Positions 1 to 64,000 of a DNA stretch of 64,000 nt are shown here, piece by piece (within the stretch, counting starts at the first letter, position 1; each line of letters begins with the position of its first letter). A model generated the notes under the pieces. The model worked only from the letters and a program-made list of their open reading frames with translations, had not been told where the DNA came from and ran no database searches. The position numbers and the translations under genes were made by a program. Source of the stretch: Pseudaminobacter soli (ex Zhang et al. 2022) (GTDB lineage: Bacteria > Pseudomonadota > Alphaproteobacteria > Rhizobiales > Rhizobiaceae); NCBI RefSeq assembly GCF_014595955.1, contig NZ_JABVCF010000006.1:1-64000 (forward strand), written 5' to 3'.

Positions 1-200
1 TTCCCACTATACATGACCGCATAGAGACGTTCGGTGTGACGGATGATCCGTCCGATAGCGTCCCGGAGCGCGTCAAGATCGGACTCGGCCCGGTTCTGTC
101 GTCGCCGGCGCTCGGCCTGCCGCTCGGCCGGCGTCATAGGTGCCTCTGGGTTTTTCCGCGGACGACCGCGCGGACGCTTGGCTGCACTGGTGTTAGGCAT
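1..200 (-). CDS. Small basic AT-hook-like protein (3' end outside window)
   Basis: Minus-strand frame starting with ATG at 198-200 and open to the window edge, so at least 66 residues with the C-terminus missing. It opens with a basic stretch containing RGRPRK, the GRP core of an AT-hook minor-groove DNA-binding motif, followed by PMTPAERQAERRRRQ and a helical segment. Small proteins of this composition are common on alphaproteobacterial plasmids and integrated elements, where they are mostly uncharacterised. A DNA-binding role is inferred from the motif alone. The codon-like amphipathic pattern after residue 30 argues for a real gene rather than a random frame. Confidence 0.5.
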   Translation of the reverse strand, partial: MPNTSAAKRPRGRPRKNPEAPMTPAERQAERRRRQNRAESDLDALRDAIGRIIRHTERLYAVMYSG

Positions 201-649
201 CGTTTCGCTTCGAGTAAAGTTAGTCACTATATTCGTGGTGATAACGCCGCTCATGTCAAGATCATGGCACGTGCGATGCTGCAGCTCGACACCACCGCGG
301 CTGCCCGTCACGGTGCGTGTCCCGCGACCGCACCAGTCCGCTGCCTAAGCGAACTACTACGACACTGATCATCTAAACCGCAAAAGTAGGACGGCCTAGC
401 GGGACGTCGCGCTCATCCTTATTCTGATTTCGGCGTGCGGCCACTCAGGGTTGCAACTAAACATAGCCGGAGGGCAGCTTTCCACTCCAAGCCGACTTGC
501 GTTTGCCAAGATGTGAACGGCCGCTTCGCGCCCAATCCCGGTCATTCATCCCTTCAGAAACTTCACCGGAAGCGGACATGCTTGCCACCTAAGCGATCTT
601 GGGTTGCTCCGCGCTCTCCACCGGTACTCTTCCCCGGTGACCTACAATT
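201..649. other. Intergenic, no gene recognised
   Basis: No reading frame here resembles a known protein. The gap carries two members of the short repeat families seen in other gaps of this window: a GGCAGCTT-type motif at 467-480 and a GAAGCGGACA-type motif at 569-580. It looks like decayed intergenic DNA at the edge of an accessory region. Confidence 0.4.
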
Positions 650-2119
650 TCAGAATGGTTCGTCCTTTGCATCGAGCTTCGCCCATCGATATCGCCTGAC
701 CGTGTGCTCATCCGTCTTGAAGCTGACGGCCTCCACGACGTGCACCGTGATGCCTGCAGGATCGACCTTAAGCGTGATCTCGCGGTCGTCGTAATCCGTC
801 CTCAGATCAGCCCAATCGATGGCCAACGGATCGAAGAAGCTGGGTGTCGCCGGCCTCTCCGGCTCTGGCTCCGGCGGCGGCACGCGCTCGATTACGGTGT
901 ACTCGCGTTCGGGACCATCCGCTGTGTCATGGCAAGTATCAGCACTGAGGTCGGCGCCTTTGGGAATATCCATCTCTTCGGCGCGTGACGCCTTTTGAAA
1001 GAGCACCACGTTGACGCCCTCATTGCCGGCCTGGACGGACGGGAAGATGATCCCGTCCAAGGGAACTTTCCCTTCGGTAGCGAGATAATCAGCGATGGCC
1101 TGCGTCGCCAGATATTCACTGTCCTGGTCATCGGGCATGACGGGCCGCGAGATGCGCCCTGTAAGCTTGCGCAGGAACATCATCCGGCCCAGGCGCCGCG
1201 CGTAGCCCGGATCGAAGATGCTCCCGCCTTCGCTGATTTGTTCCAGCTTGTTGAGGTCAAGCAGGCGAAGCGGCCGAACGATCTCAAAGCGGGCGATTGC
1301 CACCTGGCTACCGACGGGCGGCCGTACCTCCGCCAGAGCGATATGAGGCTCGGTCGCGCCGTAGAATGTCGAAATCCCCTTGGCGTTCATGCGGCCGGCG
1401 GCCGCGAGCGACGATGGCGGTGCGCTCATTTCCCGGTCGGGGCGCATCAAAGCGGCCTTCAGCCTGTCATCCGATTGGAAGGCACGCGCACGGTATAGCT
1501 CGCTCAGGGCCGTACCCGGCCCGGCATCGACAATTAGAGTTTCGTTGTCACGCGTGCGGAGCTGATCGATGTCATCGAAGAGCGCGGAGAGCTGCGCAGC
1601 AGCCGTTCGGCTGAAGAAGCGCGCTTCGGATTTTATGGTCCGCTCAAAAAGTCGCCAGCCTTCCTGCCACTCTTCATCGCCCGGCATGATCTCTTCGTAA
1701 TGCGCTTCTTCAGCAAAGGGCGTTTCCTCGCCCATCTGGTCCATTTCGAAGTCGCCGTGCTCATCGGCCAGAATTGCCTGGATGTCGCCAGCGGCCTCCT
1801 CGGGAATGTCGGCGGCATTCATGATCGCACAGATCGTCTGCTCGCCCTGCCGTTCCCATGAATAGTCGATCTCCGGATCCTTCTGCATGGCCCACTCGAA
1901 GCCATCGGGATCGGTGGGGGTGCGTGTATAATGATCCTCGAAGGCGTGTTCGATGCGCCCAGTTATCTCTTCGAGCGTGTAGGATTTTCCGCACTCGCCG
2001 CAATAGTGGCAGACCCGATCGGTGCCATCACGGCTGATCTCGCCGGAGAGATATTCTTCCCCGACGCAACCAGCGCAGATTGCCTTCTCTTGCAGTTCTT
2101 CTACCTGCCAATGCTCCAT
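650..2119 (-). CDS. HEPN/RES N-terminal domain + RES-domain NAD+-degrading toxin-like protein
   Basis: 489 residues from the ATG at 2117-2119, chosen because an AAGGAG Shine-Dalgarno sits 6 nt upstream; the frame also allows a TTG start at 2152. The N-terminus has a zinc-cluster-like set of cysteines (C15, C18, C37, C40, C43) followed by an acidic helical part, the arrangement of the HEPN/RES N-terminal domain. Residues of about 205-375 form a RES domain, with the motifs LYRAR, GRMNAKG, ALAEVRP and a late PSVQAGNEG segment that supply the conserved Arg, Tyr, Glu and Ser. RES proteins are NAD+ phosphorylases or glycohydrolases acting as toxins in type II toxin-antitoxin pairs. No Xre/MbcA-type antitoxin is adjacent, so this longer HEPN-RES form may act alone, for example in defence. 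The C-terminal ~100 residues are proline/acid-rich and unassigned. Confidence 0.8.
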   Translation of the reverse strand: MEHWQVEELQEKAICAGCVGEEYLSGEISRDGTDRVCHYCGECGKSYTLEEITGRIEHAFEDHYTRTPTDPDGFEWAMQKDPEIDYSWERQGEQTICAIMNAADIPEEAAGDIQAILADEHGDFEMDQMGEETPFAEEAHYEEIMPGDEEWQEGWRLFERTIKSEARFFSRTAAAQLSALFDDIDQLRTRDNETLIVDAGPGTALSELYRARAFQSDDRLKAALMRPDREMSAPPSSLAAAGRMNAKGISTFYGATEPHIALAEVRPPVGSQVAIARFEIVRPLRLLDLNKLEQISEGGSIFDPGYARRLGRMMFLRKLTGRISRPVMPDDQDSEYLATQAIADYLATEGKVPLDGIIFPSVQAGNEGVNVVLFQKASRAEEMDIPKGADLSADTCHDTADGPEREYTVIERVPPPEPEPERPATPSFFDPLAIDWADLRTDYDDREITLKVDPAGITVHVVEAVSFKTDEHTVRRYRWAKLDAKDEPF

Positions 2120-2371
2120 CCCAACTCCTTCATCGTCATGCAACTTTACCAACTGCGCGCATGCCGATCACGACAAAAAATGTCCGACCGGGCGGGGGGC
2201 GGGATGGCGGCGAGCTCGACAGTTGGTTAGACCGGTGCCGTCGCTGCCGCCTCCAGAGTGCGACACCGCCAGGGGCTCTGGAGGGCGTGGCTGAAGTTTC
2301 CCAGCGCCAGCTTGAATTCCCCAGCAAACACTGCGTAAATTTTTCGAATCGCCGCTACTTGGGGGGAGCCG

Positions 2372-3817
2372 GTGCGACCACCAAAGAATGCCTGGCCGAA
2401 TACGACGGGAAGTAGAGGTATCCTATTCTTTGCACAGCTGATGAGTGAGATGCTCATCCCGACTACCTTTGAAAGCTTCCGCGTCTACTCTCTGGATACG
2501 AACGCGCGTCTGAAGGAAGCGCTCCAACTTTGCGATGATGTGAGGCGGGAGCGGGTCCCGCAGGCAGTGCTGGAACCAATTGTCGAAGAGTTGACCTGGT
2601 CTTTCGGGAAGGACTCGGCCGCAAAAGTTTTAGCGGAGCAGGAAATCGCTTCGCTATGTAAGATTATGAAGAGTAAAGGCTTTTCCATCGAGGCGATGGC
2701 TTCCCACATTCGCCTGATCTTAAAGCTGATTTCCAGAGCCTACAAGAGTAAGCTGGAAGAGTTGATCCTTGCCTGTTTCGACCAGCAGAACCAAAAAATC
2801 GAAGTTCGTAAGCTTGCTGGATTTTACTGTAGCCACCTCATCAATCTCGGATACTCACGACGGCATGTCCTGAGCGTTGTCGATGAGTTCTTTTTCTCGG
2901 AAGACATCCAGCGCATCGGCCGCAGCACCTTGTCCAAGTTCTTTCGCGAGTTCGATGGCAAGGAGAAGCGTTTCATTGTCCTCGCGGCCGTGACACGGGA
3001 CCTTGGCGCCTACCTTCAGAGGCTCGGTTACGTGATCCGCCCCATGGAGGACTTCGAGGATGAGCAGATCGATACTCTCCAGCTGAATCCTAGCCATGAA
3101 AACCTGCCCGCCGTTCTTGTAATTCAGCTGTCCCACCTGGACCCACACGGGGCCATGGATTCCTGCTATCAGATGCTCAGTGCCCAGCGGGCGATTGCCT
3201 ACCTCGATCCCTACGGGATGCAGGTCGAGTGGGGCCACACCATGCATGTTACCCGACTGCGGGCCCAGCAGGGCGTGGCTATCACGAAGGGCGACTTCCT
3301 CTCGGCACGAAAGCGAACGGCAAGTGCCAAGACGCCGATCCGCAGTAAGACGATCAGCAACTACGCGCGGAGCATCAGCGAGAATTTCGATGCACCTTCA
3401 ACCGAGCGGCTGCTTAGCTCCATCAGGACCGCCGCACTGGCGCGGACATCGGGCAGCCCGGAGAACCAGCTCATATCCCTCTGGTCAGCCGTGGAGGTCC
3501 TTCTGAGCGAACCCAAGGACGAAGCGAGAATCGTTCATTATGCATCCCTGATCGCACCATGCATTGTGTCCCGTCATAGCCGCCGACAGGTCAATGCGGT
3601 CTATGAAGAACTCCTCATCGGACACCGAACGAAACTCAACCGGCTGCTGCGGGCAATGCCGGACTACAGGGAAATGCAAGGCTACCGGGCGTTCTCACAG
3701 CTCATGTTCCTCCCCGAGCACGCCGACCGCCGGACGATCCTGACCGGCATCCTAAAGGACAACCCTTTAGCACTTCACAGAGTTTGGAAGCTCCAGAATG
3801 ACTATATAAGGATGTGA
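2372..3817 (+). CDS. Large N-terminal part of an Apea-like HEPN protein (frame ends just before the HEPN motif)
   Basis: 481 residues from a GTG with a GGGGGAG Shine-Dalgarno 5 nt upstream; ATGs at 2441 and 2450 are alternatives. The bulk is helical and matches no enzyme I can name. The last third (SLWSAVEVLLS and following) reads like the beginning of an Apea-type HEPN domain, a family of RNases found in anti-phage and abortive-infection proteins. The frame stops at the TGA at 3815-3817 while the HEPN catalytic motif lies in the next frame, which starts at 3814 and continues for 108 codons. The two frames overlap by 4 bases. I read this as one ancestral gene split by an indel; translational coupling is the alternative. 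The neighbours, a RES toxin and a nuclease-like protein, suit a defence setting. Confidence 0.65.
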   Translation: MRPPKNAWPNTTGSRGILFFAQLMSEMLIPTTFESFRVYSLDTNARLKEALQLCDDVRRERVPQAVLEPIVEELTWSFGKDSAAKVLAEQEIASLCKIMKSKGFSIEAMASHIRLILKLISRAYKSKLEELILACFDQQNQKIEVRKLAGFYCSHLINLGYSRRHVLSVVDEFFFSEDIQRIGRSTLSKFFREFDGKEKRFIVLAAVTRDLGAYLQRLGYVIRPMEDFEDEQIDTLQLNPSHENLPAVLVIQLSHLDPHGAMDSCYQMLSAQRAIAYLDPYGMQVEWGHTMHVTRLRAQQGVAITKGDFLSARKRTASAKTPIRSKTISNYARSISENFDAPSTERLLSSIRTAALARTSGSPENQLISLWSAVEVLLSEPKDEARIVHYASLIAPCIVSRHSRRQVNAVYEELLIGHRTKLNRLLRAMPDYREMQGYRAFSQLMFLPEHADRRTILTGILKDNPLALHRVWKLQNDYIRM

Positions 3818-4140
3818 AGTCGGCAAATCGGACGATTTGCGACCATGCGGACCGCGTCCGTTGGCAGATCCATCGGGTTTACAGGGCGCGTAACCAGCTT
3901 GTGCACGCCGGGCGGACGCCGAGCTACCTAGAGTCGGTAATACTCAACCTGGCCGAATACTATCGGTCTTCGATCGCTACGATCGTGAATCGAGCCAAAC
4001 AGGAGGACGGGAAGTCTGACATCGATCAAATCGTTGCCGAGATCGGCATCAAGTACGGCATTTTCCGAGACGCGTATGCCGGCCGAGCAGCGACTCCCCT
4101 GACCTCCGAACAGGTGGCGATGCTTATGGACTGGCTTTAG
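3814..4140 (+). CDS. C-terminal HEPN segment, continuation of the preceding gene in another frame
   Basis: 108 codons beginning at a GTG that overlaps the upstream stop. It contains YRARNQLVHAG with R26 and H31, the R-x4-H active-site motif of HEPN ribonucleases, preceded by a helix (RVRWQIHRVY) typical of the family. On its own the segment is too short to make a full HEPN fold, because its first helices sit at the end of the preceding frame. It is therefore probably the broken-off end of a ~590-residue protein, unless a -1 frameshift or coupled re-initiation joins or separates them in the cell. No canonical slippery heptamer is visible at the junction. Confidence 0.6.
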   Translation: MKSANRTICDHADRVRWQIHRVYRARNQLVHAGRTPSYLESVILNLAEYYRSSIATIVNRAKQEDGKSDIDQIVAEIGIKYGIFRDAYAGRAATPLTSEQVAMLMDWL

Positions 4141-4596
4141 CTCGCATCAGAAGGGCCGCTTCTAACAACAGCATCTCGTAAGCTGCCAGTCCGTTCTCGG
4201 CCGCTCAAGCCGGCAATCGGGACCCGAACGAACGGCAAGTTCTGGGTAACGACAGCAGCGAGCCAAACGGCGAGGAAGGGGGTCGGCTGCCGAATGGCAG
4301 CTTTCTCAGTTTCTCAGCCCGAACCGGACAGTCAGCAGACGGCCCCAAACCTACCCAACGGATCCCTTTGAAGAGCGGTGATCAAGGATTCGTCTTGGTC
4401 CCAATTGGACGGATAGCGGATGGCCGGTTTGGGTGGCTCACTTACGGAAGCGGACACTCAATCAAGCCGGCGAACTTCCGCTCTGCATCGCCTATTTCGG
4501 TCGCCCGGTGGGTGTGCGATGCCGAAGGCCCGCGGCTCACTTATGTGGGAATGCCAGGGGTAGCGGCTACGGACCGTCCGCGACTGCCGTCGAGGA
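4141..4596. repeat. Intergenic gap with scattered short recurring motifs
   Basis: No gene is seen in this 456-base gap. It holds three members of a short motif set shared with other gaps: GAATGGCAGCTTTC at 4292-4305, GAACCGGACAGTC at 4321-4333 and GAAGCGGACACTC at 4447-4459. These look like a dispersed intergenic repeat that has decayed. Confidence 0.45.
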
Positions 4597-5550
4597 TCAG
4601 TTCCCCGCCGAACCGCCCCTTCTGCGCCGAACCGCGGCGCGCGCCTGTTGAAACTGCGGATCCTCACTCGTCAGCGGCGTACTGAGTATGACCCTCGGCC
4701 GTTCGAGCGCGGCACGGTCCTTCTCTGTCATCTCACCAGCAATCCCACGGCGGATATGGTCAGGGACGCCTTTCGACGGTCGGACCGCGAAGTCCGGATC
4801 GGCCGTCCGTGCGATCTCCCCGCGGACCAGATTGATCCGTTCGGCGACCAACTCAGGGTGAAAGGCCATTGCTAGATAGGTGATTGGGGCGAACGTGCCG
4901 GGAAGCAGGAACTCCGTCGCAGGTTCTCCTGGTGGCGGCGGTGGCGCCGGCTCGTTGACGATCGGCCAGCAGAGCAGGTCGGACAAAGTCAGGAAGCCGG
5001 CGCGCCAGTGGCTGACCTTCTTCTCATTGCGCTTACATCCGCCGATCACCGTGCCGACAATGTCGCGCGCAAGCCTTATGTTGATTCCTTCCACGCCCGG
5101 AAGTTGGCCGGCCACCTGCTCAAGCGCCGACTGAGGGTGATAGAACATGTACAACGGCAGCGTATCCATCCCATCCGGTTTGGACGCGGCATAGTTCACC
5201 AGCGTCTGCGCCTGACTTCCTTTCGGCGTCCCGTGATCAAGATGATCGTAATACCAGTAGGTTGATCCGTCCTTGAGCTTCGCCCGCTTACAGCGCTTGG
5301 CTTGGATCATCAGGCGCAGATAGCTACCACCGCCGACCTCGTGCGGCGCGGCGTAGATCCAGTCCATGTCCGCGCCAGTGACTATCTCGTCGGGAAAATC
5401 AACGCGGACGCCATGCGGCTGGAGAGGCGTAAGTCCCATCATCAGTAGATCGGTCGCAGTCTCTTCACGGAAGTTGCGCGTCAAATCCCGGTCGCGTTCC
5501 AGCAGCATCGCAAGGTCGCGCGGGAAGCGGTTGGCGAATTCGCAGAGCAT
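4597..5550 (-). CDS. DUF6615-like protein with PD-(D/E)XK nuclease-like residues
   Basis: 317 residues from ATG 5548-5550, with a GGGGGACC stretch 10 nt upstream. The N-terminal half reads REETATD (E30), TGADMDW (D61, D63) and MIQAKRCK (Q83, K85), in the order E ... D-x-D ... Q-x-K expected of restriction-endonuclease-like (PD-(D/E)XK) folds. The assignment to DUF6615 is from memory of its general look; the nuclease reading is my inference from residue pattern and spacing. A proline run (PAPPPPPGEPA, about residue 210) separates a C-terminal region of unknown role. The gene sits alone on its strand beside HEPN and RES proteins, consistent with a defence island. No methyltransferase or specificity partner is present. 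Confidence 0.6.
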   Translation of the reverse strand: MLCEFANRFPRDLAMLLERDRDLTRNFREETATDLLMMGLTPLQPHGVRVDFPDEIVTGADMDWIYAAPHEVGGGSYLRLMIQAKRCKRAKLKDGSTYWYYDHLDHGTPKGSQAQTLVNYAASKPDGMDTLPLYMFYHPQSALEQVAGQLPGVEGINIRLARDIVGTVIGGCKRNEKKVSHWRAGFLTLSDLLCWPIVNEPAPPPPPGEPATEFLLPGTFAPITYLAMAFHPELVAERINLVRGEIARTADPDFAVRPSKGVPDHIRRGIAGEMTEKDRAALERPRVILSTPLTSEDPQFQQARAAVRRRRGGSAGN

Positions 5551-6265
5551 TGGTCAGCAGGTCCCCCGTTTCCGGTTCAACAGGTGGCACAGATACTCTG
5601 CTCACGTCGACAGCGTTATGTGCAGGCTCGGCTATTTGCGGGACGCACTCTGGCGGCTTCGATGATGCTGCCAAGGTCGCGCGCCTTTCCTTCTGCCATG
5701 CAACCCTAACCGGACATTCTGCTGTCGCCCCGAAGGGCAGCTTACCGCGGGGTGGTCCTCAAACCGGACAGTCCTCTTCCGGCCCACCACCGCCAATTGG
5801 AGTGTGAGGCAGCGACGACCACTTTTGGCGGATGCGACTGCCCTACCCCGTCCCCGTTGTTGAGATGCGATAAATCCCACGCTGCCGATTGAAAATTTAA
5901 TTGTGAATTTATGGTCCACACAAACTGAGCAGGACCGTTGAGCGCGAGCCTGAAGATAGCGTTCTGTAGACGGGCGACCTCCCTGAGCCGACCGCTTAGC
6001 ATCCTCCGGAAAACTTTCCGGCTGTTCTCAGGGATAAAACATTGCGTATGGTAGGAACACAACTTTGGGTATGGATTTTATTCCTATCAAAAAAACCTCT
6101 TCTTATCAATGCATTCCGCGTGATCGAGGATACAACTTTGCCTCTCCGACCATTGAAAACGTAACAACAATTGAGAAACCCAACCAAGTCTTGGCCAAAA
6201 GGCACAGAAGCTGGCCATCCTTGAAGTTAAAAATGACCAACGCTTAGAAAGCTAGGGTCAACGAA
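5551..6265. other. Gene-poor gap with short repeats
   Basis: No convincing gene. Small frames here (for example a 60-codon one at 6065-6247) have no recognisable motif and no good ribosome site. Motifs of the dispersed intergenic repeat recur at 5709-5719 (ACCGGACATTC), 5731-5743 (CGAAGGGCAGCTT) and 5761-5773 (AAACCGGACAGTC). From about 5860 the base composition becomes visibly more AT-rich. Confidence 0.4.
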
Positions 6266-6293
6266 ATTTCCAGGCGTTTCGACGCCTGGAAAT
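6266..6293 (-). terminator. Perfect 11-bp inverted repeat, candidate terminator
   Basis: ATTTCCAGGCG at 6266-6276 pairs perfectly with CGCCTGGAAAT at 6283-6293 around a 6-base loop. It lies about 170 bases beyond the end of the minus-strand catabolic operon. On the minus strand the stem is followed by a short T-rich stretch (TTTCGTTG) rather than a clean run, so termination is plausible but not certain. Confidence 0.4.
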
Positions 6294-6459
6294 GCACAGA
6301 GGCACAAAAAGGGATCAAAGAGAAGAGGCTGACTGGAGAAGCAATAGCTCATACGGTAATTGCGAAACTGGGATGGGCACGACTACCAGGCTCGAATTGC
6401 CATGTCTCCATGAGCCCCGATAGCGGGGCGGCCTAACGGCGCGGCCTTAACGCCGGGGA

Positions 6460-7473
6460 TTATATCACCGCCTCGAGTCCGGGCTTACGGTCGTAGAGCC
6501 CAAGCACCTGGCCCTGCAGGCGCAGCAGCGCCGCAATCGCGTCGAGCGTGGGGGTCGGGATGGCCAGCCGGCGAGCCACTTCAAGCACCGAAGAGACGAG
6601 CGGGTCGATCTCCATCGGCCTTCCCAGTTCCACGTCATGGCGGGTCGAGGGCTTGTGGCCGACAATGTCGGTGCCGCCCTTGATGCGCTGCTCGATCGTG
6701 ACTCCGAAGCGCGCGCCCACGGCCTCGCCTACTGCCTTGCATTCGACCATCATGTCGTGAATCAGGCGGCGGCTGGCATCGTCGGCGCCGATAACGTCGA
6801 GGCTGGCACCGGTCAGGGCCGAAACGGGATTGAAGGAGCAGTTGCCCCACAGCTTGATCCAGATCTCGTCGCGCAAGCGCGGTTTCCTTGGCGCCCTAAG
6901 GCCGCCGGCGATCAGCATTTCCGAAAGAAGGCGCAGGCGCTCGCTGTCGGAACCGTCGGGCTCGCCGAGCGTGAAGCGGTCGCCGCTGGAGTGATGGATG
7001 ACGCCCGGCTCCGGCACGTCGCATGCCGGATAGACCACGCAGCCGATGGCACGCTCGGGGCCGAAGAAGTTCCACTGCGCGCCGCCCGGATCGACGCTCT
7101 CCAGCCAAGTCCCATCCAGCGGCGTGCCCGTATTCGCGCCATGAAAATACCACCATGGCAGACCGTTCACCGCCGGCACCACTGCGGTGTCCTTCCCCAG
7201 CAGCGGCACGAAGCGCTCCACCACCGCCGGCACGGCATGCGCCTTCATGCCGACGATGACATAGTCCTGCTCGCCCAGTTCGCGCGGATCGTCAGTCGCC
7301 GTGATACGGCAAGTATGCTCTTCTCCGTTCTTGCGCAGCGTCAGCCCGCGGGAGCGGATAGCCGCCAGATGCGGGCCGCGCGCCACCACCGAGATGTCCG
7401 CGCCGGCCTTCGCCAGCGACACGGCGAGATAACCGCCGATGGCACCCGCCCCAAACACGCAGATCCTGGCCAT
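6460..7473 (-). CDS. 2-dehydropantoate 2-reductase family oxidoreductase (PanE-like)
   Basis: 337 residues from the ATG at 7471-7473, which has GGAG just upstream and begins one base after the stop of the preceding gene; the frame is open further upstream but that part overlaps the ligase. The N-terminus [14 protein letters not shown] is the Rossmann NADP-binding motif; [14 protein letters not shown] in the middle is the family's active-site segment with the conserved Lys and Asn. Ketopantoate reductase reduces 2-dehydropantoate with NADPH, but many paralogues in catabolic clusters act on other 2-oxo or hydroxy acids. Being last in an operon with a CoA ligase, importer and gamma-glutamyltransferase-like enzyme, it more likely serves catabolism than pantothenate synthesis. 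Its true substrate cannot be read from the sequence. Confidence 0.85.
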
Positions 7474-7474
7474 C

Positions 7475-8983
7475 TCACTCCTCTCCCAGGCCCAGCAGCC
7501 CGGCCAGCGCGATGCGCTGGACCTTGCCGGTGGCGCCCTTCGGCACCTCGTCGAGGATAACGATCCTGCGCGGCACCTTGTAGGCGGCAAGCGTTTCGGC
7601 GGCAAAAGCCTGCAACGCAGCCGGCTCCAGGGTCGCCCCCTCCACCAGCACGATTGCAGCGGCCACTTCCTCGCCCAGCGTCTTGTGTGGCATGGCGAAG
7701 GTTACCGCCTGGCGCACCGCAGGATGTTCCAGCAAGACGTCGTCCACCTCCAACGGCGAGACCTTCTCGCCGCCGCGATTGATGATTTCCTTGATGCGGC
7801 CGGTGATCTTCAAATAGCCGTCCGCGTCGAGATAGCCCTGGTCGCCGGTGCGGAACCAGCCGTCGACGAAGCTCGCTGCATTGGCCGTGGGATTGTTCTC
7901 GTAGCCTGAGGTGACATTGGTGCCGCGGATACACACCTCACCTTCCTTCCCGGTTGCGAGCGGCGCGCCGTCGGCATCGAGGATGCAGATCTCCGGTCCG
8001 GCCGCCCTGCCCACGAAGCCGGGCCTCTGCTCGCCCGGTGGCAACGGGTTGGACGCCATCTGGTGCGAGGCTTCCGTCATGCCGTAGGCTTCGATCACCG
8101 GGCAATGGAAGGTTTCCTGCAGGGCCTTGAACACGGCAGGCGGTAGCGAGGCCGAGGACGAGCGCACGAAGCGCAGCTTCATCTGCGCTACCGCCTCGGG
8201 ATTGCGCTCGGCCCGCTGCAATATGGCCTGGTGCATGGTCGGCACTGCGGAGTACCAGCTCGGCTTCTCCTCCGTCGCCCAGCCGAAGAAGCGAAGCGCA
8301 TTGAAGCCCGGCGTGCAGCAGACCGACGCACCAGCCCCTGCCGAGGCCAGAATCACCGCCATCAGTCCATGTATGTGGAACAGCGGCATGATGTTGAGAC
8401 AATGGTCTTGCGCCGTCAGTTGCAGGGTGTCCGCAATGTTGCGGGCGGAAGCGAACAGATTGGCCTGCGAGAGCGGAACCACCTTGGGGCGAGAGGTGGT
8501 GCCGGAGGTATGAAGCACCAGCGCCTCGTGGTCCGGCGAAGGTGGCACACAACCGGCCTCCTCGGACCACAGCGAAAAGGCGCCGGCCGGCGCATCGGCC
8601 TCCACCTTCAGTTCCGCAACCGCAACGCCCAGCTTTTCGGCCGCGGCACGCACCGGATTGTCCGACCCGGCCTCGACCAGAACCAGCTTCGGCCGCAGGT
8701 CAGAAAGGTAGAACTCATACTCGGCCTGCTTGTAGGCGGGGTTCAGCGGGGCCGCCGACAGGCCGGAGGCAGCCGCCAGGAAGGCCGCTGCCATCTCCGG
8801 GCCGTTGGGCAGCACGATCGCCACGCGGTCGCCCGCGCCGATGCCCCGTGCAGCCAATTGCCGGTGGATGCGCCCCACGAGCTGGCGCAACTCCCTATAG
8901 GTCAGCCCGCGCCGTCCCGGCGCAGTCAGGACTATGGCGGTGTCCGGCGCCGCCCGAAGCAGGGATAGGACGGTGGTCTTCAA
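7475..8983 (-). CDS. AMP-forming acyl-CoA synthetase (ANL superfamily)
   Basis: 502 residues from a TTG start at 8981-8983 with GAGGGG 8 nt upstream. ANL motifs are complete: A3 P-loop [11 protein letters not shown] (about residue 160), A5 YGMTEAS, A7 [16 protein letters not shown]8 [16 protein letters not shown] and the C-terminal catalytic lysine in [10 protein letters not shown]. The enzyme adenylates a carboxylate and transfers it to CoA. The P-loop with SRPK and the overall look recall oxalyl-CoA synthetases and related small-acid ligases, but acyl specificity is not readable. It is followed at a 1-base gap by the PanE-like gene, so both are co-transcribed; the importer permease lies 44 bases upstream on the same strand. 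Confidence 0.9.
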
Positions 8984-9027
8984 ATCGGTTTCCCCTCTGG
9001 ATTGTTGCAGCGGTCCTCAACCAAATT

Positions 9028-9681
9028 CTAGCGCGACCTTTCTCGCTCCTCGAGATTTGCGATCATCAGGGACGATCCGTAGCTGATCACGAAGAATATC
9101 AAGGCCACAAGCGTCATGACCTCCAGATATCTGAAGGACTGGCCGGCAATGAGGTTTGCGGTGTTCAGCAACTCATAGACGGTGATGGTCGATAGGAGCG
9201 GCACTTCCTTGAAAAGCTGCACGAGATAGTTCCCCAGCGCCGGCACCATCGGCCGAATGGCCTGAGGTAGAACGATCTTGCGCCAGACCACCCAGCCCCT
9301 GAGTCCGAGCGACCAGGCGGATTCCCACTGACCGCGCTGCACTGCCAGAATACCCGTGCCGAACACCTCCGAGGTGTAGGTGGCATAGTGCAGTCCAATC
9401 ACAAGTATGCCGGTCGGCTCCGCCGGAAGCTGGATGCCGATTTCTGGGAGAACGTAGTAGGCGAAGAAGAGCTGGACGATGAGGGGCGTCAGGCGGATGA
9501 ATTCCGTGTACGCGAATATGCCGGCGACGAGGCCGCGACGCTTGGATAGGCGCAGTATCGCAAAGCCGAGGCCTACGAGCAGAGAAAGACCGAAGGCTAA
9601 CACCGCGATGCGCAGAGTGGCCAGCGTCGCGCCGAAAAGGGCCGGAAGTATCTCCCCTATGTAGGCGAAGTCGATGATCAC
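9028..9681 (-). CDS. Polar amino-acid ABC transporter permease, EhuD/HisM-like
   Basis: 217 residues from a GTG start at 9679-9681, three bases after the stop of the companion permease. Several hydrophobic segments flank the cytoplasmic EAA loop (ESAWSLGL ... IVLPQAIRPMVPALGN), which contacts the ATPase. TEFIRLTPLIVQLFFAYY is the signature of the His/Glu/Gln/Arg/opine permease family. Closest in look to EhuD of ectoine/hydroxyectoine importers, but the neighbours here are not ectoine-degradation genes. It forms the inner-membrane channel with the next permease and receives ligand from the binding protein at 10369-11250. Confidence 0.87.
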   Translation of the reverse strand: MIIDFAYIGEILPALFGATLATLRIAVLAFGLSLLVGLGFAILRLSKRRGLVAGIFAYTEFIRLTPLIVQLFFAYYVLPEIGIQLPAEPTGILVIGLHYATYTSEVFGTGILAVQRGQWESAWSLGLRGWVVWRKIVLPQAIRPMVPALGNYLVQLFKEVPLLSTITVYELLNTANLIAGQSFRYLEVMTLVALIFFVISYGSSLMIANLEERERSR

Positions 9682-9684
9682 GCC

Positions 9685-10338
9685 TCAGGCCTCTGTCTGC
9701 CAGCGGCGCGCGCGCCGGTCGAACGCCCGGGCGCCCCAGGCGATAGGGGCGGCCATGATAAGGTAGAGCACCAGCACGGCTCCGAAGATGAGGAACGGGT
9801 GGCCGATCGAGGAAACGGCTTGGCGGCCGGCAAAGGTCAGTTCGGTGACGGTGATGGCGCTCAGCAGCGCGGTGCCCTTCAGCAGGTCCACCATCAGATT
9901 GCCGAAGGGTAGGATAGCCCGGGTCAATGCCTGCGGGATGAGCACCTTGACGTACGTAATCCACACCGGCAGTCCTAGCGCGTGGCAAGCTTCGCGCTGG
10001 CCTCTGGGAACCGCCTTCAGTGCGCCCCGGACGATCTCTGTGCCATAGGCGCCGATATTCAGGGCCAGAACTGCCGTGCCAGCCTCCAGCGCGGAAAGCC
10101 GCACGCCGAGCATGGGTAGGGCGAAATAGGCCCAGTAGATCTGGATGAAGGCGGAGGTTCCGCGGAAGAACTCCACATAAAGCCCGATGGCGAACCTCAG
10201 GATGGGGTTCGCCATCTCTCGCAATGCTCCCGCGGCCACGGCGATGGCGAGGCCGAGCGCACCCGCCTGGACGGCGACCAGAAGCGAAATCCACGCCCCC
10301 TTCAGCAGGGCCGGGAGCACATAGGTCGCCGCATCCAT
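9685..10338 (-). CDS. Polar amino-acid ABC transporter permease, EhuC/HisQ-like
   Basis: 217 residues from the ATG at 10336-10338; a GTG two codons earlier (10344) is also possible, but a GGCGAG ribosome site fits the ATG better. YVEFFRGTSAFIQIYWAYF is the family signature and REACHALGL ... VLIPQALTRAILPFGN is the EAA loop. It pairs with the permease encoded immediately downstream, and the binding-protein gene ends 30 bases upstream. Together they form the membrane and periplasmic parts of one importer. No ATPase gene follows or precedes in this operon, so the energising subunit must come from elsewhere. Confidence 0.87.
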   Translation of the reverse strand: MDAATYVLPALLKGAWISLLVAVQAGALGLAIAVAAGALREMANPILRFAIGLYVEFFRGTSAFIQIYWAYFALPMLGVRLSALEAGTAVLALNIGAYGTEIVRGALKAVPRGQREACHALGLPVWITYVKVLIPQALTRAILPFGNLMVDLLKGTALLSAITVTELTFAGRQAVSSIGHPFLIFGAVLVLYLIMAAPIAWGARAFDRRARRWQTEA

Positions 10339-10368
10339 TGTCACTCGCCCATGCCGGTCGATGCAGCG

Positions 10369-11250
10369 CTATTTTCCGCAGATGGCGTCAAGCGTGGGCG
10401 CGTCGGGGCCTGGCCTGTCCGCGGCGGTAAATCCATAGGGGGCAGTGACCTCCCCCAGCTTGCCATTGGCCAGTTGCTTCGCGAGTTCGGCGTCGAACGC
10501 TGTCTTGAGCTCCAAAGCGTCGAGGCTGAATGCGAAAGCCGCATAGAATTCAATCGCGCCCTCGTATTTGGTCGGCTTCTGCCAGGAAGACAGCCGCTCG
10601 AACTGGGCCTTGTCCAGTTCCTCGGAAATGAGACGGATGGTGCTCGAAGCCTCGACGATGACGTCGACGCGGCCGCTGCGCATGCCGGCGGTCATGGTCG
10701 TGGTATCGGGGAAGCGCGTGATCCTATCGTCGGCCAGCCCTACGCTCTTGGCGATCTCGTTGGGCGTCGTGCCGGCGATGAGGCCGACCTTGACATCCTT
10801 GCTGACGAGATCGTCCCAGCCGCCGATGCCCTTGGGGTTTCCGGCGGCGACGATCGCCGACTGGCCCTCGATGAGGTGAGGCGTCGCGAAGGCGATCTTC
10901 ACGCAGCGCTCCGGCTTCACGAATATCGGCAGGCACGTGTCGATGCGCCCCGCCAGTATCGCCGGGATGAAGGAGTCGAAATTCATCGCCACGCCCTGGA
11001 CCTCATCGATGCCGATATTCTTGGCCACCGCCCGGGCGATGTCGATTTCGGACCCGACCAGGTTTCCTTCCGCGTCAGTATAGTTGTAGGGCCGCTCGCC
11101 GTTGAAACCGTAAAGCAGGTATTTGCGCTTGCGTATGTCCTCCAGGCTGGCGGTCGCCGCCCTCGACACATGCGGATACATCGACAGCCCGAGAGCCGCC
11201 GCCCCTGCGAACTTCAGAACATCCCGCCGGCTTCTGACATGATTTCCCAT
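10369..11250 (-). CDS. ABC transporter substrate-binding protein, EhuB-like (Tat-type signal)
   Basis: 293 residues. The N-terminus RSRRDVLKFAGAAALG has a twin-arginine type export signal, with a likely cleavage near SRAATA. The mature part is a bacterial extracellular solute-binding protein family 3 fold (KYLLYGFNGERPYNY ... GSEIDIARAVAK ... LIAGTTPNEIAK), the class that captures polar amino acids, opines and ectoines in the periplasm. It is the first gene of the permease operon, and a TTGGATAC motif lies at 11304-11311 in its upstream gap. The ligand is unknown; the local gamma-glutamyl enzymes suggest an amine, an amino acid or a gamma-glutamyl compound. Confidence 0.87.
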   Translation of the reverse strand: MGNHVRSRRDVLKFAGAAALGLSMYPHVSRAATASLEDIRKRKYLLYGFNGERPYNYTDAEGNLVGSEIDIARAVAKNIGIDEVQGVAMNFDSFIPAILAGRIDTCLPIFVKPERCVKIAFATPHLIEGQSAIVAAGNPKGIGGWDDLVSKDVKVGLIAGTTPNEIAKSVGLADDRITRFPDTTTMTAGMRSGRVDVIVEASSTIRLISEELDKAQFERLSSWQKPTKYEGAIEFYAAFAFSLDALELKTAFDAELAKQLANGKLGEVTAPYGFTAADRPGPDAPTLDAICGK

Positions 11251-11303
11251 TCTACACTCCCCTTTGCGGACCTTTTATAGGCCTTATCTGGCTACATGGA
11301 TAA

Positions 11304-11311
11304 TTGGATAC
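11304..11311. promoter_or_regulatory. Candidate GntR operator (TTGGATAC)
   Basis: TTGGATAC inside the gap between the importer operon and the gamma-glutamyltransferase-like gene, flanked by ATGGA and TCCAT arms (11297-11318). The same 8-mer occurs in the two other regulatory gaps of this gene cluster (13460-13473 and 16578-16585). Probably bound by the FCD-type GntR regulator encoded at 15834-16497. Confidence 0.5.
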
Positions 11312-11355
11312 GTTCCATCGCATGTTGGCAAGGAGATTCTTCGCCAAGCATCCCC

Positions 11356-12942
11356 TCAATAACCCAGGGCGCATCCGTCCTTTCGCGGATCGGAGCCTGC
11401 CGCGAGCGTGCCGCTATCCCAGTTGATACTGATCATCTGGGCGCCTCCCAGCGGATCGGCGGCCGGGACCAGTTCATGGCCCCAGGAACTGAGCGTCTCG
11501 CATGTACGCGGGTCCATGCCTCGCTCGACCTCGACCCGCCCGCTGACGGGAAGGTAACGCGGGGCGTCGCATGCCGCCTGGAGATCGTAGCCGTGGTCCT
11601 GGACCGCCGTGAGCACATGCGCATGGCCCATCGGCTGATAGTCTCCGCCCATGACGCCGAAGGACAGCACGGCCCGCCCATCCCTGCCTACCATTCCCGG
11701 AATAATCGTATGCATGGGGCGGCGGCCGGGGCCAATCGCATTGGGATGATCGCGATCGATACGGAAACTCACACCGCGATTCTGAAGCAGGATACCCGTT
11801 CCGGGCGCGCAGATGCCGGAACCGAAGGAGTGGTAGATCGAATTTATGAAGCTGGCCACGTTCCGGTCGCGATCGACCACGGCCAGATAGACGGTGTTGG
11901 CGCTGCCGCCGGCGACCTTCGGCAGGTCGGGGTTCATGCGGCGCGGCAGGATGCCCGCGGCCAGGCGGGCGATCGCATCCTTGTCGTCGAGAAGGTCCAG
12001 AATGGCTCCGCTCCGTTCGCTATCGCCAAGCAGCCGGTCACGGTAGCCATAGCTGATCTTTGCCGCCTCAATAGCCAGATGGGTATGCTCCGGCGACAGG
12101 AAATCGAGATCGCCGGCGCCGCAGGCATCGAGCAGTCGCAGGATCATCAGCGCGACCACCCCCTGCGTGTTCGGGGGCATCTGGAATATCCGGTTCGCGC
12201 CCCTGTCGATGGAGATCGGCTCGACGAATTCGCCGGCCGTCCGGGCGAAGTCCTCCATCGTGTGAAGACCGCCGCGGCTTTGCAGATGAGCCACCATTGC
12301 CTGCGCCAGCTCGCCCTCGTAGAAGCCTTTCCTGCCCTTCCTGGCGATGAGGTCGAGCGAACGGGCGAGCGCACCGTTGCGCATCACCGTTCCGGGTTCC
12401 GGCGCGCGACCGCAGGCGAGGAACAGCGACCGCGCGCTGGAGTCGTTCTCCAGCCGGGCGGCGGCGACCTGCCACTCCGCCGCCACGCGCTCGTGCACGA
12501 CATAACCGTTCTCGGCATAGCGGATCGCCGGCTGCAACAATTCCGCGAAATCCAGCCTGCCGAACCGCCCGTGCAGGCGCCACCATGCGTCGACAGCGCC
12601 GGGGATGGTGACGGCATGCGCGCTGTCGTCTGCGATCTTGCCGATCGCGCGTTCCTCGTACCAGCCGATCTCCGCGGCCAGGGGAGCCCTCCCCGAGCCG
12701 TTGAAGGCGATCGGCGGCATCTGGCCCTCGGGCGCGTAGAGAGCGAAGCAGTCACCGCCGATCCCGGTTTCAGGCGACTCCACGACAGCCAGGACCGCGC
12801 TTGCGGCAATTGCGGCATCCATCGCGGTGCCGCCGCGACGCAGAATATGGAGGGCCGTGCTGGTTGCGAGCGGATGGGAGGTCGCTGCCATGGCCTCCCC
12901 GGCATAGACGGCCGAGCGGCCCGGCAAGCTCAGTTCGCGCAT
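11356..12942 (-). CDS. Gamma-glutamyltransferase family protein (Ntn hydrolase), cytoplasmic
   Basis: 528 residues from ATG 12940-12942. Family landmarks include GGDCFALY, the FNGSGRAP segment, MPPNTQGV and the autoprocessing site GGSANTVYLAVVDRD, where the Thr (about residue 348) would become the N-terminal nucleophile after self-cleavage. GGT-family enzymes remove or transfer gamma-glutamyl groups or act as acylases. There is no signal peptide, so it should work in the cytoplasm, unlike classical periplasmic GGT. The start codon overlaps the stop of the upstream VOC gene (ATGA), so both are translated together. A gamma-glutamyl ligase homologue is encoded divergently, which points to a gamma-glutamylated intermediate. 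Confidence 0.88.
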   Translation of the reverse strand: MRELSLPGRSAVYAGEAMAATSHPLATSTALHILRRGGTAMDAAIAASAVLAVVESPETGIGGDCFALYAPEGQMPPIAFNGSGRAPLAAEIGWYEERAIGKIADDSAHAVTIPGAVDAWWRLHGRFGRLDFAELLQPAIRYAENGYVVHERVAAEWQVAAARLENDSSARSLFLACGRAPEPGTVMRNGALARSLDLIARKGRKGFYEGELAQAMVAHLQSRGGLHTMEDFARTAGEFVEPISIDRGANRIFQMPPNTQGVVALMILRLLDACGAGDLDFLSPEHTHLAIEAAKISYGYRDRLLGDSERSGAILDLLDDKDAIARLAAGILPRRMNPDLPKVAGGSANTVYLAVVDRDRNVASFINSIYHSFGSGICAPGTGILLQNRGVSFRIDRDHPNAIGPGRRPMHTIIPGMVGRDGRAVLSFGVMGGDYQPMGHAHVLTAVQDHGYDLQAACDAPRYLPVSGRVEVERGMDPRTCETLSSWGHELVPAADPLGGAQMISINWDSGTLAAGSDPRKDGCALGY

Positions 12943-13403
12943 CAGGCATTCCCCCCTGCAATTGCTGCGCTCTCAGGCCGCGACGCCTCCTGGACCTCCA
13001 GGAAGGCGTGGAATGGTGTGCGAAGGTAGACTGCCTTGCCCGCCTCAAACTGGGTGATGGCGCCAAGCTGCTCCGCGCCCAGCACATAAAGCCGCGCGAG
13101 CGTGGCCTCAAACTGATCGACCCTGAACGCGACATGGCCCATCCCGGGCGTCATCGGATGGGACAGAGTGCGGCCGACCTGCTCGTGACGGAAGGCGATC
13201 AGCTCCAGCCTGACGTCCCCGCCTCCGCACACAAGCTGAGCGATATCGCAGCCGGCTTCCGGCAGGCCCAGCATGGAGGCGATCTGACCGGTCATGCCAC
13301 GTTCGATGAAATGCGTGATGAAGCCGAGGCCTTCGCAGAAGAAGGTGATCGCCGCATCGAGGTCGGAGACCGCAAGCGAGAGATGGTCGAGGCGTACCGC
13401 CAT
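12942..13403 (-). CDS. VOC (glyoxalase/bleomycin-resistance) family protein
   Basis: 153 residues from ATG 13401-13403, giving the normal N-terminus MAVRLDHLSLAVSDLDAA; the frame is open much further upstream but that part is antisense to the SDR gene. Two beta-alpha-beta-beta-beta modules are visible: LDHLSLAV ... ITFFCEGLGF and GMGHVAFRVDQFEATLARLYVLG, ending in FLEVQEA. Metal-ligand candidates are His and Glu in HLSLAV, RLELIAF, GHVAFRV and FLEVQ. VOC enzymes catalyse isomerisation, epimerisation or ring-opening at a metal. First gene of the minus-strand pair with the GGT-like enzyme; the tandem TTGGATAC site at 13460-13473 is about 60 bases upstream. Confidence 0.82.
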   Translation of the reverse strand: MAVRLDHLSLAVSDLDAAITFFCEGLGFITHFIERGMTGQIASMLGLPEAGCDIAQLVCGGGDVRLELIAFRHEQVGRTLSHPMTPGMGHVAFRVDQFEATLARLYVLGAEQLGAITQFEAGKAVYLRTPFHAFLEVQEASRPESAAIAGGNA

Positions 13404-13459
13404 ATGCACTTTTCCTTCGGATACGGTCGTGACACGCTTGGCAAGGCTTTCAGATAAAT

Positions 13460-13473
13460 GTATCCAAGTATCC
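13460..13473. promoter_or_regulatory. Candidate GntR operator, tandem TTGGATAC/GGATAC
   Basis: On the plus strand GTATCCAAGTATCC, which is a TTGGATAC on the minus strand followed by a second GGATAC half. It lies in the divergent gap between the VOC/GGT-like pair (minus) and the SDR/glutamine-synthetase-like pair (plus), so one site could control both. It matches motifs at 11304 and 16578. Confidence 0.55.
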
Positions 13474-13566
13474 GAAATAGCATGCGCTATGTGGAACAGG
13501 AAGAGGCTTGATGGAGAATCTGTGGGCACGCCGGTTCTTCGCCGGTGATGGCCGGCCGGAACGGGC

Positions 13567-14367
13567 ATGCCGGCGCTTCGCGGGGGGCGCGAAGCTGGAA
13601 TGGGCGCGAGCATGAGGGCGCCTTCTACCGGGCGGGGCCTGCCGCCACTCCTCGCCGGCCGCCGCGCCGTCGTGACCGGCGCAGCCAGAGGTATAGGCAA
13701 GGCGGTCGCCGACGCGTTCGAGGCGGCGGGCGCGCAGGTCGTGCGCCTGGACATCGCCGCATCGGGACCGGTACGCGGCTGCGACGTGACCGATGAAGGG
13801 TCAGTGTCGCGGGCCTTCGAGGAGGCGTCCGCGGCCGGGCCGATCGACGACATCGTGCATGCCGCCGGCGTCGCCACGATCGGCGCGGTAGCCGACATGA
13901 GCGTGGCGGAGTTCCGCCGCGTGCTCGACGTCAACCTGACGGGAGCCTTCCTGGTGGCGCGCGAGGCGGCGCGGCGGCTGCCCCGCGGCGGCAACCTGGT
14001 CTTCGTCGCCTCGCAGGCTGGCCTAAAGGGCGGGGCGCTGTGGGGGGCCTACAGCGCCTCGAAGGGTGGCCTCCTGCGGCTCGCCGATTGCCTGACGGAG
14101 GAACTCGCTCCAAAGGGCGTGCGCGTGAATGCAATTTCGCCCGGCACGGTCGACACGGAAATGGTCTCGAAAGCAATCGCCGATCTCGCCACCGAGACCG
14201 GAACGGACGCCGAAGCCATAAGGACGCGATACCAGGCAGGCATACCGATGGGCCGCTTCGCCCGCCCGGAGGAGGTCGCCGACGTGACGGTGGCCATGTG
14301 CTCCGGCCTCTTCTCCTATGTCAACGGGTCCAACATAGTCATAGACGGCGGGGAGCTTTCGCGATGA
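13567..14367 (+). CDS. Short-chain dehydrogenase/reductase (SDR)
   Basis: 266 residues from ATG 13567; in-frame ATGs at 13600 and 13612 give lengths closer to the usual ~250 and may be the true start. Classical SDR motifs are complete: TGAARGIG cofactor loop, the HAAG motif in place of NNAG, the catalytic Ser in VASQAG, YSASKG with the catalytic Tyr and Lys, and the PGTVDTEM loop. It oxidises or reduces an alcohol/ketone with NAD(P); an aspartate after the second strand (RLDIAAS) favours NAD. The stop overlaps the next start (ATGA), so it is coupled to the glutamine-synthetase-like gene and likely acts on the same substrate. Confidence 0.88.
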   Translation: MPALRGGREAGMGASMRAPSTGRGLPPLLAGRRAVVTGAARGIGKAVADAFEAAGAQVVRLDIAASGPVRGCDVTDEGSVSRAFEEASAAGPIDDIVHAAGVATIGAVADMSVAEFRRVLDVNLTGAFLVAREAARRLPRGGNLVFVASQAGLKGGALWGAYSASKGGLLRLADCLTEELAPKGVRVNAISPGTVDTEMVSKAIADLATETGTDAEAIRTRYQAGIPMGRFARPEEVADVTVAMCSGLFSYVNGSNIVIDGGELSR

Positions 14368-15677
14368 CTTCAGCCAGCGTCGGTCGACAGTTCACTATCT
14401 GCGTGCCGGACAATTGCGGCCGCCTCATCGGCAAGCGCCAGCCCGCTGACCGACTCGCGGAGGCGAAGGAAAGCGGCATGGCGATGCCGAACTTCCATCT
14501 GGTCACTGGACTGGAGAACCAGCCTCATCTGTCGCTCGAAGTCACCGGCGTCCATACCGGCTTCCGTAACGGCACGTTACGGCCCGACCTGGAAAGCCGC
14601 TTCCGAGTGCCGGGCGACGGCAATGTCGACTACTATTTGGCCGACGCGTACGACGCCGGCCACGCGGAGGTCCCCCAGGCGCCCCGTTCGATGCTGAAGC
14701 GCCAGCTTGGCCGGCTCGCCGAGGCCGGCCTGACCGCCAGCATGGCCTCCGAGCTCGAATTCTATCTCTTCGACCAGTCCTTCGCGGAGCTTGCCGAAGC
14801 TGACTACAGGACATTCCGCCCCTTCCATCATCGGAATGCGGACAATGATCTCTTCGTCACCGGCATCGCAGGACCGTTTCTCGAACAGATGGTAGAGGAT
14901 CTAAGCGCCGCCGGCATCAGCGTCGACCAGATCCAGGGGGAAGGCGGCGTCGGCCAGCTCGAGATAAATGTCACGCCCTCGCACCCCCTGAAAGCCTGCG
15001 ACCAGCACGCGATCTTCAAACATGTGGCCAGGACGCGGGCCTTCCTGGCGGGGCGCTCCATCACCTTCATGGCCAAGCCGTTCGACCATTCGGCCGGCTC
15101 CGGCGGACACATCCATCTGTGCCTCAGGGACGCCGAAGGCCGCACGCTGCTCACTGAAGGAGAGACGCCCAGTGGCCGGGCCGCATCGTTCATCGCGGGC
15201 ATCCTCGCCTATACGGGCGACTTCATGGTGATGCATGCCCCCTATGCCAACTCCTACAGGCGGCTGCGAAGGGGCAACTTCACCCCGGTGAACGGCACTT
15301 GGGCATGGGACAACCGCACCTGCCTCGTGCGCCTTACGGGCGCCGGCAAAAGCGCTCGCTTCGAATTCCGCCTTCCGGGCGCCGACGCAAACCCCTACTT
15401 TGCCTATGCCGGGCTGATCGCGGCAGGCCTGGCCGGGATCGAGGCCGACCTGCCCTTGCCGCCCGCGACGGCCGGCGACGCCGGCAGCGCAGACCTGCCG
15501 TCGCTGCCGTCCGACCTGACAGAGGCGATGGCCGCCTTCCGCGGCTCATCCGTGGCGCATGATGCCTTCGGACCTGCCGTCCATCGCCACCTTGCGGGAC
15601 TCGTCGCGGAAGAACTCGAAATCACGCGCACACATGTCACCGACTGGGACCGTCGTCGCGGGTTCGAGGCCGCCTGA
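14364..15677 (+). CDS. Glutamine-synthetase-like ligase (gamma-glutamyl-amine ligase type)
   Basis: 437 residues from ATG 14364-14366, which overlaps the SDR stop. Glutamine-synthetase motifs are present: metal-binding ELEFYLF, QGEGGVGQLEINV, the GSGGHIHL loop, NSYRRL and RFEFRLPGADANPYF. The beta-grasp N-domain is short and divergent, as in GlnA3/PuuA/IpuC-type enzymes that join glutamate to an amine instead of ammonia. Its pairing with a GGT-like hydrolase and an amino-acid-type importer suggests it makes a gamma-glutamyl conjugate of an imported amine; that is inference. The regulatory adenylylation tyrosine loop of housekeeping GlnA is not evident. Confidence 0.88.
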   Translation: MTSASVGRQFTICVPDNCGRLIGKRQPADRLAEAKESGMAMPNFHLVTGLENQPHLSLEVTGVHTGFRNGTLRPDLESRFRVPGDGNVDYYLADAYDAGHAEVPQAPRSMLKRQLGRLAEAGLTASMASELEFYLFDQSFAELAEADYRTFRPFHHRNADNDLFVTGIAGPFLEQMVEDLSAAGISVDQIQGEGGVGQLEINVTPSHPLKACDQHAIFKHVARTRAFLAGRSITFMAKPFDHSAGSGGHIHLCLRDAEGRTLLTEGETPSGRAASFIAGILAYTGDFMVMHAPYANSYRRLRRGNFTPVNGTWAWDNRTCLVRLTGAGKSARFEFRLPGADANPYFAYAGLIAAGLAGIEADLPLPPATAGDAGSADLPSLPSDLTEAMAAFRGSSVAHDAFGPAVHRHLAGLVAEELEITRTHVTDWDRRRGFEAA

Positions 15678-15833
15678 GGCGCAGCAGCGGGGACGCTCGC
15701 CATCCTTGCTCGCGCCTCGATCTGTCCGACGGGACGATCCCCGCTGTCCGCCTCGTCTCTGTCCCTTCATGGCAATTCCATGTGGACAGACGCTTCACCC
15801 ACAATCTGCCACACCAGATGCCGGAACTAAACG

Positions 15834-16497
15834 CTAGTTCTGCTCTCCGAGGGGCATGGCCCTGATCAGGTCGTAGGCGGTACTCAGCACGTGTTCACGG
15901 ATGACAGCCTCGGCCACTTCCGGGTCCCCTTGCCGGATGACGTCGATCAGCTTCTGGTGGTCGGCCACCGCATCGCCCGACTGCATGATGCCGAGCACCA
16001 TCCGCAGATAGGGCTCGACGGCAGTCCGCAACTGGCGCACTTCCGTGAAAAGCCGCATGGCGTCGCTCTGGGCGCAGATGAAGTCGTGGAACTCGTTGTG
16101 CCGGTCGATCCACAGGTCGGGATCGTCCTGGGCGCGGCCTAGCCTGACCAAATGCATTTCCAGGGTTGTGAAAGCGTCCTCGTCGAATCGCTTCATCGCG
16201 CGCTTGATCGCCACCCCTTCCAACACGGAGCGCATCTCGAACAGCTCCAGGATTTCGTCCGGCTTCAGCACCGTGACGATGGCGCCGCGATTGGCGCGGA
16301 TGGTGAGCAGGCCTTCGCTGTCGAGCTGCCGGATCGCCTCGCGCACCGGCATGCGGCTGATGCCGAGCTGCGCGGCAATGTCTTCCGCCTTAATTCTTTC
16401 CCCGCTCTTGAAGTGGCCGCTGCGAATCCTTTCGCGCAGGAAACTGTAAGCCTCCGCCCACGCGGAAGAGGGCGCGGAAGTGCCTTTCAACGACATG
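15834..16497 (-). CDS. GntR family transcriptional regulator, FCD (FadR C-terminal) subfamily
   Basis: Start taken at the ATG 16495-16497 (MSLKGTSAPSS), giving 220 residues, the usual FCD-GntR length; an ATG at 16567 has no ribosome site. Residues 12-75 are the winged helix: AEAYSFLRERIRSGHFKSGER ... ISRMPVREAIRQLDSEGLL. The C-terminal all-helical FCD domain has DRHNEFHDF, ADHQKLIDVI and IREHV, supplying the Asp/His metal-binding ligands of this family. Such regulators are usually repressors relieved by an acid or sugar-acid ligand. It is divergent from the E1 genes, and the same TTGGATAC motif appears in three gaps, suggesting it governs the entire 6.4-18.6 kb set. Confidence 0.9.
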
Positions 16498-16577
16498 CCT
16501 TTCAACTGTTCACCTCGATCTTGTCCGGAATCCAATCCGGCCGAATCCCGGCTCGATATTGACAGCATAATAAGAAA

Positions 16578-16585
16578 TTGGATAC
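16578..16585. promoter_or_regulatory. Candidate GntR operator (TTGGATAC)
   Basis: TTGGATAC in the divergent gap between the regulator gene and the E1 alpha gene, positioned to control both and to allow autoregulation. Third member of the motif set at 11304 and 13460. Confidence 0.5.
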
Positions 16586-16603
16586 AAAAATCCACGTATG
16601 TAA

Positions 16604-17590
16604 ATGCCGCTTCAAGGTGAATCCGTGCCCGCCAACGAACCGTCTTTGATTGAATTGTATCACACGATGCTGGACATGCGCCATTTCGAGGAAGCGTGCC
16701 TGGAAGGTGTGCCGACCCGTGAGATACACGGCGAACTGCACACCGGGATCGGCCAGGAAGCGGTCGCGGCGGGCATTGCGCCTTGGTTGCGCGGCGATGA
16801 CGCGCTGGTGAGCACACATCGCAATCATCTGCACGGTCTGGCCAAGAAGGTCGATCCCTACCGTCTGATGGCAGAGATCTTCGAGAAAGATACCGGCCTG
16901 TGCAGAGGGCGCGGCGGCCATATGCACCCTTTCGATCCGGAAAAGCGCTTTTCGGCCACGGGTATCGTGGGTTCCTCGCTGCCGGTGGCGCTGGGATTTG
17001 CTTATGCGGCGCAGCTTGAAAAAACCGATGCAGTGGCGGTCGCCGTCATCGGCGACGGAGCCTCAAACACCGGCGCCTTTCACGAATCGCTGAACATGGC
17101 GGCCGCATGGAAGTTGCCGCTCCTGGTCGTGGTGGAGCACAACAGCTATGCGATCTCGGTGCGGTTTTCCGAGGTCTCGGCCACCCCGACCGTCGCGGAG
17201 CGCGCGCCGGCTTATCGCATGTGGGCTCGCCATGTCGACGGCACAGATGTCGAGGCCGTGTCAGAGGCCGCGGCCGAGGCCTTCGCCCATGTGCGCGGCG
17301 GCAGCGGGCCCGCGATGCTGGAGGCCACATGCTTCCGCTTCCGCGGCCATTATGAAGGCGACCACGACACCTACCGTCCCCGCGACGAGCGCAAGCGCAT
17401 GCTTGTCGAAAACGATCCTCTCACCTTGGCTGAAAAGCGCCTGACGGAGCTCGGGCTGGCCTCCGAGGAAGAGATGGCCAGATGGCGCGAGGCGTCCCGT
17501 ACGCGGGCCCGCGAGATGCTGGCCCGCGTACGCTCTGACCCTCTCCCCCCGGCTTCGGAACTCCACCGCTTCAGCTTTGCAGGCATATGA
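16604..17590 (+). CDS. TPP-dependent dehydrogenase E1 alpha subunit (pyruvate/acetoin type)
   Basis: 328 residues from ATG 16604; a GTG at 16625 with AAGGTG upstream is a good alternative that removes seven residues. The thiamine-diphosphate motif GDGASNTGAFHESLN is at about residue 146, with the conserved HNSYAIS segment and the RFRGHYEGD phosphorylation-loop-like region after it. The protein pairs with the E1 beta subunit encoded next to decarboxylate a 2-oxo acid or cleave an acyloin such as acetoin. E2 and E3 genes are absent from the neighbourhood, so either they are shared from elsewhere in the genome or the pair works with an artificial-acceptor-like partner. The operator motif lies 19 bases upstream of the ATG. 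Confidence 0.9.
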   Translation: MPLQGESVPANEPSLIELYHTMLDMRHFEEACLEGVPTREIHGELHTGIGQEAVAAGIAPWLRGDDALVSTHRNHLHGLAKKVDPYRLMAEIFEKDTGLCRGRGGHMHPFDPEKRFSATGIVGSSLPVALGFAYAAQLEKTDAVAVAVIGDGASNTGAFHESLNMAAAWKLPLLVVVEHNSYAISVRFSEVSATPTVAERAPAYRMWARHVDGTDVEAVSEAAAEAFAHVRGGSGPAMLEATCFRFRGHYEGDHDTYRPRDERKRMLVENDPLTLAEKRLTELGLASEEEMARWREASRTRAREMLARVRSDPLPPASELHRFSFAGI

Positions 17591-17591
17591 C

Positions 17592-18596
17592 ATGAATTCG
17601 ACTCCCGTCCGCAATCTGCGCTTTTCCCAGGTGATCGGCGAGGCGATCTCGCTGGAAATGGAAGCCGACGAAAAGGTCCTTCTGCTGGGCGAAGACATAG
17701 GCCGCAGCGGCGGCGTCTTCGGCGTCACGCGGCAATTGCAGGCGCGCTTCGGCGAAGCGCGGGTGCGCGATACGCCCATTTCTGAAATGGCCTTCACCGG
17801 CATGGGCGTGGGGCTGGCGATGGCCGGCTACAGGCCCGTCGTGGAGATCATGTTCGTCGACTTCATAGGCGTCTGCCTCGAGCAGGTGATGAATGCGATG
17901 TCCAAGATTCCCTACATGTCGGGCGGCAATACGCGCGTGCCCATGGTGCTGCGCACCGCCGGTGGCTGCATCGGCTCGGCCGCGCAGCACTCGCAGTGCC
18001 TGTGGGGGCTGTTCGCTCATCTGCCCGGCATGGCCGTCGTGTGCCCCTCCTCGCCACATGACTACAAGGGCCTCATGGCGGCATCGATCCAGTCGGATGA
18101 CCCCGTCGTGTTCATTGAGAACAAGCGGCAGCTCAACAAACTGGTGTCGTCGTACCCGCTGGACGCTTTCGTGCCCGAGGAACGGTATACCGTGCCGCTC
18201 GGCAAGGCGAAAGTGGTGCGCGAGGGCAGCGACCTGACGCTCGTCACGATTTCCGCCTCGGTAGGAGACGCACTCGTCGCTGCATCCAGGCTCGAAGGCG
18301 AAGGCGTCTCCGTCGAGGTCGTAGATCTCAGGACGCTGGTTCCTCTCGACATCGCAACGGTCGCGACGTCTGTATCCAAGACGGGCCGGCTGCTGGTCGT
18401 AGACGAGGATTTCCTGAGCTTCGGAATGAGCGGCGAAATCATCGCGCGCACGCTTGAGGAACTGGGCACGGCAGCCGTGCGCCAAGTAAAGCGGCATGCC
18501 ATGCCGGATATTCCATTGCCAGCGTCTATCGCTCTGGAACAAGCCGCGGTGCCGTCCGCTGACTCCATAGCCGATGTAATCCGGTCGATGTCTTAA
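17592..18596 (+). CDS. TPP-dependent dehydrogenase E1 beta subunit (pyruvate/acetoin type)
   Basis: 334 residues from the ATG at 17592-17594, one base after the E1 alpha stop. The transketolase pyrimidine-binding domain holds GEDIGRSGGVFGVT, RDTPISEMAFTGMGVGLAMAGYRPVVE with the catalytic Glu, and the C-terminal transketolase domain runs from about residue 205 (SDLTLVTISASV ... VEVVDLRTLVPLD). Forms an alpha2-beta2 E1 with the upstream subunit. Strictly co-directional and adjacent, so one transcript. No E2 or E3 gene follows: the next genes downstream are unrelated and on the opposite strand. Confidence 0.9.
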   Translation: MNSTPVRNLRFSQVIGEAISLEMEADEKVLLLGEDIGRSGGVFGVTRQLQARFGEARVRDTPISEMAFTGMGVGLAMAGYRPVVEIMFVDFIGVCLEQVMNAMSKIPYMSGGNTRVPMVLRTAGGCIGSAAQHSQCLWGLFAHLPGMAVVCPSSPHDYKGLMAASIQSDDPVVFIENKRQLNKLVSSYPLDAFVPEERYTVPLGKAKVVREGSDLTLVTISASVGDALVAASRLEGEGVSVEVVDLRTLVPLDIATVATSVSKTGRLLVVDEDFLSFGMSGEIIARTLEELGTAAVRQVKRHAMPDIPLPASIALEQAAVPSADSIADVIRSMS

Positions 18597-18738
18597 GACC
18601 GCAACTGCTGCTGCGATGGTATCATTGGACGACCGATATCGGCCGAAAGCTGTCAGTCTGCTTTCGGAACATATTTGGCTGAAGCGGACATTCCGCGGAC
18701 GACCCTTTGCAGTCATGGCACCAGGCGCCGTAGATGGC

Positions 18739-19530
18739 TCAATTAAGCCCTTTACGAACATTCCCAACGACAAGCTCGCTGTCGTCCGTCAGCCATTCGC
18801 GATCGGGCTGCCGGTTCCTTCCGGCAAGGCGCGCCGCCACCGACCTGACCCACCCGTCTGGCGACAGCAACATCCAATCGGCCGCGGCCCATATCAGGCA
18901 ACAGGTCATGAAACTCAGAGAGAGCAGAAGGCGCTCCATGCTGTCCAGCATAATAAGTTCCCGCCAGAGCGCAGCCGCGCCTACGAAGACAGCGGGCACC
19001 CGGCTTGCCAGGACCAGATCCTTGCAGAGGCTGGCAACGCGCGATTGGACGAAAGATCCTTGCCGCGTTGCCATACCGCCCAAGGCACTGCCGAATTTCC
19101 CCGCTGCGTGCAGCACGCCGGCCGAAACCGCAAGCCACGGATTGCCCATCATGATCAATCCGGCTCCGAGCAGGATGGCGCCGATGCCGGAAAGCACATC
19201 GCCCTGGCGATTGAGCCTGGGATTGGGCGCTGCACCGTTCGACCAGGCCTTCGTATAGGCGATGCCGCCCCAGAAAAACACGACCGTGGCGGCGGTTAGT
19301 GCCGCCGCCGCCGGACTTCCCGCAACATGGGCAATACCGCGGTCCCATGCGCTGGCCCTGTCATCTTGAGCAACATCCGCCGCGAGCGCGATGCCAAGCC
19401 CGACGATGAAGCCAAGTGCATTACCCAAATTGTAGAGCATGCCGGGATCCCGCACGCGGCTCCCGACCTTGCCAATCCCCGAGTTAAGTGCAGCGAGGAA
19501 AAGCAGCGCATTGGCGTGCACTCGTAACAT
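18739..19530 (-). CDS. Multi-spanning membrane protein, unknown function
   Basis: 263 residues from ATG 19528-19530, which has GGGGTGATC just upstream; the frame is open further back but that part belongs to a broken LacI gene. About six hydrophobic spans can be traced (ALLFLAALNSGIG, LGFIVGLGIALAADV, AATVVFFWGGIAY, AILLGAGLIMMG, VFVGAAALW, LLSLSFMTCCLIWAAADW). No catalytic motif or known family is evident. Its position right after the LacI remnant and the apparent in-frame linkage are probably accidental. It looks intact, unlike its upstream neighbours, so it may still be expressed. Confidence 0.5.
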   Translation of the reverse strand: MLRVHANALLFLAALNSGIGKVGSRVRDPGMLYNLGNALGFIVGLGIALAADVAQDDRASAWDRGIAHVAGSPAAAALTAATVVFFWGGIAYTKAWSNGAAPNPRLNRQGDVLSGIGAILLGAGLIMMGNPWLAVSAGVLHAAGKFGSALGGMATRQGSFVQSRVASLCKDLVLASRVPAVFVGAAALWRELIMLDSMERLLLSLSFMTCCLIWAAADWMLLSPDGWVRSVAARLAGRNRQPDREWLTDDSELVVGNVRKGLN

Positions 19531-19619
19531 GATCACCCCATCGTCATGAGTCGGTTGGCTGTCGGCCGAGATGGCTTCTCTCTGAAAATCGCCGCCGGCC
19601 GCATCGCGATCTGGATATC

Positions 19620-20250
19620 GGTCATCACTGAAAGGTCGTGTCAGCCGGGCCAGGAAAGCGGGTGCCCGGAGCCGGGGACACCACGAAGGCGAGGTGACGG
19701 TCCCCCAGCGAAGCAAGTTCACACCCGGCGCGGTAAGACGCTGTGCGATTGTCGACCCAGACGGCAGGCCGGCCTTCTGCGGAGGCATTGAACATGGGGC
19801 AGAACGGCACGCTCTCGCGGCGCAGCATCGCCACAGACTCGCTCTCCACCGCATCGCAGACGGTGAGCACCACCGCCTCGACCCGGGCGTCGACGAGCGC
19901 GCAGCCGCTGCAGCCGTTTCCTGGTCCGGGTCATAATCCGACGTTGCCAGGATCAACGGGTAGCCGGCGGCTGCGAAGCGGCTCTGCACGCCGTGAATCG
20001 CTTCGGCGAAGACCAAATTCGCGATCGAAGGCACCAAGCAGCCGATCGCACCGCTGCGGCTGCGCTTCAAAGCCCGGCCAAGTTCGTTTACATGGAAGTC
20101 GAGATCGCGGACGGCAGCCTGGACGACTACACGCATGGCGAGGCTGACCGGGTCGGTGCCCTTCAGGACACGGCTGTAGCAAGACCGCATCCCGCCCTCC
20201 TCGGCACATCGCTGTTGGTCGCCACAGTCACCGGCTACGCCTCCGCTTGG
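19620..20250 (-). pseudogene. Frameshifted LacI-family transcriptional regulator
   Basis: Pieces of a LacI regulator appear in order across several minus-strand frames. Around 20165-20245 is the helix-turn-helix (SDVPRRAGCGLATAVS), then in another frame RVLKGTDPVS and the hinge region RDLDFHVNELGRALKR, then the start of the sugar-binding domain (SGAIGCLVPSIANLVFAEAI). A third frame at 19625-19873 carries the later part (VLTVCDAVESESVAML, WVDNRTASYRAGCELASLGDRHLAFVV). At least two frame breaks are needed to join them, so the gene is dead. It may once have controlled the sugar or acid pathway nearby. Confidence 0.75.
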
Positions 20251-20339
20251 ACTTGCGGAAACGTAACCAGTTCCTTACGACAGCTTGATGACGGTCACGG
20301 ACGAACCACGCCGACGTGAGGTGGCAAAGACCATTGGCG

Positions 20340-20504
20340 TCACAGGCCGGTGAACAGGAGCAGGAAGAGCGGGAGCAGTGGCGAATAGACCACCAGGGCG
20401 GGAGGCTCCCCCAGCCCCATGGCGACGAAGTTGGCGATGACGGTCACCGTAAAGGCGATCGACAGTCAGCGGTGACCCTGCCGAATCCAGTTGTTCCAGT
20501 TCAT
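20340..20504 (-). pseudogene. Broken small membrane protein (MNWNNWIRQGHR family)
   Basis: Begins with ATG 20502-20504 as MNWNNWIRQGHR, meets an in-frame TGA where a tryptophan would be expected, and continues as two hydrophobic spans (LSIAFTVTVIANFVAMGL, VVYSPLLPLFLLLFTGL) to a stop at 20340. This short membrane protein is commonly linked to SRPBCC and small regulator genes, and both relatives lie beside it in damaged form. The family comparison is from memory. Confidence 0.6.
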
Positions 20505-20561
20505 GGTGACTTCCCTTGAAGTTGAGCCGAGCGGATCGGACGACCCGCTCGGCGACGGCGT

Positions 20562-20715
20562 TCAACCGATCCGCGCCAGGACCTGCTCCAGGTTAGCAAG
20601 GAATCCGTGCCACCCCGCCTTGGCGCCCCCAAAGCCTGCTTCTGATCCGGCCGGAAGCCCACCTGCTCCATGCGCAGCAGGGTCGCCGAACAGTGAGTGC
20701 CGCGCACATCAGGCA
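20562..20715 (-). pseudogene. C-terminal remnant of an SRPBCC (AHSA1-like) protein
   Basis: A minus-strand segment reads MEQVGFRPDQKQAL and, after a one-base shift, GAKAGWHGFLANLEQVLARIG followed by a stop at 20562-20564. That is the amphipathic C-terminal helix typical of AHSA1/SRPBCC hydrophobic-ligand-binding proteins. The N-terminal two thirds are missing or unrecognisable upstream. It belongs with the adjoining broken membrane protein and the HxlR gene as one decayed unit. Confidence 0.6.
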
Positions 20716-21027
20716 TTCGGTAGCTAGAACCTGGTCTTTGCCACCGAATGCCGTTTCGGATTGCGGGAGAGGCGCCCACTACTGAGTGCCCCCCGCACAG
20801 AGATCCGGATTCGGCAGCAAACGCCCCCAGACTTCAGCGGGCCGATCCAGTAGTTTCCTGGGAGGCAGGAAAAGAAGCTGGAGTCGATCGGAACGTTCCC
20901 TCCGCCGGAGGCGCTTTCCCAGACCCTGCCCGGGCTTGCGGCGGTGCCTACTCGCCGAGGTCATTTGCCTACAGTCCCGGGATCGGCTCTACACACTCTT
21001 TCGTGCCATACCGGCCAGGAGGTAACC

Positions 21028-21400
21028 ATGGCAGACGTGATGAAGAGGCTGCCGGCGCTCCCGGCCGAACGGGCTCTGAAGGTGATCTGCGGGCGCTGGA
21101 AGGCGAATCTCCTCTATCATCTGTCTGACGGCCCGAAGCGGCTCTCGGGGTTGACGCGACCGGTCTCGGACGTGAGCCAGAAGGTGCTGATCCAGCAGTT
21201 CCGCCGTGAGGTCTTCCGTCAGGTGCCGCCCCGCGTCGATTACTCGGCGACCGCGCTCGGCTTGAGTTTGGAACCTGTGCTGCGCGGGCTGTGCAAGTGG
21301 GGCCAGCGGCATGCCGCGGAGTTGAACGAGCTAGATCGGCGCGCCGCATGCACGGTCAGGCCGCCAAGCTCAACGATGCCTCGGCACGCTGTCCGCCAGG
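21028..21400 (+). pseudogene. HxlR-type winged-helix regulator, internal deletion and lost stop
   Basis: Starts at ATG 21028 behind a near-perfect AGGAGG ribosome site. It reads MADVMKRLPALPAERALKVICGRWKANLLYHL ... RLSGLTRPVSDVSQKVLIQQ, the HxlR helix-turn-helix, then jumps straight to FRREVFRQVPPRVDYSATALG. Intact relatives have about 11 more residues here (the LREMEEHGL helix before the wing), so the recognition part looks deleted in frame. After AELNELDRRAAC the frame runs on without a family-like end across the antisense LysR gene to 21777, so I end the recognisable part near 21400. HxlR proteins sense aldehydes or oxidants; this one is probably non-functional. Confidence 0.6.
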
Positions 21401-21480
21401 AGAACCTCCCTTCACTTTCGGCAAAGCCGCAGCGTTTGTACAGCCAGCGCGGACGGGCCAGTGGAACGGATGTGACGTGT

Positions 21481-22380
21481 TTAGTTGATGGAGCCGTCCG
21501 CACGCAGGCGCCCCGCCGCGAAGTCGACGAAGGCCCGCACCCGGGCGGAGGCCTGCCGCCCTTCCCGGTGCACGAGGTGGATGGGCACCGGCGCGGGCTC
21601 GTACGCGGCCAGCACGATCTTCAGCCGTCCCGCCGCGAGCTCGGGCGCGACCATGTAGGACAGGACCCGCGTCAGCCCGTGCCCCTGCACGGCGGCGATG
21701 ATCGCCATCTCGGCCGTGTTCACGTCCAGGCGCGGCGACGGCCGGACCTTCACCTCCGCGCCGCCATCCCGGAATGACCACTCCGGGGAAGGGGTAATGC
21801 CCTGGAAGGCGATGGTCCGGTGGCGGGCCAGAGCGGCGGGCTCCTGCGGAATGCCGTGCTCGGCAAGGTAGCCTGGCGACGCGCAAACGAGACGCCGCAC
21901 CGATCCCACCTTCAGTGCCGTCATCCCGGAGTCGGGCAAGTGGGCGATGCGGACCGCCACGTCGAGTCCCTCCTCCATGAGGTTCGCGACCCGATCGATG
22001 AACAGAGTACGGGCACTCACCTGGGGGTGGCGGCCCAGGAAGTCGAGCAGGATCGGGGCGACGTAGAGCCGCCCGAACAGGACCGAGGCGGTGACCGCCA
22101 GCTGACCCCGCGGCTCCCGGTGCGAGCCGGACGCCGTTTCTTCCGCCTCGTCGATCTCGGCCAGGATGCGTCGGCAGTCCTCGAGATAGCGCGTGCCGGC
22201 CTCGGTCAGGCGCACGCTCCGGGTGGTGCGGTGGAGGAGCAGAGTGCCGATCCGTGCCTCGAGGGCGGCGACCGCCCGCGTCACCACGGGCGACGACAGT
22301 GCCAGCCGCCGCCCTGCCGGGGCAAAACCCTCCTCCTCCGCGACGGCCACGAACACCCCCATCGCCTGCAATCTGTCCAC
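21481..22380 (-). CDS. LysR family transcriptional regulator
   Basis: 299 residues from a GTG start at 22378-22380. The N-terminal winged helix is clear (LQAMGVFVAVAEEEGFAPAG ... LALSSPVVTRAVAALEARIG ... LLHRTTRSVRLTEAG), followed by a periplasmic-binding-protein-like effector domain (RGQLAVTASVLFGRLYVAP). It is divergent from the AhpD-like/VOC/oxidoreductase set, the standard LysR layout, and the 128-base gap holds an inverted repeat at 22386-22408. It most likely activates that set in response to an unknown compound or redox signal. Confidence 0.92.
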   Translation of the reverse strand: MDRLQAMGVFVAVAEEEGFAPAGRRLALSSPVVTRAVAALEARIGTLLLHRTTRSVRLTEAGTRYLEDCRRILAEIDEAEETASGSHREPRGQLAVTASVLFGRLYVAPILLDFLGRHPQVSARTLFIDRVANLMEEGLDVAVRIAHLPDSGMTALKVGSVRRLVCASPGYLAEHGIPQEPAALARHRTIAFQGITPSPEWSFRDGGAEVKVRPSPRLDVNTAEMAIIAAVQGHGLTRVLSYMVAPELAAGRLKIVLAAYEPAPVPIHLVHREGRQASARVRAFVDFAAGRLRADGSIN

Positions 22381-22385
22381 GGCCG

Positions 22386-22408
22386 ATTATTCCCCAATCA
22401 GGAATGAT
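22386..22408. promoter_or_regulatory. Candidate LysR operator (8-7-8 inverted repeat)
   Basis: ATTATTCC and GGAATGAT form imperfect inverted arms (one mismatch) separated by 7 bases, located just outside the LysR start in the divergent gap. Spacing and position suit a LysR recognition site controlling the genes from 22509 onward. Confidence 0.4.
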
Positions 22409-22508
22409 GCATTGCCGAAAATGAACATTCATCTCTTCCAAGACAAGGGCCATTGTCCTCGCAACGAGCGGCGACCGCCGTTCGGATCGCTTCGAAAAGG
22501 ACTTCTCC

Positions 22509-23054
22509 ATGGCCCGCATCCCCGCCGTCGACCCTGCCATCGCCTCCGGCGAGGCCAAGACCCTCCTCGATGCCGTGCAGGCGAAGCTCGGCATGACCCC
22601 GAACTTCCTGCGCGTGCTCGCCCACTCGCCGGCCGCCCTCGGCTCCTTCCTGGGCCTGTACGGCATCGCGGAGCAGGGCAGCCTCGATCCTCAAACCCGC
22701 AAGCGCATCGCCTTGGCGCTGGCCGAGCAGAACAGTTGCGAGTACTGCCTGTCGGCGCATACCGCCATCGGCCAAAGCGCCGGCCTGACGGGCGACGAGA
22801 TGGAGGCCAACCGCCAGGGCACCTCGCAGGATGCGAGGGCCGCGGCCGCCGTCGGGTTCGCCCGCGCGCTCGTCGAGCACAAGGGCGAGGTGACGAACGC
22901 CGAGATCGAGGCGGTACGCCATGCTGGCTACGGCGAGGCCGAGATCGTCGAGATCATCGTGCACGTGGGCATGAACCTCCTCACCAACATCCTCGGCAAG
23001 GCCAGCCGCATTGAGATCGACTTCCCGAAGGTCGCCCTCAGGCAGGCGGCCTGA
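22509..23054 (+). CDS. Carboxymuconolactone decarboxylase/AhpD-like protein
   Basis: 181 residues from ATG 22509 with AAGGA upstream. The AhpD core motif is present: EQNSCEYCLSAHTAIG, with the redox-active CxxC and the nearby His. The family covers alkylhydroperoxidase-like reductases and 4-carboxymuconolactone decarboxylases; with the CxxC, the peroxidase-like branch is more likely. It is the first gene of the plus-strand set under the divergent LysR regulator, followed by a VOC protein and a flavin/iron-sulphur oxidoreductase, which suggests a role against peroxides or in handling electrophiles. Confidence 0.88.
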   Translation: MARIPAVDPAIASGEAKTLLDAVQAKLGMTPNFLRVLAHSPAALGSFLGLYGIAEQGSLDPQTRKRIALALAEQNSCEYCLSAHTAIGQSAGLTGDEMEANRQGTSQDARAAAAVGFARALVEHKGEVTNAEIEAVRHAGYGEAEIVEIIVHVGMNLLTNILGKASRIEIDFPKVALRQAA

Positions 23055-23148
23055 TTCCACCTCGCGCGGACCCTTGCCCCCGGGTCTGCCCGGGCGGGCA
23101 CTCGCCTCCGGTGCCCGCCCCTCCCTCCTTTCCCTTCGGAGCTCTGCA

Positions 23149-23580
23149 ATGACGGATGCTGCCTTGACGTCGGGGGTCGACCATGTCGGCCTAACCGTCT
23201 CCGACCTCGCCGCAAACCGGACCTTCTTCACCGGGTGTCTCGGCTGGACTCTGCTTGGGGAGAACCCCGCCTACCCGGCCGCCTTCGTCACCGACGGCAC
23301 TACGCGGGTGACGCTCTGGCAGGTGAAGGATCAGGAAAGCCACGTGCCCTTCGACCGCCACCGGAACGTCGGACTTCATCATCTCGCGTTGCGGGTAGCG
23401 GAACTGTCGACGCTAAAGGCAATTCACGAACGCGTCGCGAACTGGCCGGGCGCCGTGGTCGAGTTCGCGCCGGAACGAAACGGCTCCGGACCCAGTATCC
23501 ACTGCATGGTCCGTGAGCCGGGCGGCACCAGGATCGAGTTCACGTGCCTGCCGCAGGCCTCTCGTTACGCATTCGGCTGA
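23149..23580 (+). CDS. VOC family protein (glyoxalase-like)
   Basis: 143 residues from the ATG at 23149-23151, which gives the regular N-terminus MTDAALTSGVDHVGLTVSDL; the upstream open frame has no family features. Two VOC modules are visible: VDHVGLTVSDLAANRTFFTG with LGW, and GLHHLALRVAELSTLKAIHERV ending in REPGGTRIEF. Metal ligands would be His in DHVG, His in GLHHL and Glu in RIEF. Second in the LysR-linked set, 94 bases after the AhpD-like gene. Substrate unknown. Confidence 0.85.
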   Translation: MTDAALTSGVDHVGLTVSDLAANRTFFTGCLGWTLLGENPAYPAAFVTDGTTRVTLWQVKDQESHVPFDRHRNVGLHHLALRVAELSTLKAIHERVANWPGAVVEFAPERNGSGPSIHCMVREPGGTRIEFTCLPQASRYAFG

Positions 23581-23644
23581 GACGGGATCAATCCTCCTGC
23601 GCGTTCGGAACTCCCCCCCTCTTTCCTCCTGGAGCACGCGAGCC

Positions 23645-25243
23645 ATGGCCCGGGCCTTTGCAGAAATCACCTTTACCCCGAGCGTCAAGGCGGCCCAGGC
23701 CCGCCACGGCAGCCGCGCCGCCAACACGGGCTTCGAGCACGCCGAGGACCGCCGCGATGTCCTCACGAGCCGCGAGGCCGAGTTCATCCATGCACGCGAC
23801 GGCTTCTATCAGGCCAGCGTGAGCGAGACCGGCTGGCCCTATGTCCAGTTCCGCGGCGGCCCGAAGGGCTTCCTCAAGGTGCTCGACGAGAAAACGGTCG
23901 GCTATGCCGACTTCCGCGGCAACGTCCAGTACATCAGCACGGGCAACATCGACGCGGACGGCCGCGTCGCCCTGATCCTGATGGACTACCCGAACCGCCG
24001 CCGTCTCAAGCTCTGGGCGCGGGCGCGGATCGTGCATGAAGACGAGGATCCAGGCCTTTTGGCCCGGCTGGAAGTCCCAACCTACCGCGCCCGGGTCGAA
24101 CGCGCGGTGGTGATGACCGTCGAGGCTTTCGACTGGAACTGCCCGCAGCACATCACGCCCCGCTTCACCGAGGAAGAAATCGAAGGATTCGTTCAGCCGC
24201 TGCGGACAAGGCTTGAGCGCCTGAGCGCCGAGAAAGACGCGCTGAAGTCAGCCGGAACGGTCCCGCCGACGACGCTGGGGAGCGGGCCACTCGAGTTGGT
24301 GGTCGCAGGCATTCGGCAACTGACGCCCCGGATCAGGGCTTATGAATTGCGTTCTTCCGACGGCTGCCTTCTGCCGCCCTGGACCGCGGGCGCGCATCTC
24401 GCCCTCCCGGTGCGCCTTCCGAACGGAAGCCAGGAAACCCGCACCTATTCGTTGATGGGCGACCCTGCCGATCGGGAGGCCTACGAGATCGCGGTGCTCC
24501 GGGACGACCAGGGCACGGGCGGTTCGCTGAGTGTCCACCGCGATTTCGCAGTCGGGACGGTTCTGCATTGCGGCAGGCCCGAGAACCTGTTCGCCCTGCA
24601 TGAGGATTCCCGCCTCAGCATCCTCGTCGCCGGAGGCATAGGCATCACGCCGCTACGGGCGATGGCGTTGAGCCTTCAGGCGAAAGGACGTCCCTTCGAG
24701 CTTCACTACGTTGCGAAGACGCCCGCCGAGATGGCCTTGCGCAGCGACCTCGAACGCCGCTTCGGCCATCGGCTGAAGACTTATTTCAGTCGCGGTCAGG
24801 AAGCGAAGCCACTTCCGGTTCACGCCTTGATCGCCCGGATCCCGGCTGACTCGGTGGTCTATGCGTGCGGCCCCGCGGGCCTGATCGACAGCGTGCGCCA
24901 GAACGCGGCGTACCTTGGCCTCGGCAATCAGGTACGCTTCGAATTGTTCGGTGTCCCGGCGCCTCGCGCCAGCGACCGATCCATTGAACTGCGCCTCGCT
25001 CGAAGCGACCGGACCATCGAAGTCGCAGCCGACGAAACCATTCTGGATGCCTTGGTCAGGGCTGGGGCCAATCCTGGCTACTCGTGCCGGGCAGGCAGGT
25101 GCGGGACCTGCGCCGTGAAGGTGCTGGAAGGGGTCCCTGATCATCGCGACAGCACTCTTTCCGAGGCCGAGCGGAGTCGTGCCGGGCTCATGTGTATCTG
25201 CGTGTCGCGGGCCGAGTCCGAGTACCTGGTCCTCGACCTGTGA
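23645..25243 (+). CDS. Fusion: PNPOx-like flavin domain + ferredoxin reductase + 2Fe-2S ferredoxin
   Basis: 532 residues from ATG 23645-23647. Residues of about 30-195 are a pyridoxamine-5'-phosphate-oxidase-like split-barrel domain (FIHARDGFYQASVSETGWPYVQFRGGPKGF). Then a ferredoxin-NADP-reductase-like module binds FAD (RTYSLMGD) and NAD(P)H (ILVAGGIGITPLRAM, VYACGPAGLID), and the C-terminus is a plant-type 2Fe-2S ferredoxin with Cys at 481, 486, 489 and 517. The reductase-ferredoxin half resembles the VanB-type reductases of Rieske oxygenases. Fusing it to a PNPOx domain should let NAD(P)H electrons reach a flavin or bound substrate on one polypeptide. It is the last intact gene of the LysR-linked set. 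Confidence 0.88.
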   Translation: MARAFAEITFTPSVKAAQARHGSRAANTGFEHAEDRRDVLTSREAEFIHARDGFYQASVSETGWPYVQFRGGPKGFLKVLDEKTVGYADFRGNVQYISTGNIDADGRVALILMDYPNRRRLKLWARARIVHEDEDPGLLARLEVPTYRARVERAVVMTVEAFDWNCPQHITPRFTEEEIEGFVQPLRTRLERLSAEKDALKSAGTVPPTTLGSGPLELVVAGIRQLTPRIRAYELRSSDGCLLPPWTAGAHLALPVRLPNGSQETRTYSLMGDPADREAYEIAVLRDDQGTGGSLSVHRDFAVGTVLHCGRPENLFALHEDSRLSILVAGGIGITPLRAMALSLQAKGRPFELHYVAKTPAEMALRSDLERRFGHRLKTYFSRGQEAKPLPVHALIARIPADSVVYACGPAGLIDSVRQNAAYLGLGNQVRFELFGVPAPRASDRSIELRLARSDRTIEVAADETILDALVRAGANPGYSCRAGRCGTCAVKVLEGVPDHRDSTLSEAERSRAGLMCICVSRAESEYLVLDL

Positions 25244-25426
25244 AGCTCACCGCCAAGATGGCGCTCATGAGCGCTGTCGACGAATCCGCGAAGGCGGCCA
25301 GATGTCCAAAAGCTCAACCGGTCTGGATACCGTTCGTGCTTCGGGTCGCCCGGCAAAGTGCGCTTCAACTGGCTGCCGTCTCGGCGTTCGGCCATGGCGT
25401 TCCTCTATTCCAACAGGAGATATCGC

Positions 25427-25534
25427 ATGAGCCGTCCTCCATTTCCCCCGTTCACCCAGGCTACGGCCGCCGAAAAGGTGCGCCTAGCCGAGGATGCCTG
25501 GAACAGCTTTCAGACAGTGGCAAAACTGACTTGA
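25427..25534 (+). pseudogene. Truncated DUF1348 (SnoaL/NTF2-like) gene stub
   Basis: Starts at ATG 25427 behind AGGAGA. It encodes MSRPPFPPFT and then TAAEKVRLAEDAWNS, the characteristic N-terminus of DUF1348 proteins of about 150 residues, but after residue 27 continues into unrelated codons and stops at 25534. The remainder of the gene has been replaced or deleted. It would have been the next member of the LysR-linked set. Confidence 0.65.
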
Positions 25535-25863
25535 ACGGCCGCCATCGGCGCACAGCAGTCGTTCACGGCGTGGCAGACGCAAGTCGGCTCCGGCCGATCA
25601 CGCTCGAAGGAGCTCCAAAATCGTAATCGGAGACGACGTTGTCCTCGGCAAGCACTTGCCCCTTCACACTGAGTTCGTCCGGCCATTCGCTGCGGCGGGC
25701 CGTGCCTCCTCCGCCGAGGTCGACGAGCGCCGTGCAGAAGCAGTTCGGCCATGCTCCGCCGAGATGACCCGCCGCTACCAGCGCAGGCGCGACCGCTTCC
25801 GCGCACGGGGCGACCAAGCTTTTGTTGGCTCCAATGCAAACACTTGGCTATACGCTGAAAAAC
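25535..25863. other. Gap, no gene recognised
   Basis: This gap follows the abrupt end of the DUF1348 stub. Open frames occur on both strands (for example an 84-codon minus-strand frame at 25563-25817), but none shows a family motif. It is probably the far side of a deletion junction. Confidence 0.35.
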
Positions 25864-26205
25864 ATGACTGAGAGCCTGCCTCCTTGCCCCGCGTGTTCCT
25901 CCACCTACGCCTATCAGGTGGATGCCCTCCTCAATTGCCCGGAATGTGGACATGAATGGTCGCCTGGAGCACCGGCCGACGACGCGCGCGAGTTTCGCGA
26001 CAGCGTAGGGAATATTCTTTTGGACGGCGACACCGTGACGGTGATCAAGGATCTGAAACTCAAGGGTTCGTCTTCGGTGATAAAGGTTGGAACCAAGGTC
26101 CGCGGCATTCGTCTTGTCGATGGCGATCACGACATCGACTGCAAGGTTCCAGGATTTGGCCAGATTGGCCTGAAGTCCCAGTTCGTCAAAAAAGTCTCCG
26201 AATAG
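25864..26205 (+). CDS. phnA: PhnA/YjdM-type zinc-ribbon protein
   Basis: 113 residues from ATG 25864. The N-terminus is a zinc ribbon (CPACSSTYAYQVDALLNCPECGHEW) with two CxxC pairs, and residues of about 45-113 form the PhnA domain (VGNILLDGDTVTVIKDLKLKGSSS, the DHDIDCKVPGFGQIGLKSQFVKK tail). Despite the historical link to phosphonate use, E. coli PhnA/YjdM is not needed for it and its biochemical role is uncertain. It stands alone here between gene remnants and appears complete; expected length for the family is about 110. Confidence 0.9.
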   Translation: MTESLPPCPACSSTYAYQVDALLNCPECGHEWSPGAPADDAREFRDSVGNILLDGDTVTVIKDLKLKGSSSVIKVGTKVRGIRLVDGDHDIDCKVPGFGQIGLKSQFVKKVSE

Positions 26206-26619
26206 ATTCGCACAGAAGCTGCAATGAGCGGGTCCTCACGGGCTGACGCTGATCCACTGCTCTTTACGTGTCCGGCTATCGGTTTCAGCGACTGCTATGG
26301 GGGCGGATCGCCGCCTTCGGGCAGCTGTGCAACCACGACCTCCAGCGTGATCGCCGGCGATGTCTGCGTTGAGGAAGCGGAAAATCTGACCTCTACGGCC
26401 AACATCGGGCGCAGAGGGGCCGGCTCGGCACAGTCACCAGCGTGTCTGCTTTCATCAACGTACGAAATCGCTGAAATGATCCGACGTGGAGGCAAAGTTT
26501 GCTTCTCTGGCTGGGAGGGGCTCCTCGGGTTCGCGAGGAGCCGCCTCCTCAGTTCTCGGTGCTCTCAGTTCGGGTCAGTGCATCCTCCACATCGTGGCGG
26601 CGAGCGTTGTTGAATCGCT
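26206..26619. other. Gap between convergent genes, with a 9-bp hairpin
   Basis: No gene recognised. A perfect 9-bp stem (GGCTCCTCG at 26519-26527 with CGAGGAGCC at 26534-26542) lies between the convergent phnA and hydrolase genes. It could end transcription from either side, although no T-run follows it. Confidence 0.35.
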
Positions 26620-27399
26620 TTAAGGTGCGTTGGCCGCGTCTTCGATGACTTTGGCCACAGCCTCGGCGTGCGAAATCATTACGACGTGCGAGGCGCCCTT
26701 GACGACCACCGTTTCGCGCGAATGGGCACGGTCGGCCATCCACGCATGCAGCTTCGGCGGTATCGCGGTGTCGTGGTCACCGTAGACGAACCAAGACGGG
26801 AGGGTCTTCCAGGCGGGCTCGCCCGCCGCTTCGCCGAAGGCAATGTCAGTGACCGGCCGTTGCCCCGCCGCCGCCAATTTCGCATCGGCCACGGGCAGGT
26901 CGGGCGCGAAGGCCGCGTGGAACTTGTCCTGTCGGACATAGAGATCGTTGCCGCCACCTGCCAAAGGCACCGGCTGTGCCAATGTGTCGGGGCCGATCAG
27001 GCTACCGGGAAACTTGGCATTGAGGCCGCCGGCGCTCTCGCCCGCCTCCGGCGCGAAAGCCGCGACATAGACGAGCGCCTTGACGTTCGCCTCACCATGT
27101 GCCGCACCGCTGATCACCATCCCGCCGTAGGAATGTCCGACGAGCACGATGGGCGTCTTGATGGTGGCAACCAGACTGCGGACCGTGTCGGCGTCGCCCT
27201 TCACGCTACGTAGCGGATTTGCGGCGGCGACGACGGGATAGCCGGCCTTCTGCAGTATGCCAATGACACCGTACCAACTGGAAGAGTCGGCGAATGCGCC
27301 GTGCACAAGCACGATGGTCGGCTTGGCCGGCTGCGCCATTGCCACAAAACCTGTCAGCAGGAGGCCAGCCAATGCGAGGACAGCCGTGAATATTTTCAT
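26620..27399 (-). CDS. Exported alpha/beta hydrolase
   Basis: 259 residues from ATG 27397-27399 behind a strong GGAGGAAG site. The first ~22 residues (MKIFTAVLALAGLLLTGFVAMA) are a Sec signal peptide, so the enzyme is periplasmic or secreted. The alpha/beta-hydrolase core has the oxyanion segment VLVHGAFADSSSW, the nucleophile elbow GHSYGG, an acidic residue in YGDHDTAI and the catalytic His in GASHVVMISH. It resembles the small salicylate-esterase/RsbQ-like branch acting on esters or similar compounds. It shares the strand of the downstream-encoded epoxide hydrolase fusion but is separated by 322 bases. Confidence 0.88.
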   Translation of the reverse strand: MKIFTAVLALAGLLLTGFVAMAQPAKPTIVLVHGAFADSSSWYGVIGILQKAGYPVVAAANPLRSVKGDADTVRSLVATIKTPIVLVGHSYGGMVISGAAHGEANVKALVYVAAFAPEAGESAGGLNAKFPGSLIGPDTLAQPVPLAGGGNDLYVRQDKFHAAFAPDLPVADAKLAAAGQRPVTDIAFGEAAGEPAWKTLPSWFVYGDHDTAIPPKLHAWMADRAHSRETVVVKGASHVVMISHAEAVAKVIEDAANAP

Positions 27400-27721
27400 G
27401 TCAACTTCCTCCTTTCGCTCAATGAGAACCCGACCACTAACGGGCGCAGCGTATTCATCGGCCGCATTCGGGCGTCGTCCCGCTCATCCTCCTATTCAAT
27501 CGGACTTTGCGTCTGATGACCTCAAGCGCCATGCCGATGCAGGCCATCCCGGGTTCTGCCCAGCCTCGGGCGTCACGCGTACCGATCACCCGCGGAGCAA
27601 TATCGATGCGCACCTGAATAGTCTCGCGGCCGGGGATGCTAAGATCGTGCCGCAGCAGATTGTCGAGAAATGAGAACACGGGCGGATGGAAGCGAAAGGG
27701 TGTCCGCCCGCGTCCCCTCGC
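27400..27721. other. Intergenic gap, nothing recognised
   Basis: 322 bases separate two minus-strand genes. It must hold the promoter of the exported hydrolase, but I see no clear motif, repeat or further gene. Confidence 0.35.
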
Positions 27722-29674
27722 TCAGTGGAACGGCTTGAACGCCGCCCTCAGTTCCTGAGCGAAAATCATCGGCTGCTCCCAAGCGGCGAAGTGGCCGCCC
27801 TTCTCGGCGTGATGATAGTAGATGAGGTTGGGATAGGCCTTCTCGGTCCAGCTCCGCGGCGCCTCATATTGCTCGCCGGGGAAGACGCTCACCGCCACAG
27901 GGATATTGACGCCCTTCACGTTGAAGAACCCTCCCTTATACTCCCAATAGAGGCGGGACGCGGACACGCCCGTATTGGTCAGCCAGTAGAGGGTGATGTT
28001 GTCGAGGATCTCGTCCCGGGTCAGTTCGCCGGTGGCGCTCTCATATCGGCCCAGGGCCTCGGTGACCGCCGCTGCGGGCTGGCCGCCGCCGTCACCATGG
28101 TCGAGCATATAGGCTGCGAGGGCGACGGGCGAATCGGCAAGGCCGTACAAGGTCTGGGGCCGCTCCGCCATCATCATGTACATGGCCACATGCTTGTAGG
28201 TGAAGAGGAGCTGCTCGTAGGCGCGTTTTTCCTCGGCTGAAAGACCGGAAGGTGGCGGATCGCCGGCTAAGGTCGCCTTGTCGATGTCCGCCGGAACGGT
28301 CCCGGGCATGTTGGTATGAATGGCGAGCAGCCCTGAAGGCGCTTGTAAGCCCATCTGGTCCACCACGAAGGCGCCCCAGTCGCCGCCCTGGGCAACATAG
28401 CGCTGATAGCCGAGGCGCTTCATCAGCACGTCCCAGGTCTTAGCCATGCGCTCGGGACCCCAGCCGGTCGAAGTCGGTTTGCCGGAAAAACCGTAGCCCG
28501 GCATCGACGGGATGACCACGTCGAATGAGTCTTCCAACCTGCCGCCAGAGGCAACCGGGTCCGTCAGCGGGCCAATCAGCTTAATCTGTTCGATTATCGA
28601 GCCCGGCCAGCCATGGTTGATGATCAGCGGCAGCGCATTGGGATTCTTCGAACGGACGTGGATGAAGTGAATTTCCTCCCCATCGATGTTGGTGACGAAC
28701 TGAGGCAAGGCATTCAGCTTCGCCTCCGCCTTGCGCCAGTCGTAGTCCGTCGCCCAATATCGGGCGAGTTCCTGCATCGTCGCCAGCGGCACACCCTGAG
28801 ACGAGTCCGAAACGGTCTCCTTCTCCGGCCACTGAGTCGCCGCAACCCGTTGGCGAAGGTCGTCGAGCGCTTGCTGCAAAAAGTGGACTTTCGGGAACGG
28901 ACGGATCGACGCGTCTTCGGTGACGTTAGCGGTCGGGATGGCGGTTGCCGTTGCGCCACTTGCTTCTTGAGCCAGTGCGGTCGTTGAAAGCATGGCCGTT
29001 GCCGCGGCGGTGGCAAGGATCTTCATGGTCTTGGTCATGTCATCCTCACTTTTTCCGGACAAATCGTTGATCACTTCGTCCGTCGTCCGGATGGCGTGAG
29101 CGAAGGTGGGGCCGTTGATCTCATGTGCGGCATGCATATGCTCGTGGCCGAAGGCGGCGGTCGCGTCGCGCACCAGCGTGACGTGGTAGCCAAGCTCCAT
29201 CGCGAAACGGGAGGTCGACTCGATGCAGGTGTTGGCCAGCAGACCGACGACGATCACATGGGTCATGCCGTGCTGCTTGAGCTTCATGTCGAGGTCGGTG
29301 TTGGCGAAGCCGCTCTGCCCCCAATGCTCGGCTGCAACAATGTCGCCGGGCTTGGGCGCGAAATCAGGGTGGAATTCACCGCCCCATTCACCACGGGTGA
29401 AGAGGTGATGTTCCATAATCTTGCGCTGCGTGGGGTTGGGGTGGTCCCAATCCTCATAATCGCCGGGCTCCCAGCGCCGATGCGGGACAATAACCACCTG
29501 GACGCCGGCCGCGCGCACGGCGTTGTCCAGCCGGCGGAGGTTATCGAGTAGCCCGACCTCGTCGGCGATCGGCTTCAATCTGGGGTAGGACTTGCCGCTT
29601 TCCGACAGGAAATCGTTGTAGGGGTCGACCAACAGGAGTGCGGTGCGCTCGATGGGATAGTTTGGATGCGCCAT
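27722..29674 (-). CDS. In-frame isochorismatase-like + epoxide hydrolase (EHN) fusion with internal signal peptide
   Basis: 650 codons without a stop. Residues 1-205 are an isochorismatase-family hydrolase with LLVDPYNDF (catalytic Asp), a cis-peptide region and the nucleophile Cys in LLANTCIES; the usual Lys position lies in VAAEHW and does not look like Lys. Residues 213-650 are an epoxide-hydrolase-like alpha/beta hydrolase: N-terminal EHN domain ([20 protein letters not shown]), oxyanion INHGWPGS, nucleophile Asp in QGGDWGA, and a late [15 protein letters not shown] His. Between them is a perfect signal peptide, [25 protein letters not shown], whose ATG at 29036-29038 has a GTGAGG ribosome site. 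I think the hydrolase is mostly made separately (438 residues, 27722-29038) and exported, with loss of the upstream stop creating the long frame. Confidence 0.82.
29039..29052 (-). promoter_or_regulatory. Internal ribosome site inside the fused frame
   Basis: On the minus strand GTGAGGATGAC directly precedes the ATG of the internal signal peptide. It supports separate translation of the exported epoxide hydrolase from within the 650-codon frame. Confidence 0.55.
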
Positions 29675-29704
29675 GTTGAACGCTCCAGTTGATCTTGCGG
29701 AACG

Positions 29705-30120
29705 TCAGTTCTTGAGCGCGGTCCGCTCGGTGCTGGCCGCGAAGAGCGGTGTTTCGCCCTGGTTGTGTGCGATGGACATCGGCTAGCGTTGCGCCCGGAA
29801 CAGATCGAACGGGATACCCTGTCGGTCGAGGAATGCGATGAACTCCTCGGTGCCGTGCGAGCCGACGTGGTTGGTGAACTCGCAGCGCTGGTCGTCGATG
29901 GCCTTCACGCTCTGCTCCGAAAGGACGTGGATCGTGGTCCGGCCGGTCGGCGTGAGTATATCAGAGATCGATCCAGAATGATGGTCTTTCTCGCCCAGGG
30001 TCTCGACATCGTGCTGTCCCATCGGGACAGCGCCGACCACCTCCGACATTGATCGGACATCCGCTTGCCGTCGGGAGCGGTGATGTAGCCGGCCGCGACA
30101 TGGGCCGGAGAACAGCCCTG
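29705..30120 (-). pseudogene. Orphan conserved gene with in-frame nonsense codon and frame break
   Basis: A minus-strand frame reads TPTGRTTIHVLSEQSVKAID, then EFIAFLDRQGIPFDLFRAQR, hits a TAG (29783-29785) and continues in the same frame as PMSIAHNQGETPLFAASTER to a natural stop at 29705-29707. A CAG-to-TAG change would explain it. Upstream (about 30050-30120) the likely N-terminus GYITAPDGKRM lies in another frame. I do not recognise the family and assign no function; the coherent reading across the stop is what marks it as a broken gene. Confidence 0.5.
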
Positions 30121-30281
30121 ATATTCATGCTCGCATGGTGAACTCGGCAGCCCGCATGATAAAGTCGGTCGAAGTCGGAGTCCGCACCGTCACCGTTTGG
30201 GTATATTCGACTGCACAGATCCCGGTGACGAACAGCGAGGCCGACGGCGAGCTCCTCCGGTGCTAGACGGGAGAGGGTCCT

Positions 30282-31106
30282 TTGAGATTGCTGACGCGCC
30301 TTTTCCAGAGGCTTCTAGTTCTCTGTTTGGGCGTACTTAGCGTTTGGCTGATAGTCTTCGTCGTCTTCGATACTGCTGACCGCAGACTTCCATGGATCCT
30401 TGCGGTGAGTCTTACATACGGCTTGGCTGCCTATGTTATTCTGCCAAACGCGATCCGAATGGGCCTCAAGATACTTCATCGTGGACTTGTCCCCAGGTAC
30501 ACAATCACCGGCGATGGTCTGCCCGGCGACCCTGTGAATCTCGTCTTCATCGGCACGTTTCAACAACTTTGCGATGCATTTGCGACGGCGGGCTGGTCCA
30601 CGGCCGATCGTTTGGGGATGGCGAGTTCGTGGCGAATGATACGAGCATTTCTGCTCAACTCTCCGTATCCGACCGCTCCTTTCAGCACCCTCTATCTCTT
30701 CGGGCGAAGGCAGGACATCGGTTTCCAGGAGCCCATCGATAATAGCCCGCGTAAGCGCCATCACATCCGGTTCTGGGCGCTTAGCCTCGACCACTCCGAG
30801 GACGATGTAAGTGCAGCGAGCTTCTGGTTGAATACCGACAAACCTTCGGCTGACCAGCGCGTATTATGGGTTGGGGCGGGCACCAGAGACACCGGATTTT
30901 CTCTCACTTGGCTAACGTTCCAAGTCACACATGCCACCGATTCAGATACGAACGCTGAGCGCGACCACATAGTCAGCGAGCTGAGAGCAAGGCGCGTGAT
31001 CGGCGATGTCACGTTGCACCAATCTGGTTCACGTTTGCAGACCGGAAAGGTCAACCATTACATCACCGATGGTGAAATCGCGTTCGCCAGCTTGATAGGA
31101 AATTGA
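30282..31106 (+). CDS. LssY C-terminal domain membrane-associated protein
   Basis: 274 residues. The first ~60 carry two hydrophobic spans (LLVLCLGVLSVWLIVFVVF, ILAVSLTYGLAAYVILP), and the rest is an LssY_C domain recognisable by VNLVFIGTFQQLCDAFATAGW, TLYLFGRRQDIGFQEPIDNSPRKRHHIRFW and a C-terminal VTLHQSGSRL strand. LssY was named from a Legionella secretion locus, but the domain occurs widely next to membrane phosphatases and its molecular job is not known. Its 3' end touches the first frame of the decayed transposition module. Start at ATG or TTG near 30282 is plausible; no alternative is better supported. Confidence 0.8.
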   Translation: MRLLTRLFQRLLVLCLGVLSVWLIVFVVFDTADRRLPWILAVSLTYGLAAYVILPNAIRMGLKILHRGLVPRYTITGDGLPGDPVNLVFIGTFQQLCDAFATAGWSTADRLGMASSWRMIRAFLLNSPYPTAPFSTLYLFGRRQDIGFQEPIDNSPRKRHHIRFWALSLDHSEDDVSAASFWLNTDKPSADQRVLWVGAGTRDTGFSLTWLTFQVTHATDSDTNAERDHIVSELRARRVIGDVTLHQSGSRLQTGKVNHYITDGEIAFASLIGN

Positions 31107-31896
31107 ACAAGCGATCGGAGCTCTTCCCCGCCGAGACCGTCTTTCTCAAGCCGGATCAGCCGCTCCTCTCGGGAGGGATGCTCCCGTTTCCGGTCGATCC
31201 CACCGATGACGGAGACTATTCCGACCTCACAAGCGTACCGTGGCTATGGAAGCCGACGGAGGAAGCGACACCTTCTCGCTGGTATCCAGCGCGCACGAAG
31301 GGGCACTCCCGCGGCACCATCACCAACCCGAAGACGCGGAAGGCGAGCAGCTGCGCGAGCACGTACGAGATGAACCTCGCGTACATGCTCTGCGCCACAA
31401 GGCATGTGTCACTGGTCGAGGACCAGCCCGAGGCAACCGCGAAGACGGCGATCGGAAGCACACCGTGGACTACCGGGCGACGATGGCCGTCAGCGGCTAC
31501 AAGGTCGTCGCCGCCGTCAGACCCTCATGGCTCTTGGACAAGGACGACCTTCGACACACGGTCGAGCGCATCAACGGAGGATCCCTCCAAGGGTTCGCCG
31601 ACGAGGCGATCATCTTGACAGAGGGTGAGATCACCAACGATCGCGGCTGGAACGCGAAGAGCATTCTACGCGCCCTGAAGGGCTCAGTCGGCGACGACAA
31701 CGCACGGCTCACGGACCACGCGGCGAAATTCCAGGGGATGGTGGCGATCCGGGCGCTCATCGACGTCTTCGATTGCGCTACTGCCGCTTGGAACGCCGTC
31801 TGGTGCCTCGTCCACGACGAGATCCTTCTCCCGGCCCGGCCCGACCTCAAGCTCGTCGACGCCCCGTACGTCCGCTTCAACCACAACGCAATCTGA
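31103..31896 (+). pseudogene. TnsA-like transposon endonuclease, frameshifted
   Basis: Two plus-strand frames join end to end. The first (31103 onward) reads YPARTKGHSRGTITNPKTRK and STYEMNLAYMLCATRHVSLVEDQP, the TnsA N-terminal pattern with an active-site Glu. The second (from about 31440 to 31896) reads HTVDYRATMAVSGYKVVAAVRPSWLLDKDD, where the catalytic Asp in VDYRA and the E-x-K segment would be, here degraded to AAVRPS. TnsA makes the 5'-strand cuts in Tn7-type cut-and-paste transposition. The frame break and the changed E-x-K suggest an inactive enzyme. The order tnsA-tnsB-tniB-tniQ with the next genes supports the call. Confidence 0.65.
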
Positions 31897-31906
31897 AGGA
31901 CCAAAC

Positions 31907-33350
31907 ATGGAAACCAATCTGCATTCCGTTCTTGCGCTCCAGCACGGCGCTGTCCTGCCTGTCTTCCACCGCCTGCCGGAGAACGCCCGCGTCAGGGATC
32001 TCGGCATCGACTATTGCGTCCTTTACTGCGACCGGAACGGCGCCGCGCTCCAGCGCATGGACGAGACCAACGCCACAGTCACGTTCAGCCAGGCCGAGGG
32101 CTGTGCATGTCGGCCGCGATCGACGTTGCGAGCCGAAGCCTCGTCGGTCTCCATGTCAGCGCCGAGCCGCCTTCCATGAAATCGGCCATGACCATCCTGG
32201 AGATGGCGACACGCGACAAGACCGAAATGGCCCGCCGGATCGGATGCCAGTCTCCGTGGCCCCAGGGCGGCACCATGGAAACCGTTGCGGTCGACAGCGC
32301 TGTGTACTTCGCCCCTCGCTCGTTTCGCGTCGCCGTGAACGATATGGGCAACGACCTCTTTCTGCCTCCGGCCGGAGAGGCGCCGTGGCGCGGCTTCATC
32401 GAACGCTTCTTCGGAACGTTCGCACATCAGATGTTCAACTACTTCAATGGCCGCACCTGGGGCTCCGTCGCAGCCAAGGGTGACTACGATTCCGAAGCGA
32501 ATGCGGCTGCCGTCGCCGACCAGGTCGCCGAGTGCATCATCCGATGGGCGGTGGACGGCTATCACAACACTCCGCACAGCGGTTGAACGGGGCCACCCCG
32601 CTCAACCGCTGGCTGGAACTCAGCCGTGACTACGGGGTGATGCCCGGCCCGAGGGGAGCAATGCGCGCCCACCTCTTCGGCACCTACATCAAGCGCATCA
32701 TCACTAAGAAGGGTCTTCGCATCGCGGGCCTGCAGTTCCAGAGCAAGGAACTGCAGCAGGTTCGTCGCACGAGCGGCAAGACCCCCATTGTCGGCCGCGT
32801 GAACAATCATGACCTCGGCTCCGCCTCGGTTTGGACCGAGGAAGGTTGGATCGAGGTGCCGTGAGTCCACAGAGAACTCCAGGGCGTGAGCATCTGGCTG
32901 GCGGCTACCGAAAGGCTCCGGCTCTTCAACGCGGAGAACGCATAGGTTTCCCGGGGCACGCTGATGGCGACGTTTGCCTGGCTCAAGGAGCAGGCAGAAA
33001 TGGCGCGGCTGGAGTCCGGACTCGTGAACCCTGTCCTGACCGACGAGGACTACCAGCGCTTCGAGCGGAAGATGGACCGCGTCTTCGACCTCGTCGACAA
33101 GCCATTCGAGGGAGAGATCCGGCCGGAAGGCGAGTGGCATCCGTCCAATGAACTCTTCGCCGCTCTCAATATCCGGCCTGTCGTCTACGCCAAGGCCAAG
33201 CAGTCCGCGAAGGCCATCCGGGAAGAGGCTGAGGACGGAAGCCGCCCGCAGATCGGTCCCGCGCCGAAGCTGCAGCCGGCGCAGCAGAACGAGGACCCTG
33301 AGGTATCCGTCGTCCTGCGCATCAGCAATGACATCTTTGACAACGAGTGA
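31907..33350 (+). pseudogene. TnsB/Mu-type DDE transposase, frameshifted and internally deleted
   Basis: Opens at ATG 31907 behind AAGGA. The DDE triad is visible: Asp in AAIDVASR (about 32122), Asp in VAVDSAVYFAP (about 32293) and Glu in FIERFFGTF (32401). After the core come the NTPHSG and LNGATPLNRWLELS segments in different frames and the C-terminal MATFAWLKEQAEMARLESG region. Damage includes a deletion of most of the DNA-binding N-terminus before the first Asp, at least two frameshifts, and a TAG in NAENA*VSRG near 32943. It ends in frame at 33350, four bases before the ribosome site of the next gene. TnsB carries out strand transfer with TnsA. Confidence 0.75.
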
Positions 33351-33358
33351 GGAGACGA

Positions 33359-34388
33359 ATGATGACCCAGTTCGACAAGGAACTCGACACCAAGCGCAGC
33401 CGAGCCGCCATCGATCGCGTCCGTGGCCTGATCGGTGAAAACCGTCTCGCGGTCGCCGACCGCATCGCAAATCTGTACAACGAGTACATCGCGCTCGACC
33501 GCGACAGACTCTTCCGGGACGCTTTGACGGCATCCGTCGCAAGCGTAACGACACCGATCACGGGCAAACCCGACAAGAGGCACATCGTGGCGGTATGCGG
33601 CCGTTCTGGTGCAGGAAAGACCACGGCTGTCGCAAAGCACATTGGAAGTCTCAAGGCGATGCAGTCATACGTCGATGAAGACGGCGTCATGATCCACCCT
33701 GTGATCTTCATAGAGGGGCCCTCCCCGTGCACGCCGCGCCTTCTTGCCATCGCGGGTCTCGAGGCGCTCGGTCATACGCCGCCTGACCGGATCCGGGAAA
33801 ACGAGGCCTGGCAGCTCTTCCGCCGCCTGCTGAAGGTCCACAAGGTGATGTGGGTCGTCATTGACGAAGCCCAGAACGCGATCGAGACCGCGTCCGTGCG
33901 CGAAGCGACTGTGATCGGAAACGCATTCAAATCCCTCACGCAGATGCGCGAATGGCCTGTGAGACCTGATCCTTGTCGGAGTTCCTCCTCTCGCGAGCTT
34001 CCTCGCCCGCAAGCAGTTCTACAATCGGCGGACCGTCGTTCCGTTTGACAAGGTCGACGCCGACGGAAGCACCGACCTCGTCAGAGACGTCCTCAAGACA
34101 ATTATCATCGAGCATGCCGGCCTGGGAATCCAGATCGATCTGGAGGGAGACTTTCTGAAAAGGCTGATGCACGCATGCGACGCGGAATTCGGCTCCGTCG
34201 TCCAGATGATCCGGGCCGCGGTTGAGCTCGCGATGCTCGCCGACACGGATCACGTCACCCTCGATGACTTCGACCGGACGTACGCCTCGTTCTCCGGATG
34301 CAGGCCGAGCAAGAACGTGTTCAAGGCCGACAACTGGGAGGAGCTAGAGCCTTGGACCGCACTGCTTCGCGACGACGATAGGGCCTAG
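33359..34388 (+). pseudogene. TniB/TnsC-like AAA+ ATPase, single frameshift
   Basis: Starts at ATG 33359 with GGAG upstream and encodes a Walker A GRSGAGKTTA, a Walker B VVIDEAQ and sensor region up to MREWPV. There an extra base near 33965 shifts the frame; the continuation LILVGVPPLASFLARKQFYN ... FYN-type C-terminal lid to LLRDDDRA ends at 34388. Remove the extra base and an intact ~343-residue TniB results. TniB/TnsC is the ATP-dependent matchmaker between the target selector and the transposase. Only one lesion is visible, so decay is recent or the base is a sequencing error. Confidence 0.8.
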
Positions 34389-34447
34389 GAGGAGGAGCGG
34401 CTCAGATCCAAGGGCAAGAACGCTACCAAATACGGAGTGCGCCCCCA

Positions 34448-36269
34448 ATGAACAGGCTTGCGGAACTGCTTCCCTTCAACGCTGGCGAGACGGTCGCCAG
34501 CTACTGCTCCCGGCTGGCGGCCACATGTGGCTATCGGCATGCACGCTCCTTCGGCTTCGACCTCAGTTTTCGCTTCCAGGGCCTAGCCATTGGTGACGAG
34601 CCGGAGTTGGAGAAGTTCGCTTCCATCCTCGATGTATCCGCATCGTCGCTGTCTCCCGGGGCGGTCGTGACGAACGGCCACATGAACGTCCTCGCTTGTG
34701 AGAAGCTAACCCGCTCTCATATGGAGCGGCAGCGGCTTCGGTTCTGCCCGTTCTGCGTTCAGGATGACGAACGGGACAAGGGCGGGCGACGCGGCTTCCG
34801 CTCGTACGGTCGACTGTCATGGTTGGTGAAACCAATTCGGGCCTGCCGACATCACGGCGCGCGACTGATCACCTCGGACCGCAAGATGCACCCAATGTTC
34901 ATCATGATTTCGCAGCCAATCTGGCGGCGGAAGCGGATAATTTCGACAACCTGCTGGCGGCGGCCGCACCAATGGAGCCCGACACACTTCAGCGTTATGT
35001 CGAGGCACGTCTCGGGGGCGCAAAGACTGAATCCGCGTGGCTCGACACCATGCCGCTTTATGTTGCGGTCCGCCTGTGCGAGACCGTCGGCGCATCGGAA
35101 AGGCATGACATCCGGTTCCACAGCAATGCGCTAGATGAGCGCGAGTGGTTGGCCTGTGCGGGTGCGGGGTTTGATCTGCTTCGCGATGGCGAGAATGATT
35201 TTCGTGACTGGCTCCAAAGCCACCTCGTCCGCTTTCTGAGCAGTAAGCGCGACATGGGCGGTCGAGCACTTTTTCGGCCGTCTCTATGAATGGCCTGCCC
35301 ATGAGACATCGGATCTGGCGTTTAATCCTGTTCGCGACATCATGCGTGACGTGGCACTGAGCAACCTTCCTCTTGGCCCCGGTGACGACTTCTTCGGCCC
35401 CGTCACCGAGCGGAGGCTCCATTCCGTGCACTCGGCCTCAAAGGAATTCGGTGTTCATCCGAAGCGCCTTCGTAAGCTTCTATCGAATTGCGGCTTGGTA
35501 TCCGTGCAGGACAGTGCGAAGACCTTCGAGCGGGTTCTTCTCGACGCGGCAATAATGGAGAGGTTTGCTGTGGAGGCCGGAAGCAGTCTCGACGTTCCCG
35601 AGGCGAGGGCATATCTCGGAGTCAGGCGGGTGCAGTTCGAGCGTCTCGTGAAGCATGAGTTCATCAAGCCACATGGGGGAGACCTTCCGCGAGTAACAAT
35701 GCAGTCGATCGAAGGTTCTCGCCGGTCGACCTCGATGAGTTTCTCGGCCGATTGCGTTCGGCAGTTACGTGCTCCGATAATCGCGGCCTGAGCAGCCTGC
35801 AAGAGGTCGCCCGGAAAGCTGGATGCACATTTGCGGAAGTTATCGGATTGATCCTTGGGGGCGAACTGCGAACGGTTGCTTTGTCCCCGGATTGCGTGGG
35901 CATTGCTGCAATCCGGCTTGACGTTGACGAAGTCAAAGAAAGGACCGCCTCTGAGGACCATAGGTGTATCACATTGCGTCGACTGGAGAGACTAATTCCG
36001 GCATCGAGCCGGATCATCAAGGCGCTTGTCGATGACGGTCATATGCCTACAGTCCAGAGGCAAAGTCCGGTCAAACGGAACATGCAGACCGTAGTCGAAC
36101 CCGGTGCTTTCCTCGCTTTCATGGAGGAGTACGTGTCCTGGGAAGTCTGGCAACGGGGTGCGGAACCAGAACGTGGAGCTTGAAGCGCGAACTCGACAAC
36201 GCAGGGGTGTCACCCCTGTTCATCGCAGCGGATATGCCGTTCTATCGACGGCCGGAGATCCTGGCCTAA
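34448..36269 (+). pseudogene. tniQ: TniQ-family target-selection protein, multiple frameshifts
   Basis: Begins MNRLAELLPFNAGETVASYCSRLAATCG with the TniQ zinc site CPFCVQDD ... CRHHGARL. The reading then moves between frames at about 34870 (HDFAANLAAEADNFDNLLAA), near 35270, about 35700 and near 36130, ending with LKRELDNAGVSPLFIAADMP and a stop at 36267-36269. Five fragments in correct order give a ~600-residue protein. TniQ recognises the insertion target, by itself or with a guide complex. With four frame breaks this copy is dead. It is followed by a strong terminator. Confidence 0.75.
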
Positions 36270-36298
36270 ATCTTTTCTAAGCAGTCTTTCGGACTTGC

Positions 36299-36324
36299 AG
36301 CCGGGTCTCTGACCCGGCTTTTTT
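36299..36324 (+). terminator. Rho-independent terminator after the Tn7-like module
   Basis: AGCCGGGTC (36299-36307) pairs perfectly with GACCCGGCT (36311-36319) around a TCT loop and is followed by TTTTTT. It sits 30 bases past the tniQ stop and ends the transposition operon. Confidence 0.9.
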
Positions 36325-36575
36325 ATGGCCTGCTCCGATGGCCATTTTTGACTTACGGATTGGCCATTACTGGGTCGGTTTGGAGGCCACGGCTACAGAA
36401 AAACAGCGGCTTACAAGGAGTTTGGCCAGTACTTGGCTGCGTTTCTCAACACAACACATACATCGGCCCGATCATAGATCGGCCCGATTATGAGGCCCGA
36501 CCACGCAGTCCTATCCGGTGGCTCGCACCGGCCCCGCGCTTGTTTGCCACGCCTTTCACGACTGTGGTAACAGCA

Positions 36576-37055
36576 TCAAGATGAAAGGCGCTCGGCGTCC
36601 TGCGAGCGCATGATATCGGGCGGACAGGCGGGGGAGACCGCAACGGCACGCAAGCGAAGCGCCGGTGCTTCAAAGCCCAGGTAGCGAATGAGACGGCGGT
36701 GGTAGTTCTCCATTCGCGTGCTGATCACTGGTTGCTCCGCGAGGAAGCGTCCGGCGAATACATATGCAAGGCGCTCGCCCGCTGTCTGCTCGGCGATGAT
36801 AGCCCGTGCCCAGCCCTCGGGAGCGACATCGGCCACGCGTATACGGCAGGCGCCGAGCACGCCCACAATCCAGACGGGCGCGGTTTCCCGGTCAGGAGGC
36901 AGGACGGCAAAGCCGCGTTCCTCGAGGAAGGCGACGATATCGGATTCCGAATTTGGGTCGGCCAAGCCGCTCTGGGTGAGGCCGACTGATTTCCCGGCAA
37001 GGCTGAGGCCTAGAAGCGCCGCGAGGGCGAGACTAGCGGTCGTAGGGCGCATCAT
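36576..37055 (-). CDS. Exosortase-linked exported protein, unknown function
   Basis: About 160 residues from the ATG at 37053-37055, which has AGGATCGG upstream; it overlaps the end of the exosortase gene by 23 bases. The first ~25 residues (RPTTASLALAALLGLSLA) form a signal peptide. The mature part contains PVWIVGVLGACRIRV and HRRLIRYLGFEAPALRLRAV and no catalytic motif I know. Proteins at this spot in other exosortase loci are often EpsI-like helpers, but sequence resemblance is not obvious. Translational overlap implies it works with the exosortase, probably in the periplasm. Confidence 0.55.
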   Translation of the reverse strand: MMRPTTASLALAALLGLSLAGKSVGLTQSGLADPNSESDIVAFLEERGFAVLPPDRETAPVWIVGVLGACRIRVADVAPEGWARAIIAEQTAGERLAYVFAGRFLAEQPVISTRMENYHRRLIRYLGFEAPALRLRAVAVSPACPPDIMRSQDAERLSS

Positions 37056-37920
37056 AGCCGATCCTGTGATAGCCAATGGCGAGGATCACGATCAGGGTCA
37101 GCCACCCCGCGATTGTAGCGCCGACGGGGCCATGTATCAGGCCATAATGAGAGGGATAGAGGCCAATCAGACTGATGCGTGTAACGTTGATCGCGACGAC
37201 CGCCGCCGCGCTCGTCAGCGCCCAGGCCAAGGATGCCGGGGTCCAGCGACCACAACGCATATTGATGAAGACGGTGGCGCTCAGGAGCGCGAGAGACAGG
37301 TTGGCGAGCGAAGAGCAGCCCGGCGCGATGAACAAGGAGCCGGAGCCGTCGACGAGCGGCACGACATTGCCCACCGCCTCCGTACCGACGATCCAGCCGA
37401 CTAGCCGGGCATCGGAGTGCAGAATAATGTCGCTGAAGGCGGCGAACAGAAGGCGCGCCCAGAAGAGCGGTATGGTGAGCGCGAAGAGGATTGCCGCCGC
37501 GCGGCGCGCCGCCTTATCGGATGCCGTGACATGGAGGTGGAGTGCGATCAGGCATAGGCCAAGCCAACTTGCGGCCGGCACCGGTAAAAGGAAGGCAAGC
37601 CCGGCCAGAGAAGCCATAGCGAGATCACTGCGTCGCATCTCCTCGGCACGTGTGCGGAAAAGAGCAAGGAGTGCAGCCGCACAAGCCCCCCACAGGATGA
37701 CGCTGACGTCAAAAGTGTCGGATGCGGCGGTCGCCAGCCCCTTATCGGCAACTGCCCGATAGACGTGCTCGCTGATGCCGTTGGCGAAGCCGATCGCGAC
37801 CAGTGCGGCGAAGAATGCCGGCCGTACTAGCGTCTGCGCGGGTAGCGAAATCGACGCTAGCCGCGCCAAGCGCGGGCGCGCCGACACTTCTCGCCGCAAG
37901 GTTGCTGCTTGCCAGGCCAT
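37033..37920 (-). CDS. Exosortase/archaeosortase family membrane protease-transpeptidase
   Basis: 295 residues, eight or so hydrophobic spans. The exosortase catalytic set is present and correctly spaced: Cys202 in APGCSSLANLSLA, Arg248 in INVTRISLIG and His263 in LIHGPVG. Exosortases cleave a C-terminal PEP-CTERM-like signal from exported proteins in the inner membrane and are usually found with exopolysaccharide genes. Here the candidate substrate is the tiny protein encoded 45 bases upstream (37966-38202) on the same strand, and an exopolysaccharide cluster follows. The variant is not classical XrtA (EpsH), as the flanking helper and motif context differ. Confidence 0.82.
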   Translation of the reverse strand: MAWQAATLRREVSARPRLARLASISLPAQTLVRPAFFAALVAIGFANGISEHVYRAVADKGLATAASDTFDVSVILWGACAAALLALFRTRAEEMRRSDLAMASLAGLAFLLPVPAASWLGLCLIALHLHVTASDKAARRAAAILFALTIPLFWARLLFAAFSDIILHSDARLVGWIVGTEAVGNVVPLVDGSGSLFIAPGCSSLANLSLALLSATVFINMRCGRWTPASLAWALTSAAAVVAINVTRISLIGLYPSHYGLIHGPVGATIAGWLTLIVILAIGYHRIGYDAPYDR

Positions 37921-37965
37921 TCATATCAGACCGGAGTTCGCCTTTGAGGCGGTACTCAACCTTGG

Positions 37966-38202
37966 CTATTGGCGCCGCTTGGCCCGGTTACGCCTGGCAA
38001 GCCAGATGTAACCGCCGATGACGGCGAGAACAGGAAGGCCGACCCCCGCGACAGGACCGGGTGCGGCTAGGCCCGGCTTGCCGCCCGGACCATAGCCAAG
38101 GCCAGGCGTCGGACCTCGATCCGGAGGTTGCTCGGCAAGGGCCGGGGCCGCTGCCATCAGGCAAAGGGCAGCGGTAATGAAGGCTGTTCGAAAGCCCAAC
38201 AC
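37966..38202 (-). CDS. Tiny exported protein with PEP-CTERM-like C-terminus (candidate exosortase substrate)
   Basis: 78 residues from the GTG at 38200-38202, which follows an AGGAGG site; the frame also has a GTG two codons upstream inside that site. Layout: signal peptide to about A23 (ITAALCLMAAAPALA), a Gly/Pro-rich linker (DRGPTPGLGYGPGGKPGL), then PGPVAG, a hydrophobic span (VGLPVLAVIGGYIWLA) and a basic tail RRNRAKRRQ. Signal plus sorting motif, membrane span and Arg cluster is the tripartite PEP-CTERM plan, with almost no mature domain between. A second, frameshifted copy lies at 61020-61234. Regulation is unknown. Confidence 0.65.
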   Translation of the reverse strand: MLGFRTAFITAALCLMAAAPALAEQPPDRGPTPGLGYGPGGKPGLAAPGPVAGVGLPVLAVIGGYIWLARRNRAKRRQ

Positions 38203-38351
38203 GTTCACCTCCTGGGTTCGCCCCCAATGGTAGGCAAGGTATGTCTCTTCTTCGGTTTAGGAGAGACATCCCTTTGGGGGAGGAGATCACGGCCTGAAAG
38301 TGGAAGGCCGGTCCTTGTCTCCCACGCTCTCCTTCGCTGCCATGTCCGAAT

Positions 38352-38555
38352 CTATGATCCCGTCCCGCGAAAGACCACGACGGTGGTCATCAGTAGGATT
38401 CCGAGGTCCGTTTTAAGGGACATGATGCCGCGGCAATACGCATCGTATTTGACATTCTTTACAAGGTAACACTGATTCCGTTCACTAATCTTCCTTAAGT
38501 TCAGTCACTCCTGGGCAGATGATCGAAATACGCTTTGCCGGATACCGCGGCGATA
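38352..38555 (-). pseudogene. C-terminal remnant of a polyprenyl-phosphate sugar transferase (ExoY/PssA-like)
   Basis: On the minus strand the fragment reads KISERNQCYLVKN, KYDAYCRGIMSLKTDLGILL and MTTVVVFRGTGS, stop 38352-38354. It aligns residue by residue with the end of the intact transferase at 61414-62097 (QISERNQCSFEERARYDTHY, SIRSLKTDFRILLMTIMVVF). Earlier codons are frameshifted and then lost; only the sequence upstream of the gene is recognisable again. It is the decayed half of a gene duplication. Confidence 0.8.
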
Positions 38556-38664
38556 CCGCATGCGTTCGGCATTCATTTCGGCAATGCTCGATGGGCTGTA
38601 CTAAGACCGCGAAGCTCGCTGGTTACATCTTCGGGGGAAAGCGGCGGAATCAGGCCGAAGGCGA

Positions 38665-39849
38665 TCAGGTCGCCCGCGGCCCGCCCACCGCCAACACGTC
38701 CGCCAAGGCGTCGACGACGAAGTGGACGTCGCCCTCGCCCATCTGGACGTAAAGCGGAAGCATGATCGAGTTATCCTGCGCGGCACCGCTGTTCGGAAGA
38801 TCGCCCGTGGCCCTGCAGTCTCCCGGGCCGGAGTAGGCCAATTCCCGGTGTATGTTCATCACCCCGCGACGAGTTGCGATGCCTCGATCAAGCAGCGCCT
38901 GCATGACGGCGATCTGGGAGACGGCGCGCGGCAGTCCGATGCAGTAGCTCTGCCAGTTGCTGCGCGCCCATGACGGCTCATTCGGCGGAGAAACACCCGG
39001 CACGGAGGCAAGCCTCTCGGCATAGACATTCGCGAGGATGCGGCGCCTCGACACGAGTTCGGGAAGGCGGCGAAGCTGCTCGCGGCCAATTGCTGCCTGC
39101 AGATCCGTCATGCGATAGTTGAAGCCCAGTTCGGGATAGCTTTCGAACAGCACCTGCCGAGCGCTATGCCGCACGGTATCAGAAACATCCATGCCGTGCT
39201 GGCGCCAGAGCCTGAACTTGCGGTCGTAAGCGGCGCTGGCTGTCGTGATCATACCGCCGTCGCCCGTCGTGACGACCTTGCGCGGATGGAACGAGAAACA
39301 TGCAATGTCGCCGTGGGGCTTTCCGATCGGCTCCCACTTGCCATCCCAGAAGACTTCGCTTCCCGTCGCGCACGCAGCGTCCTCTATGATCGGGATCCGG
39401 TGGCGCCTTCCGATATCGGCAATCTGCTCCAAGTTGCACGGCATGCCGAGTTGATGCACGCAGAGGATAGCTTTTGTCCGCGGCGTGATAGCGGCCTCGA
39501 CCTGCTCCGGGTCTATGTTGAAGCCGCCCGCTTCGATGTCAACGAAGACCGGTGTTGCGCCGCAGTAGCGGACGGCGTTCGCCGTAGCAATGAAGGAGTG
39601 GCTGACTGTGATCACCTCGTCGCCGGCACCGACTTCGACGGCACGCAGCGCCAGGTGAAGGGCGGTGGTGCAGTTGGAAACGGCGCAGGCGAACGGCGCA
39701 CCCACCGTTGCCGCGAACTCGCGCTCGAAGGCGGCGACCTCGGGTCCCTGGGTCACCCACCCGGACAGCACCACACGCCGGACGGCTTCGATCTCTCGCT
39801 CTTCGAGGAGCGGCTTCGCCACCGGGATGAGAGTTGGGTTCGCGTTCAC
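38665..39849 (-). CDS. DegT/DnrJ/EryC1/StrS family sugar aminotransferase
   Basis: 394 residues from the GTG at 39847-39849, which overlaps the epimerase stop (GTGA). PLP-aminotransferase features: NCTTALHLALRA, GDEVITVSHSFIATANA, the IIEDAAC Asp, FSFHPRKVVTTGDGG with the Schiff-base Lys, and FNYRMTDLQAAIG. It adds an amino group from glutamate to a keto-sugar nucleotide, here as the last gene of a six-gene operon. A second DegT enzyme is encoded two genes upstream, so the sugar made may carry two amino functions or the operon makes two sugars. Confidence 0.9.
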   Translation of the reverse strand: MNANPTLIPVAKPLLEEREIEAVRRVVLSGWVTQGPEVAAFEREFAATVGAPFACAVSNCTTALHLALRAVEVGAGDEVITVSHSFIATANAVRYCGATPVFVDIEAGGFNIDPEQVEAAITPRTKAILCVHQLGMPCNLEQIADIGRRHRIPIIEDAACATGSEVFWDGKWEPIGKPHGDIACFSFHPRKVVTTGDGGMITTASAAYDRKFRLWRQHGMDVSDTVRHSARQVLFESYPELGFNYRMTDLQAAIGREQLRRLPELVSRRRILANVYAERLASVPGVSPPNEPSWARSNWQSYCIGLPRAVSQIAVMQALLDRGIATRRGVMNIHRELAYSGPGDCRATGDLPNSGAAQDNSIMLPLYVQMGEGDVHFVVDALADVLAVGGPRAT

Positions 39850-40820
39850 TCTGCGGCCGCCAGGGAGGTCTGGCGCTCGCGGCGCCACCAATCAACGAGA
39901 TCGCGAAGCCCCTCCTCAAGGCCGATTGCCGCCTTGAACCCAAGCGTTTCGCGGGCTTTGGAGACGTCGGCGAGTCGCCGTGTCACGGCATTCACGCTTC
40001 TCGCAGGCGCATGGTCCGCAGTCACTGAAGAGCCCATTACGCTGGCCAGTGTGGCAGCAAGCTCAATCAGGCTGGTTTCGGCACCGCTGGCCACATTGAA
40101 CACCTCGTCGGTAACGTCCGATTTCGCTGCCAAGATGTTGGCGCGGGCGACGTCCCGCACGTGGACGAAGTCCATTGTCTGCAGGCCGTCGCCATGAATG
40201 ATCGGCGCCTCCCCGGCGGCGATGCGCTCCATCCAGCGGATCAGCACCTCGGTATACGCGCCGTAAACATCCATGCGGGGGCCGTACACATTGAAGTAGC
40301 GCAAGCCCACATAGCGCAACCCATACATCTCGGCGAAAGAGCGAAGCAGTCCTTCATTGAACGCCTTGGCGGCGCCGTAGATCGTCCGGTTGTTGTAGGG
40401 ATGATGCGTCTCAGTTGTCGGGAAGTGGTCCGCCAAGCCAAGTACCGACGCCGAGGATGCCGCGACGATCTTGGAGACGCCAGCGTTGACGGCCGTTTCT
40501 AACAGGTCGAACGTGCCGCGCGCCAAAACGTCGAACGCAAGGCGCGGATCCTCCGCGCATTGCGTGATGCGGATCGCGGCTTGATGGAAAACAATATCGA
40601 CGCGCGGCAGCAGTTCATCCAGTAAGGCGCGATCGCGGATGTCGCCGGTCACGATGGTGAGCGGGCAAAGCTCGCATGCGCGCCGAAGGTTTTCGCGCCG
40701 ACCGCGGCTAAAATTGTCAAGGATGATGATCTCGCGCGGACCTTCCATGGCCGCGAGATCCGCGATGTGCGAACCGACCAAGCCCGCTCCGCCTGTTATC
40801 AGTATCCGCTGGTCCTTCAT
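39846..40820 (-). CDS. NAD-dependent sugar-nucleotide epimerase/dehydratase (extended SDR)
   Basis: 324 residues from ATG 40818-40820, overlapping the preceding stop (ATGA). ITGGAGLVGSHI is the NAD motif, ASSASVLG and YGAAK supply Ser, Tyr and Lys of the active site, and LRYFNVYGPRM is the usual extended-SDR substrate segment. It resembles UDP-glucose/GlcNAc 4-epimerases. In context it probably converts or epimerises the amino-sugar nucleotide made by this operon. Exact sugar not readable. Confidence 0.88.
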   Translation of the reverse strand: MKDQRILITGGAGLVGSHIADLAAMEGPREIIILDNFSRGRRENLRRACELCPLTIVTGDIRDRALLDELLPRVDIVFHQAAIRITQCAEDPRLAFDVLARGTFDLLETAVNAGVSKIVAASSASVLGLADHFPTTETHHPYNNRTIYGAAKAFNEGLLRSFAEMYGLRYVGLRYFNVYGPRMDVYGAYTEVLIRWMERIAAGEAPIIHGDGLQTMDFVHVRDVARANILAAKSDVTDEVFNVASGAETSLIELAATLASVMGSSVTADHAPARSVNAVTRRLADVSKARETLGFKAAIGLEEGLRDLVDWWRRERQTSLAAAE

Positions 40821-41542
40821 CGGCTGGTTACCTCCAGTTCTTGGCTCCGCCGCAGAGAATCTGAATCCGTTCTCCAATGGAGAAATCTTGCCGGCACACC
40901 CGCAACCACAGCGAAGGGCGGCACGTCGGCGACGACAACCGCGCCCGCGCCGACGATCGCACCCTTGCCCACGGTGACGCCAGGCAGAATGGACGCATTG
41001 ACGCCTATGTCGGCCCAGTCTTCGATCCTGATCGGCCGAATCCTGAGGTCGGTCCGGATCACCGGGACCGAGGCAGGTACTCCCACATGCGCGGAACCGA
41101 GAGCCTTCGCGCCAGGCCCCCACCCGACAAAATTGCCGATATAGAGATCCCGCGCATCAAGAAACGCCTGCGGGCCGATCCAAGTGTTGTCACCGATCGT
41201 GCATGATCCATCGAACCGTCCCTGGATCGTTGCCTGTGCGCCGATGTGCACGTCCGCCCCGATCTCGAACGTTTCCAGATCCCTGAAGACGACCCCGCCG
41301 CCCACGCTCAGTCCGTCCCCGCAGCGCCGCGCAAGAGCACGCCAGATCACGCGGCGCATCATGCTGTCGACCATTCCCTCGCCCAAGGCGAAGCGGGCGT
41401 AAAGTTCGATCAGTCCGGGACGTCCGTAGGCATCTCGCAGCGCGCCGACCAGGCCTAGCTCGAAAGTTGGATCGGCCCTGAGCTCGCGGCGGCCGTGCAC
41501 AGCCGGGACAATTCTCTCTGCGCTTGCGGTATCAGGCGGCAT
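40817..41542 (-). CDS. Left-handed beta-helix acyltransferase (hexapeptide repeats)
   Basis: 241 residues. Hexapeptide repeats run from about residue 85 to 215 ([58 protein letters not shown]), the trimeric beta-helix of acetyl- or acyl-CoA-dependent transferases. The N-terminal 80 residues are helical and unusual for the small sugar acetyltransferases. It overlaps the epimerase start and the aminotransferase stop on either side, so it is translated with them and likely acylates an amino or hydroxyl group of the sugar. Confidence 0.87.
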   Translation of the reverse strand: MPPDTASAERIVPAVHGRRELRADPTFELGLVGALRDAYGRPGLIELYARFALGEGMVDSMMRRVIWRALARRCGDGLSVGGGVVFRDLETFEIGADVHIGAQATIQGRFDGSCTIGDNTWIGPQAFLDARDLYIGNFVGWGPGAKALGSAHVGVPASVPVIRTDLRIRPIRIEDWADIGVNASILPGVTVGKGAIVGAGAVVVADVPPFAVVAGVPARFLHWRTDSDSLRRSQELEVTSR

Positions 41543-42638
41543 ATGCGCATTCCTCGACCGCCTCGACGACCTGGCGCACCTGATCCGTCGTCATTTCCGG
41601 GAATATCGGCAGCGACAGCGCTTCCCGGGCAACCGCCTCGGCGACCGGGAAGTCGCCCGCGCGGTAGCCGAGATCGGCGTGTGCCTCCTGGAGATGCACC
41701 GGTATCGGATAGTGCAGGCCACATTCGATCCCAACGGACCGGAGGCCTTCTCGCAGGCGGTCGCGGCCGGAGGCGCGCAGGGCATAGATGTGATAGACGT
41801 GCCGCCGCCCGTGCGCCTGGACTGGAGCGGTGGTGCCGCCCGAGCCGGCCAACAGCTTGTCGTACAATGCGGCGTGACTTCGCCGCGCCCTCGTCCAGCG
41901 CTCTAGATGCCCGAGCTTGACCCGAAGGACGGCGCCCTGAATGCCGTCCATGCGGTAATTAAAGCCTTTGAGCACGTGATGGTAGCGCTGGCTCTGGCCC
42001 CAATCGCGCAGCATGCGGATCGCCTCGGCATGGCTGTCGCTGCTCGTCACGACGATGCCGCCCTCGCCGCATGCACCGAGATTCTTGCCGGGGTAGAAGC
42101 TGAAGCATCCCGCCACGCCGATACTGCCCGATCGGCGCCCGTGATACTCCGCTCCGTGTGCCTGGCACGCATCCTCGATCACCGCCAGACCGTGCCTGGC
42201 GGCGATATCCATGATGGGATCCATGTCCGCCATCTGGCCGTAGAGATGGACCGGAACGATGGCCTTGGTCCGGGGCGTGATCGCCGCCTCGACCATTGCG
42301 GGGTCCATCGTGCATGTAGCGGGCTCGATGTCGACGAAGACCGGGCGCGCGCCGGTGTAACAGATCGCGGAGACCGTCGCCACGAATGTCATTGGAACGG
42401 TGATGACCTCGTCTCCCGGGCCTATGCCTGCGGCGAGCAAAGACAGGTGCAGGGCACTTGTGCCGGTATTCACAGCGACCGCGTGCTTGGAGTCGCAGTA
42501 GGCGGCGAATTCGCGCTCGAACGCCTCCACCTCTTCCCCGAGGATGTAGCGCGTGGAGGCCAGGACGCGCAGGACCGCGTCATCTATCTCATCCTTGATA
42601 CTGGCGTATTGCGCCTTCAGGTCGAGGAACGGGATCAT
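41532..42638 (-). CDS. DegT/DnrJ/EryC1/StrS aminotransferase, WlbC/WbpE-like
   Basis: 368 residues. It opens [19 protein letters not shown], typical of WbpE/WlbC; then VNTGTSALHLSLLA, VPMTFVATVSAI, VIEDACQAHGAEYHG and FSFYPGKNLGACGEGG with the PLP Lys. Enzymes of this type transaminate the 3-keto group of UDP-2-acetamido-3-oxo-glucuronate. Its operon partners are a Gfo/Idh/MocA 3-dehydrogenase and an acetyltransferase, the same trio as in di-N-acetylated uronic acid synthesis. It overlaps both neighbours by a few bases. Confidence 0.9.
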   Translation of the reverse strand: MIPFLDLKAQYASIKDEIDDAVLRVLASTRYILGEEVEAFEREFAAYCDSKHAVAVNTGTSALHLSLLAAGIGPGDEVITVPMTFVATVSAICYTGARPVFVDIEPATCTMDPAMVEAAITPRTKAIVPVHLYGQMADMDPIMDIAARHGLAVIEDACQAHGAEYHGRRSGSIGVAGCFSFYPGKNLGACGEGGIVVTSSDSHAEAIRMLRDWGQSQRYHHVLKGFNYRMDGIQGAVLRVKLGHLERWTRARRSHAALYDKLLAGSGGTTAPVQAHGRRHVYHIYALRASGRDRLREGLRSVGIECGLHYPIPVHLQEAHADLGYRAGDFPVAEAVAREALSLPIFPEMTTDQVRQVVEAVEECAYAA

Positions 42639-43672
42639 GCTACCTGCCGCCTTGCGTTCCCAAGCTCGACGACTCGTCCACGCTGCGCCAGGGATTGCGT
42701 CGCCGCCTCGAGGATGTGGACGACGCGAAGGCCGGCCTCTCCGTCTGCTGTCGGCGCTGCTCCCTTTTCGATGCAGTCCGCGAACTCCTGCAGTTCGACC
42801 CTAAGCGCTTCGCTGGCCTCCAGTTGGGGTGCCCACATGTCGCCAGTCCGGTAGCCGACCAGCGCTTGGTAGATGTTGTCCGAACTGCCCTGTCGCTGGC
42901 CGAGTGTAATTCCCTTATCGTATACTTTGATTTTCTCGCTCGGCTCGAGATCGTCGTAGACGATCATCTTGCTGCTGCCACCGATCAGCGTTCGCCGCAC
43001 CTTGACCGGAGCGAGCCAGTTCACGTGGATATGCGCGATCAGATTGCCAGCAAAGAAGAGGCTAAGGTAGGCGATGTTCTCCGGCTCGCCGGGAACGTGG
43101 CTCATACCAGTGGCCGAAACAGCGACGGGCTTCTCGGGCAGCACGAAATCCATGATCGAGAGATCGTGCACGGCCAGGTCCCAGATCACGCTGACATCGT
43201 GCTGGAACAGTCCGAGGTTCACCCGCACCGAGTCGTAGTAATAGACCTCGCCGAGGCTGCTCTCCACGATTTCGCGCATCTTGCGGACTGCGCCCGTGTG
43301 GATGAATGTGTGGTCGACGGCCAGGACGAGATTGCGTCGCGCAGCCTCGTCGACCAGGCGCTGTGCCTCATCGGATGTGGACGCAATCGGCTTCTCGATG
43401 AAGACGTGCTTGCCCGCCATCAGCGCGCTCATCGCAAGGCGATAGTGGCTGGAAACCGGGGTCGCAATAGCGACGGCAGATATGTCCGGGTCGGCCAGAA
43501 CCTCATCGAAGCGGTCGGTGGCGGCAATGCCGGGATATCTACTTCGGACAGAAGCCAACCGCTCCGTCTTCAGGTCGCACACGGTGCGCAGTTGCGTGTT
43601 GGGAATTTCCGCCAGATTGCGGACCAGGTTGGGACCCCAGTACCCATATCCAATGACAGCGACGCCGATCAT
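42635..43672 (-). CDS. Gfo/Idh/MocA oxidoreductase, WlbA/WbpB-like
   Basis: 345 residues. The Rossmann motif [16 protein letters not shown] and the EKPIA Lys motif are conserved, followed by the [10 protein letters not shown] and [17 protein letters not shown] strands. WlbA/WbpB oxidise C3 of UDP-GlcNAc uronate with NAD. It overlaps the aminotransferase gene (ATGA) and the acetyltransferase gene on the other side, so all three are co-translated. The same order (acetyltransferase, dehydrogenase, aminotransferase) supports the pathway call more than any single gene does. Confidence 0.9.
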
Positions 43673-44172
43673 CCGATGCTCCCCGTCCGGCGCAGTTGGG
43701 GCCTGTCGGCAGCCTCCCCGATCACGATTGCCGGCACCCCAGCAACGATCGCATAATCCGGCACGTCATGGCTGACGACGGCGCCGGCGCCGACGATCGC
43801 ACCCTCGCCGATCGTCAGGCCCGCCAGGACCGTGGCGTTGCTGCCGATCGACGCGCCGCGCTTCACTGTGGTCGTGACGACGCTCCAGTCCCGGTCCGTT
43901 TGCAGTCTGCCATCAGGATTTACGGCGCGGGGGTAGAGATCGTTGGTGAACATCACACCATGGCCAACGAAGACCCCGTCCTCCAGCGTCACGCCTTCGC
44001 AAATGAACGAATGGGTGGACACCTTGCAGTTACGGCCGATCACGGCGTTGCGCTGGATCTCGACAAAGGCGCCGATGCGCGAGCCGGCACCGATCCGGCA
44101 GCCATAGAGGTTGACGAGATCAGGATGGTGGATGACCACTCCTTCCTCCAGTTCCACGTCGGCGACGATCAT
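43669..44172 (-). CDS. Sugar N-acetyltransferase, WlbB/WbpD-like (left-handed beta-helix)
   Basis: 167 residues, all hexapeptide repeats ([80 protein letters not shown]). The [11 protein letters not shown] loop is typical of WbpD/WlbB, which acetylate the 3-amino group of UDP-2-acetamido-3-amino-glucuronate. First gene of the minus-strand operon; upstream is a 765-base gap shared with a divergent glycosyltransferase gene, where the promoters must lie. Confidence 0.9.
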
Positions 44173-44937
44173 AGTGAAGTCCCTCTCCCTTTACCTTCAG
44201 CCGCAATACGCCGGGCGACGCTTGGCCGAAGTAGATCGCGGGAAGCCAAAAGATGCCATTCAAGCTGCTCAGGTAAATCGCGGAAAACGCAGTATAGCGA
44301 TCAGCCGAAAGGATTATCCGTAATCGTTCGGGCGCCTCTAGCGCCGTGGTCTTGTCGAAGGAGTGGTCGCGTCGGCAGTACCGACAACTGAGCTGGACCT
44401 CCGTGGCCAATACAGTCTCCGCTTGGCCGCGCGGCAAATGCGCGGTGCAATTACCAGGGCGTGACCTGCCCGTCGCCGACCGGCCGAAGAAATAGCGCGG
44501 GCCGAGCCCGCCAAGAAATGCAAGCAGGTTTGATCGCGTAGCACCTGGAAGATTTTGAGCTGCACCCCCGCCAAAGCCGAACTCAATCTTGGGCGGCGGA
44601 AGTCAGGCTTGGGCGTTTTTGAGAAGGCCAACCTCGAGGGAAACCTCGAAAGGGGGGCTAGATAGGATCTCAGCTATACCGAAACGTACCAACAGCTCGC
44701 CATCTGCTAAGGGAGCATCCGCTCGGTCATCGGCATACCTCGATGGTATAGGCCTGCTACGGTACCCCACAGCGCTCCGACTAAAGGTAAAGTTCGATAC
44801 CCCGATAGCCAACTGGCAAGCCGTGCGAGAGCGGGCTCAGACTGCCCGTGGATGGCAGAATGACCTGTCCAGTCCGCGTGAGCCCGTGACGGCGCTCAAG
44901 CCGGCCGCAGGAAGCTCCGGCTACGGGGGAGAGTGCC
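44173..44937. other. Divergent regulatory gap, no gene recognised
   Basis: 765 bases between the amino-sugar operon and the plus-strand glycosyltransferase. Frames exist on both strands but none shows family motifs. A GC-rich hairpin-like CCGCGCGG/CGCGG patch occurs near 44430. Length suggests decayed DNA besides promoters. Confidence 0.35.
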
Positions 44938-46224
44938 ATGACGGAAGGTCGCCATGTCCTTATCCTGGTCGAGAACCTGCCGGTGCCGTTCGACCGCCGT
45001 GTCTGGCAGGAAGCGCGGACGTTGTTGGACGCTGGCTACGCAGTCTCAGTGATCTGCCCGGCGGCGAAAGGGCATCTCAAGGCATACGAGTTCCTCGATG
45101 GCGTACATATCTACAGGCATCCGCTTCGCGAGGCACGCTCGGCCCGCGGCTATCTGAGGGAATATGCGACCGCCTTGTTCCACCAACTGCGCCTGTCGTT
45201 CCGCGTCCGACGGCGCCAACGGATCGACGTCATACAGGCCTGCAATCCGCCAGATCTGATGTTCTTGATCGCACTGGTTCATAAGTTGTTGTTCGGGACC
45301 CGCTTCGTCTTCGACCATCATGACCTCTGTCCCGAGCTATACGTCGCCAAATTCGATCGCAAGGACATCGGCTACAGGGCGATGCGCATGTTCGAACGGC
45401 TGACATTCCGATCTGCCGACGCAAGCATCGCCACCAACGAGATCTTTCGCGAACTTGCAATCTCGCGTGGCGGGATGTCACCGAACCGTGTGTTCATGGT
45501 GAAGAGCTATCCGGAGGCCGAGAAATTCCGGCGAACCGAGGCGGAGCCGCGGCTGGTCGCTCTCGGAAAGCATCTGATCGGCTATGTCGGGATCATGGGG
45601 CCGCAGGACGGCGTTGACGCCTTGGTCCGCGCCATGGCCGAACTGCAGGCGTGCGGACGCGACGACATCCACTGCGTCATCATTGGAGAAGGCCCGGAAC
45701 TTCCACGCCTCAGGGAACTCGCCGCCGCGCTCGGCCTGGACGGGTCGATTACCTTTACCGGTTATCTCCGGGGCGCGCCGTTGCTCAGCCATCTTTCGTC
45801 GCTGAGCGTCGGCGTCATCCCGGACGCCCCGAACGAATTCAACGACAAGCTGTCCATGAACAAGGTGTTCGAGTACATGATGCTCGGACTGCCCATCGTT
45901 CAGTTCAATCTTCTCCAGGCCTCGCGCGACGCCGGGGATGCCGCCCTAGTTGCGGCGGAGCATTCGCCCAAGGCGCTGGCGGAAGCAATAGCCTCGCTCG
46001 TTGATGATCCCGACCGCCGCCGCCGCATGGGGACATTCGGGTTCGAAACGGCGCAGCGCGAATTCCGCTGGTCGGTCGAACAGGCCAATTACCTGGCGGC
46101 GTACCGGGCAGTTCTCCGCCAGGAAACGACATCCGACGATCAGCCCGCCTATCGATCGGGCGCAAGCCCCGAAGCGCGCCTCCGGTTGCTCTCGTCTAGG
46201 CAAAGCGGAAAGGGTTCCGAGTGA
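44938..46224 (+). CDS. Glycosyltransferase family 4
   Basis: 428 residues from ATG 44938. GT-B fold landmarks: N-terminal VLILVENLPVPFDRRVWQEARTL and the FDHHDLCPELY acceptor-side loop; C-terminal IGYVGIMGPQDGVDALVRAM, EGPELPRLRELAAALGL and the KVFEYMMLGLPIVQF donor-binding motif with its catalytic Glu. WbuB-like transferases with this N-terminus act early in polysaccharide repeat assembly on the cytoplasmic membrane face. Divergent from the amino-sugar operon, it likely transfers one of its products. Sugar specificity unknown. Confidence 0.9.
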   Translation: MTEGRHVLILVENLPVPFDRRVWQEARTLLDAGYAVSVICPAAKGHLKAYEFLDGVHIYRHPLREARSARGYLREYATALFHQLRLSFRVRRRQRIDVIQACNPPDLMFLIALVHKLLFGTRFVFDHHDLCPELYVAKFDRKDIGYRAMRMFERLTFRSADASIATNEIFRELAISRGGMSPNRVFMVKSYPEAEKFRRTEAEPRLVALGKHLIGYVGIMGPQDGVDALVRAMAELQACGRDDIHCVIIGEGPELPRLRELAAALGLDGSITFTGYLRGAPLLSHLSSLSVGVIPDAPNEFNDKLSMNKVFEYMMLGLPIVQFNLLQASRDAGDAALVAAEHSPKALAEAIASLVDDPDRRRRMGTFGFETAQREFRWSVEQANYLAAYRAVLRQETTSDDQPAYRSGASPEARLRLLSSRQSGKGSE

Positions 46225-46381
46225 GGTCGCACTCGGTCTTTCTTCGCCGGGGAGCTTCAATGAACCGAGCCGCGTAATACATGAAACATATTCAACAACT
46301 AGATGCCGGCCATTCTATAGCTCTTATGTTCGGGGTATTGTTTATTAAAATGGTATGGGTCAATGCTTGGAGAGCAGCCTA

Positions 46382-47524
46382 ATGCCATCAGTCCTGGTTC
46401 TACTCCCAAGACTACTCGGATCTAGCGAGTGGCAGAGCGCCTTCTCACGCGGCGAGGTTCCAGATGTTACTCCCTATGGATACCATCATGCGCACTCAGG
46501 TGAATGGCGGGTCAGATTCTCTCGCCCAACGCCAACACGGGGGCTAATGTGGGTAATCGATAGGGGCCTCGCTAAACTGTGTGGATTTGATTTTATTCAT
46601 GCATGGCGGAATCGAAGGGAGATTTTTGAGTCGGACATAGTTTGGACGCATACGGAACGTGAACATTTAGCTCTCAGCCTACTCCTGTTCATTTACCGTC
46701 GCCGCTCTCGTCCTCTTATAATAGCCCAGTCTGTCTGGCTAATGGACAGTTGGGATCGAATGCCTCGTCTGCGACGGTGGCTGCATGAGCAGCTTATACA
46801 CTTCCCAGATGTGCTTACCTTTCTTTCGCCGGTAAACACCGAGCTGGCTCGCCGTGCTTTCCGCAAAGCCAGGGTCGAGTTCATGCCTTTTGGAATCTCC
46901 TTGGATTCCTTCAATACCCAACGGCCGAACGCCGAGCATTTTCACCGGCCAGTTCGCGTCCTTGCATTAGGAAATGATCGGCACAGGGATTGGCCAACGT
47001 TTGCCGCGGCATTCAAGTCAGCTGATCATTTCGATGTCCGGATCGGCTCGCGAACTTTTCCTAGACATTTGATGCATTCGAACTTCCAGATAGCGGAGTT
47101 GCAATTGTCCGAGGCCAGATCGTGGTTCGATTGGGCAGATGTCTTGGTTATCCCGCTTGCCTCCAACCTTCATGCGTCTGGCCTGACGACGCTTCTCGAA
47201 GGCGTCGCCCTTGGAATTCCGGTCGTTGCCTCGCGTGCGGGCGGCTTGGAGTGGTATTTCGACGACAACTGCGTCACTTTCGTTGAGCCGGGAAATCCCG
47301 ATGCACTTCGTAAGGCCCTAATGGATATCACCCCGGAACTGGCAGCGCGCCGCATCGCTCATGCGTCTAAGCGTTTCCAGGAAATGGACTTCTCGACAAA
47401 GGGATATGCCCGCAGACATGTCGAATTAAGTCAGTCTCTCCTTCTGAACCGAACGCGCCGACTCGTCGGCGAGGACGACACGGCGATTAGCCTAGAGCAT
47501 TCCGTGAACCGGGAATCATGTTGA
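46382..47524 (+). CDS. Glycosyltransferase family 4/1-like, AT-rich gene
   Basis: 380 residues from the ATG at 46382 (MPSVLVLLPRLLGS) with GGAGAG 7 nt upstream; an ATG at 46355 would add nine residues with no ribosome site. The C-terminal half has the GT-B donor site: VRVLALGNDRHRDWPTF and WADVLVIPLASNLHASGLTT followed by LEGVALGIPVVASRAGG. The N-terminal acceptor domain is not recognisable beyond WLMDSWDRMPR. Codon third positions are visibly more A/T-rich than in neighbours, suggesting separate acquisition. It probably adds one sugar to the repeat unit. Confidence 0.85.
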   Translation: MPSVLVLLPRLLGSSEWQSAFSRGEVPDVTPYGYHHAHSGEWRVRFSRPTPTRGLMWVIDRGLAKLCGFDFIHAWRNRREIFESDIVWTHTEREHLALSLLLFIYRRRSRPLIIAQSVWLMDSWDRMPRLRRWLHEQLIHFPDVLTFLSPVNTELARRAFRKARVEFMPFGISLDSFNTQRPNAEHFHRPVRVLALGNDRHRDWPTFAAAFKSADHFDVRIGSRTFPRHLMHSNFQIAELQLSEARSWFDWADVLVIPLASNLHASGLTTLLEGVALGIPVVASRAGGLEWYFDDNCVTFVEPGNPDALRKALMDITPELAARRIAHASKRFQEMDFSTKGYARRHVELSQSLLLNRTRRLVGEDDTAISLEHSVNRESC

Positions 47525-47746
47525 TTCCGCTGACGAACGCGATCTGATTCATTGCCTTGATAATTCGCCAGGAGGATGAAGAGATCGTCTCCCACTGAGT
47601 GGTGTAGCTGATGGCATCTGTCGCCGTGCTGTCCGGCCTGGGCCGGACTGATCACGGCTGGCAGGCTGATGATGGGATCATCAGCTCAATTGCCCGACGC
47701 TTTCCAGCGTCATGTAGCGGGTACGCTGGACGGCCCATTGCGGCAC

Positions 47747-48820
47747 TTAGAACAAATCGCGTGGAAAGTAAGTGCCCGTGTATCTAAACCAACGATATTC
47801 AACCCTGTTGAATATCCCATCCTCCGCGAATTTGCGGAGCCGCGCCATGTGGTGAGAGACGGATTTTTGAAATGCGCTCTTTCTTTTGTGTTGGCGCTCG
47901 GCGATTTCAAAAGCGTGATAACCGAACGTGCCGACGATTTCTGGCCAGAGCGAAACGGCGAAATCGCGATACTTGCTTGCCGGCAGGTTGTCTTCCAGCG
48001 GGAAATCGCAGAGTTTGCGCGCGTGCCGGATCGCCGTTCGGGCGAGTACCCGCCTTGCAAGACTGCAGAGTTCTTCGCGCTCAGGCAAAGACGCGCCTTC
48101 CTTCTGAAACATCGATTGAATAGCTTGGTGCCGGCCCAGGAGATCGAACAGAAAGCCGACATGAACAGTTCGCTGCATGCTGAGCGGATGCACACGATAG
48201 TAGGCCTGGTCGGCACCACGAACGCGCCCGATATCGGAAAGGGCAGCAATGCGAAGCCACATTTCCATGTCACCCGAATGAGGAAGCTTCGGGTCGTATC
48301 CGCCGATCTGCCTTTGAATGTCTGCGCGAACTACGGCCTCCGGGCTGTCGAGGAAGTTCTTTCCCGATCTACAGACTTTGCGAATCCATTCCGTGCCAGC
48401 CCAAACCTGCGCGCCGGTGCATGACGTGCGGGCCTCCCGAAGTGTATCGGTGAACGAGATCGGGTTACCGTAAGTCATGCCCACACTCGGATGCGCTTCC
48501 ATGAGCGAGGTCGCTCGTGAAAGCGCGCCAGGCGTCAACAGGTCATCCGCCGAAAGCATGACGAAATAGTCGCCACGGATCTGTGCGATCCCCTCGTTGT
48601 AGGTCGCGATGTGCCCGATATTCCTTTCGTGGCGAATAACCCGCACGCGGGAATCCCGGTCTATCAGTTCTCTGCATATTTCGGGCGTGTTGTCAGACGA
48701 GCCGTCGTCGATGATCAGAACATCAACATCAACATCCTTTTGGGTCAGGGCACTTTGAACGCTCTGTTCCAAGTAGCGTCCGTAATTGTAGCAGGGAACG
48801 AGAACCTGGACCTTCGCCAT
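47747..48820 (-). CDS. Glycosyltransferase family 2
   Basis: 357 residues. The GT-A core is clear: QVLVPCYNYGRYLEQSVQSA, IIDDGSSDNTPEI, YFVMLSADDLLTPGAL and the later DMEMWLRIA acidic motif. The C-terminal ~130 residues are helical and specific. Inverting enzyme adding a sugar to the growing lipid-linked repeat at the membrane. It stands on the minus strand between plus-strand glycosyltransferase genes, with an IS5-like remnant just beyond its start. Confidence 0.9.
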   Translation of the reverse strand: MAKVQVLVPCYNYGRYLEQSVQSALTQKDVDVDVLIIDDGSSDNTPEICRELIDRDSRVRVIRHERNIGHIATYNEGIAQIRGDYFVMLSADDLLTPGALSRATSLMEAHPSVGMTYGNPISFTDTLREARTSCTGAQVWAGTEWIRKVCRSGKNFLDSPEAVVRADIQRQIGGYDPKLPHSGDMEMWLRIAALSDIGRVRGADQAYYRVHPLSMQRTVHVGFLFDLLGRHQAIQSMFQKEGASLPEREELCSLARRVLARTAIRHARKLCDFPLEDNLPASKYRDFAVSLWPEIVGTFGYHAFEIAERQHKRKSAFQKSVSHHMARLRKFAEDGIFNRVEYRWFRYTGTYFPRDLF

Positions 48821-49089
48821 GCCGCATTTCCCTCAGAATTTCTATCGTCATCATGGATTCTTCGAGAATTCATCGGCCGAGACAAGATCTACAACCCTAC
48901 CCCTTTATCAGTACGAATGCTGGCGCGATGACGTCCAAACAACTCCCTATATCCGGGCACGCGGATTGTTCGCGAAGTGCGATCCCGCTACTGACGTTGG
49001 AAGTCGCACCATACCGGCGAATCGTGAACCGATCGAATTCTCGCGGCTTGAGCGGCGGTCGGGCGCTTCCGCCAGGGCGCTAGGTCGAT

Positions 49090-49520
49090 GCGCCTGAGGT
49101 CTACGGTCCGCGCAAGACCCTCTACAACCGCTTCCAGCGTTGGTCCGCCAAGGGCACCTGGAGTTGCACCTTTCACGTATTAGTATGCATTAGCCAATGC
49201 CGTAATGACGTAGGCCGAGATCCTCACCGACTCCTCGCCCGTGCGGGCGCATCGCTACGCCACTGGCGGCAACGAGGTGAGCGCAGCCAAGCCATCCGCC
49301 GCTCGAGCAGCGGCACCACCACCAAAGATTCACGCCCTGAGCGACGGTGGGTGGCGGACAGTGGCCTTCCTGCTCACGGGCGGCAATGTCGCCGGTTGCA
49401 AGGCCGAGGAAAGCCTGCTCGACCAATTGCGCGACACCGGGGTCATGCCGACAAGGCTATGACAGCAACGACATCAGTGCCATGTCAGCGAAATCAGCGC
49501 GTCGCCATCCAAATGGATAA
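49090..49520 (+). mobile_element. IS5-family transposase remnant
   Basis: Fragments of a DDE transposase appear in order. At 49096-49160 is EVYGPRKTLYNRFQRWSAKG, the pattern of the first part of IS5/IS427-type transposases; at 49228-49462 is DSSPVRAHRYATGG followed by PKIHALSDGGWRTVAFLLTG, the segment after the first catalytic Asp; and YDSNDI follows in another frame. Most of the protein is missing or frameshifted and no terminal repeats are recognisable. It marks a past insertion between two glycosyltransferase genes. Confidence 0.75.
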
Positions 49521-49662
49521 TCGAAAGAGTTACGATTCTCGCTGAATTGCCCACTGGCGGTTACAGTGCATCTAGGCAACCAGTCATTGAAAAGCATTTC
49601 CAATGAAGTGCCTGGCGGGTGCGAGTGGCCTGGCTGTTTGAAATAACCGGAGCTGTTCTGCG

Positions 49663-50958
49663 ATGATGCGGCTGGGAACTCCCTTGTTGGTTCTCAATGC
49701 GGCGCGCGTGCAATTAGGCCGTCGTAGTCGTCAGATCCGTACGATTCTGACGACCGATGGATATCGCAGAATCGTGCATCGATTGCGGTCAAAGGCGTCG
49801 GATCGGCTGCGGCCTCGAAACGAGCCTTGGCTCGTTTCCCCAGAGGACGTGCTGGCCGCCGATGTCTCTCAACCGGTCCCTGTGGCCAGGCTGAAGGTCA
49901 AAAAGAACGAACCGATTGTCGTGAATTGGGTAATCGGCGCGGCCGCTCCCAGATCAGGGGGCCACACGACCGCCTATAGGATGGTCAATTATCTTCAAGG
50001 CAAAGGTTATCGAAATCGCGTCTACCTGCATGATCCTTTCGGAGGCGACCACAAATATTACGCAGCGATCGCTCGTGAACACTACGGATTACACTGTGAG
50101 ATCGGCGACCTACGGAAGGGTATGTCGGATGCTCATGCTGTGGTGGCTACTGATTGGGCGTCAGCATATGCGGTCTTCAACGCGCGCTGCACCGGAAAGC
50201 GTTTCTATTTTGTTCAGGACTTTGAGCCCTATTTCTATCCTGTTGGTACCAACAGTCTTCTTGCCGAAAATACCTACCGCATGGGTTTCCATGGCATTAC
50301 GGCAGGGCGCTGGTTGGCGGAGAAGTTGGCGCGTGAATTCGGCATGCGGTCGGATTTTTTTCCGTTCGGATGCGATACTGGCAGATACCGGCGGGATCCA
50401 AGCTCGAAGCGGGGCGGAGTGGCGTTCTACGCGCGTGCCGGTACGCCACGTCGGGCTGTCGAGCTTGGACTTTTGGCACTTGAACTGTTTGCAAGAAGAC
50501 AGCCCGAGATAGAACTGCACTTATTCGGGGAGCGCATCGGCAATCTTCACTTCAACTTTATCAATCATGGTGTGGTAACGCCGGCCAAGCTCAACGACAT
50601 CTACAATCGGTGCTTCGCCGGTTTGTGCCTGTCGCTAACCAATGTATCTCTCGTGCCTTACGAGATGCTGGCTTCCGGCTGCATCCCGATCGTTAACGAC
50701 GCCGAGCACAATCGCATGGTGCTGAACAACGCCCATATCCGCTATGCGGCCGCGACGCCACACGCCCTGGCAGCAGCACTGGATGAGGTGGTGAACATGG
50801 CGGATTTCGTATCCGCGTCCACGCGGGCGGCCGAGAGCGTCGCGTCAACGTCCTGGGACGATGCCGGAGCCGCGGTTGACGCTGCAATTCGGCGAGCGTT
50901 GCATGAAGGTGAGGGAGCATCGGACGCATCGATCGTATCTAGTTCCGCCGCGGCGTGA
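49663..50958 (+). CDS. WsaF-like rhamnosyltransferase family glycosyltransferase
   Basis: 431 residues. WsaF-like traits: VNWVIGAAAPRSGGHTTAYR at about residue 90, the RFYFVQDFEPYFYPVGTN segment, and a GT-B donor domain RGGVAFYARAGTPRRAVELG with PYEMLASGCIPIVNDAEHN. WsaF transfers rhamnose in S-layer glycan synthesis; here rhamnose specificity is only suggested by family. It lies between the IS5 remnant and the polymerase gene on the plus strand. Start ATG 49663 is one of two adjacent ATGs (MM). Confidence 0.87.
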   Translation: MMRLGTPLLVLNAARVQLGRRSRQIRTILTTDGYRRIVHRLRSKASDRLRPRNEPWLVSPEDVLAADVSQPVPVARLKVKKNEPIVVNWVIGAAAPRSGGHTTAYRMVNYLQGKGYRNRVYLHDPFGGDHKYYAAIAREHYGLHCEIGDLRKGMSDAHAVVATDWASAYAVFNARCTGKRFYFVQDFEPYFYPVGTNSLLAENTYRMGFHGITAGRWLAEKLAREFGMRSDFFPFGCDTGRYRRDPSSKRGGVAFYARAGTPRRAVELGLLALELFARRQPEIELHLFGERIGNLHFNFINHGVVTPAKLNDIYNRCFAGLCLSLTNVSLVPYEMLASGCIPIVNDAEHNRMVLNNAHIRYAAATPHALAAALDEVVNMADFVSASTRAAESVASTSWDDAGAAVDAAIRRALHEGEGASDASIVSSSAAA

Positions 50959-51467
50959 TGCTTGGGCTGTCGAAGCAGCGCTCCGATACCTGCGCGGTCA
51001 TAAGGGGTCGGCTTCTCGCCATCGATCAGCAACGAAGCCACCGAAACCTACCAACAGTCGCCATTTGCCAAGTTCGACCAGCGCGGCGGATCTCTCGGCC
51101 GCTTTGCGCTGTGCGGCGAGGTTTTCGATTTGTAGCTTGAGCTGGCCCGCGCGGCCATCGAGTTGGGACTTCTGCCTGCCGGAGCACGGCTTTCGAAGAG
51201 CGCGCTCTCCCCGGCTACCCACCGATTTCACGTCGAAATCCGCGGCGCCCCATGAGTTGGTCCCCACGAGGCTCGCGCGGAGCGAAGTAGGGCGTGAGGC
51301 TCCTCAGTTCGGTTGATGCGCGTTGCGCAAGAAGAATTAATCGCGTGCTGTACTTCCATAGCCCATAAATGGAGGCGATTGTGGCCCGACAGCTATGTCC
51401 CGATCGGTCATTAATCGCGGAGCGACTGCGGGGTTAGGATGCCGAACAGCGCCAAAGGCCGTAACGG
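50959..51467. other. Gap, no intact gene
   Basis: 509 bases. The minus strand holds a stretch that could be translated as a coiled-coil-like LDGRAGQLKLQIENLAAQRK, perhaps from a mobile-element protein, but it is broken by stops and not assignable. The promoter of the polymerase gene may lie near 51400. Confidence 0.35.
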
Positions 51468-52925
51468 ATGAGGGCCACTGCCTCAGCAGCAGGACAAGCT
51501 CGCTCGTCCCAACCCGCAAGAGGTGGACGGCGAAGACTGGACAGTCGAAACGCAGAGGTCAAATCGCAGAAGCGAAAACTGCCTTGGCCCGTCGCGGTTT
51601 TCCTGGTCAGTCTTCTTGTTCCCTGGATAATTCGTGTCGGACCTCTGAGCTTGTCAGCTTACCGAATCGTCTTGATCATCGAGTTGGTGCCGTGCCTTGT
51701 GATGTGGGCGGGTGGCAAGGCAGGGCCCATCAGAGCCGCGGATATCGGCGTTTTGCTGTTTTGTATTTGGGCAGCAATCAGTTTCGCGGTGGCTCACGGC
51801 ATCGGCTTTGCTGTTAAGCCAAGCGGAATCCTTCTTATCGAAACCCTGGGCCCATATCTTCTTGCGCGCTGCTACATTCGCGATGCCAAAGCCTTTGTGA
51901 ATGCAATCATGGCGACGGCAAAGCTTATTGCCCTTCTGTTTCCGTTTTTTTTCTACGAGTGGCTCACCGGGGACAAGCCTCTGTTGACGGCTTTTGGCGC
52001 CGTCCTTCCGACTGTAGAACCGACGGAGGCGCAGCGATCCGGATTCTGGCGAGTACAGGGCCCTTTCGAGCATTCCATCCACTTCGGCCTGTTCTGTGGC
52101 AGCGTCTTTGCGTTGACCCAAATGGCTTCGAGCAAGGATCGCAGTGCCAGATCACGCAGACTTCTGGGACCCGTGGTGGCCGCCGCCGCTTTTCTGTCCA
52201 TGTCGTCGGCGCCGGTGGCCGGATTGGCAATGCAGGGTGCGCTGATGTCCTGGAACCGGCTCCTCAGGAATTACGCCGCCCGATGGAAGCTTCTGGGGGT
52301 TATTGTTCTCGCGGCGTATCTGATCGTCGAATTCGGGTCCAATCAGACGCCCGTGCAGTTCTACATCTCCCGATTTACGTTCGATCAGCAAACGGGTTGG
52401 ATCCGACTCCTGATCTGGGAATTCGGATCCGCCTCAGTGATCAACCATCCCATCTTCGGTATCGGATTCCACGACTGGGTACGGCCAGCTTGGATGCCCG
52501 GCAGCATCGACAACTTCTGGCTCGTGATCGCAGTGAGGCATGGCCTTCCAGGTTTCGCGCTGATATTTGGATCTTGCCTTTGGATAGTGTTCGCGGTCGG
52601 CGCAAAGACGTTTACGGATGAGACGCTGAACGATTATCGCGTAGCGTATCTCATCTGCATGATGAGTTGCTTGCTCGTCGGAGCCACAGTGCACTTCTGG
52701 GCAGCTCCGTATTCATGGTTTCTGTTCCTGTTGGGCAGCGGGGTGTGGCTCTTGGAAGTCAAATCTGGCGACGACGTCGCAATGACGCGCCTGAATCGGT
52801 CACATCGAAGGGGCCGACCTAAGTCGTCTCCACGTTCAGCCGGCCATCGCGATGAGCGACGAGATCAAGAGAATGGAGCCAGGCCGGGTCGGTCCCGCAC
52901 CGCCAAGCTTGGACATGAGTCTTAG
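51468..52925 (+). CDS. O-antigen ligase/Wzy-like polysaccharide polymerase
   Basis: 485 codons; the true start is probably later than 51468, as the first ~36 residues are basic and non-membrane. About 10-12 spans follow (VAVFLVSLLVPWIIRV, IVLIIELVPCLVMWAGG and so on). WzyC/O-antigen-ligase features are the GFWRVQGPFEHSIHFGLFCG segment and the periplasmic loop with GIGFHDWVRP ahead of VIAVRHGLPGFALIFG. It would polymerise repeats exported by a flippase that is not in this window. The last ~45 residues (from RLNRSHRRGRPK) look unlike the family and lead into IS630 sequence, so the natural C-terminus may have been replaced. Confidence 0.82.
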   Translation: MRATASAAGQARSSQPARGGRRRLDSRNAEVKSQKRKLPWPVAVFLVSLLVPWIIRVGPLSLSAYRIVLIIELVPCLVMWAGGKAGPIRAADIGVLLFCIWAAISFAVAHGIGFAVKPSGILLIETLGPYLLARCYIRDAKAFVNAIMATAKLIALLFPFFFYEWLTGDKPLLTAFGAVLPTVEPTEAQRSGFWRVQGPFEHSIHFGLFCGSVFALTQMASSKDRSARSRRLLGPVVAAAAFLSMSSAPVAGLAMQGALMSWNRLLRNYAARWKLLGVIVLAAYLIVEFGSNQTPVQFYISRFTFDQQTGWIRLLIWEFGSASVINHPIFGIGFHDWVRPAWMPGSIDNFWLVIAVRHGLPGFALIFGSCLWIVFAVGAKTFTDETLNDYRVAYLICMMSCLLVGATVHFWAAPYSWFLFLLGSGVWLLEVKSGDDVAMTRLNRSHRRGRPKSSPRSAGHRDERRDQENGARPGRSRTAKLGHES

Positions 52926-52988
52926 CCCCTACATGGTTCCCAACGAGGCAACACTCAGGGGCGATACCGGTTCGATCGAGAACGCATT

Positions 52989-53129
52989 CGCCAACTCAAG
53001 GCGCTGCTGCGAGCAAGGGCCGAAAGAACCATTGCCGCCCCGTCGGACACAGTAGGCTTGGTCCTCGACCTCTTCACTTCCGCCGAATGCGCCAACCACT
53101 TCAAGGCTGCCGAATATGACCCAGATTAA
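52989..53129 (+). mobile_element. IS630-family transposase C-terminal remnant
   Basis: A short plus-strand frame reads QLKALLRARAERTIAA, then VLDLFTSAECANHFKAAEYDPD and a stop at 53127-53129. This is the conserved end of IS630 transposases (KLKALLRKAAERT, LDLFTPDECANYFxAAGYDP). The rest of the element is missing. It lies immediately downstream of the polymerase gene. Confidence 0.78.
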
Positions 53130-53196
53130 GCAGGACGGGCTCTAGCGCCGTGACGCGCAGTCTCCGTCTTGATGCCCTGATAATAGAGACTTCAGG

Positions 53197-55209
53197 TCAA
53201 GCCCATGTCTGAAGCCATCGCTTCAATACAACTCGCGGATTACGGCGATCGACGTCTCGCTGCCGTGAATGCGGGATAGCCCCAATAGCGGCCGCTGCGA
53301 CTGAGAAAGTGGAGTGCCGGGAGTGTACCAGCCAGTCGCACGAGGCCAGTGCCCACATATCGACAAGAGCGTTCTCCGCTTCGCGCAGCGGATCGGCGTG
53401 GACGACATGTTCGTGAAGAGAGTTGACATCGTCACCTAGCGTCTTCTCGATGACGATAACGTTGTCGAACCGCGTTCCGAAATCATCCTGGACCCGCTGG
53501 TTGTCCGTCGCCAAGAAGATTGGGGCGTATGGCATACGCTTGCGCAGCCGAGCCACCTCAGCCGCAATTCTGGCCAAAGGCACCTTTCGATCTGTGTGAC
53601 GAATGTGAACCCCTATAATGGGCCGGCTTTTAGCCCGTAGCAGTTCATCGACACGTTCGCGCACCCGATCATTCGGTGTGAAATAACGAGATAGAGCGCG
53701 TCGGGTGATCTCGCCGGCAGAGAACTCGCGGTAGGCCGGCAGCGCCCTCACCTGCCGGCGGATTCGTGCCATCTTGGGAAGATACGACCAGAACACTGCA
53801 AGGTCCGTGTCCGCACTTGGATGCGCCAAGTCGATAGACAACTTTCTGTATATAAACGGATTGCTGTGGTCGTTAGGAAAGAAACGTTCAATCAGGTCCG
53901 TTGGGTGCTCTGATAGATGTCCCGCCCAAATCGCTGGGGTCACGTCGGAGCGGTTGTCAAATTTCGCCACATCGACACCGACGGGATCCTCGAACAGCAG
54001 CGGATATGCATTAACTCCACGATCCAGGTATTCTCCGTCACGCCAGTCGATCACCGCAACGCGGCCGGTTACCTCTGCGAGAAGTGTCCCGGTGATAGCG
54101 GACAGGATACGGTTTCCGAACCCCCCCTTTGCTTTCACGAGCATGTAACGAGCTTGCGTCGTCAACTTGATCGCTCTTGTCGTATGTTCGAATTCCGACT
54201 CCAGCAACGGTTCAGTGTTGATATCCGGCCAACCGTGCCACCATTCGGAGCGCCGCCTCCACACATTACTCCACATCTCGGCGGCATCACGTCGTCGCAG
54301 CAGGCGCGTTCCCCAGAACCGGCTAAGCGGCCAAAGGCGGAACAGCAGTAATCCGATCGGCCGTTGCCAGATTGGGAAGTGCCGACGGATGAGCAACAGC
54401 TTGGCCCGTAACAGCCGCACCATCTTGTCGGAACGCACCATTTCGGATGCCCCGGCATAGTGAACGATCTGAGCTTGGGGAGTTATTCTTGGGCGTGCGC
54501 CACGCGACCGGGCGCGCAGGCAAAGGTCGGCCTCTTCCCCGTACATGACAAAGCTCGGATCGAAACCTCCCAGTTCCTCCCAAAACTTTCGCCGGATGAG
54601 CAGGAGACACCCCGTCACGATATCGACTTCGCGTTCACTGTCACGCAGCCAGCCCCCGTATCCCTCAGGATTGAAGATCTTGCTTCGGCGAAACAGGCTT
54701 GACAGCCCCAACGCCTGGCTCGTGACGCTCCAGACCGTCATACGTCCCCAGCAATTGCTAGGGTTGAGGCTGCGGTCGCCGAACATCGTGCGTCCGCCCC
54801 AGATCCTTGCCTGCGGCACACGCTGCGCGAAATCCACAAGTCGGTCGATTGCGCCTTCCAGCACCACGGTGTCGGGGTTGAGCAGCAGAAGATACTCCCC
54901 TCTTGCATGGTACGCGGCGATGTTGTTGGCCTTGGCGAAGCCATGATTCTGGCTTTCCGCCAGCAGCCGGATGCCAGGAAACTCCGCAGCAATGGCAGCC
55001 GCCGATCCGTCCGACGAAGCATTGTCAATTACGATCAGTTCGAACCGCGTCCTGGTCTCGCCAAAGACCGAGTGCAGGCACTCGAGCGTCATCTCGCGAG
55101 TATTGTAGCTTACGACGACAATCGACACGACAGGATCGCATTGGCTGGCCAAGGCAGACGCTTCCGTCCCGAACGTTTCCGTTCCTGCCTCTGTGGTTGC
55201 CGCAGTCAT
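53197..55209 (-). CDS. Two-domain glycosyltransferase: GT2 fused to NodZ/GT23-like fucosyltransferase
   Basis: 670 residues from ATG 55207-55209, which overlaps the preceding stop (ATGA). Residues 25-310 are a rhamnosyltransferase-type GT2: VSIVVVSYNTREMTLECLHS, LIVIDNASSDGS, YLLLLNPDTVVLEGA and GYGGWLRDSEREVDIVTGCL. After a hinge, about residues 365-670 are a GT23-like domain: KAKGGFGNRILSAITGTLLA and, at 533, GVHIRHTDRK, the arginine-rich donor motif of alpha-1,6-fucosyltransferases such as NodZ, with DWLVHSRHSTFS after it. One polypeptide may add two sugars in succession. Confidence 0.85.
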   Translation of the reverse strand: MTAATTEAGTETFGTEASALASQCDPVVSIVVVSYNTREMTLECLHSVFGETRTRFELIVIDNASSDGSAAAIAAEFPGIRLLAESQNHGFAKANNIAAYHARGEYLLLLNPDTVVLEGAIDRLVDFAQRVPQARIWGGRTMFGDRSLNPSNCWGRMTVWSVTSQALGLSSLFRRSKIFNPEGYGGWLRDSEREVDIVTGCLLLIRRKFWEELGGFDPSFVMYGEEADLCLRARSRGARPRITPQAQIVHYAGASEMVRSDKMVRLLRAKLLLIRRHFPIWQRPIGLLLFRLWPLSRFWGTRLLRRRDAAEMWSNVWRRRSEWWHGWPDINTEPLLESEFEHTTRAIKLTTQARYMLVKAKGGFGNRILSAITGTLLAEVTGRVAVIDWRDGEYLDRGVNAYPLLFEDPVGVDVAKFDNRSDVTPAIWAGHLSEHPTDLIERFFPNDHSNPFIYRKLSIDLAHPSADTDLAVFWSYLPKMARIRRQVRALPAYREFSAGEITRRALSRYFTPNDRVRERVDELLRAKSRPIIGVHIRHTDRKVPLARIAAEVARLRKRMPYAPIFLATDNQRVQDDFGTRFDNVIVIEKTLGDDVNSLHEHVVHADPLREAENALVDMWALASCDWLVHSRHSTFSVAAAAIGAIPHSRQRDVDRRNPRVVLKRWLQTWA

Positions 55210-56138
55210 CTGGCGCGAGAATCCTCCCTGATCGTCCCGATGTCGCGGTTCCACGCCTTCGAGAGTGCGCGGCCATCACTTTGCAGCAGAACTGCGATCA
55301 TGCGGCCGCCGCGATAGAACCTGATGCGGGTGAGACAAAGGAAAGCGAGCAGGCGCTCATATGGCCCGGAGACCCGCGGCGAGACGAGCAGCGTCCGGAA
55401 CTCGAAAACGGGGGAACCCGCGACGGCGACTGCCCGTGCAAGCCAACGCAGTGTCGCAAGGGGCCGGGATCGCATGCGTTCGAAATCGTGTGCGATATGC
55501 CTGTCCCATTTCTTGGTCAGTTCTGCGAAGGTCTTCCGGGCAGGATGAAACACGATCATCTCCGGCACGTATTGTATTGCATAACCTGCCGCGCCGGCGC
55601 GCAATCCCCAGTCCCTGTCCTCGGCAACCTCTATCCCGGCAAAGGGTCCGACATTTGCGACGACCGAAGGCAGCGTTGCGAGATTGCCCGTCCCCGAGAA
55701 TCCTTCGGCGATATGCTCGTTGTTGCGATAGGAATAGATGCTCTCATAAGGCTCGAGAAATGTAGGGCGCGCGGCATTCTCGTAACCGACCCTCACATCC
55801 CCACCTATGATCTGCGTTCGTCGGTTCGCGAAGGCTGCCTCGATCGCGGCAATCCATCCGGGATCGGCCCTGCAATCGGCGTCGATGAATGCCAGGATAT
55901 CGCCCCGTGCTTCTCCTATTCCCCGGTTTCTTGCGGGCCCCGGGCCGGGTGTGCGCTCAGAGACCAGCCGGACGCCGGGCCAGGCAGAGCAGACCGGCTC
56001 AGGCAACCGCGTCGATCCGTTATCTACGACGATGATCTCGATATCGGCGGTGACACTCTCCTGGGCGTGCAAAGCTTTCAGCCCGATCTTGAGGTGATCT
56101 TCCTGGTTGAGGTGAGGAATGATGACTGAAATCAACAT
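55206..56138 (-). CDS. Glycosyltransferase family 2
   Basis: 310 residues from the ATG at 56136-56138, giving MLISVIIPHLNQEDHLKIGL; the frame extends upstream but into the asparagine synthase end. GT-A motifs: IIVVDNGSTRLPEP, PGPARNRGIGEARGDILAFI, DADCRADPGWI, ending GIEVAEDRDWGLRAGAAGY. Middle gene of the asnB-GT2-GT2/GT23 operon; overlaps the next gene by four bases and follows asnB by 14 bases. Donor and acceptor unknown. Confidence 0.9.
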   Translation of the reverse strand: MLISVIIPHLNQEDHLKIGLKALHAQESVTADIEIIVVDNGSTRLPEPVCSAWPGVRLVSERTPGPGPARNRGIGEARGDILAFIDADCRADPGWIAAIEAAFANRRTQIIGGDVRVGYENAARPTFLEPYESIYSYRNNEHIAEGFSGTGNLATLPSVVANVGPFAGIEVAEDRDWGLRAGAAGYAIQYVPEMIVFHPARKTFAELTKKWDRHIAHDFERMRSRPLATLRWLARAVAVAGSPVFEFRTLLVSPRVSGPYERLLAFLCLTRIRFYRGGRMIAVLLQSDGRALSKAWNRDIGTIREDSRAR

Positions 56139-56152
56139 TGCCGTGTCCTTCG

Positions 56153-58021
56153 TCAGAAGAATTCGCGGAGGAACGTCTCGAGTGCGAAGAGAGCCCACAG
56201 GGTCTTGTCATGGTTCCGCCGCCTGTCTGCATGCTCGCTGAGAAGACGTCCGACCGTCGTCCGATCGAGGTAGCTGCCGCTGATGCTGTCAGACCCTAGA
56301 AGGAGCGCCCGCGCCGGTTCGAGAAGGGGGCCGCAGAACCATTCCGTGACCGGCATCCGGAAGCCGTTCTTTGGTCGATGGAGTACGGCCTTCGGCAGAC
56401 GCGGCCCCAGGGCTTCGCGCACAATGCGCTTGGTGACACGACCTCCGATCCGCCAGCGGTCGGGCAACGTGCTGGCGAATTCGGCGAGCTTCACATCCAT
56501 GAACGGTGTCCGCGCCTCAATCGACGCGGCCATCGTCATCATGTCCATGCGTTCGAGCAAATTGTCGGGCAGCCAGGACGTCTGGTCGAAATGCAAAATC
56601 CGACGAAGAGGAGTGCTTCCGGGGGCTGGACGGAAAGGGCGTTCGTCGAGTGCTCGAAAGACGCCCGGTCCATTCCAGAGTTGTTCACGCTCGGCCCGGG
56701 TGACAGCCCCGAACCACAAGACCATTCGATCTTCGAAGCGACCCTCGCGCATGGCACGGGCAGCGATTCTCAGCCTTCTGTTCGGAAACGACGGGAGAGA
56801 CGTCGCCGCCAGCAAGGCCTGACCGGCAACCGACAGCAGGCCAGGCCCGGCAAGTCCGCCGAGATATCTCTCGACGAGATGCTTGGGGTAGCCGGCGAAC
56901 ATTTCGTCGGAGCCTTCGCCCGACAGGATCACCTTGACATGTTTCCCCGCCTCCTTCGACATCATGTAGATCGGCAGGTCGGCGGTCTCCGCAACCGGTG
57001 CGGCCCGATGTCGACTTAGCTTCGGTAGCAGCGCCGCCAGGTCGTCCGGCTGCAGTTCCAACGGGGTATGGATTGTTCCGATCTTACGAGCGGCTTCGGC
57101 TGCGGCCGGCAATTCAGACGCCGGATCGTCTCGGAAGCCCACGGAAAATGTTCGTATCTCCGGGGCGCCCAGATGCGCCAACGTTGCCACGATGGCTGTA
57201 GAATCGAGGCCGCCCGAGAGAAAGGCTCCAAGCGGCACATCGGCTCTCAGGCGCAACTTGACCGCTTCGTCGAAAACATCGAGGAACGCCGCTACGGGAT
57301 CCGGGCATGATTTCCGTTCCCTCGCAGTCTCTTCCGGCGCACTCCAGTACTGCCTCGTCGTGGTTTTGCCGGCCTTCCACACAAGGTAGCTTGCCGGGGG
57401 CAGTTTGCGGATCCCACGGAAGAAGGTGAAGGGACCGGGCGCGTAACGCCAGCAAAGGTATTGATAGAGCGAGTCGAGATCGAGTTCGGCCTGCACTTCG
57501 GGATGGGCAAGCAAGGCGCGGATCTCGGAACCGAACACCAGCGTAGCTCCCGACGCCGTCTGCCGCTCCGCGATGAACAGTGGCTTCTTGCCGAAATGGT
57601 CACGAGCCAGCACGACGGTTCTGTCGATGTTGTCGTGAAGCGCGAAGGCGAACATGCCCCTGAACCGGGGCAGGCAATCCGCTTTCCAGAGGCGCCACGC
57701 CTCGAGAATGACTTCGGTGTCGGACCGGGTCGTGAACCTGGCGCCACGCGCCAGAAGTTCGTCCCGCAGTTCGATGTAGTTGTATATTTCTCCGTTGAAG
57801 ACGACGGTGTATCGACCGTCATGACTCGTCATCGGCTGGCCGCCGCCAGAAATGTCGATGATGGATAGTCGACGATGCCCAAACGCGGCCAATGATCCGT
57901 CAGAAAGTGGCAGAACCCTCAATCCTTCGCCATCGGGTCCACGATGTTGGAGAGCGCCCGTCATATCCTGCAGGTGGCGAATGTCGGCCGGCGGCCCTAT
58001 CCATCCGGCAATGCCACACAT
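56153..58021 (-). CDS. asnB: Asparagine synthase (glutamine-hydrolysing)
   Basis: 622 residues, the normal AsnB length. Cys2 of MCGIAGW is the glutaminase nucleophile; FNGEIYNYIELRDEL and SDTEVILEAW form the glutamine site; the synthetase domain carries the PP-motif SGGLDSTAIVATLA and ILSGEGSDEMFAGYP. It makes asparagine from aspartate with ATP, but AsnB paralogues inside polysaccharide clusters (for example WbpS-like) may amidate a uronic acid sugar. As the neighbouring operon makes a uronic amino sugar, amidation of that sugar is the likelier role. First gene of a three-gene minus-strand operon. Confidence 0.9.
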   Translation of the reverse strand: MCGIAGWIGPPADIRHLQDMTGALQHRGPDGEGLRVLPLSDGSLAAFGHRRLSIIDISGGGQPMTSHDGRYTVVFNGEIYNYIELRDELLARGARFTTRSDTEVILEAWRLWKADCLPRFRGMFAFALHDNIDRTVVLARDHFGKKPLFIAERQTASGATLVFGSEIRALLAHPEVQAELDLDSLYQYLCWRYAPGPFTFFRGIRKLPPASYLVWKAGKTTTRQYWSAPEETARERKSCPDPVAAFLDVFDEAVKLRLRADVPLGAFLSGGLDSTAIVATLAHLGAPEIRTFSVGFRDDPASELPAAAEAARKIGTIHTPLELQPDDLAALLPKLSRHRAAPVAETADLPIYMMSKEAGKHVKVILSGEGSDEMFAGYPKHLVERYLGGLAGPGLLSVAGQALLAATSLPSFPNRRLRIAARAMREGRFEDRMVLWFGAVTRAEREQLWNGPGVFRALDERPFRPAPGSTPLRRILHFDQTSWLPDNLLERMDMMTMAASIEARTPFMDVKLAEFASTLPDRWRIGGRVTKRIVREALGPRLPKAVLHRPKNGFRMPVTEWFCGPLLEPARALLLGSDSISGSYLDRTTVGRLLSEHADRRRNHDKTLWALFALETFLREFF

Positions 58022-58677
58022 GTTCTAATGGCTCGCGGCGTTGGTGGAGCAATTGGGGATGCGAATCTTTGTCATCGCCTATTCTTCAAGACTGCGCTCG
58101 GCTCGGGAAATTAACGTCGGCGGCTGTTGATCCACTTCGGTCTAACGCTGCTCGGCGCTTGGCGGTACCTCAACAAAAGAGGCAATGACCCTACCCCCGT
58201 TTGCTGTTGGCGGTTGCGCGATTGCCAAACCCTGTCGCCGTGTATCCACGCCGTAACCCGCCGCTCATTCCAACGGCATGGCCGGCCCCGGCTCTGCAGC
58301 GTGCCGGCGATTGGCGCAAGCAGTCGTCGGGGCGAAAGTGCAGGTCGCCGTCATTGTGCTTGGTAGCGAAGCGCGATCGGCGCAGCGTTGCGAGCCAGCG
58401 AAGAGCTACGGCTCGCTCCAGCGCGCGACCGCGCACCGCTCGGTCCTTGCCTTGTTGATCAGGCGTCCGGCGTGCGCTTGGGACAGATAGTGGTTAGCCT
58501 GGGCGGAGGCGCATGGGGGGAGGCTTTGCAGGGTCGTGGGCCTTGGAACGATGCTTACCGCCCCCATCTTTGAGCGGCGGGATATTGCCTCATCTCCCGG
58601 TGCCCTGATCGGACGAAGGACGGCCTCCTCTCGCTTCGTCGGAAACGGAGCACACAACATGGTCTCGACGGAGAGGC
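58022..58677. other. Gap, no gene recognised
   Basis: The gap between asnB and the RTX gene holds several short frames but none with a recognisable motif. It ends at the terminator of the RTX gene, and upstream of asnB it should hold that operon's promoter. Confidence 0.35.
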
Positions 58678-58709
58678 CAAAAAGTTCGAGGGCGCCTTGG
58701 CGCCCTCGA
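58678..58709 (-). terminator. Rho-independent terminator of the RTX beta-helix gene
   Basis: CGAGGGCGCC (58688-58697) pairs perfectly with GGCGCCCTCG (58700-58709) around a 2-base TT. On the minus strand the stem is followed by AACTTTTTGG, a T-run. It lies 45 bases past the stop of the RTX gene. Confidence 0.8.
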
Positions 58710-58753
58710 GTAAGCGTAGCATTGGGCCGTGGCCCTTGTTGGCGTGAAACGTC

Positions 58754-60661
58754 CTACAGGATGAAATCCTGGGCGTTCAGATTGACCTGCCCCGTCAACC
58801 CTATCTCGAAGTCATGCCCGCCATCGCCGTTTATATCACCCTGGATCACGGTATGGTCGTTCTCGAGACGCCAGGCCAAGGCGCCCGGCTTCCGATCGAA
58901 CGCAGCGTTTTCCTGCTCAATGAAGTGGAAGGCGCCGTTGCCGCGCGCCGTGCCATTCGCGTCGATCGCTGAGAGGTCGATCTTGTCAACACCCTTCTGG
59001 AAGTCGGTGATGACATCTCTGCTGGAACCGGAGCCGGTGTCGGAAACCTTGGTGAACACGAAACGGTCGGCGCCATCGCCGCCCGTCATCACGTCCTTGC
59101 CTCTGAAGCCGGTGATGGCGTCGTTGCCGTCACCGCCCACCAGCGTATCGCCCCTGGAGGTGCCGTTGAGGACCTGGCCAGATGGCGAAGGCGAAGGTGC
59201 AGGCTCCGGCGTAGGTGTGGGCTGCAGTTCAGGTTCCGGCGTAGGCGCAGGTTCCGGCGTAGGCGCTGGTTCCGGCGTAGGCGCCGGTTCCGGCGTGGAT
59301 GTGGCCGACAGAATGAAATCGTCTGCGCTCAAATTGACCCGCCCCGTCAACTCCATCTCGAAGTCATGCCCGCCATCGCCGTTCATATCACCCTGGATCA
59401 CGGTATGGTCGTTCTCGAGCCGCCAGGCCAAGGCGCCCGGCGTCCGGTCGAACGCTGCGTTTTCCTGCGCAATGAAGTGGAAAGTACCGTGCCCAGGGTC
59501 TGAGCCATTCGCGTCGATCGCTGAAAGGTCGATCTTGTCGAGGCCCTTCTGGAAGTCGGTGATGACATCCCTGCTGGAACCGGAGCCGGCATCGGAAGCA
59601 TTGGTGAACACGAAGCGGTCGGCGCCATTGCCGCCCGTCATCACGTCCCTGCCTTCGAAGCCGGTGATGATGTCGTTGCCGTCACCGCCCACCAGCGTAT
59701 CGCCGCTCGCGGTGCCATTAAGAACCTGGCTATCCGAAGGCGTCGGCGCAGGTTCCGGCGTAGGTGTGGGCTGCGTTTCAGGCGCAGGATCCGGCTGAGG
59801 CGCAGGCTCCGGCTCAGGCGTGGGCTGCGGCTCAGGCGTGGGCTGCGGCTCAGGCGTGGGCTGCGGCTCCGGCGTAGGATTGGGCGCCGCAGTGGGGTAG
59901 GGTGTCGGGTCTACGCCCTCCTGCCATTGGACATTGTTGCTAAGAGTCGGGCTGTTACCCAGGATATTGAAATAACCGTACCCACCCTTCTCCACATAGT
60001 TGTCTTCGATACGAACGTTGGAGAGTTCGTGGGTCCCACCTGTCGTCGCATAGACGGTGTAGGAAGGGTCGCCTGTCATCAGGTTGTTTCTGACCGTCAC
60101 ATCGTCGACAGGGCTGAATTTGGCGTCGATGAAGACAGCGGCCGTACCACCATTACCTTCCGGCATGAGGATCGAGTTGTTCTCGATCAGGTAGTTTGAA
60201 CCAGTGAAGAGGGTGATTCCGTCAAAGTGGCGATCATCGGGATTCGATGATGTATCGGCCAGATCGTGGATGTAGTTATCCTTGATCTCGGCCGAGCCTG
60301 CCAGTTGGATGCCGATGACCATGCCGTGAATGTTGTTGCCAATCGCTGCGGCTCCATCCCCTCCGATGAGCATGGCCGACGTGCGGGTCGAGCCGGTGCC
60401 GTCGAATTCGCTATTTTCAACGCGCAGCCCAGGGGCACTTTCCCCTTGGATTCCCCAGGTCGAGAAATTCTGAAGGACAGAATTCCTGATCGTAACGTTC
60501 TCTGCCGCGACCGTCAGCATTCCGTCGATGATGGCGTTCTCGATGACGGCACCATCCGTCGTGATGGTCATCGGCCCTGTATAAGGAGTGAGCACAGTAC
60601 CGGGCTTAACGCCGGTCGTGGTCGCATCGGGCATGCCGAAGCGCGCCGGATCAATAGCCAT
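58754..60661 (-). CDS. Secreted RTX right-handed parallel beta-helix protein (polysaccharide-modifying candidate)
   Basis: 635 residues from the ATG at 60659-60661 behind AAAGG. No N-terminal signal, as expected for type I secretion. Residues 1-260 form a parallel beta-helix (AVIENAIIDGMLTVAAENVT, IRNSVLQNFSTWGIQG, IKDNYIHDLADTSSNPDD, RHFDGITLF) like those of mannuronan epimerases and lyases. Then a Pro/Glu/Thr linker, a calcium-binding RTX/M10 C-terminal module (GGDGNDIITGFEGRDVMTGG, GADRFVF, DVITDFQKGLDKIDLSAI), a second linker and a near-identical second RTX module ending in FIL. Probably cleaves or epimerises the local exopolysaccharide outside the cell; the transporter is not in the window. 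Confidence 0.82.
   Translation of the reverse strand: MAIDPARFGMPDATTTGVKPGTVLTPYTGPMTITTDGAVIENAIIDGMLTVAAENVTIRNSVLQNFSTWGIQGESAPGLRVENSEFDGTGSTRTSAMLIGGDGAAAIGNNIHGMVIGIQLAGSAEIKDNYIHDLADTSSNPDDRHFDGITLFTGSNYLIENNSILMPEGNGGTAAVFIDAKFSPVDDVTVRNNLMTGDPSYTVYATTGGTHELSNVRIEDNYVEKGGYGYFNILGNSPTLSNNVQWQEGVDPTPYPTAAPNPTPEPQPTPEPQPTPEPQPTPEPEPAPQPDPAPETQPTPTPEPAPTPSDSQVLNGTASGDTLVGGDGNDIITGFEGRDVMTGGNGADRFVFTNASDAGSGSSRDVITDFQKGLDKIDLSAIDANGSDPGHGTFHFIAQENAAFDRTPGALAWRLENDHTVIQGDMNGDGGHDFEMELTGRVNLSADDFILSATSTPEPAPTPEPAPTPEPAPTPEPELQPTPTPEPAPSPSPSGQVLNGTSRGDTLVGGDGNDAITGFRGKDVMTGGDGADRFVFTKVSDTGSGSSRDVITDFQKGVDKIDLSAIDANGTARGNGAFHFIEQENAAFDRKPGALAWRLENDHTVIQGDINGDGGHDFEIGLTGQVNLNAQDFIL
58757..59180 (-). 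repeat. RTX module, second (C-terminal) copy
   Basis: About 140 codons encoding the C-terminal GGDGNDAITGFRGKDVMTGG-to-FIL module. It is closely similar in DNA and protein to the copy at 59306-59735 and is in the same frame, so it arose by tandem duplication together with a linker. Confidence 0.8.
59306..59735 (-). repeat. RTX module, first copy
   Basis: About 143 codons encoding VLNGTASGDTLVGG to VNLSADDFIL, paired with the copy at 58757-59180. A short TPEPAP-rich repeat array separates the two, and a longer TPEPQP-rich array (about 59740-59880) precedes this copy. Confidence 0.8.
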
Positions 60662-61019
60662 TAGTAACCTTTCTTCTTGTGAGCCCCCGGCCCCGCTTTG
60701 CCAGTCGACTCCAAGGACCAGCAGAGCAATGAGCAAGCCGGCCTTGGCGAGGGCCTCACCTAAAGGGGGCATCTATATCCCGCAATTCACGAAAGTTAAC
60801 ATTTTGTTAAACCTGTAATATTGACACGAAGAGTCAGCAATTTCGCCAAGATTCAATCAAACATAGCCTGATTTTGGACCGTTCATGTCCAAAATATGGT
60901 CCACTTAAGTCTAGGCTGCGTTGTTTGGCCTCAATTCGGTAATTCTTGCCCGAATCAGAACCTTTGCAGAGTAAGCCTTGTAGAACCCGCCTTCCGCGCG
61001 TTCGACCCGGTGCCCGCGT
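60662..61019. promoter_or_regulatory. AT-rich promoter region of the RTX gene
   Basis: Upstream of the RTX start the DNA turns AT-rich. GTTAAC at 60795-60800 and GTTAAAC at 60806-60812 form a near-repeat that may be a binding site. Nothing else is recognised before the right-arm repeat begins near 61020. Confidence 0.35.
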
Positions 61020-61234
61020 GTATTGCGCGGCCTGTCCCGGTTACGCCGCCGACGACGGCGAAGACAGAAGGCCGCCCCCTGCGATAGGACCAGGCGTGGC
61101 TAGGCCCTTGTTGCCGCCCGAACCATAACCAAGGCCAGGCGTCGGACCTCTATCCGGAGATTGTTGGGCAAAGGCCGGGGATGCTGCCATCATGCAAAGT
61201 GCAGCGGTGATGAAGGCTCTCGAAAGCCGGACAC
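61020..61234 (-). pseudogene. Frameshifted second copy of the tiny exosortase-substrate-like protein
   Basis: Starts with GTG 61232-61234 behind GGAGGTG, like the left copy. It reads SGFR, then after a one-base loss RAFITAALCMMAASPAFAQQ, DRGPTPGLGYGSGGNKGLAT and PGPIAGGGL, where a second lost base and an 18-base deletion destroy the membrane span and basic tail. Over the intact stretch it matches the left copy (37966-38202) residue by residue: DRGPTPGLGYG, PGP(V/I)AG. A gene copy that no longer encodes a sortable C-terminus. Confidence 0.75.
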
Positions 61235-61413
61235 GATCACCTCCTTTGATGTTTGCCAGTGGGAAGCACGATATGACTTTACTGGCGGAGTAGGAGATAG
61301 ATCACTTGGGGAGGGAAGAGGTCTCAGTCCGAAGGCGGAAGGCCGCTTCTGGCCTCTATCTCCGCCGCTTGTGCCTCACCGCCATGACCGGACAATTCGC
61401 CCCGATCGGCCTC

Positions 61414-62097
61414 CTATAGTCCTGTGCCGCGAAACACCACCATGATTGTCATCAGCAGGATGCGGAAGTCCGTTTTCAGGGATCGGATGCTGCTGTAATG
61501 CGTGTCGTATCTGGCGCGCTCTTCAAAGGAACACTGGTTCCGCTCGCTGATCTGCCAAAGTCCAGTCATTCCTGGGCGCATGTCGAAATACGCGTTGCCC
61601 GGATAGAGGATCCTCTGCTCAAGAGACATGGGACGAGGTCCTACGAGGCTCATTTGCCCGAGCAGGACGTTCCAGAGCTGCGGCAACTCGTCTATCGAGT
61701 ATTTGCGCATGTACCAGCCGAGCTTCGTGATCCTGGGGTCGCTTTGTAGCTTCTGCGTCCTCTCCCACTCCAGGCGCGCCGTCGGATCTTGTTGCAGGTG
61801 CTGCTGCAGCCGCTGCTCTGCGTCGGGTACCATCGTTCGCAACTTCCACATCGTGAATATTTCGCCGCCCCTGCCCAAACGCCGCTGCCCGTAGAAAGGC
61901 CTGCCGCCGTTTGCCTGGATCAGCAGGGCTAGAAAAGCGATGATCGCGAGCGCGGGTAACGCAAGAAGCAAAGCGGCCATCAAGTCGATGCTGCGCTTAA
62001 CGATGGAGTAGCGGGCGAGAGCACTGAATTCCCGGTGTTGCGGCGAGCTTTGGACCACCAGGTCGCGCGTATGCGACCTAGAGAAATCTCCATGCAT
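61414..62097 (-). CDS. Polyprenyl-phosphate sugar-1-phosphate transferase (ExoY/PssA-like)
   Basis: 227 residues from the ATG at 62095-62097, which has AGGAGA 6 nt upstream; longer open frame upstream has no family features. One N-terminal span (DLMAALLLALPALAIIAFLA) precedes the cytoplasmic catalytic domain with GRPFYGQRRLGRGGEIFTMW, KLRTM, RKYSIDELPQLWNVL (acid pair DE) and LVGPRP. It starts repeat-unit assembly by moving a sugar-1-phosphate from a UDP-sugar to undecaprenyl phosphate. It lies divergent from the Wzz-like gene; a truncated copy lies at 38352-38555. Confidence 0.92.
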   Translation of the reverse strand: MHGDFSRSHTRDLVVQSSPQHREFSALARYSIVKRSIDLMAALLLALPALAIIAFLALLIQANGGRPFYGQRRLGRGGEIFTMWKLRTMVPDAEQRLQQHLQQDPTARLEWERTQKLQSDPRITKLGWYMRKYSIDELPQLWNVLLGQMSLVGPRPMSLEQRILYPGNAYFDMRPGMTGLWQISERNQCSFEERARYDTHYSSIRSLKTDFRILLMTIMVVFRGTGL

Positions 62098-62469
62098 GGA
62101 AATCTCCTGATGTAGATGGCCCGCGGACACGGGACGAATGGCTATTGCTGTTCTGCGGCTGTGCAGTCTCGCGAAGGTAGAGGCTGTGCCGAGCGGCAAA
62201 AGGTGGCCAAAATACTGGATTTCAGGCAATTCGGCCGATAGGCTCAGTCGGGCATCCAAGCCTGACGGTAAAGGCATATGCGCCTGAGGGGCTATGCCGA
62301 GTCCGGGGAACTCGCCGGTTACATCTTCGGGTGAGCCGGTTGGACAATAGGCGTAGTGGGTCGTGTGGTCCGCGCTCCTAATGCCACCATCGGCGGTCTA
62401 CCGCACGTTCCGCAGCGGTTTGACAATGGCCGCTCTTTGGGCCGACGAGGCGATGCGGGTACCTGAACG
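62098..62469. other. Divergent gap between sugar transferase and Wzz-like gene
   Basis: 372 bases that must hold both promoters. Its middle (about 62296-62335) is the shared end of the direct-repeat arm. No further gene is recognised. Confidence 0.4.
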
Positions 62470-64000
62470 ATGGATCATGCGGATGTCCGCTTCTACCTTG
62501 CGGTTTTCCTGAGAAGACTACCTCTGGTTTTGGTGATTGCAGCTGCTGTTGGCATAGCCGGCGTGGCCGTTGCCTACTTCCTGCCACCGGTCTATCGCGC
62601 CAGTGCCAAGATTCTCGTCGAGCAACCGCAGATCCCTACGGACCTCGCCCGTTCTACGGTGCCGACGAACGCGATTGAACAGTTGCAGATCATCGAGCAG
62701 CAAATCACGACCCACGAGAACCTTCTGGCACTCGCCGAACGTCTTCGGGTCTACAAGGACCAAAGGGCGCAACTTTCAGATGCCGATGTCGTCGAGGACA
62801 TGCGGTCGCGCACAGCATTCGAGCAATTGGATCTGGCCTCATCGCGAAGTGAGGGGGCCACGGTTTTCAGCGTTTCGTTCGAGGCAGCAGATCCTGACCT
62901 TGCGGCCAAGGTCGTCAACGAGGTGGTCGAACTCATTCTCAAGAAGAATATGAGGCAGCGCACCGACACCGCCGGGGAGACGATGCAGTTCTTTGAACAG
63001 GAGGTCGCAAGACTTTCGTCGGAGCTAACGCGCATCGAAGCGGAAATCCTGAAGTTCAAGAATGACAACCAAGGCGCGCTCCCGGACAGCCTCGATTTCC
63101 GTCGCACGCAGCAGGCTGGCCAGCAGGAGAGGCTCCAGTTGCTGGAACGGGAAGAGGCCGCCCTTCGCGTTAGGCGGAATAATCTGATTCAGCTATACGG
63201 ATCCACGGGGCTCGTATCGGCGACGCCACTCACCCCGGAGCAGCAGATGCTCCAGGACATGAAGCGGGCGCTGGCTGACCAACTCTCCATCTTTTCCGAC
63301 GGCAGTCCCAACATAGTGGCGCTTCGCGCTCGGATCGGGTCCCTGCAGAAGGAGATGCAGACCGACACCGCGACCGAAAAGAGGCCCGCCGGCAATAAGG
63401 TAACTTCCGAATACGGGGTCCAAGTGGCCGAGATCGAGGCCCGGTTGAGTTACATCGACCAGGAGAAGGCCGCGATATCTCGGGAGCTTGCTGAACTGAA
63501 CAAATCAATCGCCGCCACCGCCAACAACGACACGGTGCTGAGGGCGCTGGAGAGGAACCGCGAAAACATCCAGGCTCAGTACAACGCGGCTGTTGCGCGT
63601 TCGGCGCAGGCCTCCACGGGCGAGCAAATCGAAATCCGCTCGAAGGGTGAACGCTTCTCCGTGGTGGAGCTTGCCACGCCGCCTCAGAACCCAGTCAGGC
63701 CGAACCGCCTCAAGATCGCGGGCGTGGGCATCTTAGGCGCTATCGCTCTCGGGATCGGCGTCGTCGTGTTGATCGAGTTCTTGGATGGCAGTGTCCGCCG
63801 GCCAACCGACCTCATGCTGGTTCTGCAGACCAAGCCATTGGCCACAATTCCGTATATTTGGACCGACGGCGAAAGGCGATTAAAAAAAATCAGATTGGCC
63901 GGTGGGTTCGCACTGGCGGCGAGCATCGTGGCAGTGTTGTTGGTCGCTGTTCAGTACCGATACGCACCCATCTCGCCCGCTTTTGACAAGCTCTTCACCG
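62470..64000 (+). CDS. Wzz/GumC-type polysaccharide co-polymerase (3' end outside window)
   Basis: ATG at 62470; 510 codons are open to the window edge. N-terminal membrane span (LPLVLVIAAAVGIAGVAVAY) is followed by the Wzz domain start (PPVYRASAKILVEQ), a long helical periplasmic part rich in coiled-coil heptads (EQEVARLSSELTRIEAEIL, ERLQLLEREEAALRVR), and the co-polymerase proline motif PPQNPVRPNRLK before a second span (AGVGILGAIALGIGVVVLIE). A third span near 63895 suggests a longer protein, possibly the membrane half of a BY-kinase-type system. It sets polymer length with the Wzy-like protein. Confidence 0.88.
   Translation, partial: MDHADVRFYLAVFLRRLPLVLVIAAAVGIAGVAVAYFLPPVYRASAKILVEQPQIPTDLARSTVPTNAIEQLQIIEQQITTHENLLALAERLRVYKDQRAQLSDADVVEDMRSRTAFEQLDLASSRSEGATVFSVSFEAADPDLAAKVVNEVVELILKKNMRQRTDTAGETMQFFEQEVARLSSELTRIEAEILKFKNDNQGALPDSLDFRRTQQAGQQERLQLLEREEAALRVRRNNLIQLYGSTGLVSATPLTPEQQMLQDMKRALADQLSIFSDGSPNIVALRARIGSLQKEMQTDTATEKRPAGNKVTSEYGVQVAEIEARLSYIDQEKAAISRELAELNKSIAATANNDTVLRALERNRENIQAQYNAAVARSAQASTGEQIEIRSKGERFSVVELATPPQNPVRPNRLKIAGVGILGAIALGIGVVVLIEFLDGSVRRPTDLMLVLQTKPLATIPYIWTDGERRLKKIRLAGGFALAASIVAVLLVAVQYRYAPISPAFDKLFT

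Follow-up and report, generated by a model that had tools for sequence, protein, structure and literature searches.

Two arms in direct orientation bracket a cluster of polysaccharide genes in the 64,000-nucleotide stretch of Pseudaminobacter soli DNA analysed here (the window). Each arm holds a gene for a small exported protein (SML), a sugar transferase gene and DNA upstream of it, and beyond the left arm lie genes for an exosortase-like membrane protein (XRT) and an accessory protein (ACC). The features are as follows.

36576..37076, minus strand: ACC, accessory protein of ~166 aa with an N-terminal membrane anchor, an alpha/beta domain and two invariant Cys
37033..37920, minus strand: XRT, exosortase-like integral membrane protein of 295 aa, with C202, R248 and H263
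37966..38208, minus strand: SML of the left arm, intact open frame of 80 aa (E 4e-37 with a profile that was itself seeded with this copy)
38345..38544, minus strand: transferase remnant of the left arm, a frameshifted 3' end with 78% of aligned columns identical to the right copy
38590..38638, minus strand: remnant of the DNA upstream of the transferase, left arm, 78% identical to 62286-62334 (E 2e-5)
38665..44172, minus strand: core block of DegT1, NAD epimerase, AcT1, DegT2, GFO and AcT2, gene order kept in relatives
44938..60772, no strand assigned: remaining interior (glycosyltransferases, WsaF-like, Wzy, AsnB, beta-helix/RTX protein), from family matches
49075..49475, no strand assigned: IS5 remnant (PF13340 E 1e-5, below its cutoff; 66-70% to plasmid IS5 transposase genes)
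61020..61236, minus strand: broken small gene of the right arm, sorting tail lost; aligned to the left copy it shows four gaps, three of 1 base and one of 19 bases
61414..62277, minus strand: intact sugar transferase of the right arm (PF02397 E 7e-56)
62286..62334, minus strand: block upstream of the transferase, right arm, common to the left arm
62470..64000, plus strand: Wzc-like chain-length gene, divergent from the right transferase and continuing beyond the window

Two arms and their reciprocal losses

A sequence-only reading of the window had described a pair of small protein and transferase at both ends in the same orientation, and self-alignment of the DNA agrees: 38012-38544 matches 61046-61605 plus/plus (416/564 identities, 74%; E 6e-94), and the short upstream blocks continue the match collinearly, also plus/plus (38/49 identical). 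By segment, identity between the arms amounts to 86% in the small gene, 73% in the intergenic DNA and 78% in the transferase remnant (aligned columns). The arms align better with each other than with members of the same families elsewhere in the genome: among the 10 of 45 candidates scored, the right arm found the left over 533 bp (E 4.5e-91) and otherwise a match of 56 bp (E 5.5e-4), and the other transferase paralogues of the genome share 40-43% protein identity. The transferase ends of the two arms are 75.8% identical, against 62.7-68.6% (right) and 56.4-59.5% (left) to six outgroups, and the small genes 85.3%, against 61.8-64.1% to two outgroups. By these figures each arm is nearer to the other than to any of the small number of outgroups used.

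The losses are reciprocal. As had been read from the letters, the left arm keeps an open small gene and only the end of the transferase, and the right arm keeps the transferase intact. What the left arm retains of the transferase is the last ~60-65 codons, frameshifted, with ~680 bp of the body missing (protein match 58% over 48 aa). The right transferase passes the PF02397 gathering score (189 bits vs 27), which places it among the bacterial sugar transferases. Its homologues in 33 other family genomes align only from residues 37-93 onwards, the best of them from about 57-61 or later, so translation probably starts at an internal ATG near 62100. The right small gene is indeed broken, by the four gaps listed above rather than by two frameshifts, and its C-terminal membrane tail is absent. 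A candidate exosortase remnant past the right arm (60773-61020) is not claimed, as a forced alignment was only patchy beyond the small-gene stop.

Polarised changes (left:right) numbered 25:10 in the transferase and 7:12 in the small gene (Fisher p 0.02), with transferase outgroups of our own choice; other choices gave 24:6 and 18:4 for the transferase, and the small-gene imbalance taken alone (12:7, p 0.36) is not significant. Mismatches between the arms showed no third-position excess in either gene, so neutral drift of both genes fits too, and the codon-position test is uninformative about selection between the arms. Taken as sequence evidence, these results support a duplicated segment with complementary gene loss.

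A single-copy arrangement, expected in relatives under the sequence-only reading, was looked for and not found, either by DNA in 41 genomes (at most 10 candidates scored in each) or as a transferase next to the small gene in 42 genomes with XRT, which account for 42 of the 44 loci described below. On the same contig as the small gene, the nearest close-type transferases are ~9-36 kb away from it (G431, G411, G414, G412, G415), and the ancestral pair is therefore reconstructed from this window alone.

The SML-XRT-ACC set and the tail of the small protein

The XRT gene begins 45 bp downstream of the left SML gene, and the ACC gene overlaps its end by 44 bp. C202, R248 and H263 occur in this order and are invariant in 37/37 rows of the XRT alignment (A4: the window and 36 of the 44 loci, 8 being left out), as are C77 and C151 of ACC in 33/33. 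Predicted models reached pLDDT 90.3 for XRT and 90.4 for ACC, that of XRT having about eight long helices, which hydropathy merges into seven regions. The window XRT scores 21.3 bits with TIGR04178 (curated cutoff 23); among seven relatives scanned singly, some of them partial, only L050 passes (23.5, the others 17.8-22.7), and the model matches all ten XRT members of set A1 at E up to 0.01 (best 4e-7). Pfam gave no match to the window XRT, and its Exosortase_EpsH family (PF09721) matched 3/10 members weakly (best E 7e-5). NCBIfam scans assigned no specific subfamily at cutoff to the cassette proteins. Among solved structures, Foldseek returned nothing like XRT (best E 0.35), the XRT alignment had no sequence match at E up to 1, and the fold search for ACC stopped at E 0.22, counted as no match. 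The sole ACC sequence match below 0.001 in the PDB, to chain 8erw_A (C2HR4_8r, presumably a designed helical protein; E 2e-4), covers the membrane-anchor region, where no stretch passed alone, and was treated as an effect of composition. XRT is a probable exosortase-like protein-sorting enzyme.

The set was followed across 44 loci found with XRT, three of which hold seeds of the SML profile and eight of which are genomes also counted under G handles. In 40/44 loci XRT has an SML gene no more than 2.5 kb away, directly upstream and co-directional in 34; in the other 10 it is not directly upstream, including four where none was detected within 2.5 kb. ACC adjoins XRT in 42/44. Tandem SML copies occur in G122 and G193, and in Rhizobium sp. 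WL3 (H17) the stretch holds XRT and ACC with no detectable SML. SML, XRT and ACC are thus a conserved but unnamed three-gene set. The transferase of the arms (E up to 1e-5) was matched in the fetched flanks of only 2/44 named loci: in L048 some 4 kb separate the match from the small gene, and in L080, where identity is 32%, ~2 kb. Since 26/44 cassette loci lack any polysaccharide-type match in their flanks, a link between cassette and polysaccharide is not general. The proposal that the intact genes of both arms make up one working set holds in modified form, because the conserved neighbours of the small protein are XRT and ACC beside the left arm, and not the transferase.

Read by eye, SML consists of a signal peptide, a Pro/Gly-rich middle, the motif PGPVAGVGLP, a transmembrane segment (TM) and a basic tail. 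The general form of this tail, PxPxxGxGLP followed by TM and basic cluster, is probably a sorting signal. Across 394 family genomes, full-tail matches were found in 12, all among the 16 with XRT; six of the 12 had seeded profile A3, and with these removed 6/6 tail genomes have XRT (p 5e-11, kinship ignored). Of the 16 strong places that the tail search gave, about 7 are themselves A6 seeds, and in many genomes part of the first-look candidates were scored; in the host genome the single match was the left SML (37 of 74 candidates scored). G018, G083, G136 and G205 encode tail-bearing proteins at remote loci with unlike, variable N-terminal parts, which shows that the enzyme is accompanied by the tail irrespective of gene position.

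No PEP motif precedes the TM of SML, where PxPxxGxGLP stands instead, and PEP-CTERM models gave one weak LEVG match (E 0.04) among eight small proteins. The GVDTG-CTERM model reached at best 21.3 (cutoff 29); LPXTG matched 4/8 small proteins weakly, with the G018 protein alone at cutoff (16.4 vs 15.9), yet without an LPxTG; the window SML matches neither model. By analogy, its layout is predicted to work like that of a PEP-CTERM substrate, of which family it is not a member.

Interior of the cluster and origin of the arrangement

The core block has the same order in BG8, G412, G414 and G415; A13 has it with one gene more and a distant epimerase. In the stretch that holds the block, Sinorhizobium sp. 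BG8 and Pararhizobium sp. A13 have a single transferase and Wzc, without arms. Most remaining interior genes, AsnB and GT4b excepted, have homologues in the G415 and A13 clusters, and the G415 stretch also has those of WsaF, Wzy, GT2a/b/c and GT4a. A Wzc homologue adjoins the transferase, or is separated from it by one tested gene, in BG8, A13, G122, G193, G411, G412, G414 and G415. DegT1 abuts Wzx in all six relatives examined (BG8, A13, G412, G414, G415, G431) and the left arm here, so that the difference from relatives lies at the cluster edges. Since this block sits close to one transferase and Wzc in relatives that have no arms, the interior has the look of native DNA and not of an insertion. 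GC content is 0.55-0.58 at 46-54 kb, 0.57-0.63 in the rest of the interior and 0.57-0.67 in the flanks.

Concerning mobile elements, the IS5 remnant noticed earlier was recovered at about 49.08-49.48 kb. The searches did not bear out an IS630 remnant: similarity to 52975-53145 turned up in 134 plasmid records (80-83% in the six rows shown, 60-80% in 116/134), with no transposase label in those six rows and no Pfam or NCBIfam match in the one frame scanned. TniB/TniQ genes lie just left of the cassette; TniA was not found beside them in the pieces tested. None of the 10 proteins tested left of the cassette (23.5-36 kb) matched a polysaccharide family, and three genus sisters have no comparable left flank.

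We favour, with a probability of roughly 70%, the reading that a segment of upstream DNA, transferase and small gene came to be present twice in the same orientation, by duplication within this lineage or by joining from one very close to it, and that each arm then retained the gene whose working partner stood beside it. Selection would maintain the left small gene, since its product probably serves the adjoining XRT as a dedicated substrate, and the left transferase, being redundant, would have decayed. The right transferase would be kept for its role in priming polysaccharide synthesis together with the divergent Wzc and the cluster genes, and the right small gene, with no exosortase beside it, would have decayed and lost its sorting tail. 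SML would be exported by Sec and cut at PxPxxGxGLP by the membrane Cys/Arg/His enzyme, helped by the anchored ACC; the short Pro/Gly-rich peptide might then be released or transferred to the envelope or to polysaccharide.

As to the route, it is possible, if clearly the lesser chance, that two clusters merged, the left arm being the end of an older resident cluster (transferase, small gene, XRT, ACC) and the right arm that of an incoming related one, joined by single crossover or side-by-side integration before redundant parts decayed; this would be compatible with the preferred reading. The 26% difference between the arms, which makes them old or already diverged on arrival, both outer junctions being unlike those of relatives, and the TniB/TniQ genes and IS5 remnant would suit a merger, but the arms are nearer each other than to the outgroups compared, the 10 proteins tested at 23.5-36 kb matched no polysaccharide family and no donor was found. 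The sequence-only version, in which the 22-kb interior was inserted into a single-copy arm and so duplicated it, or was exchanged between the arms, draws on the direct orientation of the flanking arms, the IS5 remnant inside and the lower GC at 46-54 kb. As stated it does not hold up well against BG8, A13 and G415, in which transferase and Wzc have the core block and several other interior genes close by, with no arms; GC in the rest of the interior overlaps that of the flanks, and no empty site is at hand, since a comparable left flank is missing from the genus sisters as well. We regard it as the most improbable of the alternatives.

A further alternative concerns the small protein, which might instead be inherited together with the membrane enzyme as one of its structural subunits or as its regulator. 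Adjacency alone is no proof of substrate status, and the tail could be a membrane-docking helix, but the same tail on unlike proteins at remote loci, found only in XRT genomes, the tandem copies in G122 and G193, and a motif-TM-basic layout as described for PEP-CTERM proteins in parts of PMC1569441 and PMC12188702 make this role unlikely.

Significance and comparison with known sorting systems

Exosortases have been little studied in action, partly since many have numerous substrates. One putative substrate of ~80 aa beside an enzyme and an accessory protein would offer a minimal system for cleavage, transfer and attachment, and the arms a natural experiment, in which the substrate gene survived beside XRT and broke, losing its tail, where no enzyme adjoins. 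A broader claim, still doubtful, is that XRT represents an unnamed exosortase family, here mostly of Hyphomicrobiales, with its own PxPxxGxGLP-TM-basic signal and in most genomes a dedicated mini-substrate of ~80 residues; put differently, and just as doubtfully, a nearly one-enzyme-one-peptide sorting system. In its boldest form, if true, XRT would transfer the Pro/Gly-rich peptide to a lipid-linked polysaccharide intermediate or chain end as a capsule tether. The cassette was not found described in titles and opening lines of abstracts of the exosortase/archaeosortase literature, including rhizobial work, where an earlier mention is possible.

The cluster resembles the WbaP/EPS-type clusters of BG8 and A13 in having a transferase (58-62% identical) near Wzc and the DegT1-AcT2 sugar block, whereas those stretches lack the small gene, XRT and arms, and these plasmids gave no XRT match. 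Profile likeness to archaeosortase D (2/10 XRT members) and exosortase X (1/10) is weak, far below cutoff where shown for ArtD (30.2 vs 125) and with a best E of only 2e-4 for XrtX. XrtF of Flavobacterium johnsoniae, as a portion of PMC10936215 presents it, is likewise a variant exosortase with an adjacent partner protein, and deletions of its system lower biofilm and surface colonisation; its substrates are given as not yet known in a section of PMC12188702. The cassette, in contrast, had no NCBIfam XrtF match in the scans shown.

The closest parallel is PEP-CTERM/EpsH. The putative catalytic Cys, Arg and His of XRT are the residues described for EpsH in a part of PMC1569441, and excerpts of PMC1569441 and PMC12188702 place EpsI, the partner gene, downstream in the case that was described first and the system often among polysaccharide genes. 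XRT is likewise a polytopic membrane protein with invariant Cys, Arg and His, and SML combines a signal peptide with a C-terminal motif, TM and basic tail. ACC shares the place of EpsI downstream of the enzyme, but nine members of set A2 had no EpsI (TIGR02914) match at E up to 1, and the window XRT differs from EpsH in its sub-cutoff TIGR04178 score and in having no Pfam match, although PF09721 weakly matches three of ten relatives. Unlike PEP-CTERM systems, this one uses PxPxxGxGLP rather than PEP and is predicted to serve one to few substrates, usually one encoded beside the enzyme.

The two arms and their decay

The window lies in a host contig (C48 of G000) of 341,667 bases. The arms of its exopolysaccharide cluster, each holding a sugar transferase and a small exported protein gene, are direct copies of one segment, with 416 of 564 columns identical between 38012-38544 and 61046-61605 (74%, E 6e-94). 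A further block, 38590-38638 against 62286-62334 (38/49 identical, E 2e-5), is collinear upstream of the transferase, and therefore about 680 bp of transferase body are missing from the left copy. Among the scored candidates, the next-best match to an arm in the same genome covers 56 bp (E 5.5e-4), so the arms align with each other better than with any scored candidate elsewhere in it, as the sequence-only reading required. Their mutual similarity also exceeds that to any outgroup compared, six for the transferase and two for the small gene.

36576-37076 (-): accessory gene, 166 aa, follows the enzyme gene with a 44-bp overlap
37033-37920 (-): exosortase-like membrane protein (the enzyme), 295 aa, 45 bp downstream of the left small gene
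37966-38208 (-): left small gene, 80 aa
38665-44172 (-): core block, DegT1, NAD epimerase, AcT1, DegT2, GFO, AcT2
53197-55254 (-): 685-aa fusion of a glycosyltransferase family 2 domain and a NodZ-like fucosyltransferase domain
58754-60772 (-): beta-helix protein whose linkers are proline-rich and whose C-terminal part has two RTX units of serralysin type; a 0.55-kb stretch is duplicated internally (85% identity)

Identity between the arms is 86.0% in the small gene, 77.8% in the transferase end and 72.9% in the intergenic part. The left small gene is open and its transferase end frameshifted; the right transferase is intact and its small gene broken and tailless, with three 1-base gaps and one 19-base gap relative to the left. 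With sequences of G122 and G193, the genomes carrying the closest cassettes, as outgroups, changes fall 25:10 (left:right) in the transferase end and 7:12 in the small gene, leaving aside sites at which the outgroups conflict or differ from both arms (13 and 11, respectively). The two genes differ in imbalance (Fisher p 0.02); taken singly, the transferase gives p 0.017 and the small gene p 0.36. Other outgroups yield 24:6 or 18:4 for the transferase end. The polarised changes thus lend modest but consistent support to the reciprocal decay proposed earlier.

The interior in relatives and the origin of the arms

The DegT1 to AcT2 order is kept, at 58-78% identity, in plasmids of Sinorhizobium sp. 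BG8 and Pararhizobium sp. A13 and in three genomes (G412, G414, G415), although A13 deviates by an NAD epimerase of only 31% identity and an additional nucleotide-sugar dehydrogenase gene. All five have a single transferase in the stretch, with Wzc adjoining or one tested gene away; the stretch fetched from G431 holds four of the six block genes. Wzx adjoins DegT1 in these six relatives; in the window it is the left arm that does, the Wzx gene of this contig being at about 70.2 kb. The transferase neighbours a response-regulator gene in BG8, A13 (annotated so), G411 and G415, and the broken small gene in the window. The core block is on the same transferase side in BG8, A13 and the window, and in G412, G414, G415 and G431 the exosortase cassette, rather than adjoining the transferase, is separated from it by about 9-36 kb. 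Given the conserved block and the differing neighbours, the core of the interior belongs to this cluster type, and the adjacency of transferase and small gene looks derived in this lineage.

Insertion of the interior between the arms, suggested earlier, is improbable for a foreign block, since its core belongs to this cluster kind in relatives. We favour, with a probability of roughly 0.7, duplication of the transferase-small gene segment followed by loss of the copies lacking a local partner. The second copy may have arisen by internal duplication or, with rather low probability, by a merger with a close relative's cluster, a route compatible with the favoured explanation.

Two stretches resemble mobile elements.

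33347-35134 (+): TniB- and TniQ-like genes (PF05621, PF06527), immediately left of the exosortase cassette, a Tn5053-type transposition pair; no TniA was found beside them in the pieces tested
52975-53145: mobile-element-like stretch matching places in 134 plasmid records, mostly rhizobial; the matches listed are at 80-83% and bear no transposase label

The cassette across genomes

Scanning genome contigs (one genome per species, 84,980 species by the database description) with the enzyme alignment returned 44 loci, titled mostly Mesorhizobium, Devosia, Microvirga, Bradyrhizobium and Aquabacter, with one contig filed as a Kaiparowitsia MAG. Microvirga, Rhizobium, Sinorhizobium and Pararhizobium are Hyphomicrobiales per database records, and Mesorhizobium, Devosia, Bradyrhizobium and Aquabacter also belong to this order. 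Profile searches placed a small gene within 2.5 kb of the enzyme at 40/44 loci, three of which (L047, L060, L067) contain profile seeds, and immediately upstream in the same direction at 34; the accessory was detected at 42. No small gene was detected within that distance at L058, L084, L087 and L088, nor an accessory near L058 and L090; L058 stops right after the enzyme gene and L088 starts right before it. At least one small-protein match occurs in 41 of 42 enzyme-bearing genomes, the exception (G425, locus L063) having masked bases at that place.

Within ~6-kb flanks, 18 of the 44 loci have at least one match, some weak, to 19 polysaccharide-type proteins of the window's contig, and 26 have none. 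The closest cassettes (G122, G193) show no homologue of the tested polysaccharide proteins in the ~20 kb fetched. In the genus sisters G001-G003 the enzyme was not found, and the left flank is without a comparable copy.

Three loci, two from MAGs and one on a Microvirga plasmid, carry a divergent second small-protein gene upstream of the cassette (L049 4438-4671, L051 4564-4791, L171 4186-4431). In G122 and G193, two tandem genes for small, probable substrate proteins precede the exosortase (L035 13409-14036, L036 12945-13653), their middles differing and their tail type common to both. At G182:C4:685760-686531 an exosortase gene is in fragments and interrupted by an in-frame stop; it seems to be a decayed copy.

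The small-protein tail and known exosortase systems

The small proteins begin with what resembles a signal peptide, continue in a variable middle rich in Pro and Gly, and end in a shared PxPxxGxGLP-TM-basic tail, in which P5, P7, G12, P14 and G20 are invariant (12/12 aligned tails). The tail probably serves as the signal for sorting. Their profile matches 16 of 394 genomes in the window's family, reaching the tail end in 12, all among the 16 family genomes with the enzyme. The other four matches, in 329-365 aa frames of enzyme-lacking genomes, reach up to position 44 (G059, G249, G318) or 57 (G341). Excluding six profile-seed genomes, tail and enzyme occur together in 6/6 (p 5e-11, a statistic that ignores kinship). 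A tail-only profile run on 209 genomes gave 16 strong places (E at most 1.3e-13, about 7 being seeds), and the 8 genomes that hold them all have the enzyme. Another 9 places are at E 1.8e-4 or weaker, one being the small gene of G158. Additional tail-bearing proteins lie distant from the enzyme in G018, G083, G136 and G205; the host's single tail match is the left small gene (37/74 candidates scored).

In these scans neither the enzyme nor the tail nor the accessory reached the cutoff of a specific NCBIfam or Pfam family (multi-member scans judged by E-value). The general exosortase signature is missed by the window's enzyme (21.3 vs 23) and passed by locus L050 and, by E-value, at least one member of the enzyme-relative set A1; one G018 tail narrowly passes the general LPXTG model. 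The accessory, with two invariant cysteines in the window and 32 of the 44 loci (33/33), had no Pfam match below E 0.08 (33 members) and no NCBIfam match below E 0.18 (9 members). AlphaFold2 models reached pLDDT 90.3 (enzyme) and 90.4 (accessory), and sequence and fold searches returned no convincing solved-structure relative. A literature search by title or abstract start, mostly without subscription papers, found nothing on the cassette among the papers listed; the cassette is a variant within the exosortase kind.

The accessory occupies the gene position of EpsI or of the XrtF partner; assignment to EpsI was rejected, as the EpsI model gave no match. The enzyme's C202, R248 and H263 (invariant in 37/37 aligned sequences) correspond to the Cys/Arg/His set reported for EpsH (PMC1569441). 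In other exosortase systems it is reported that such proteins tie polysaccharide to the surface or that the enzyme serves biofilm formation (PMC12188702 and PMC10936215), and it is from these systems that we infer a possible fate of the small peptide.
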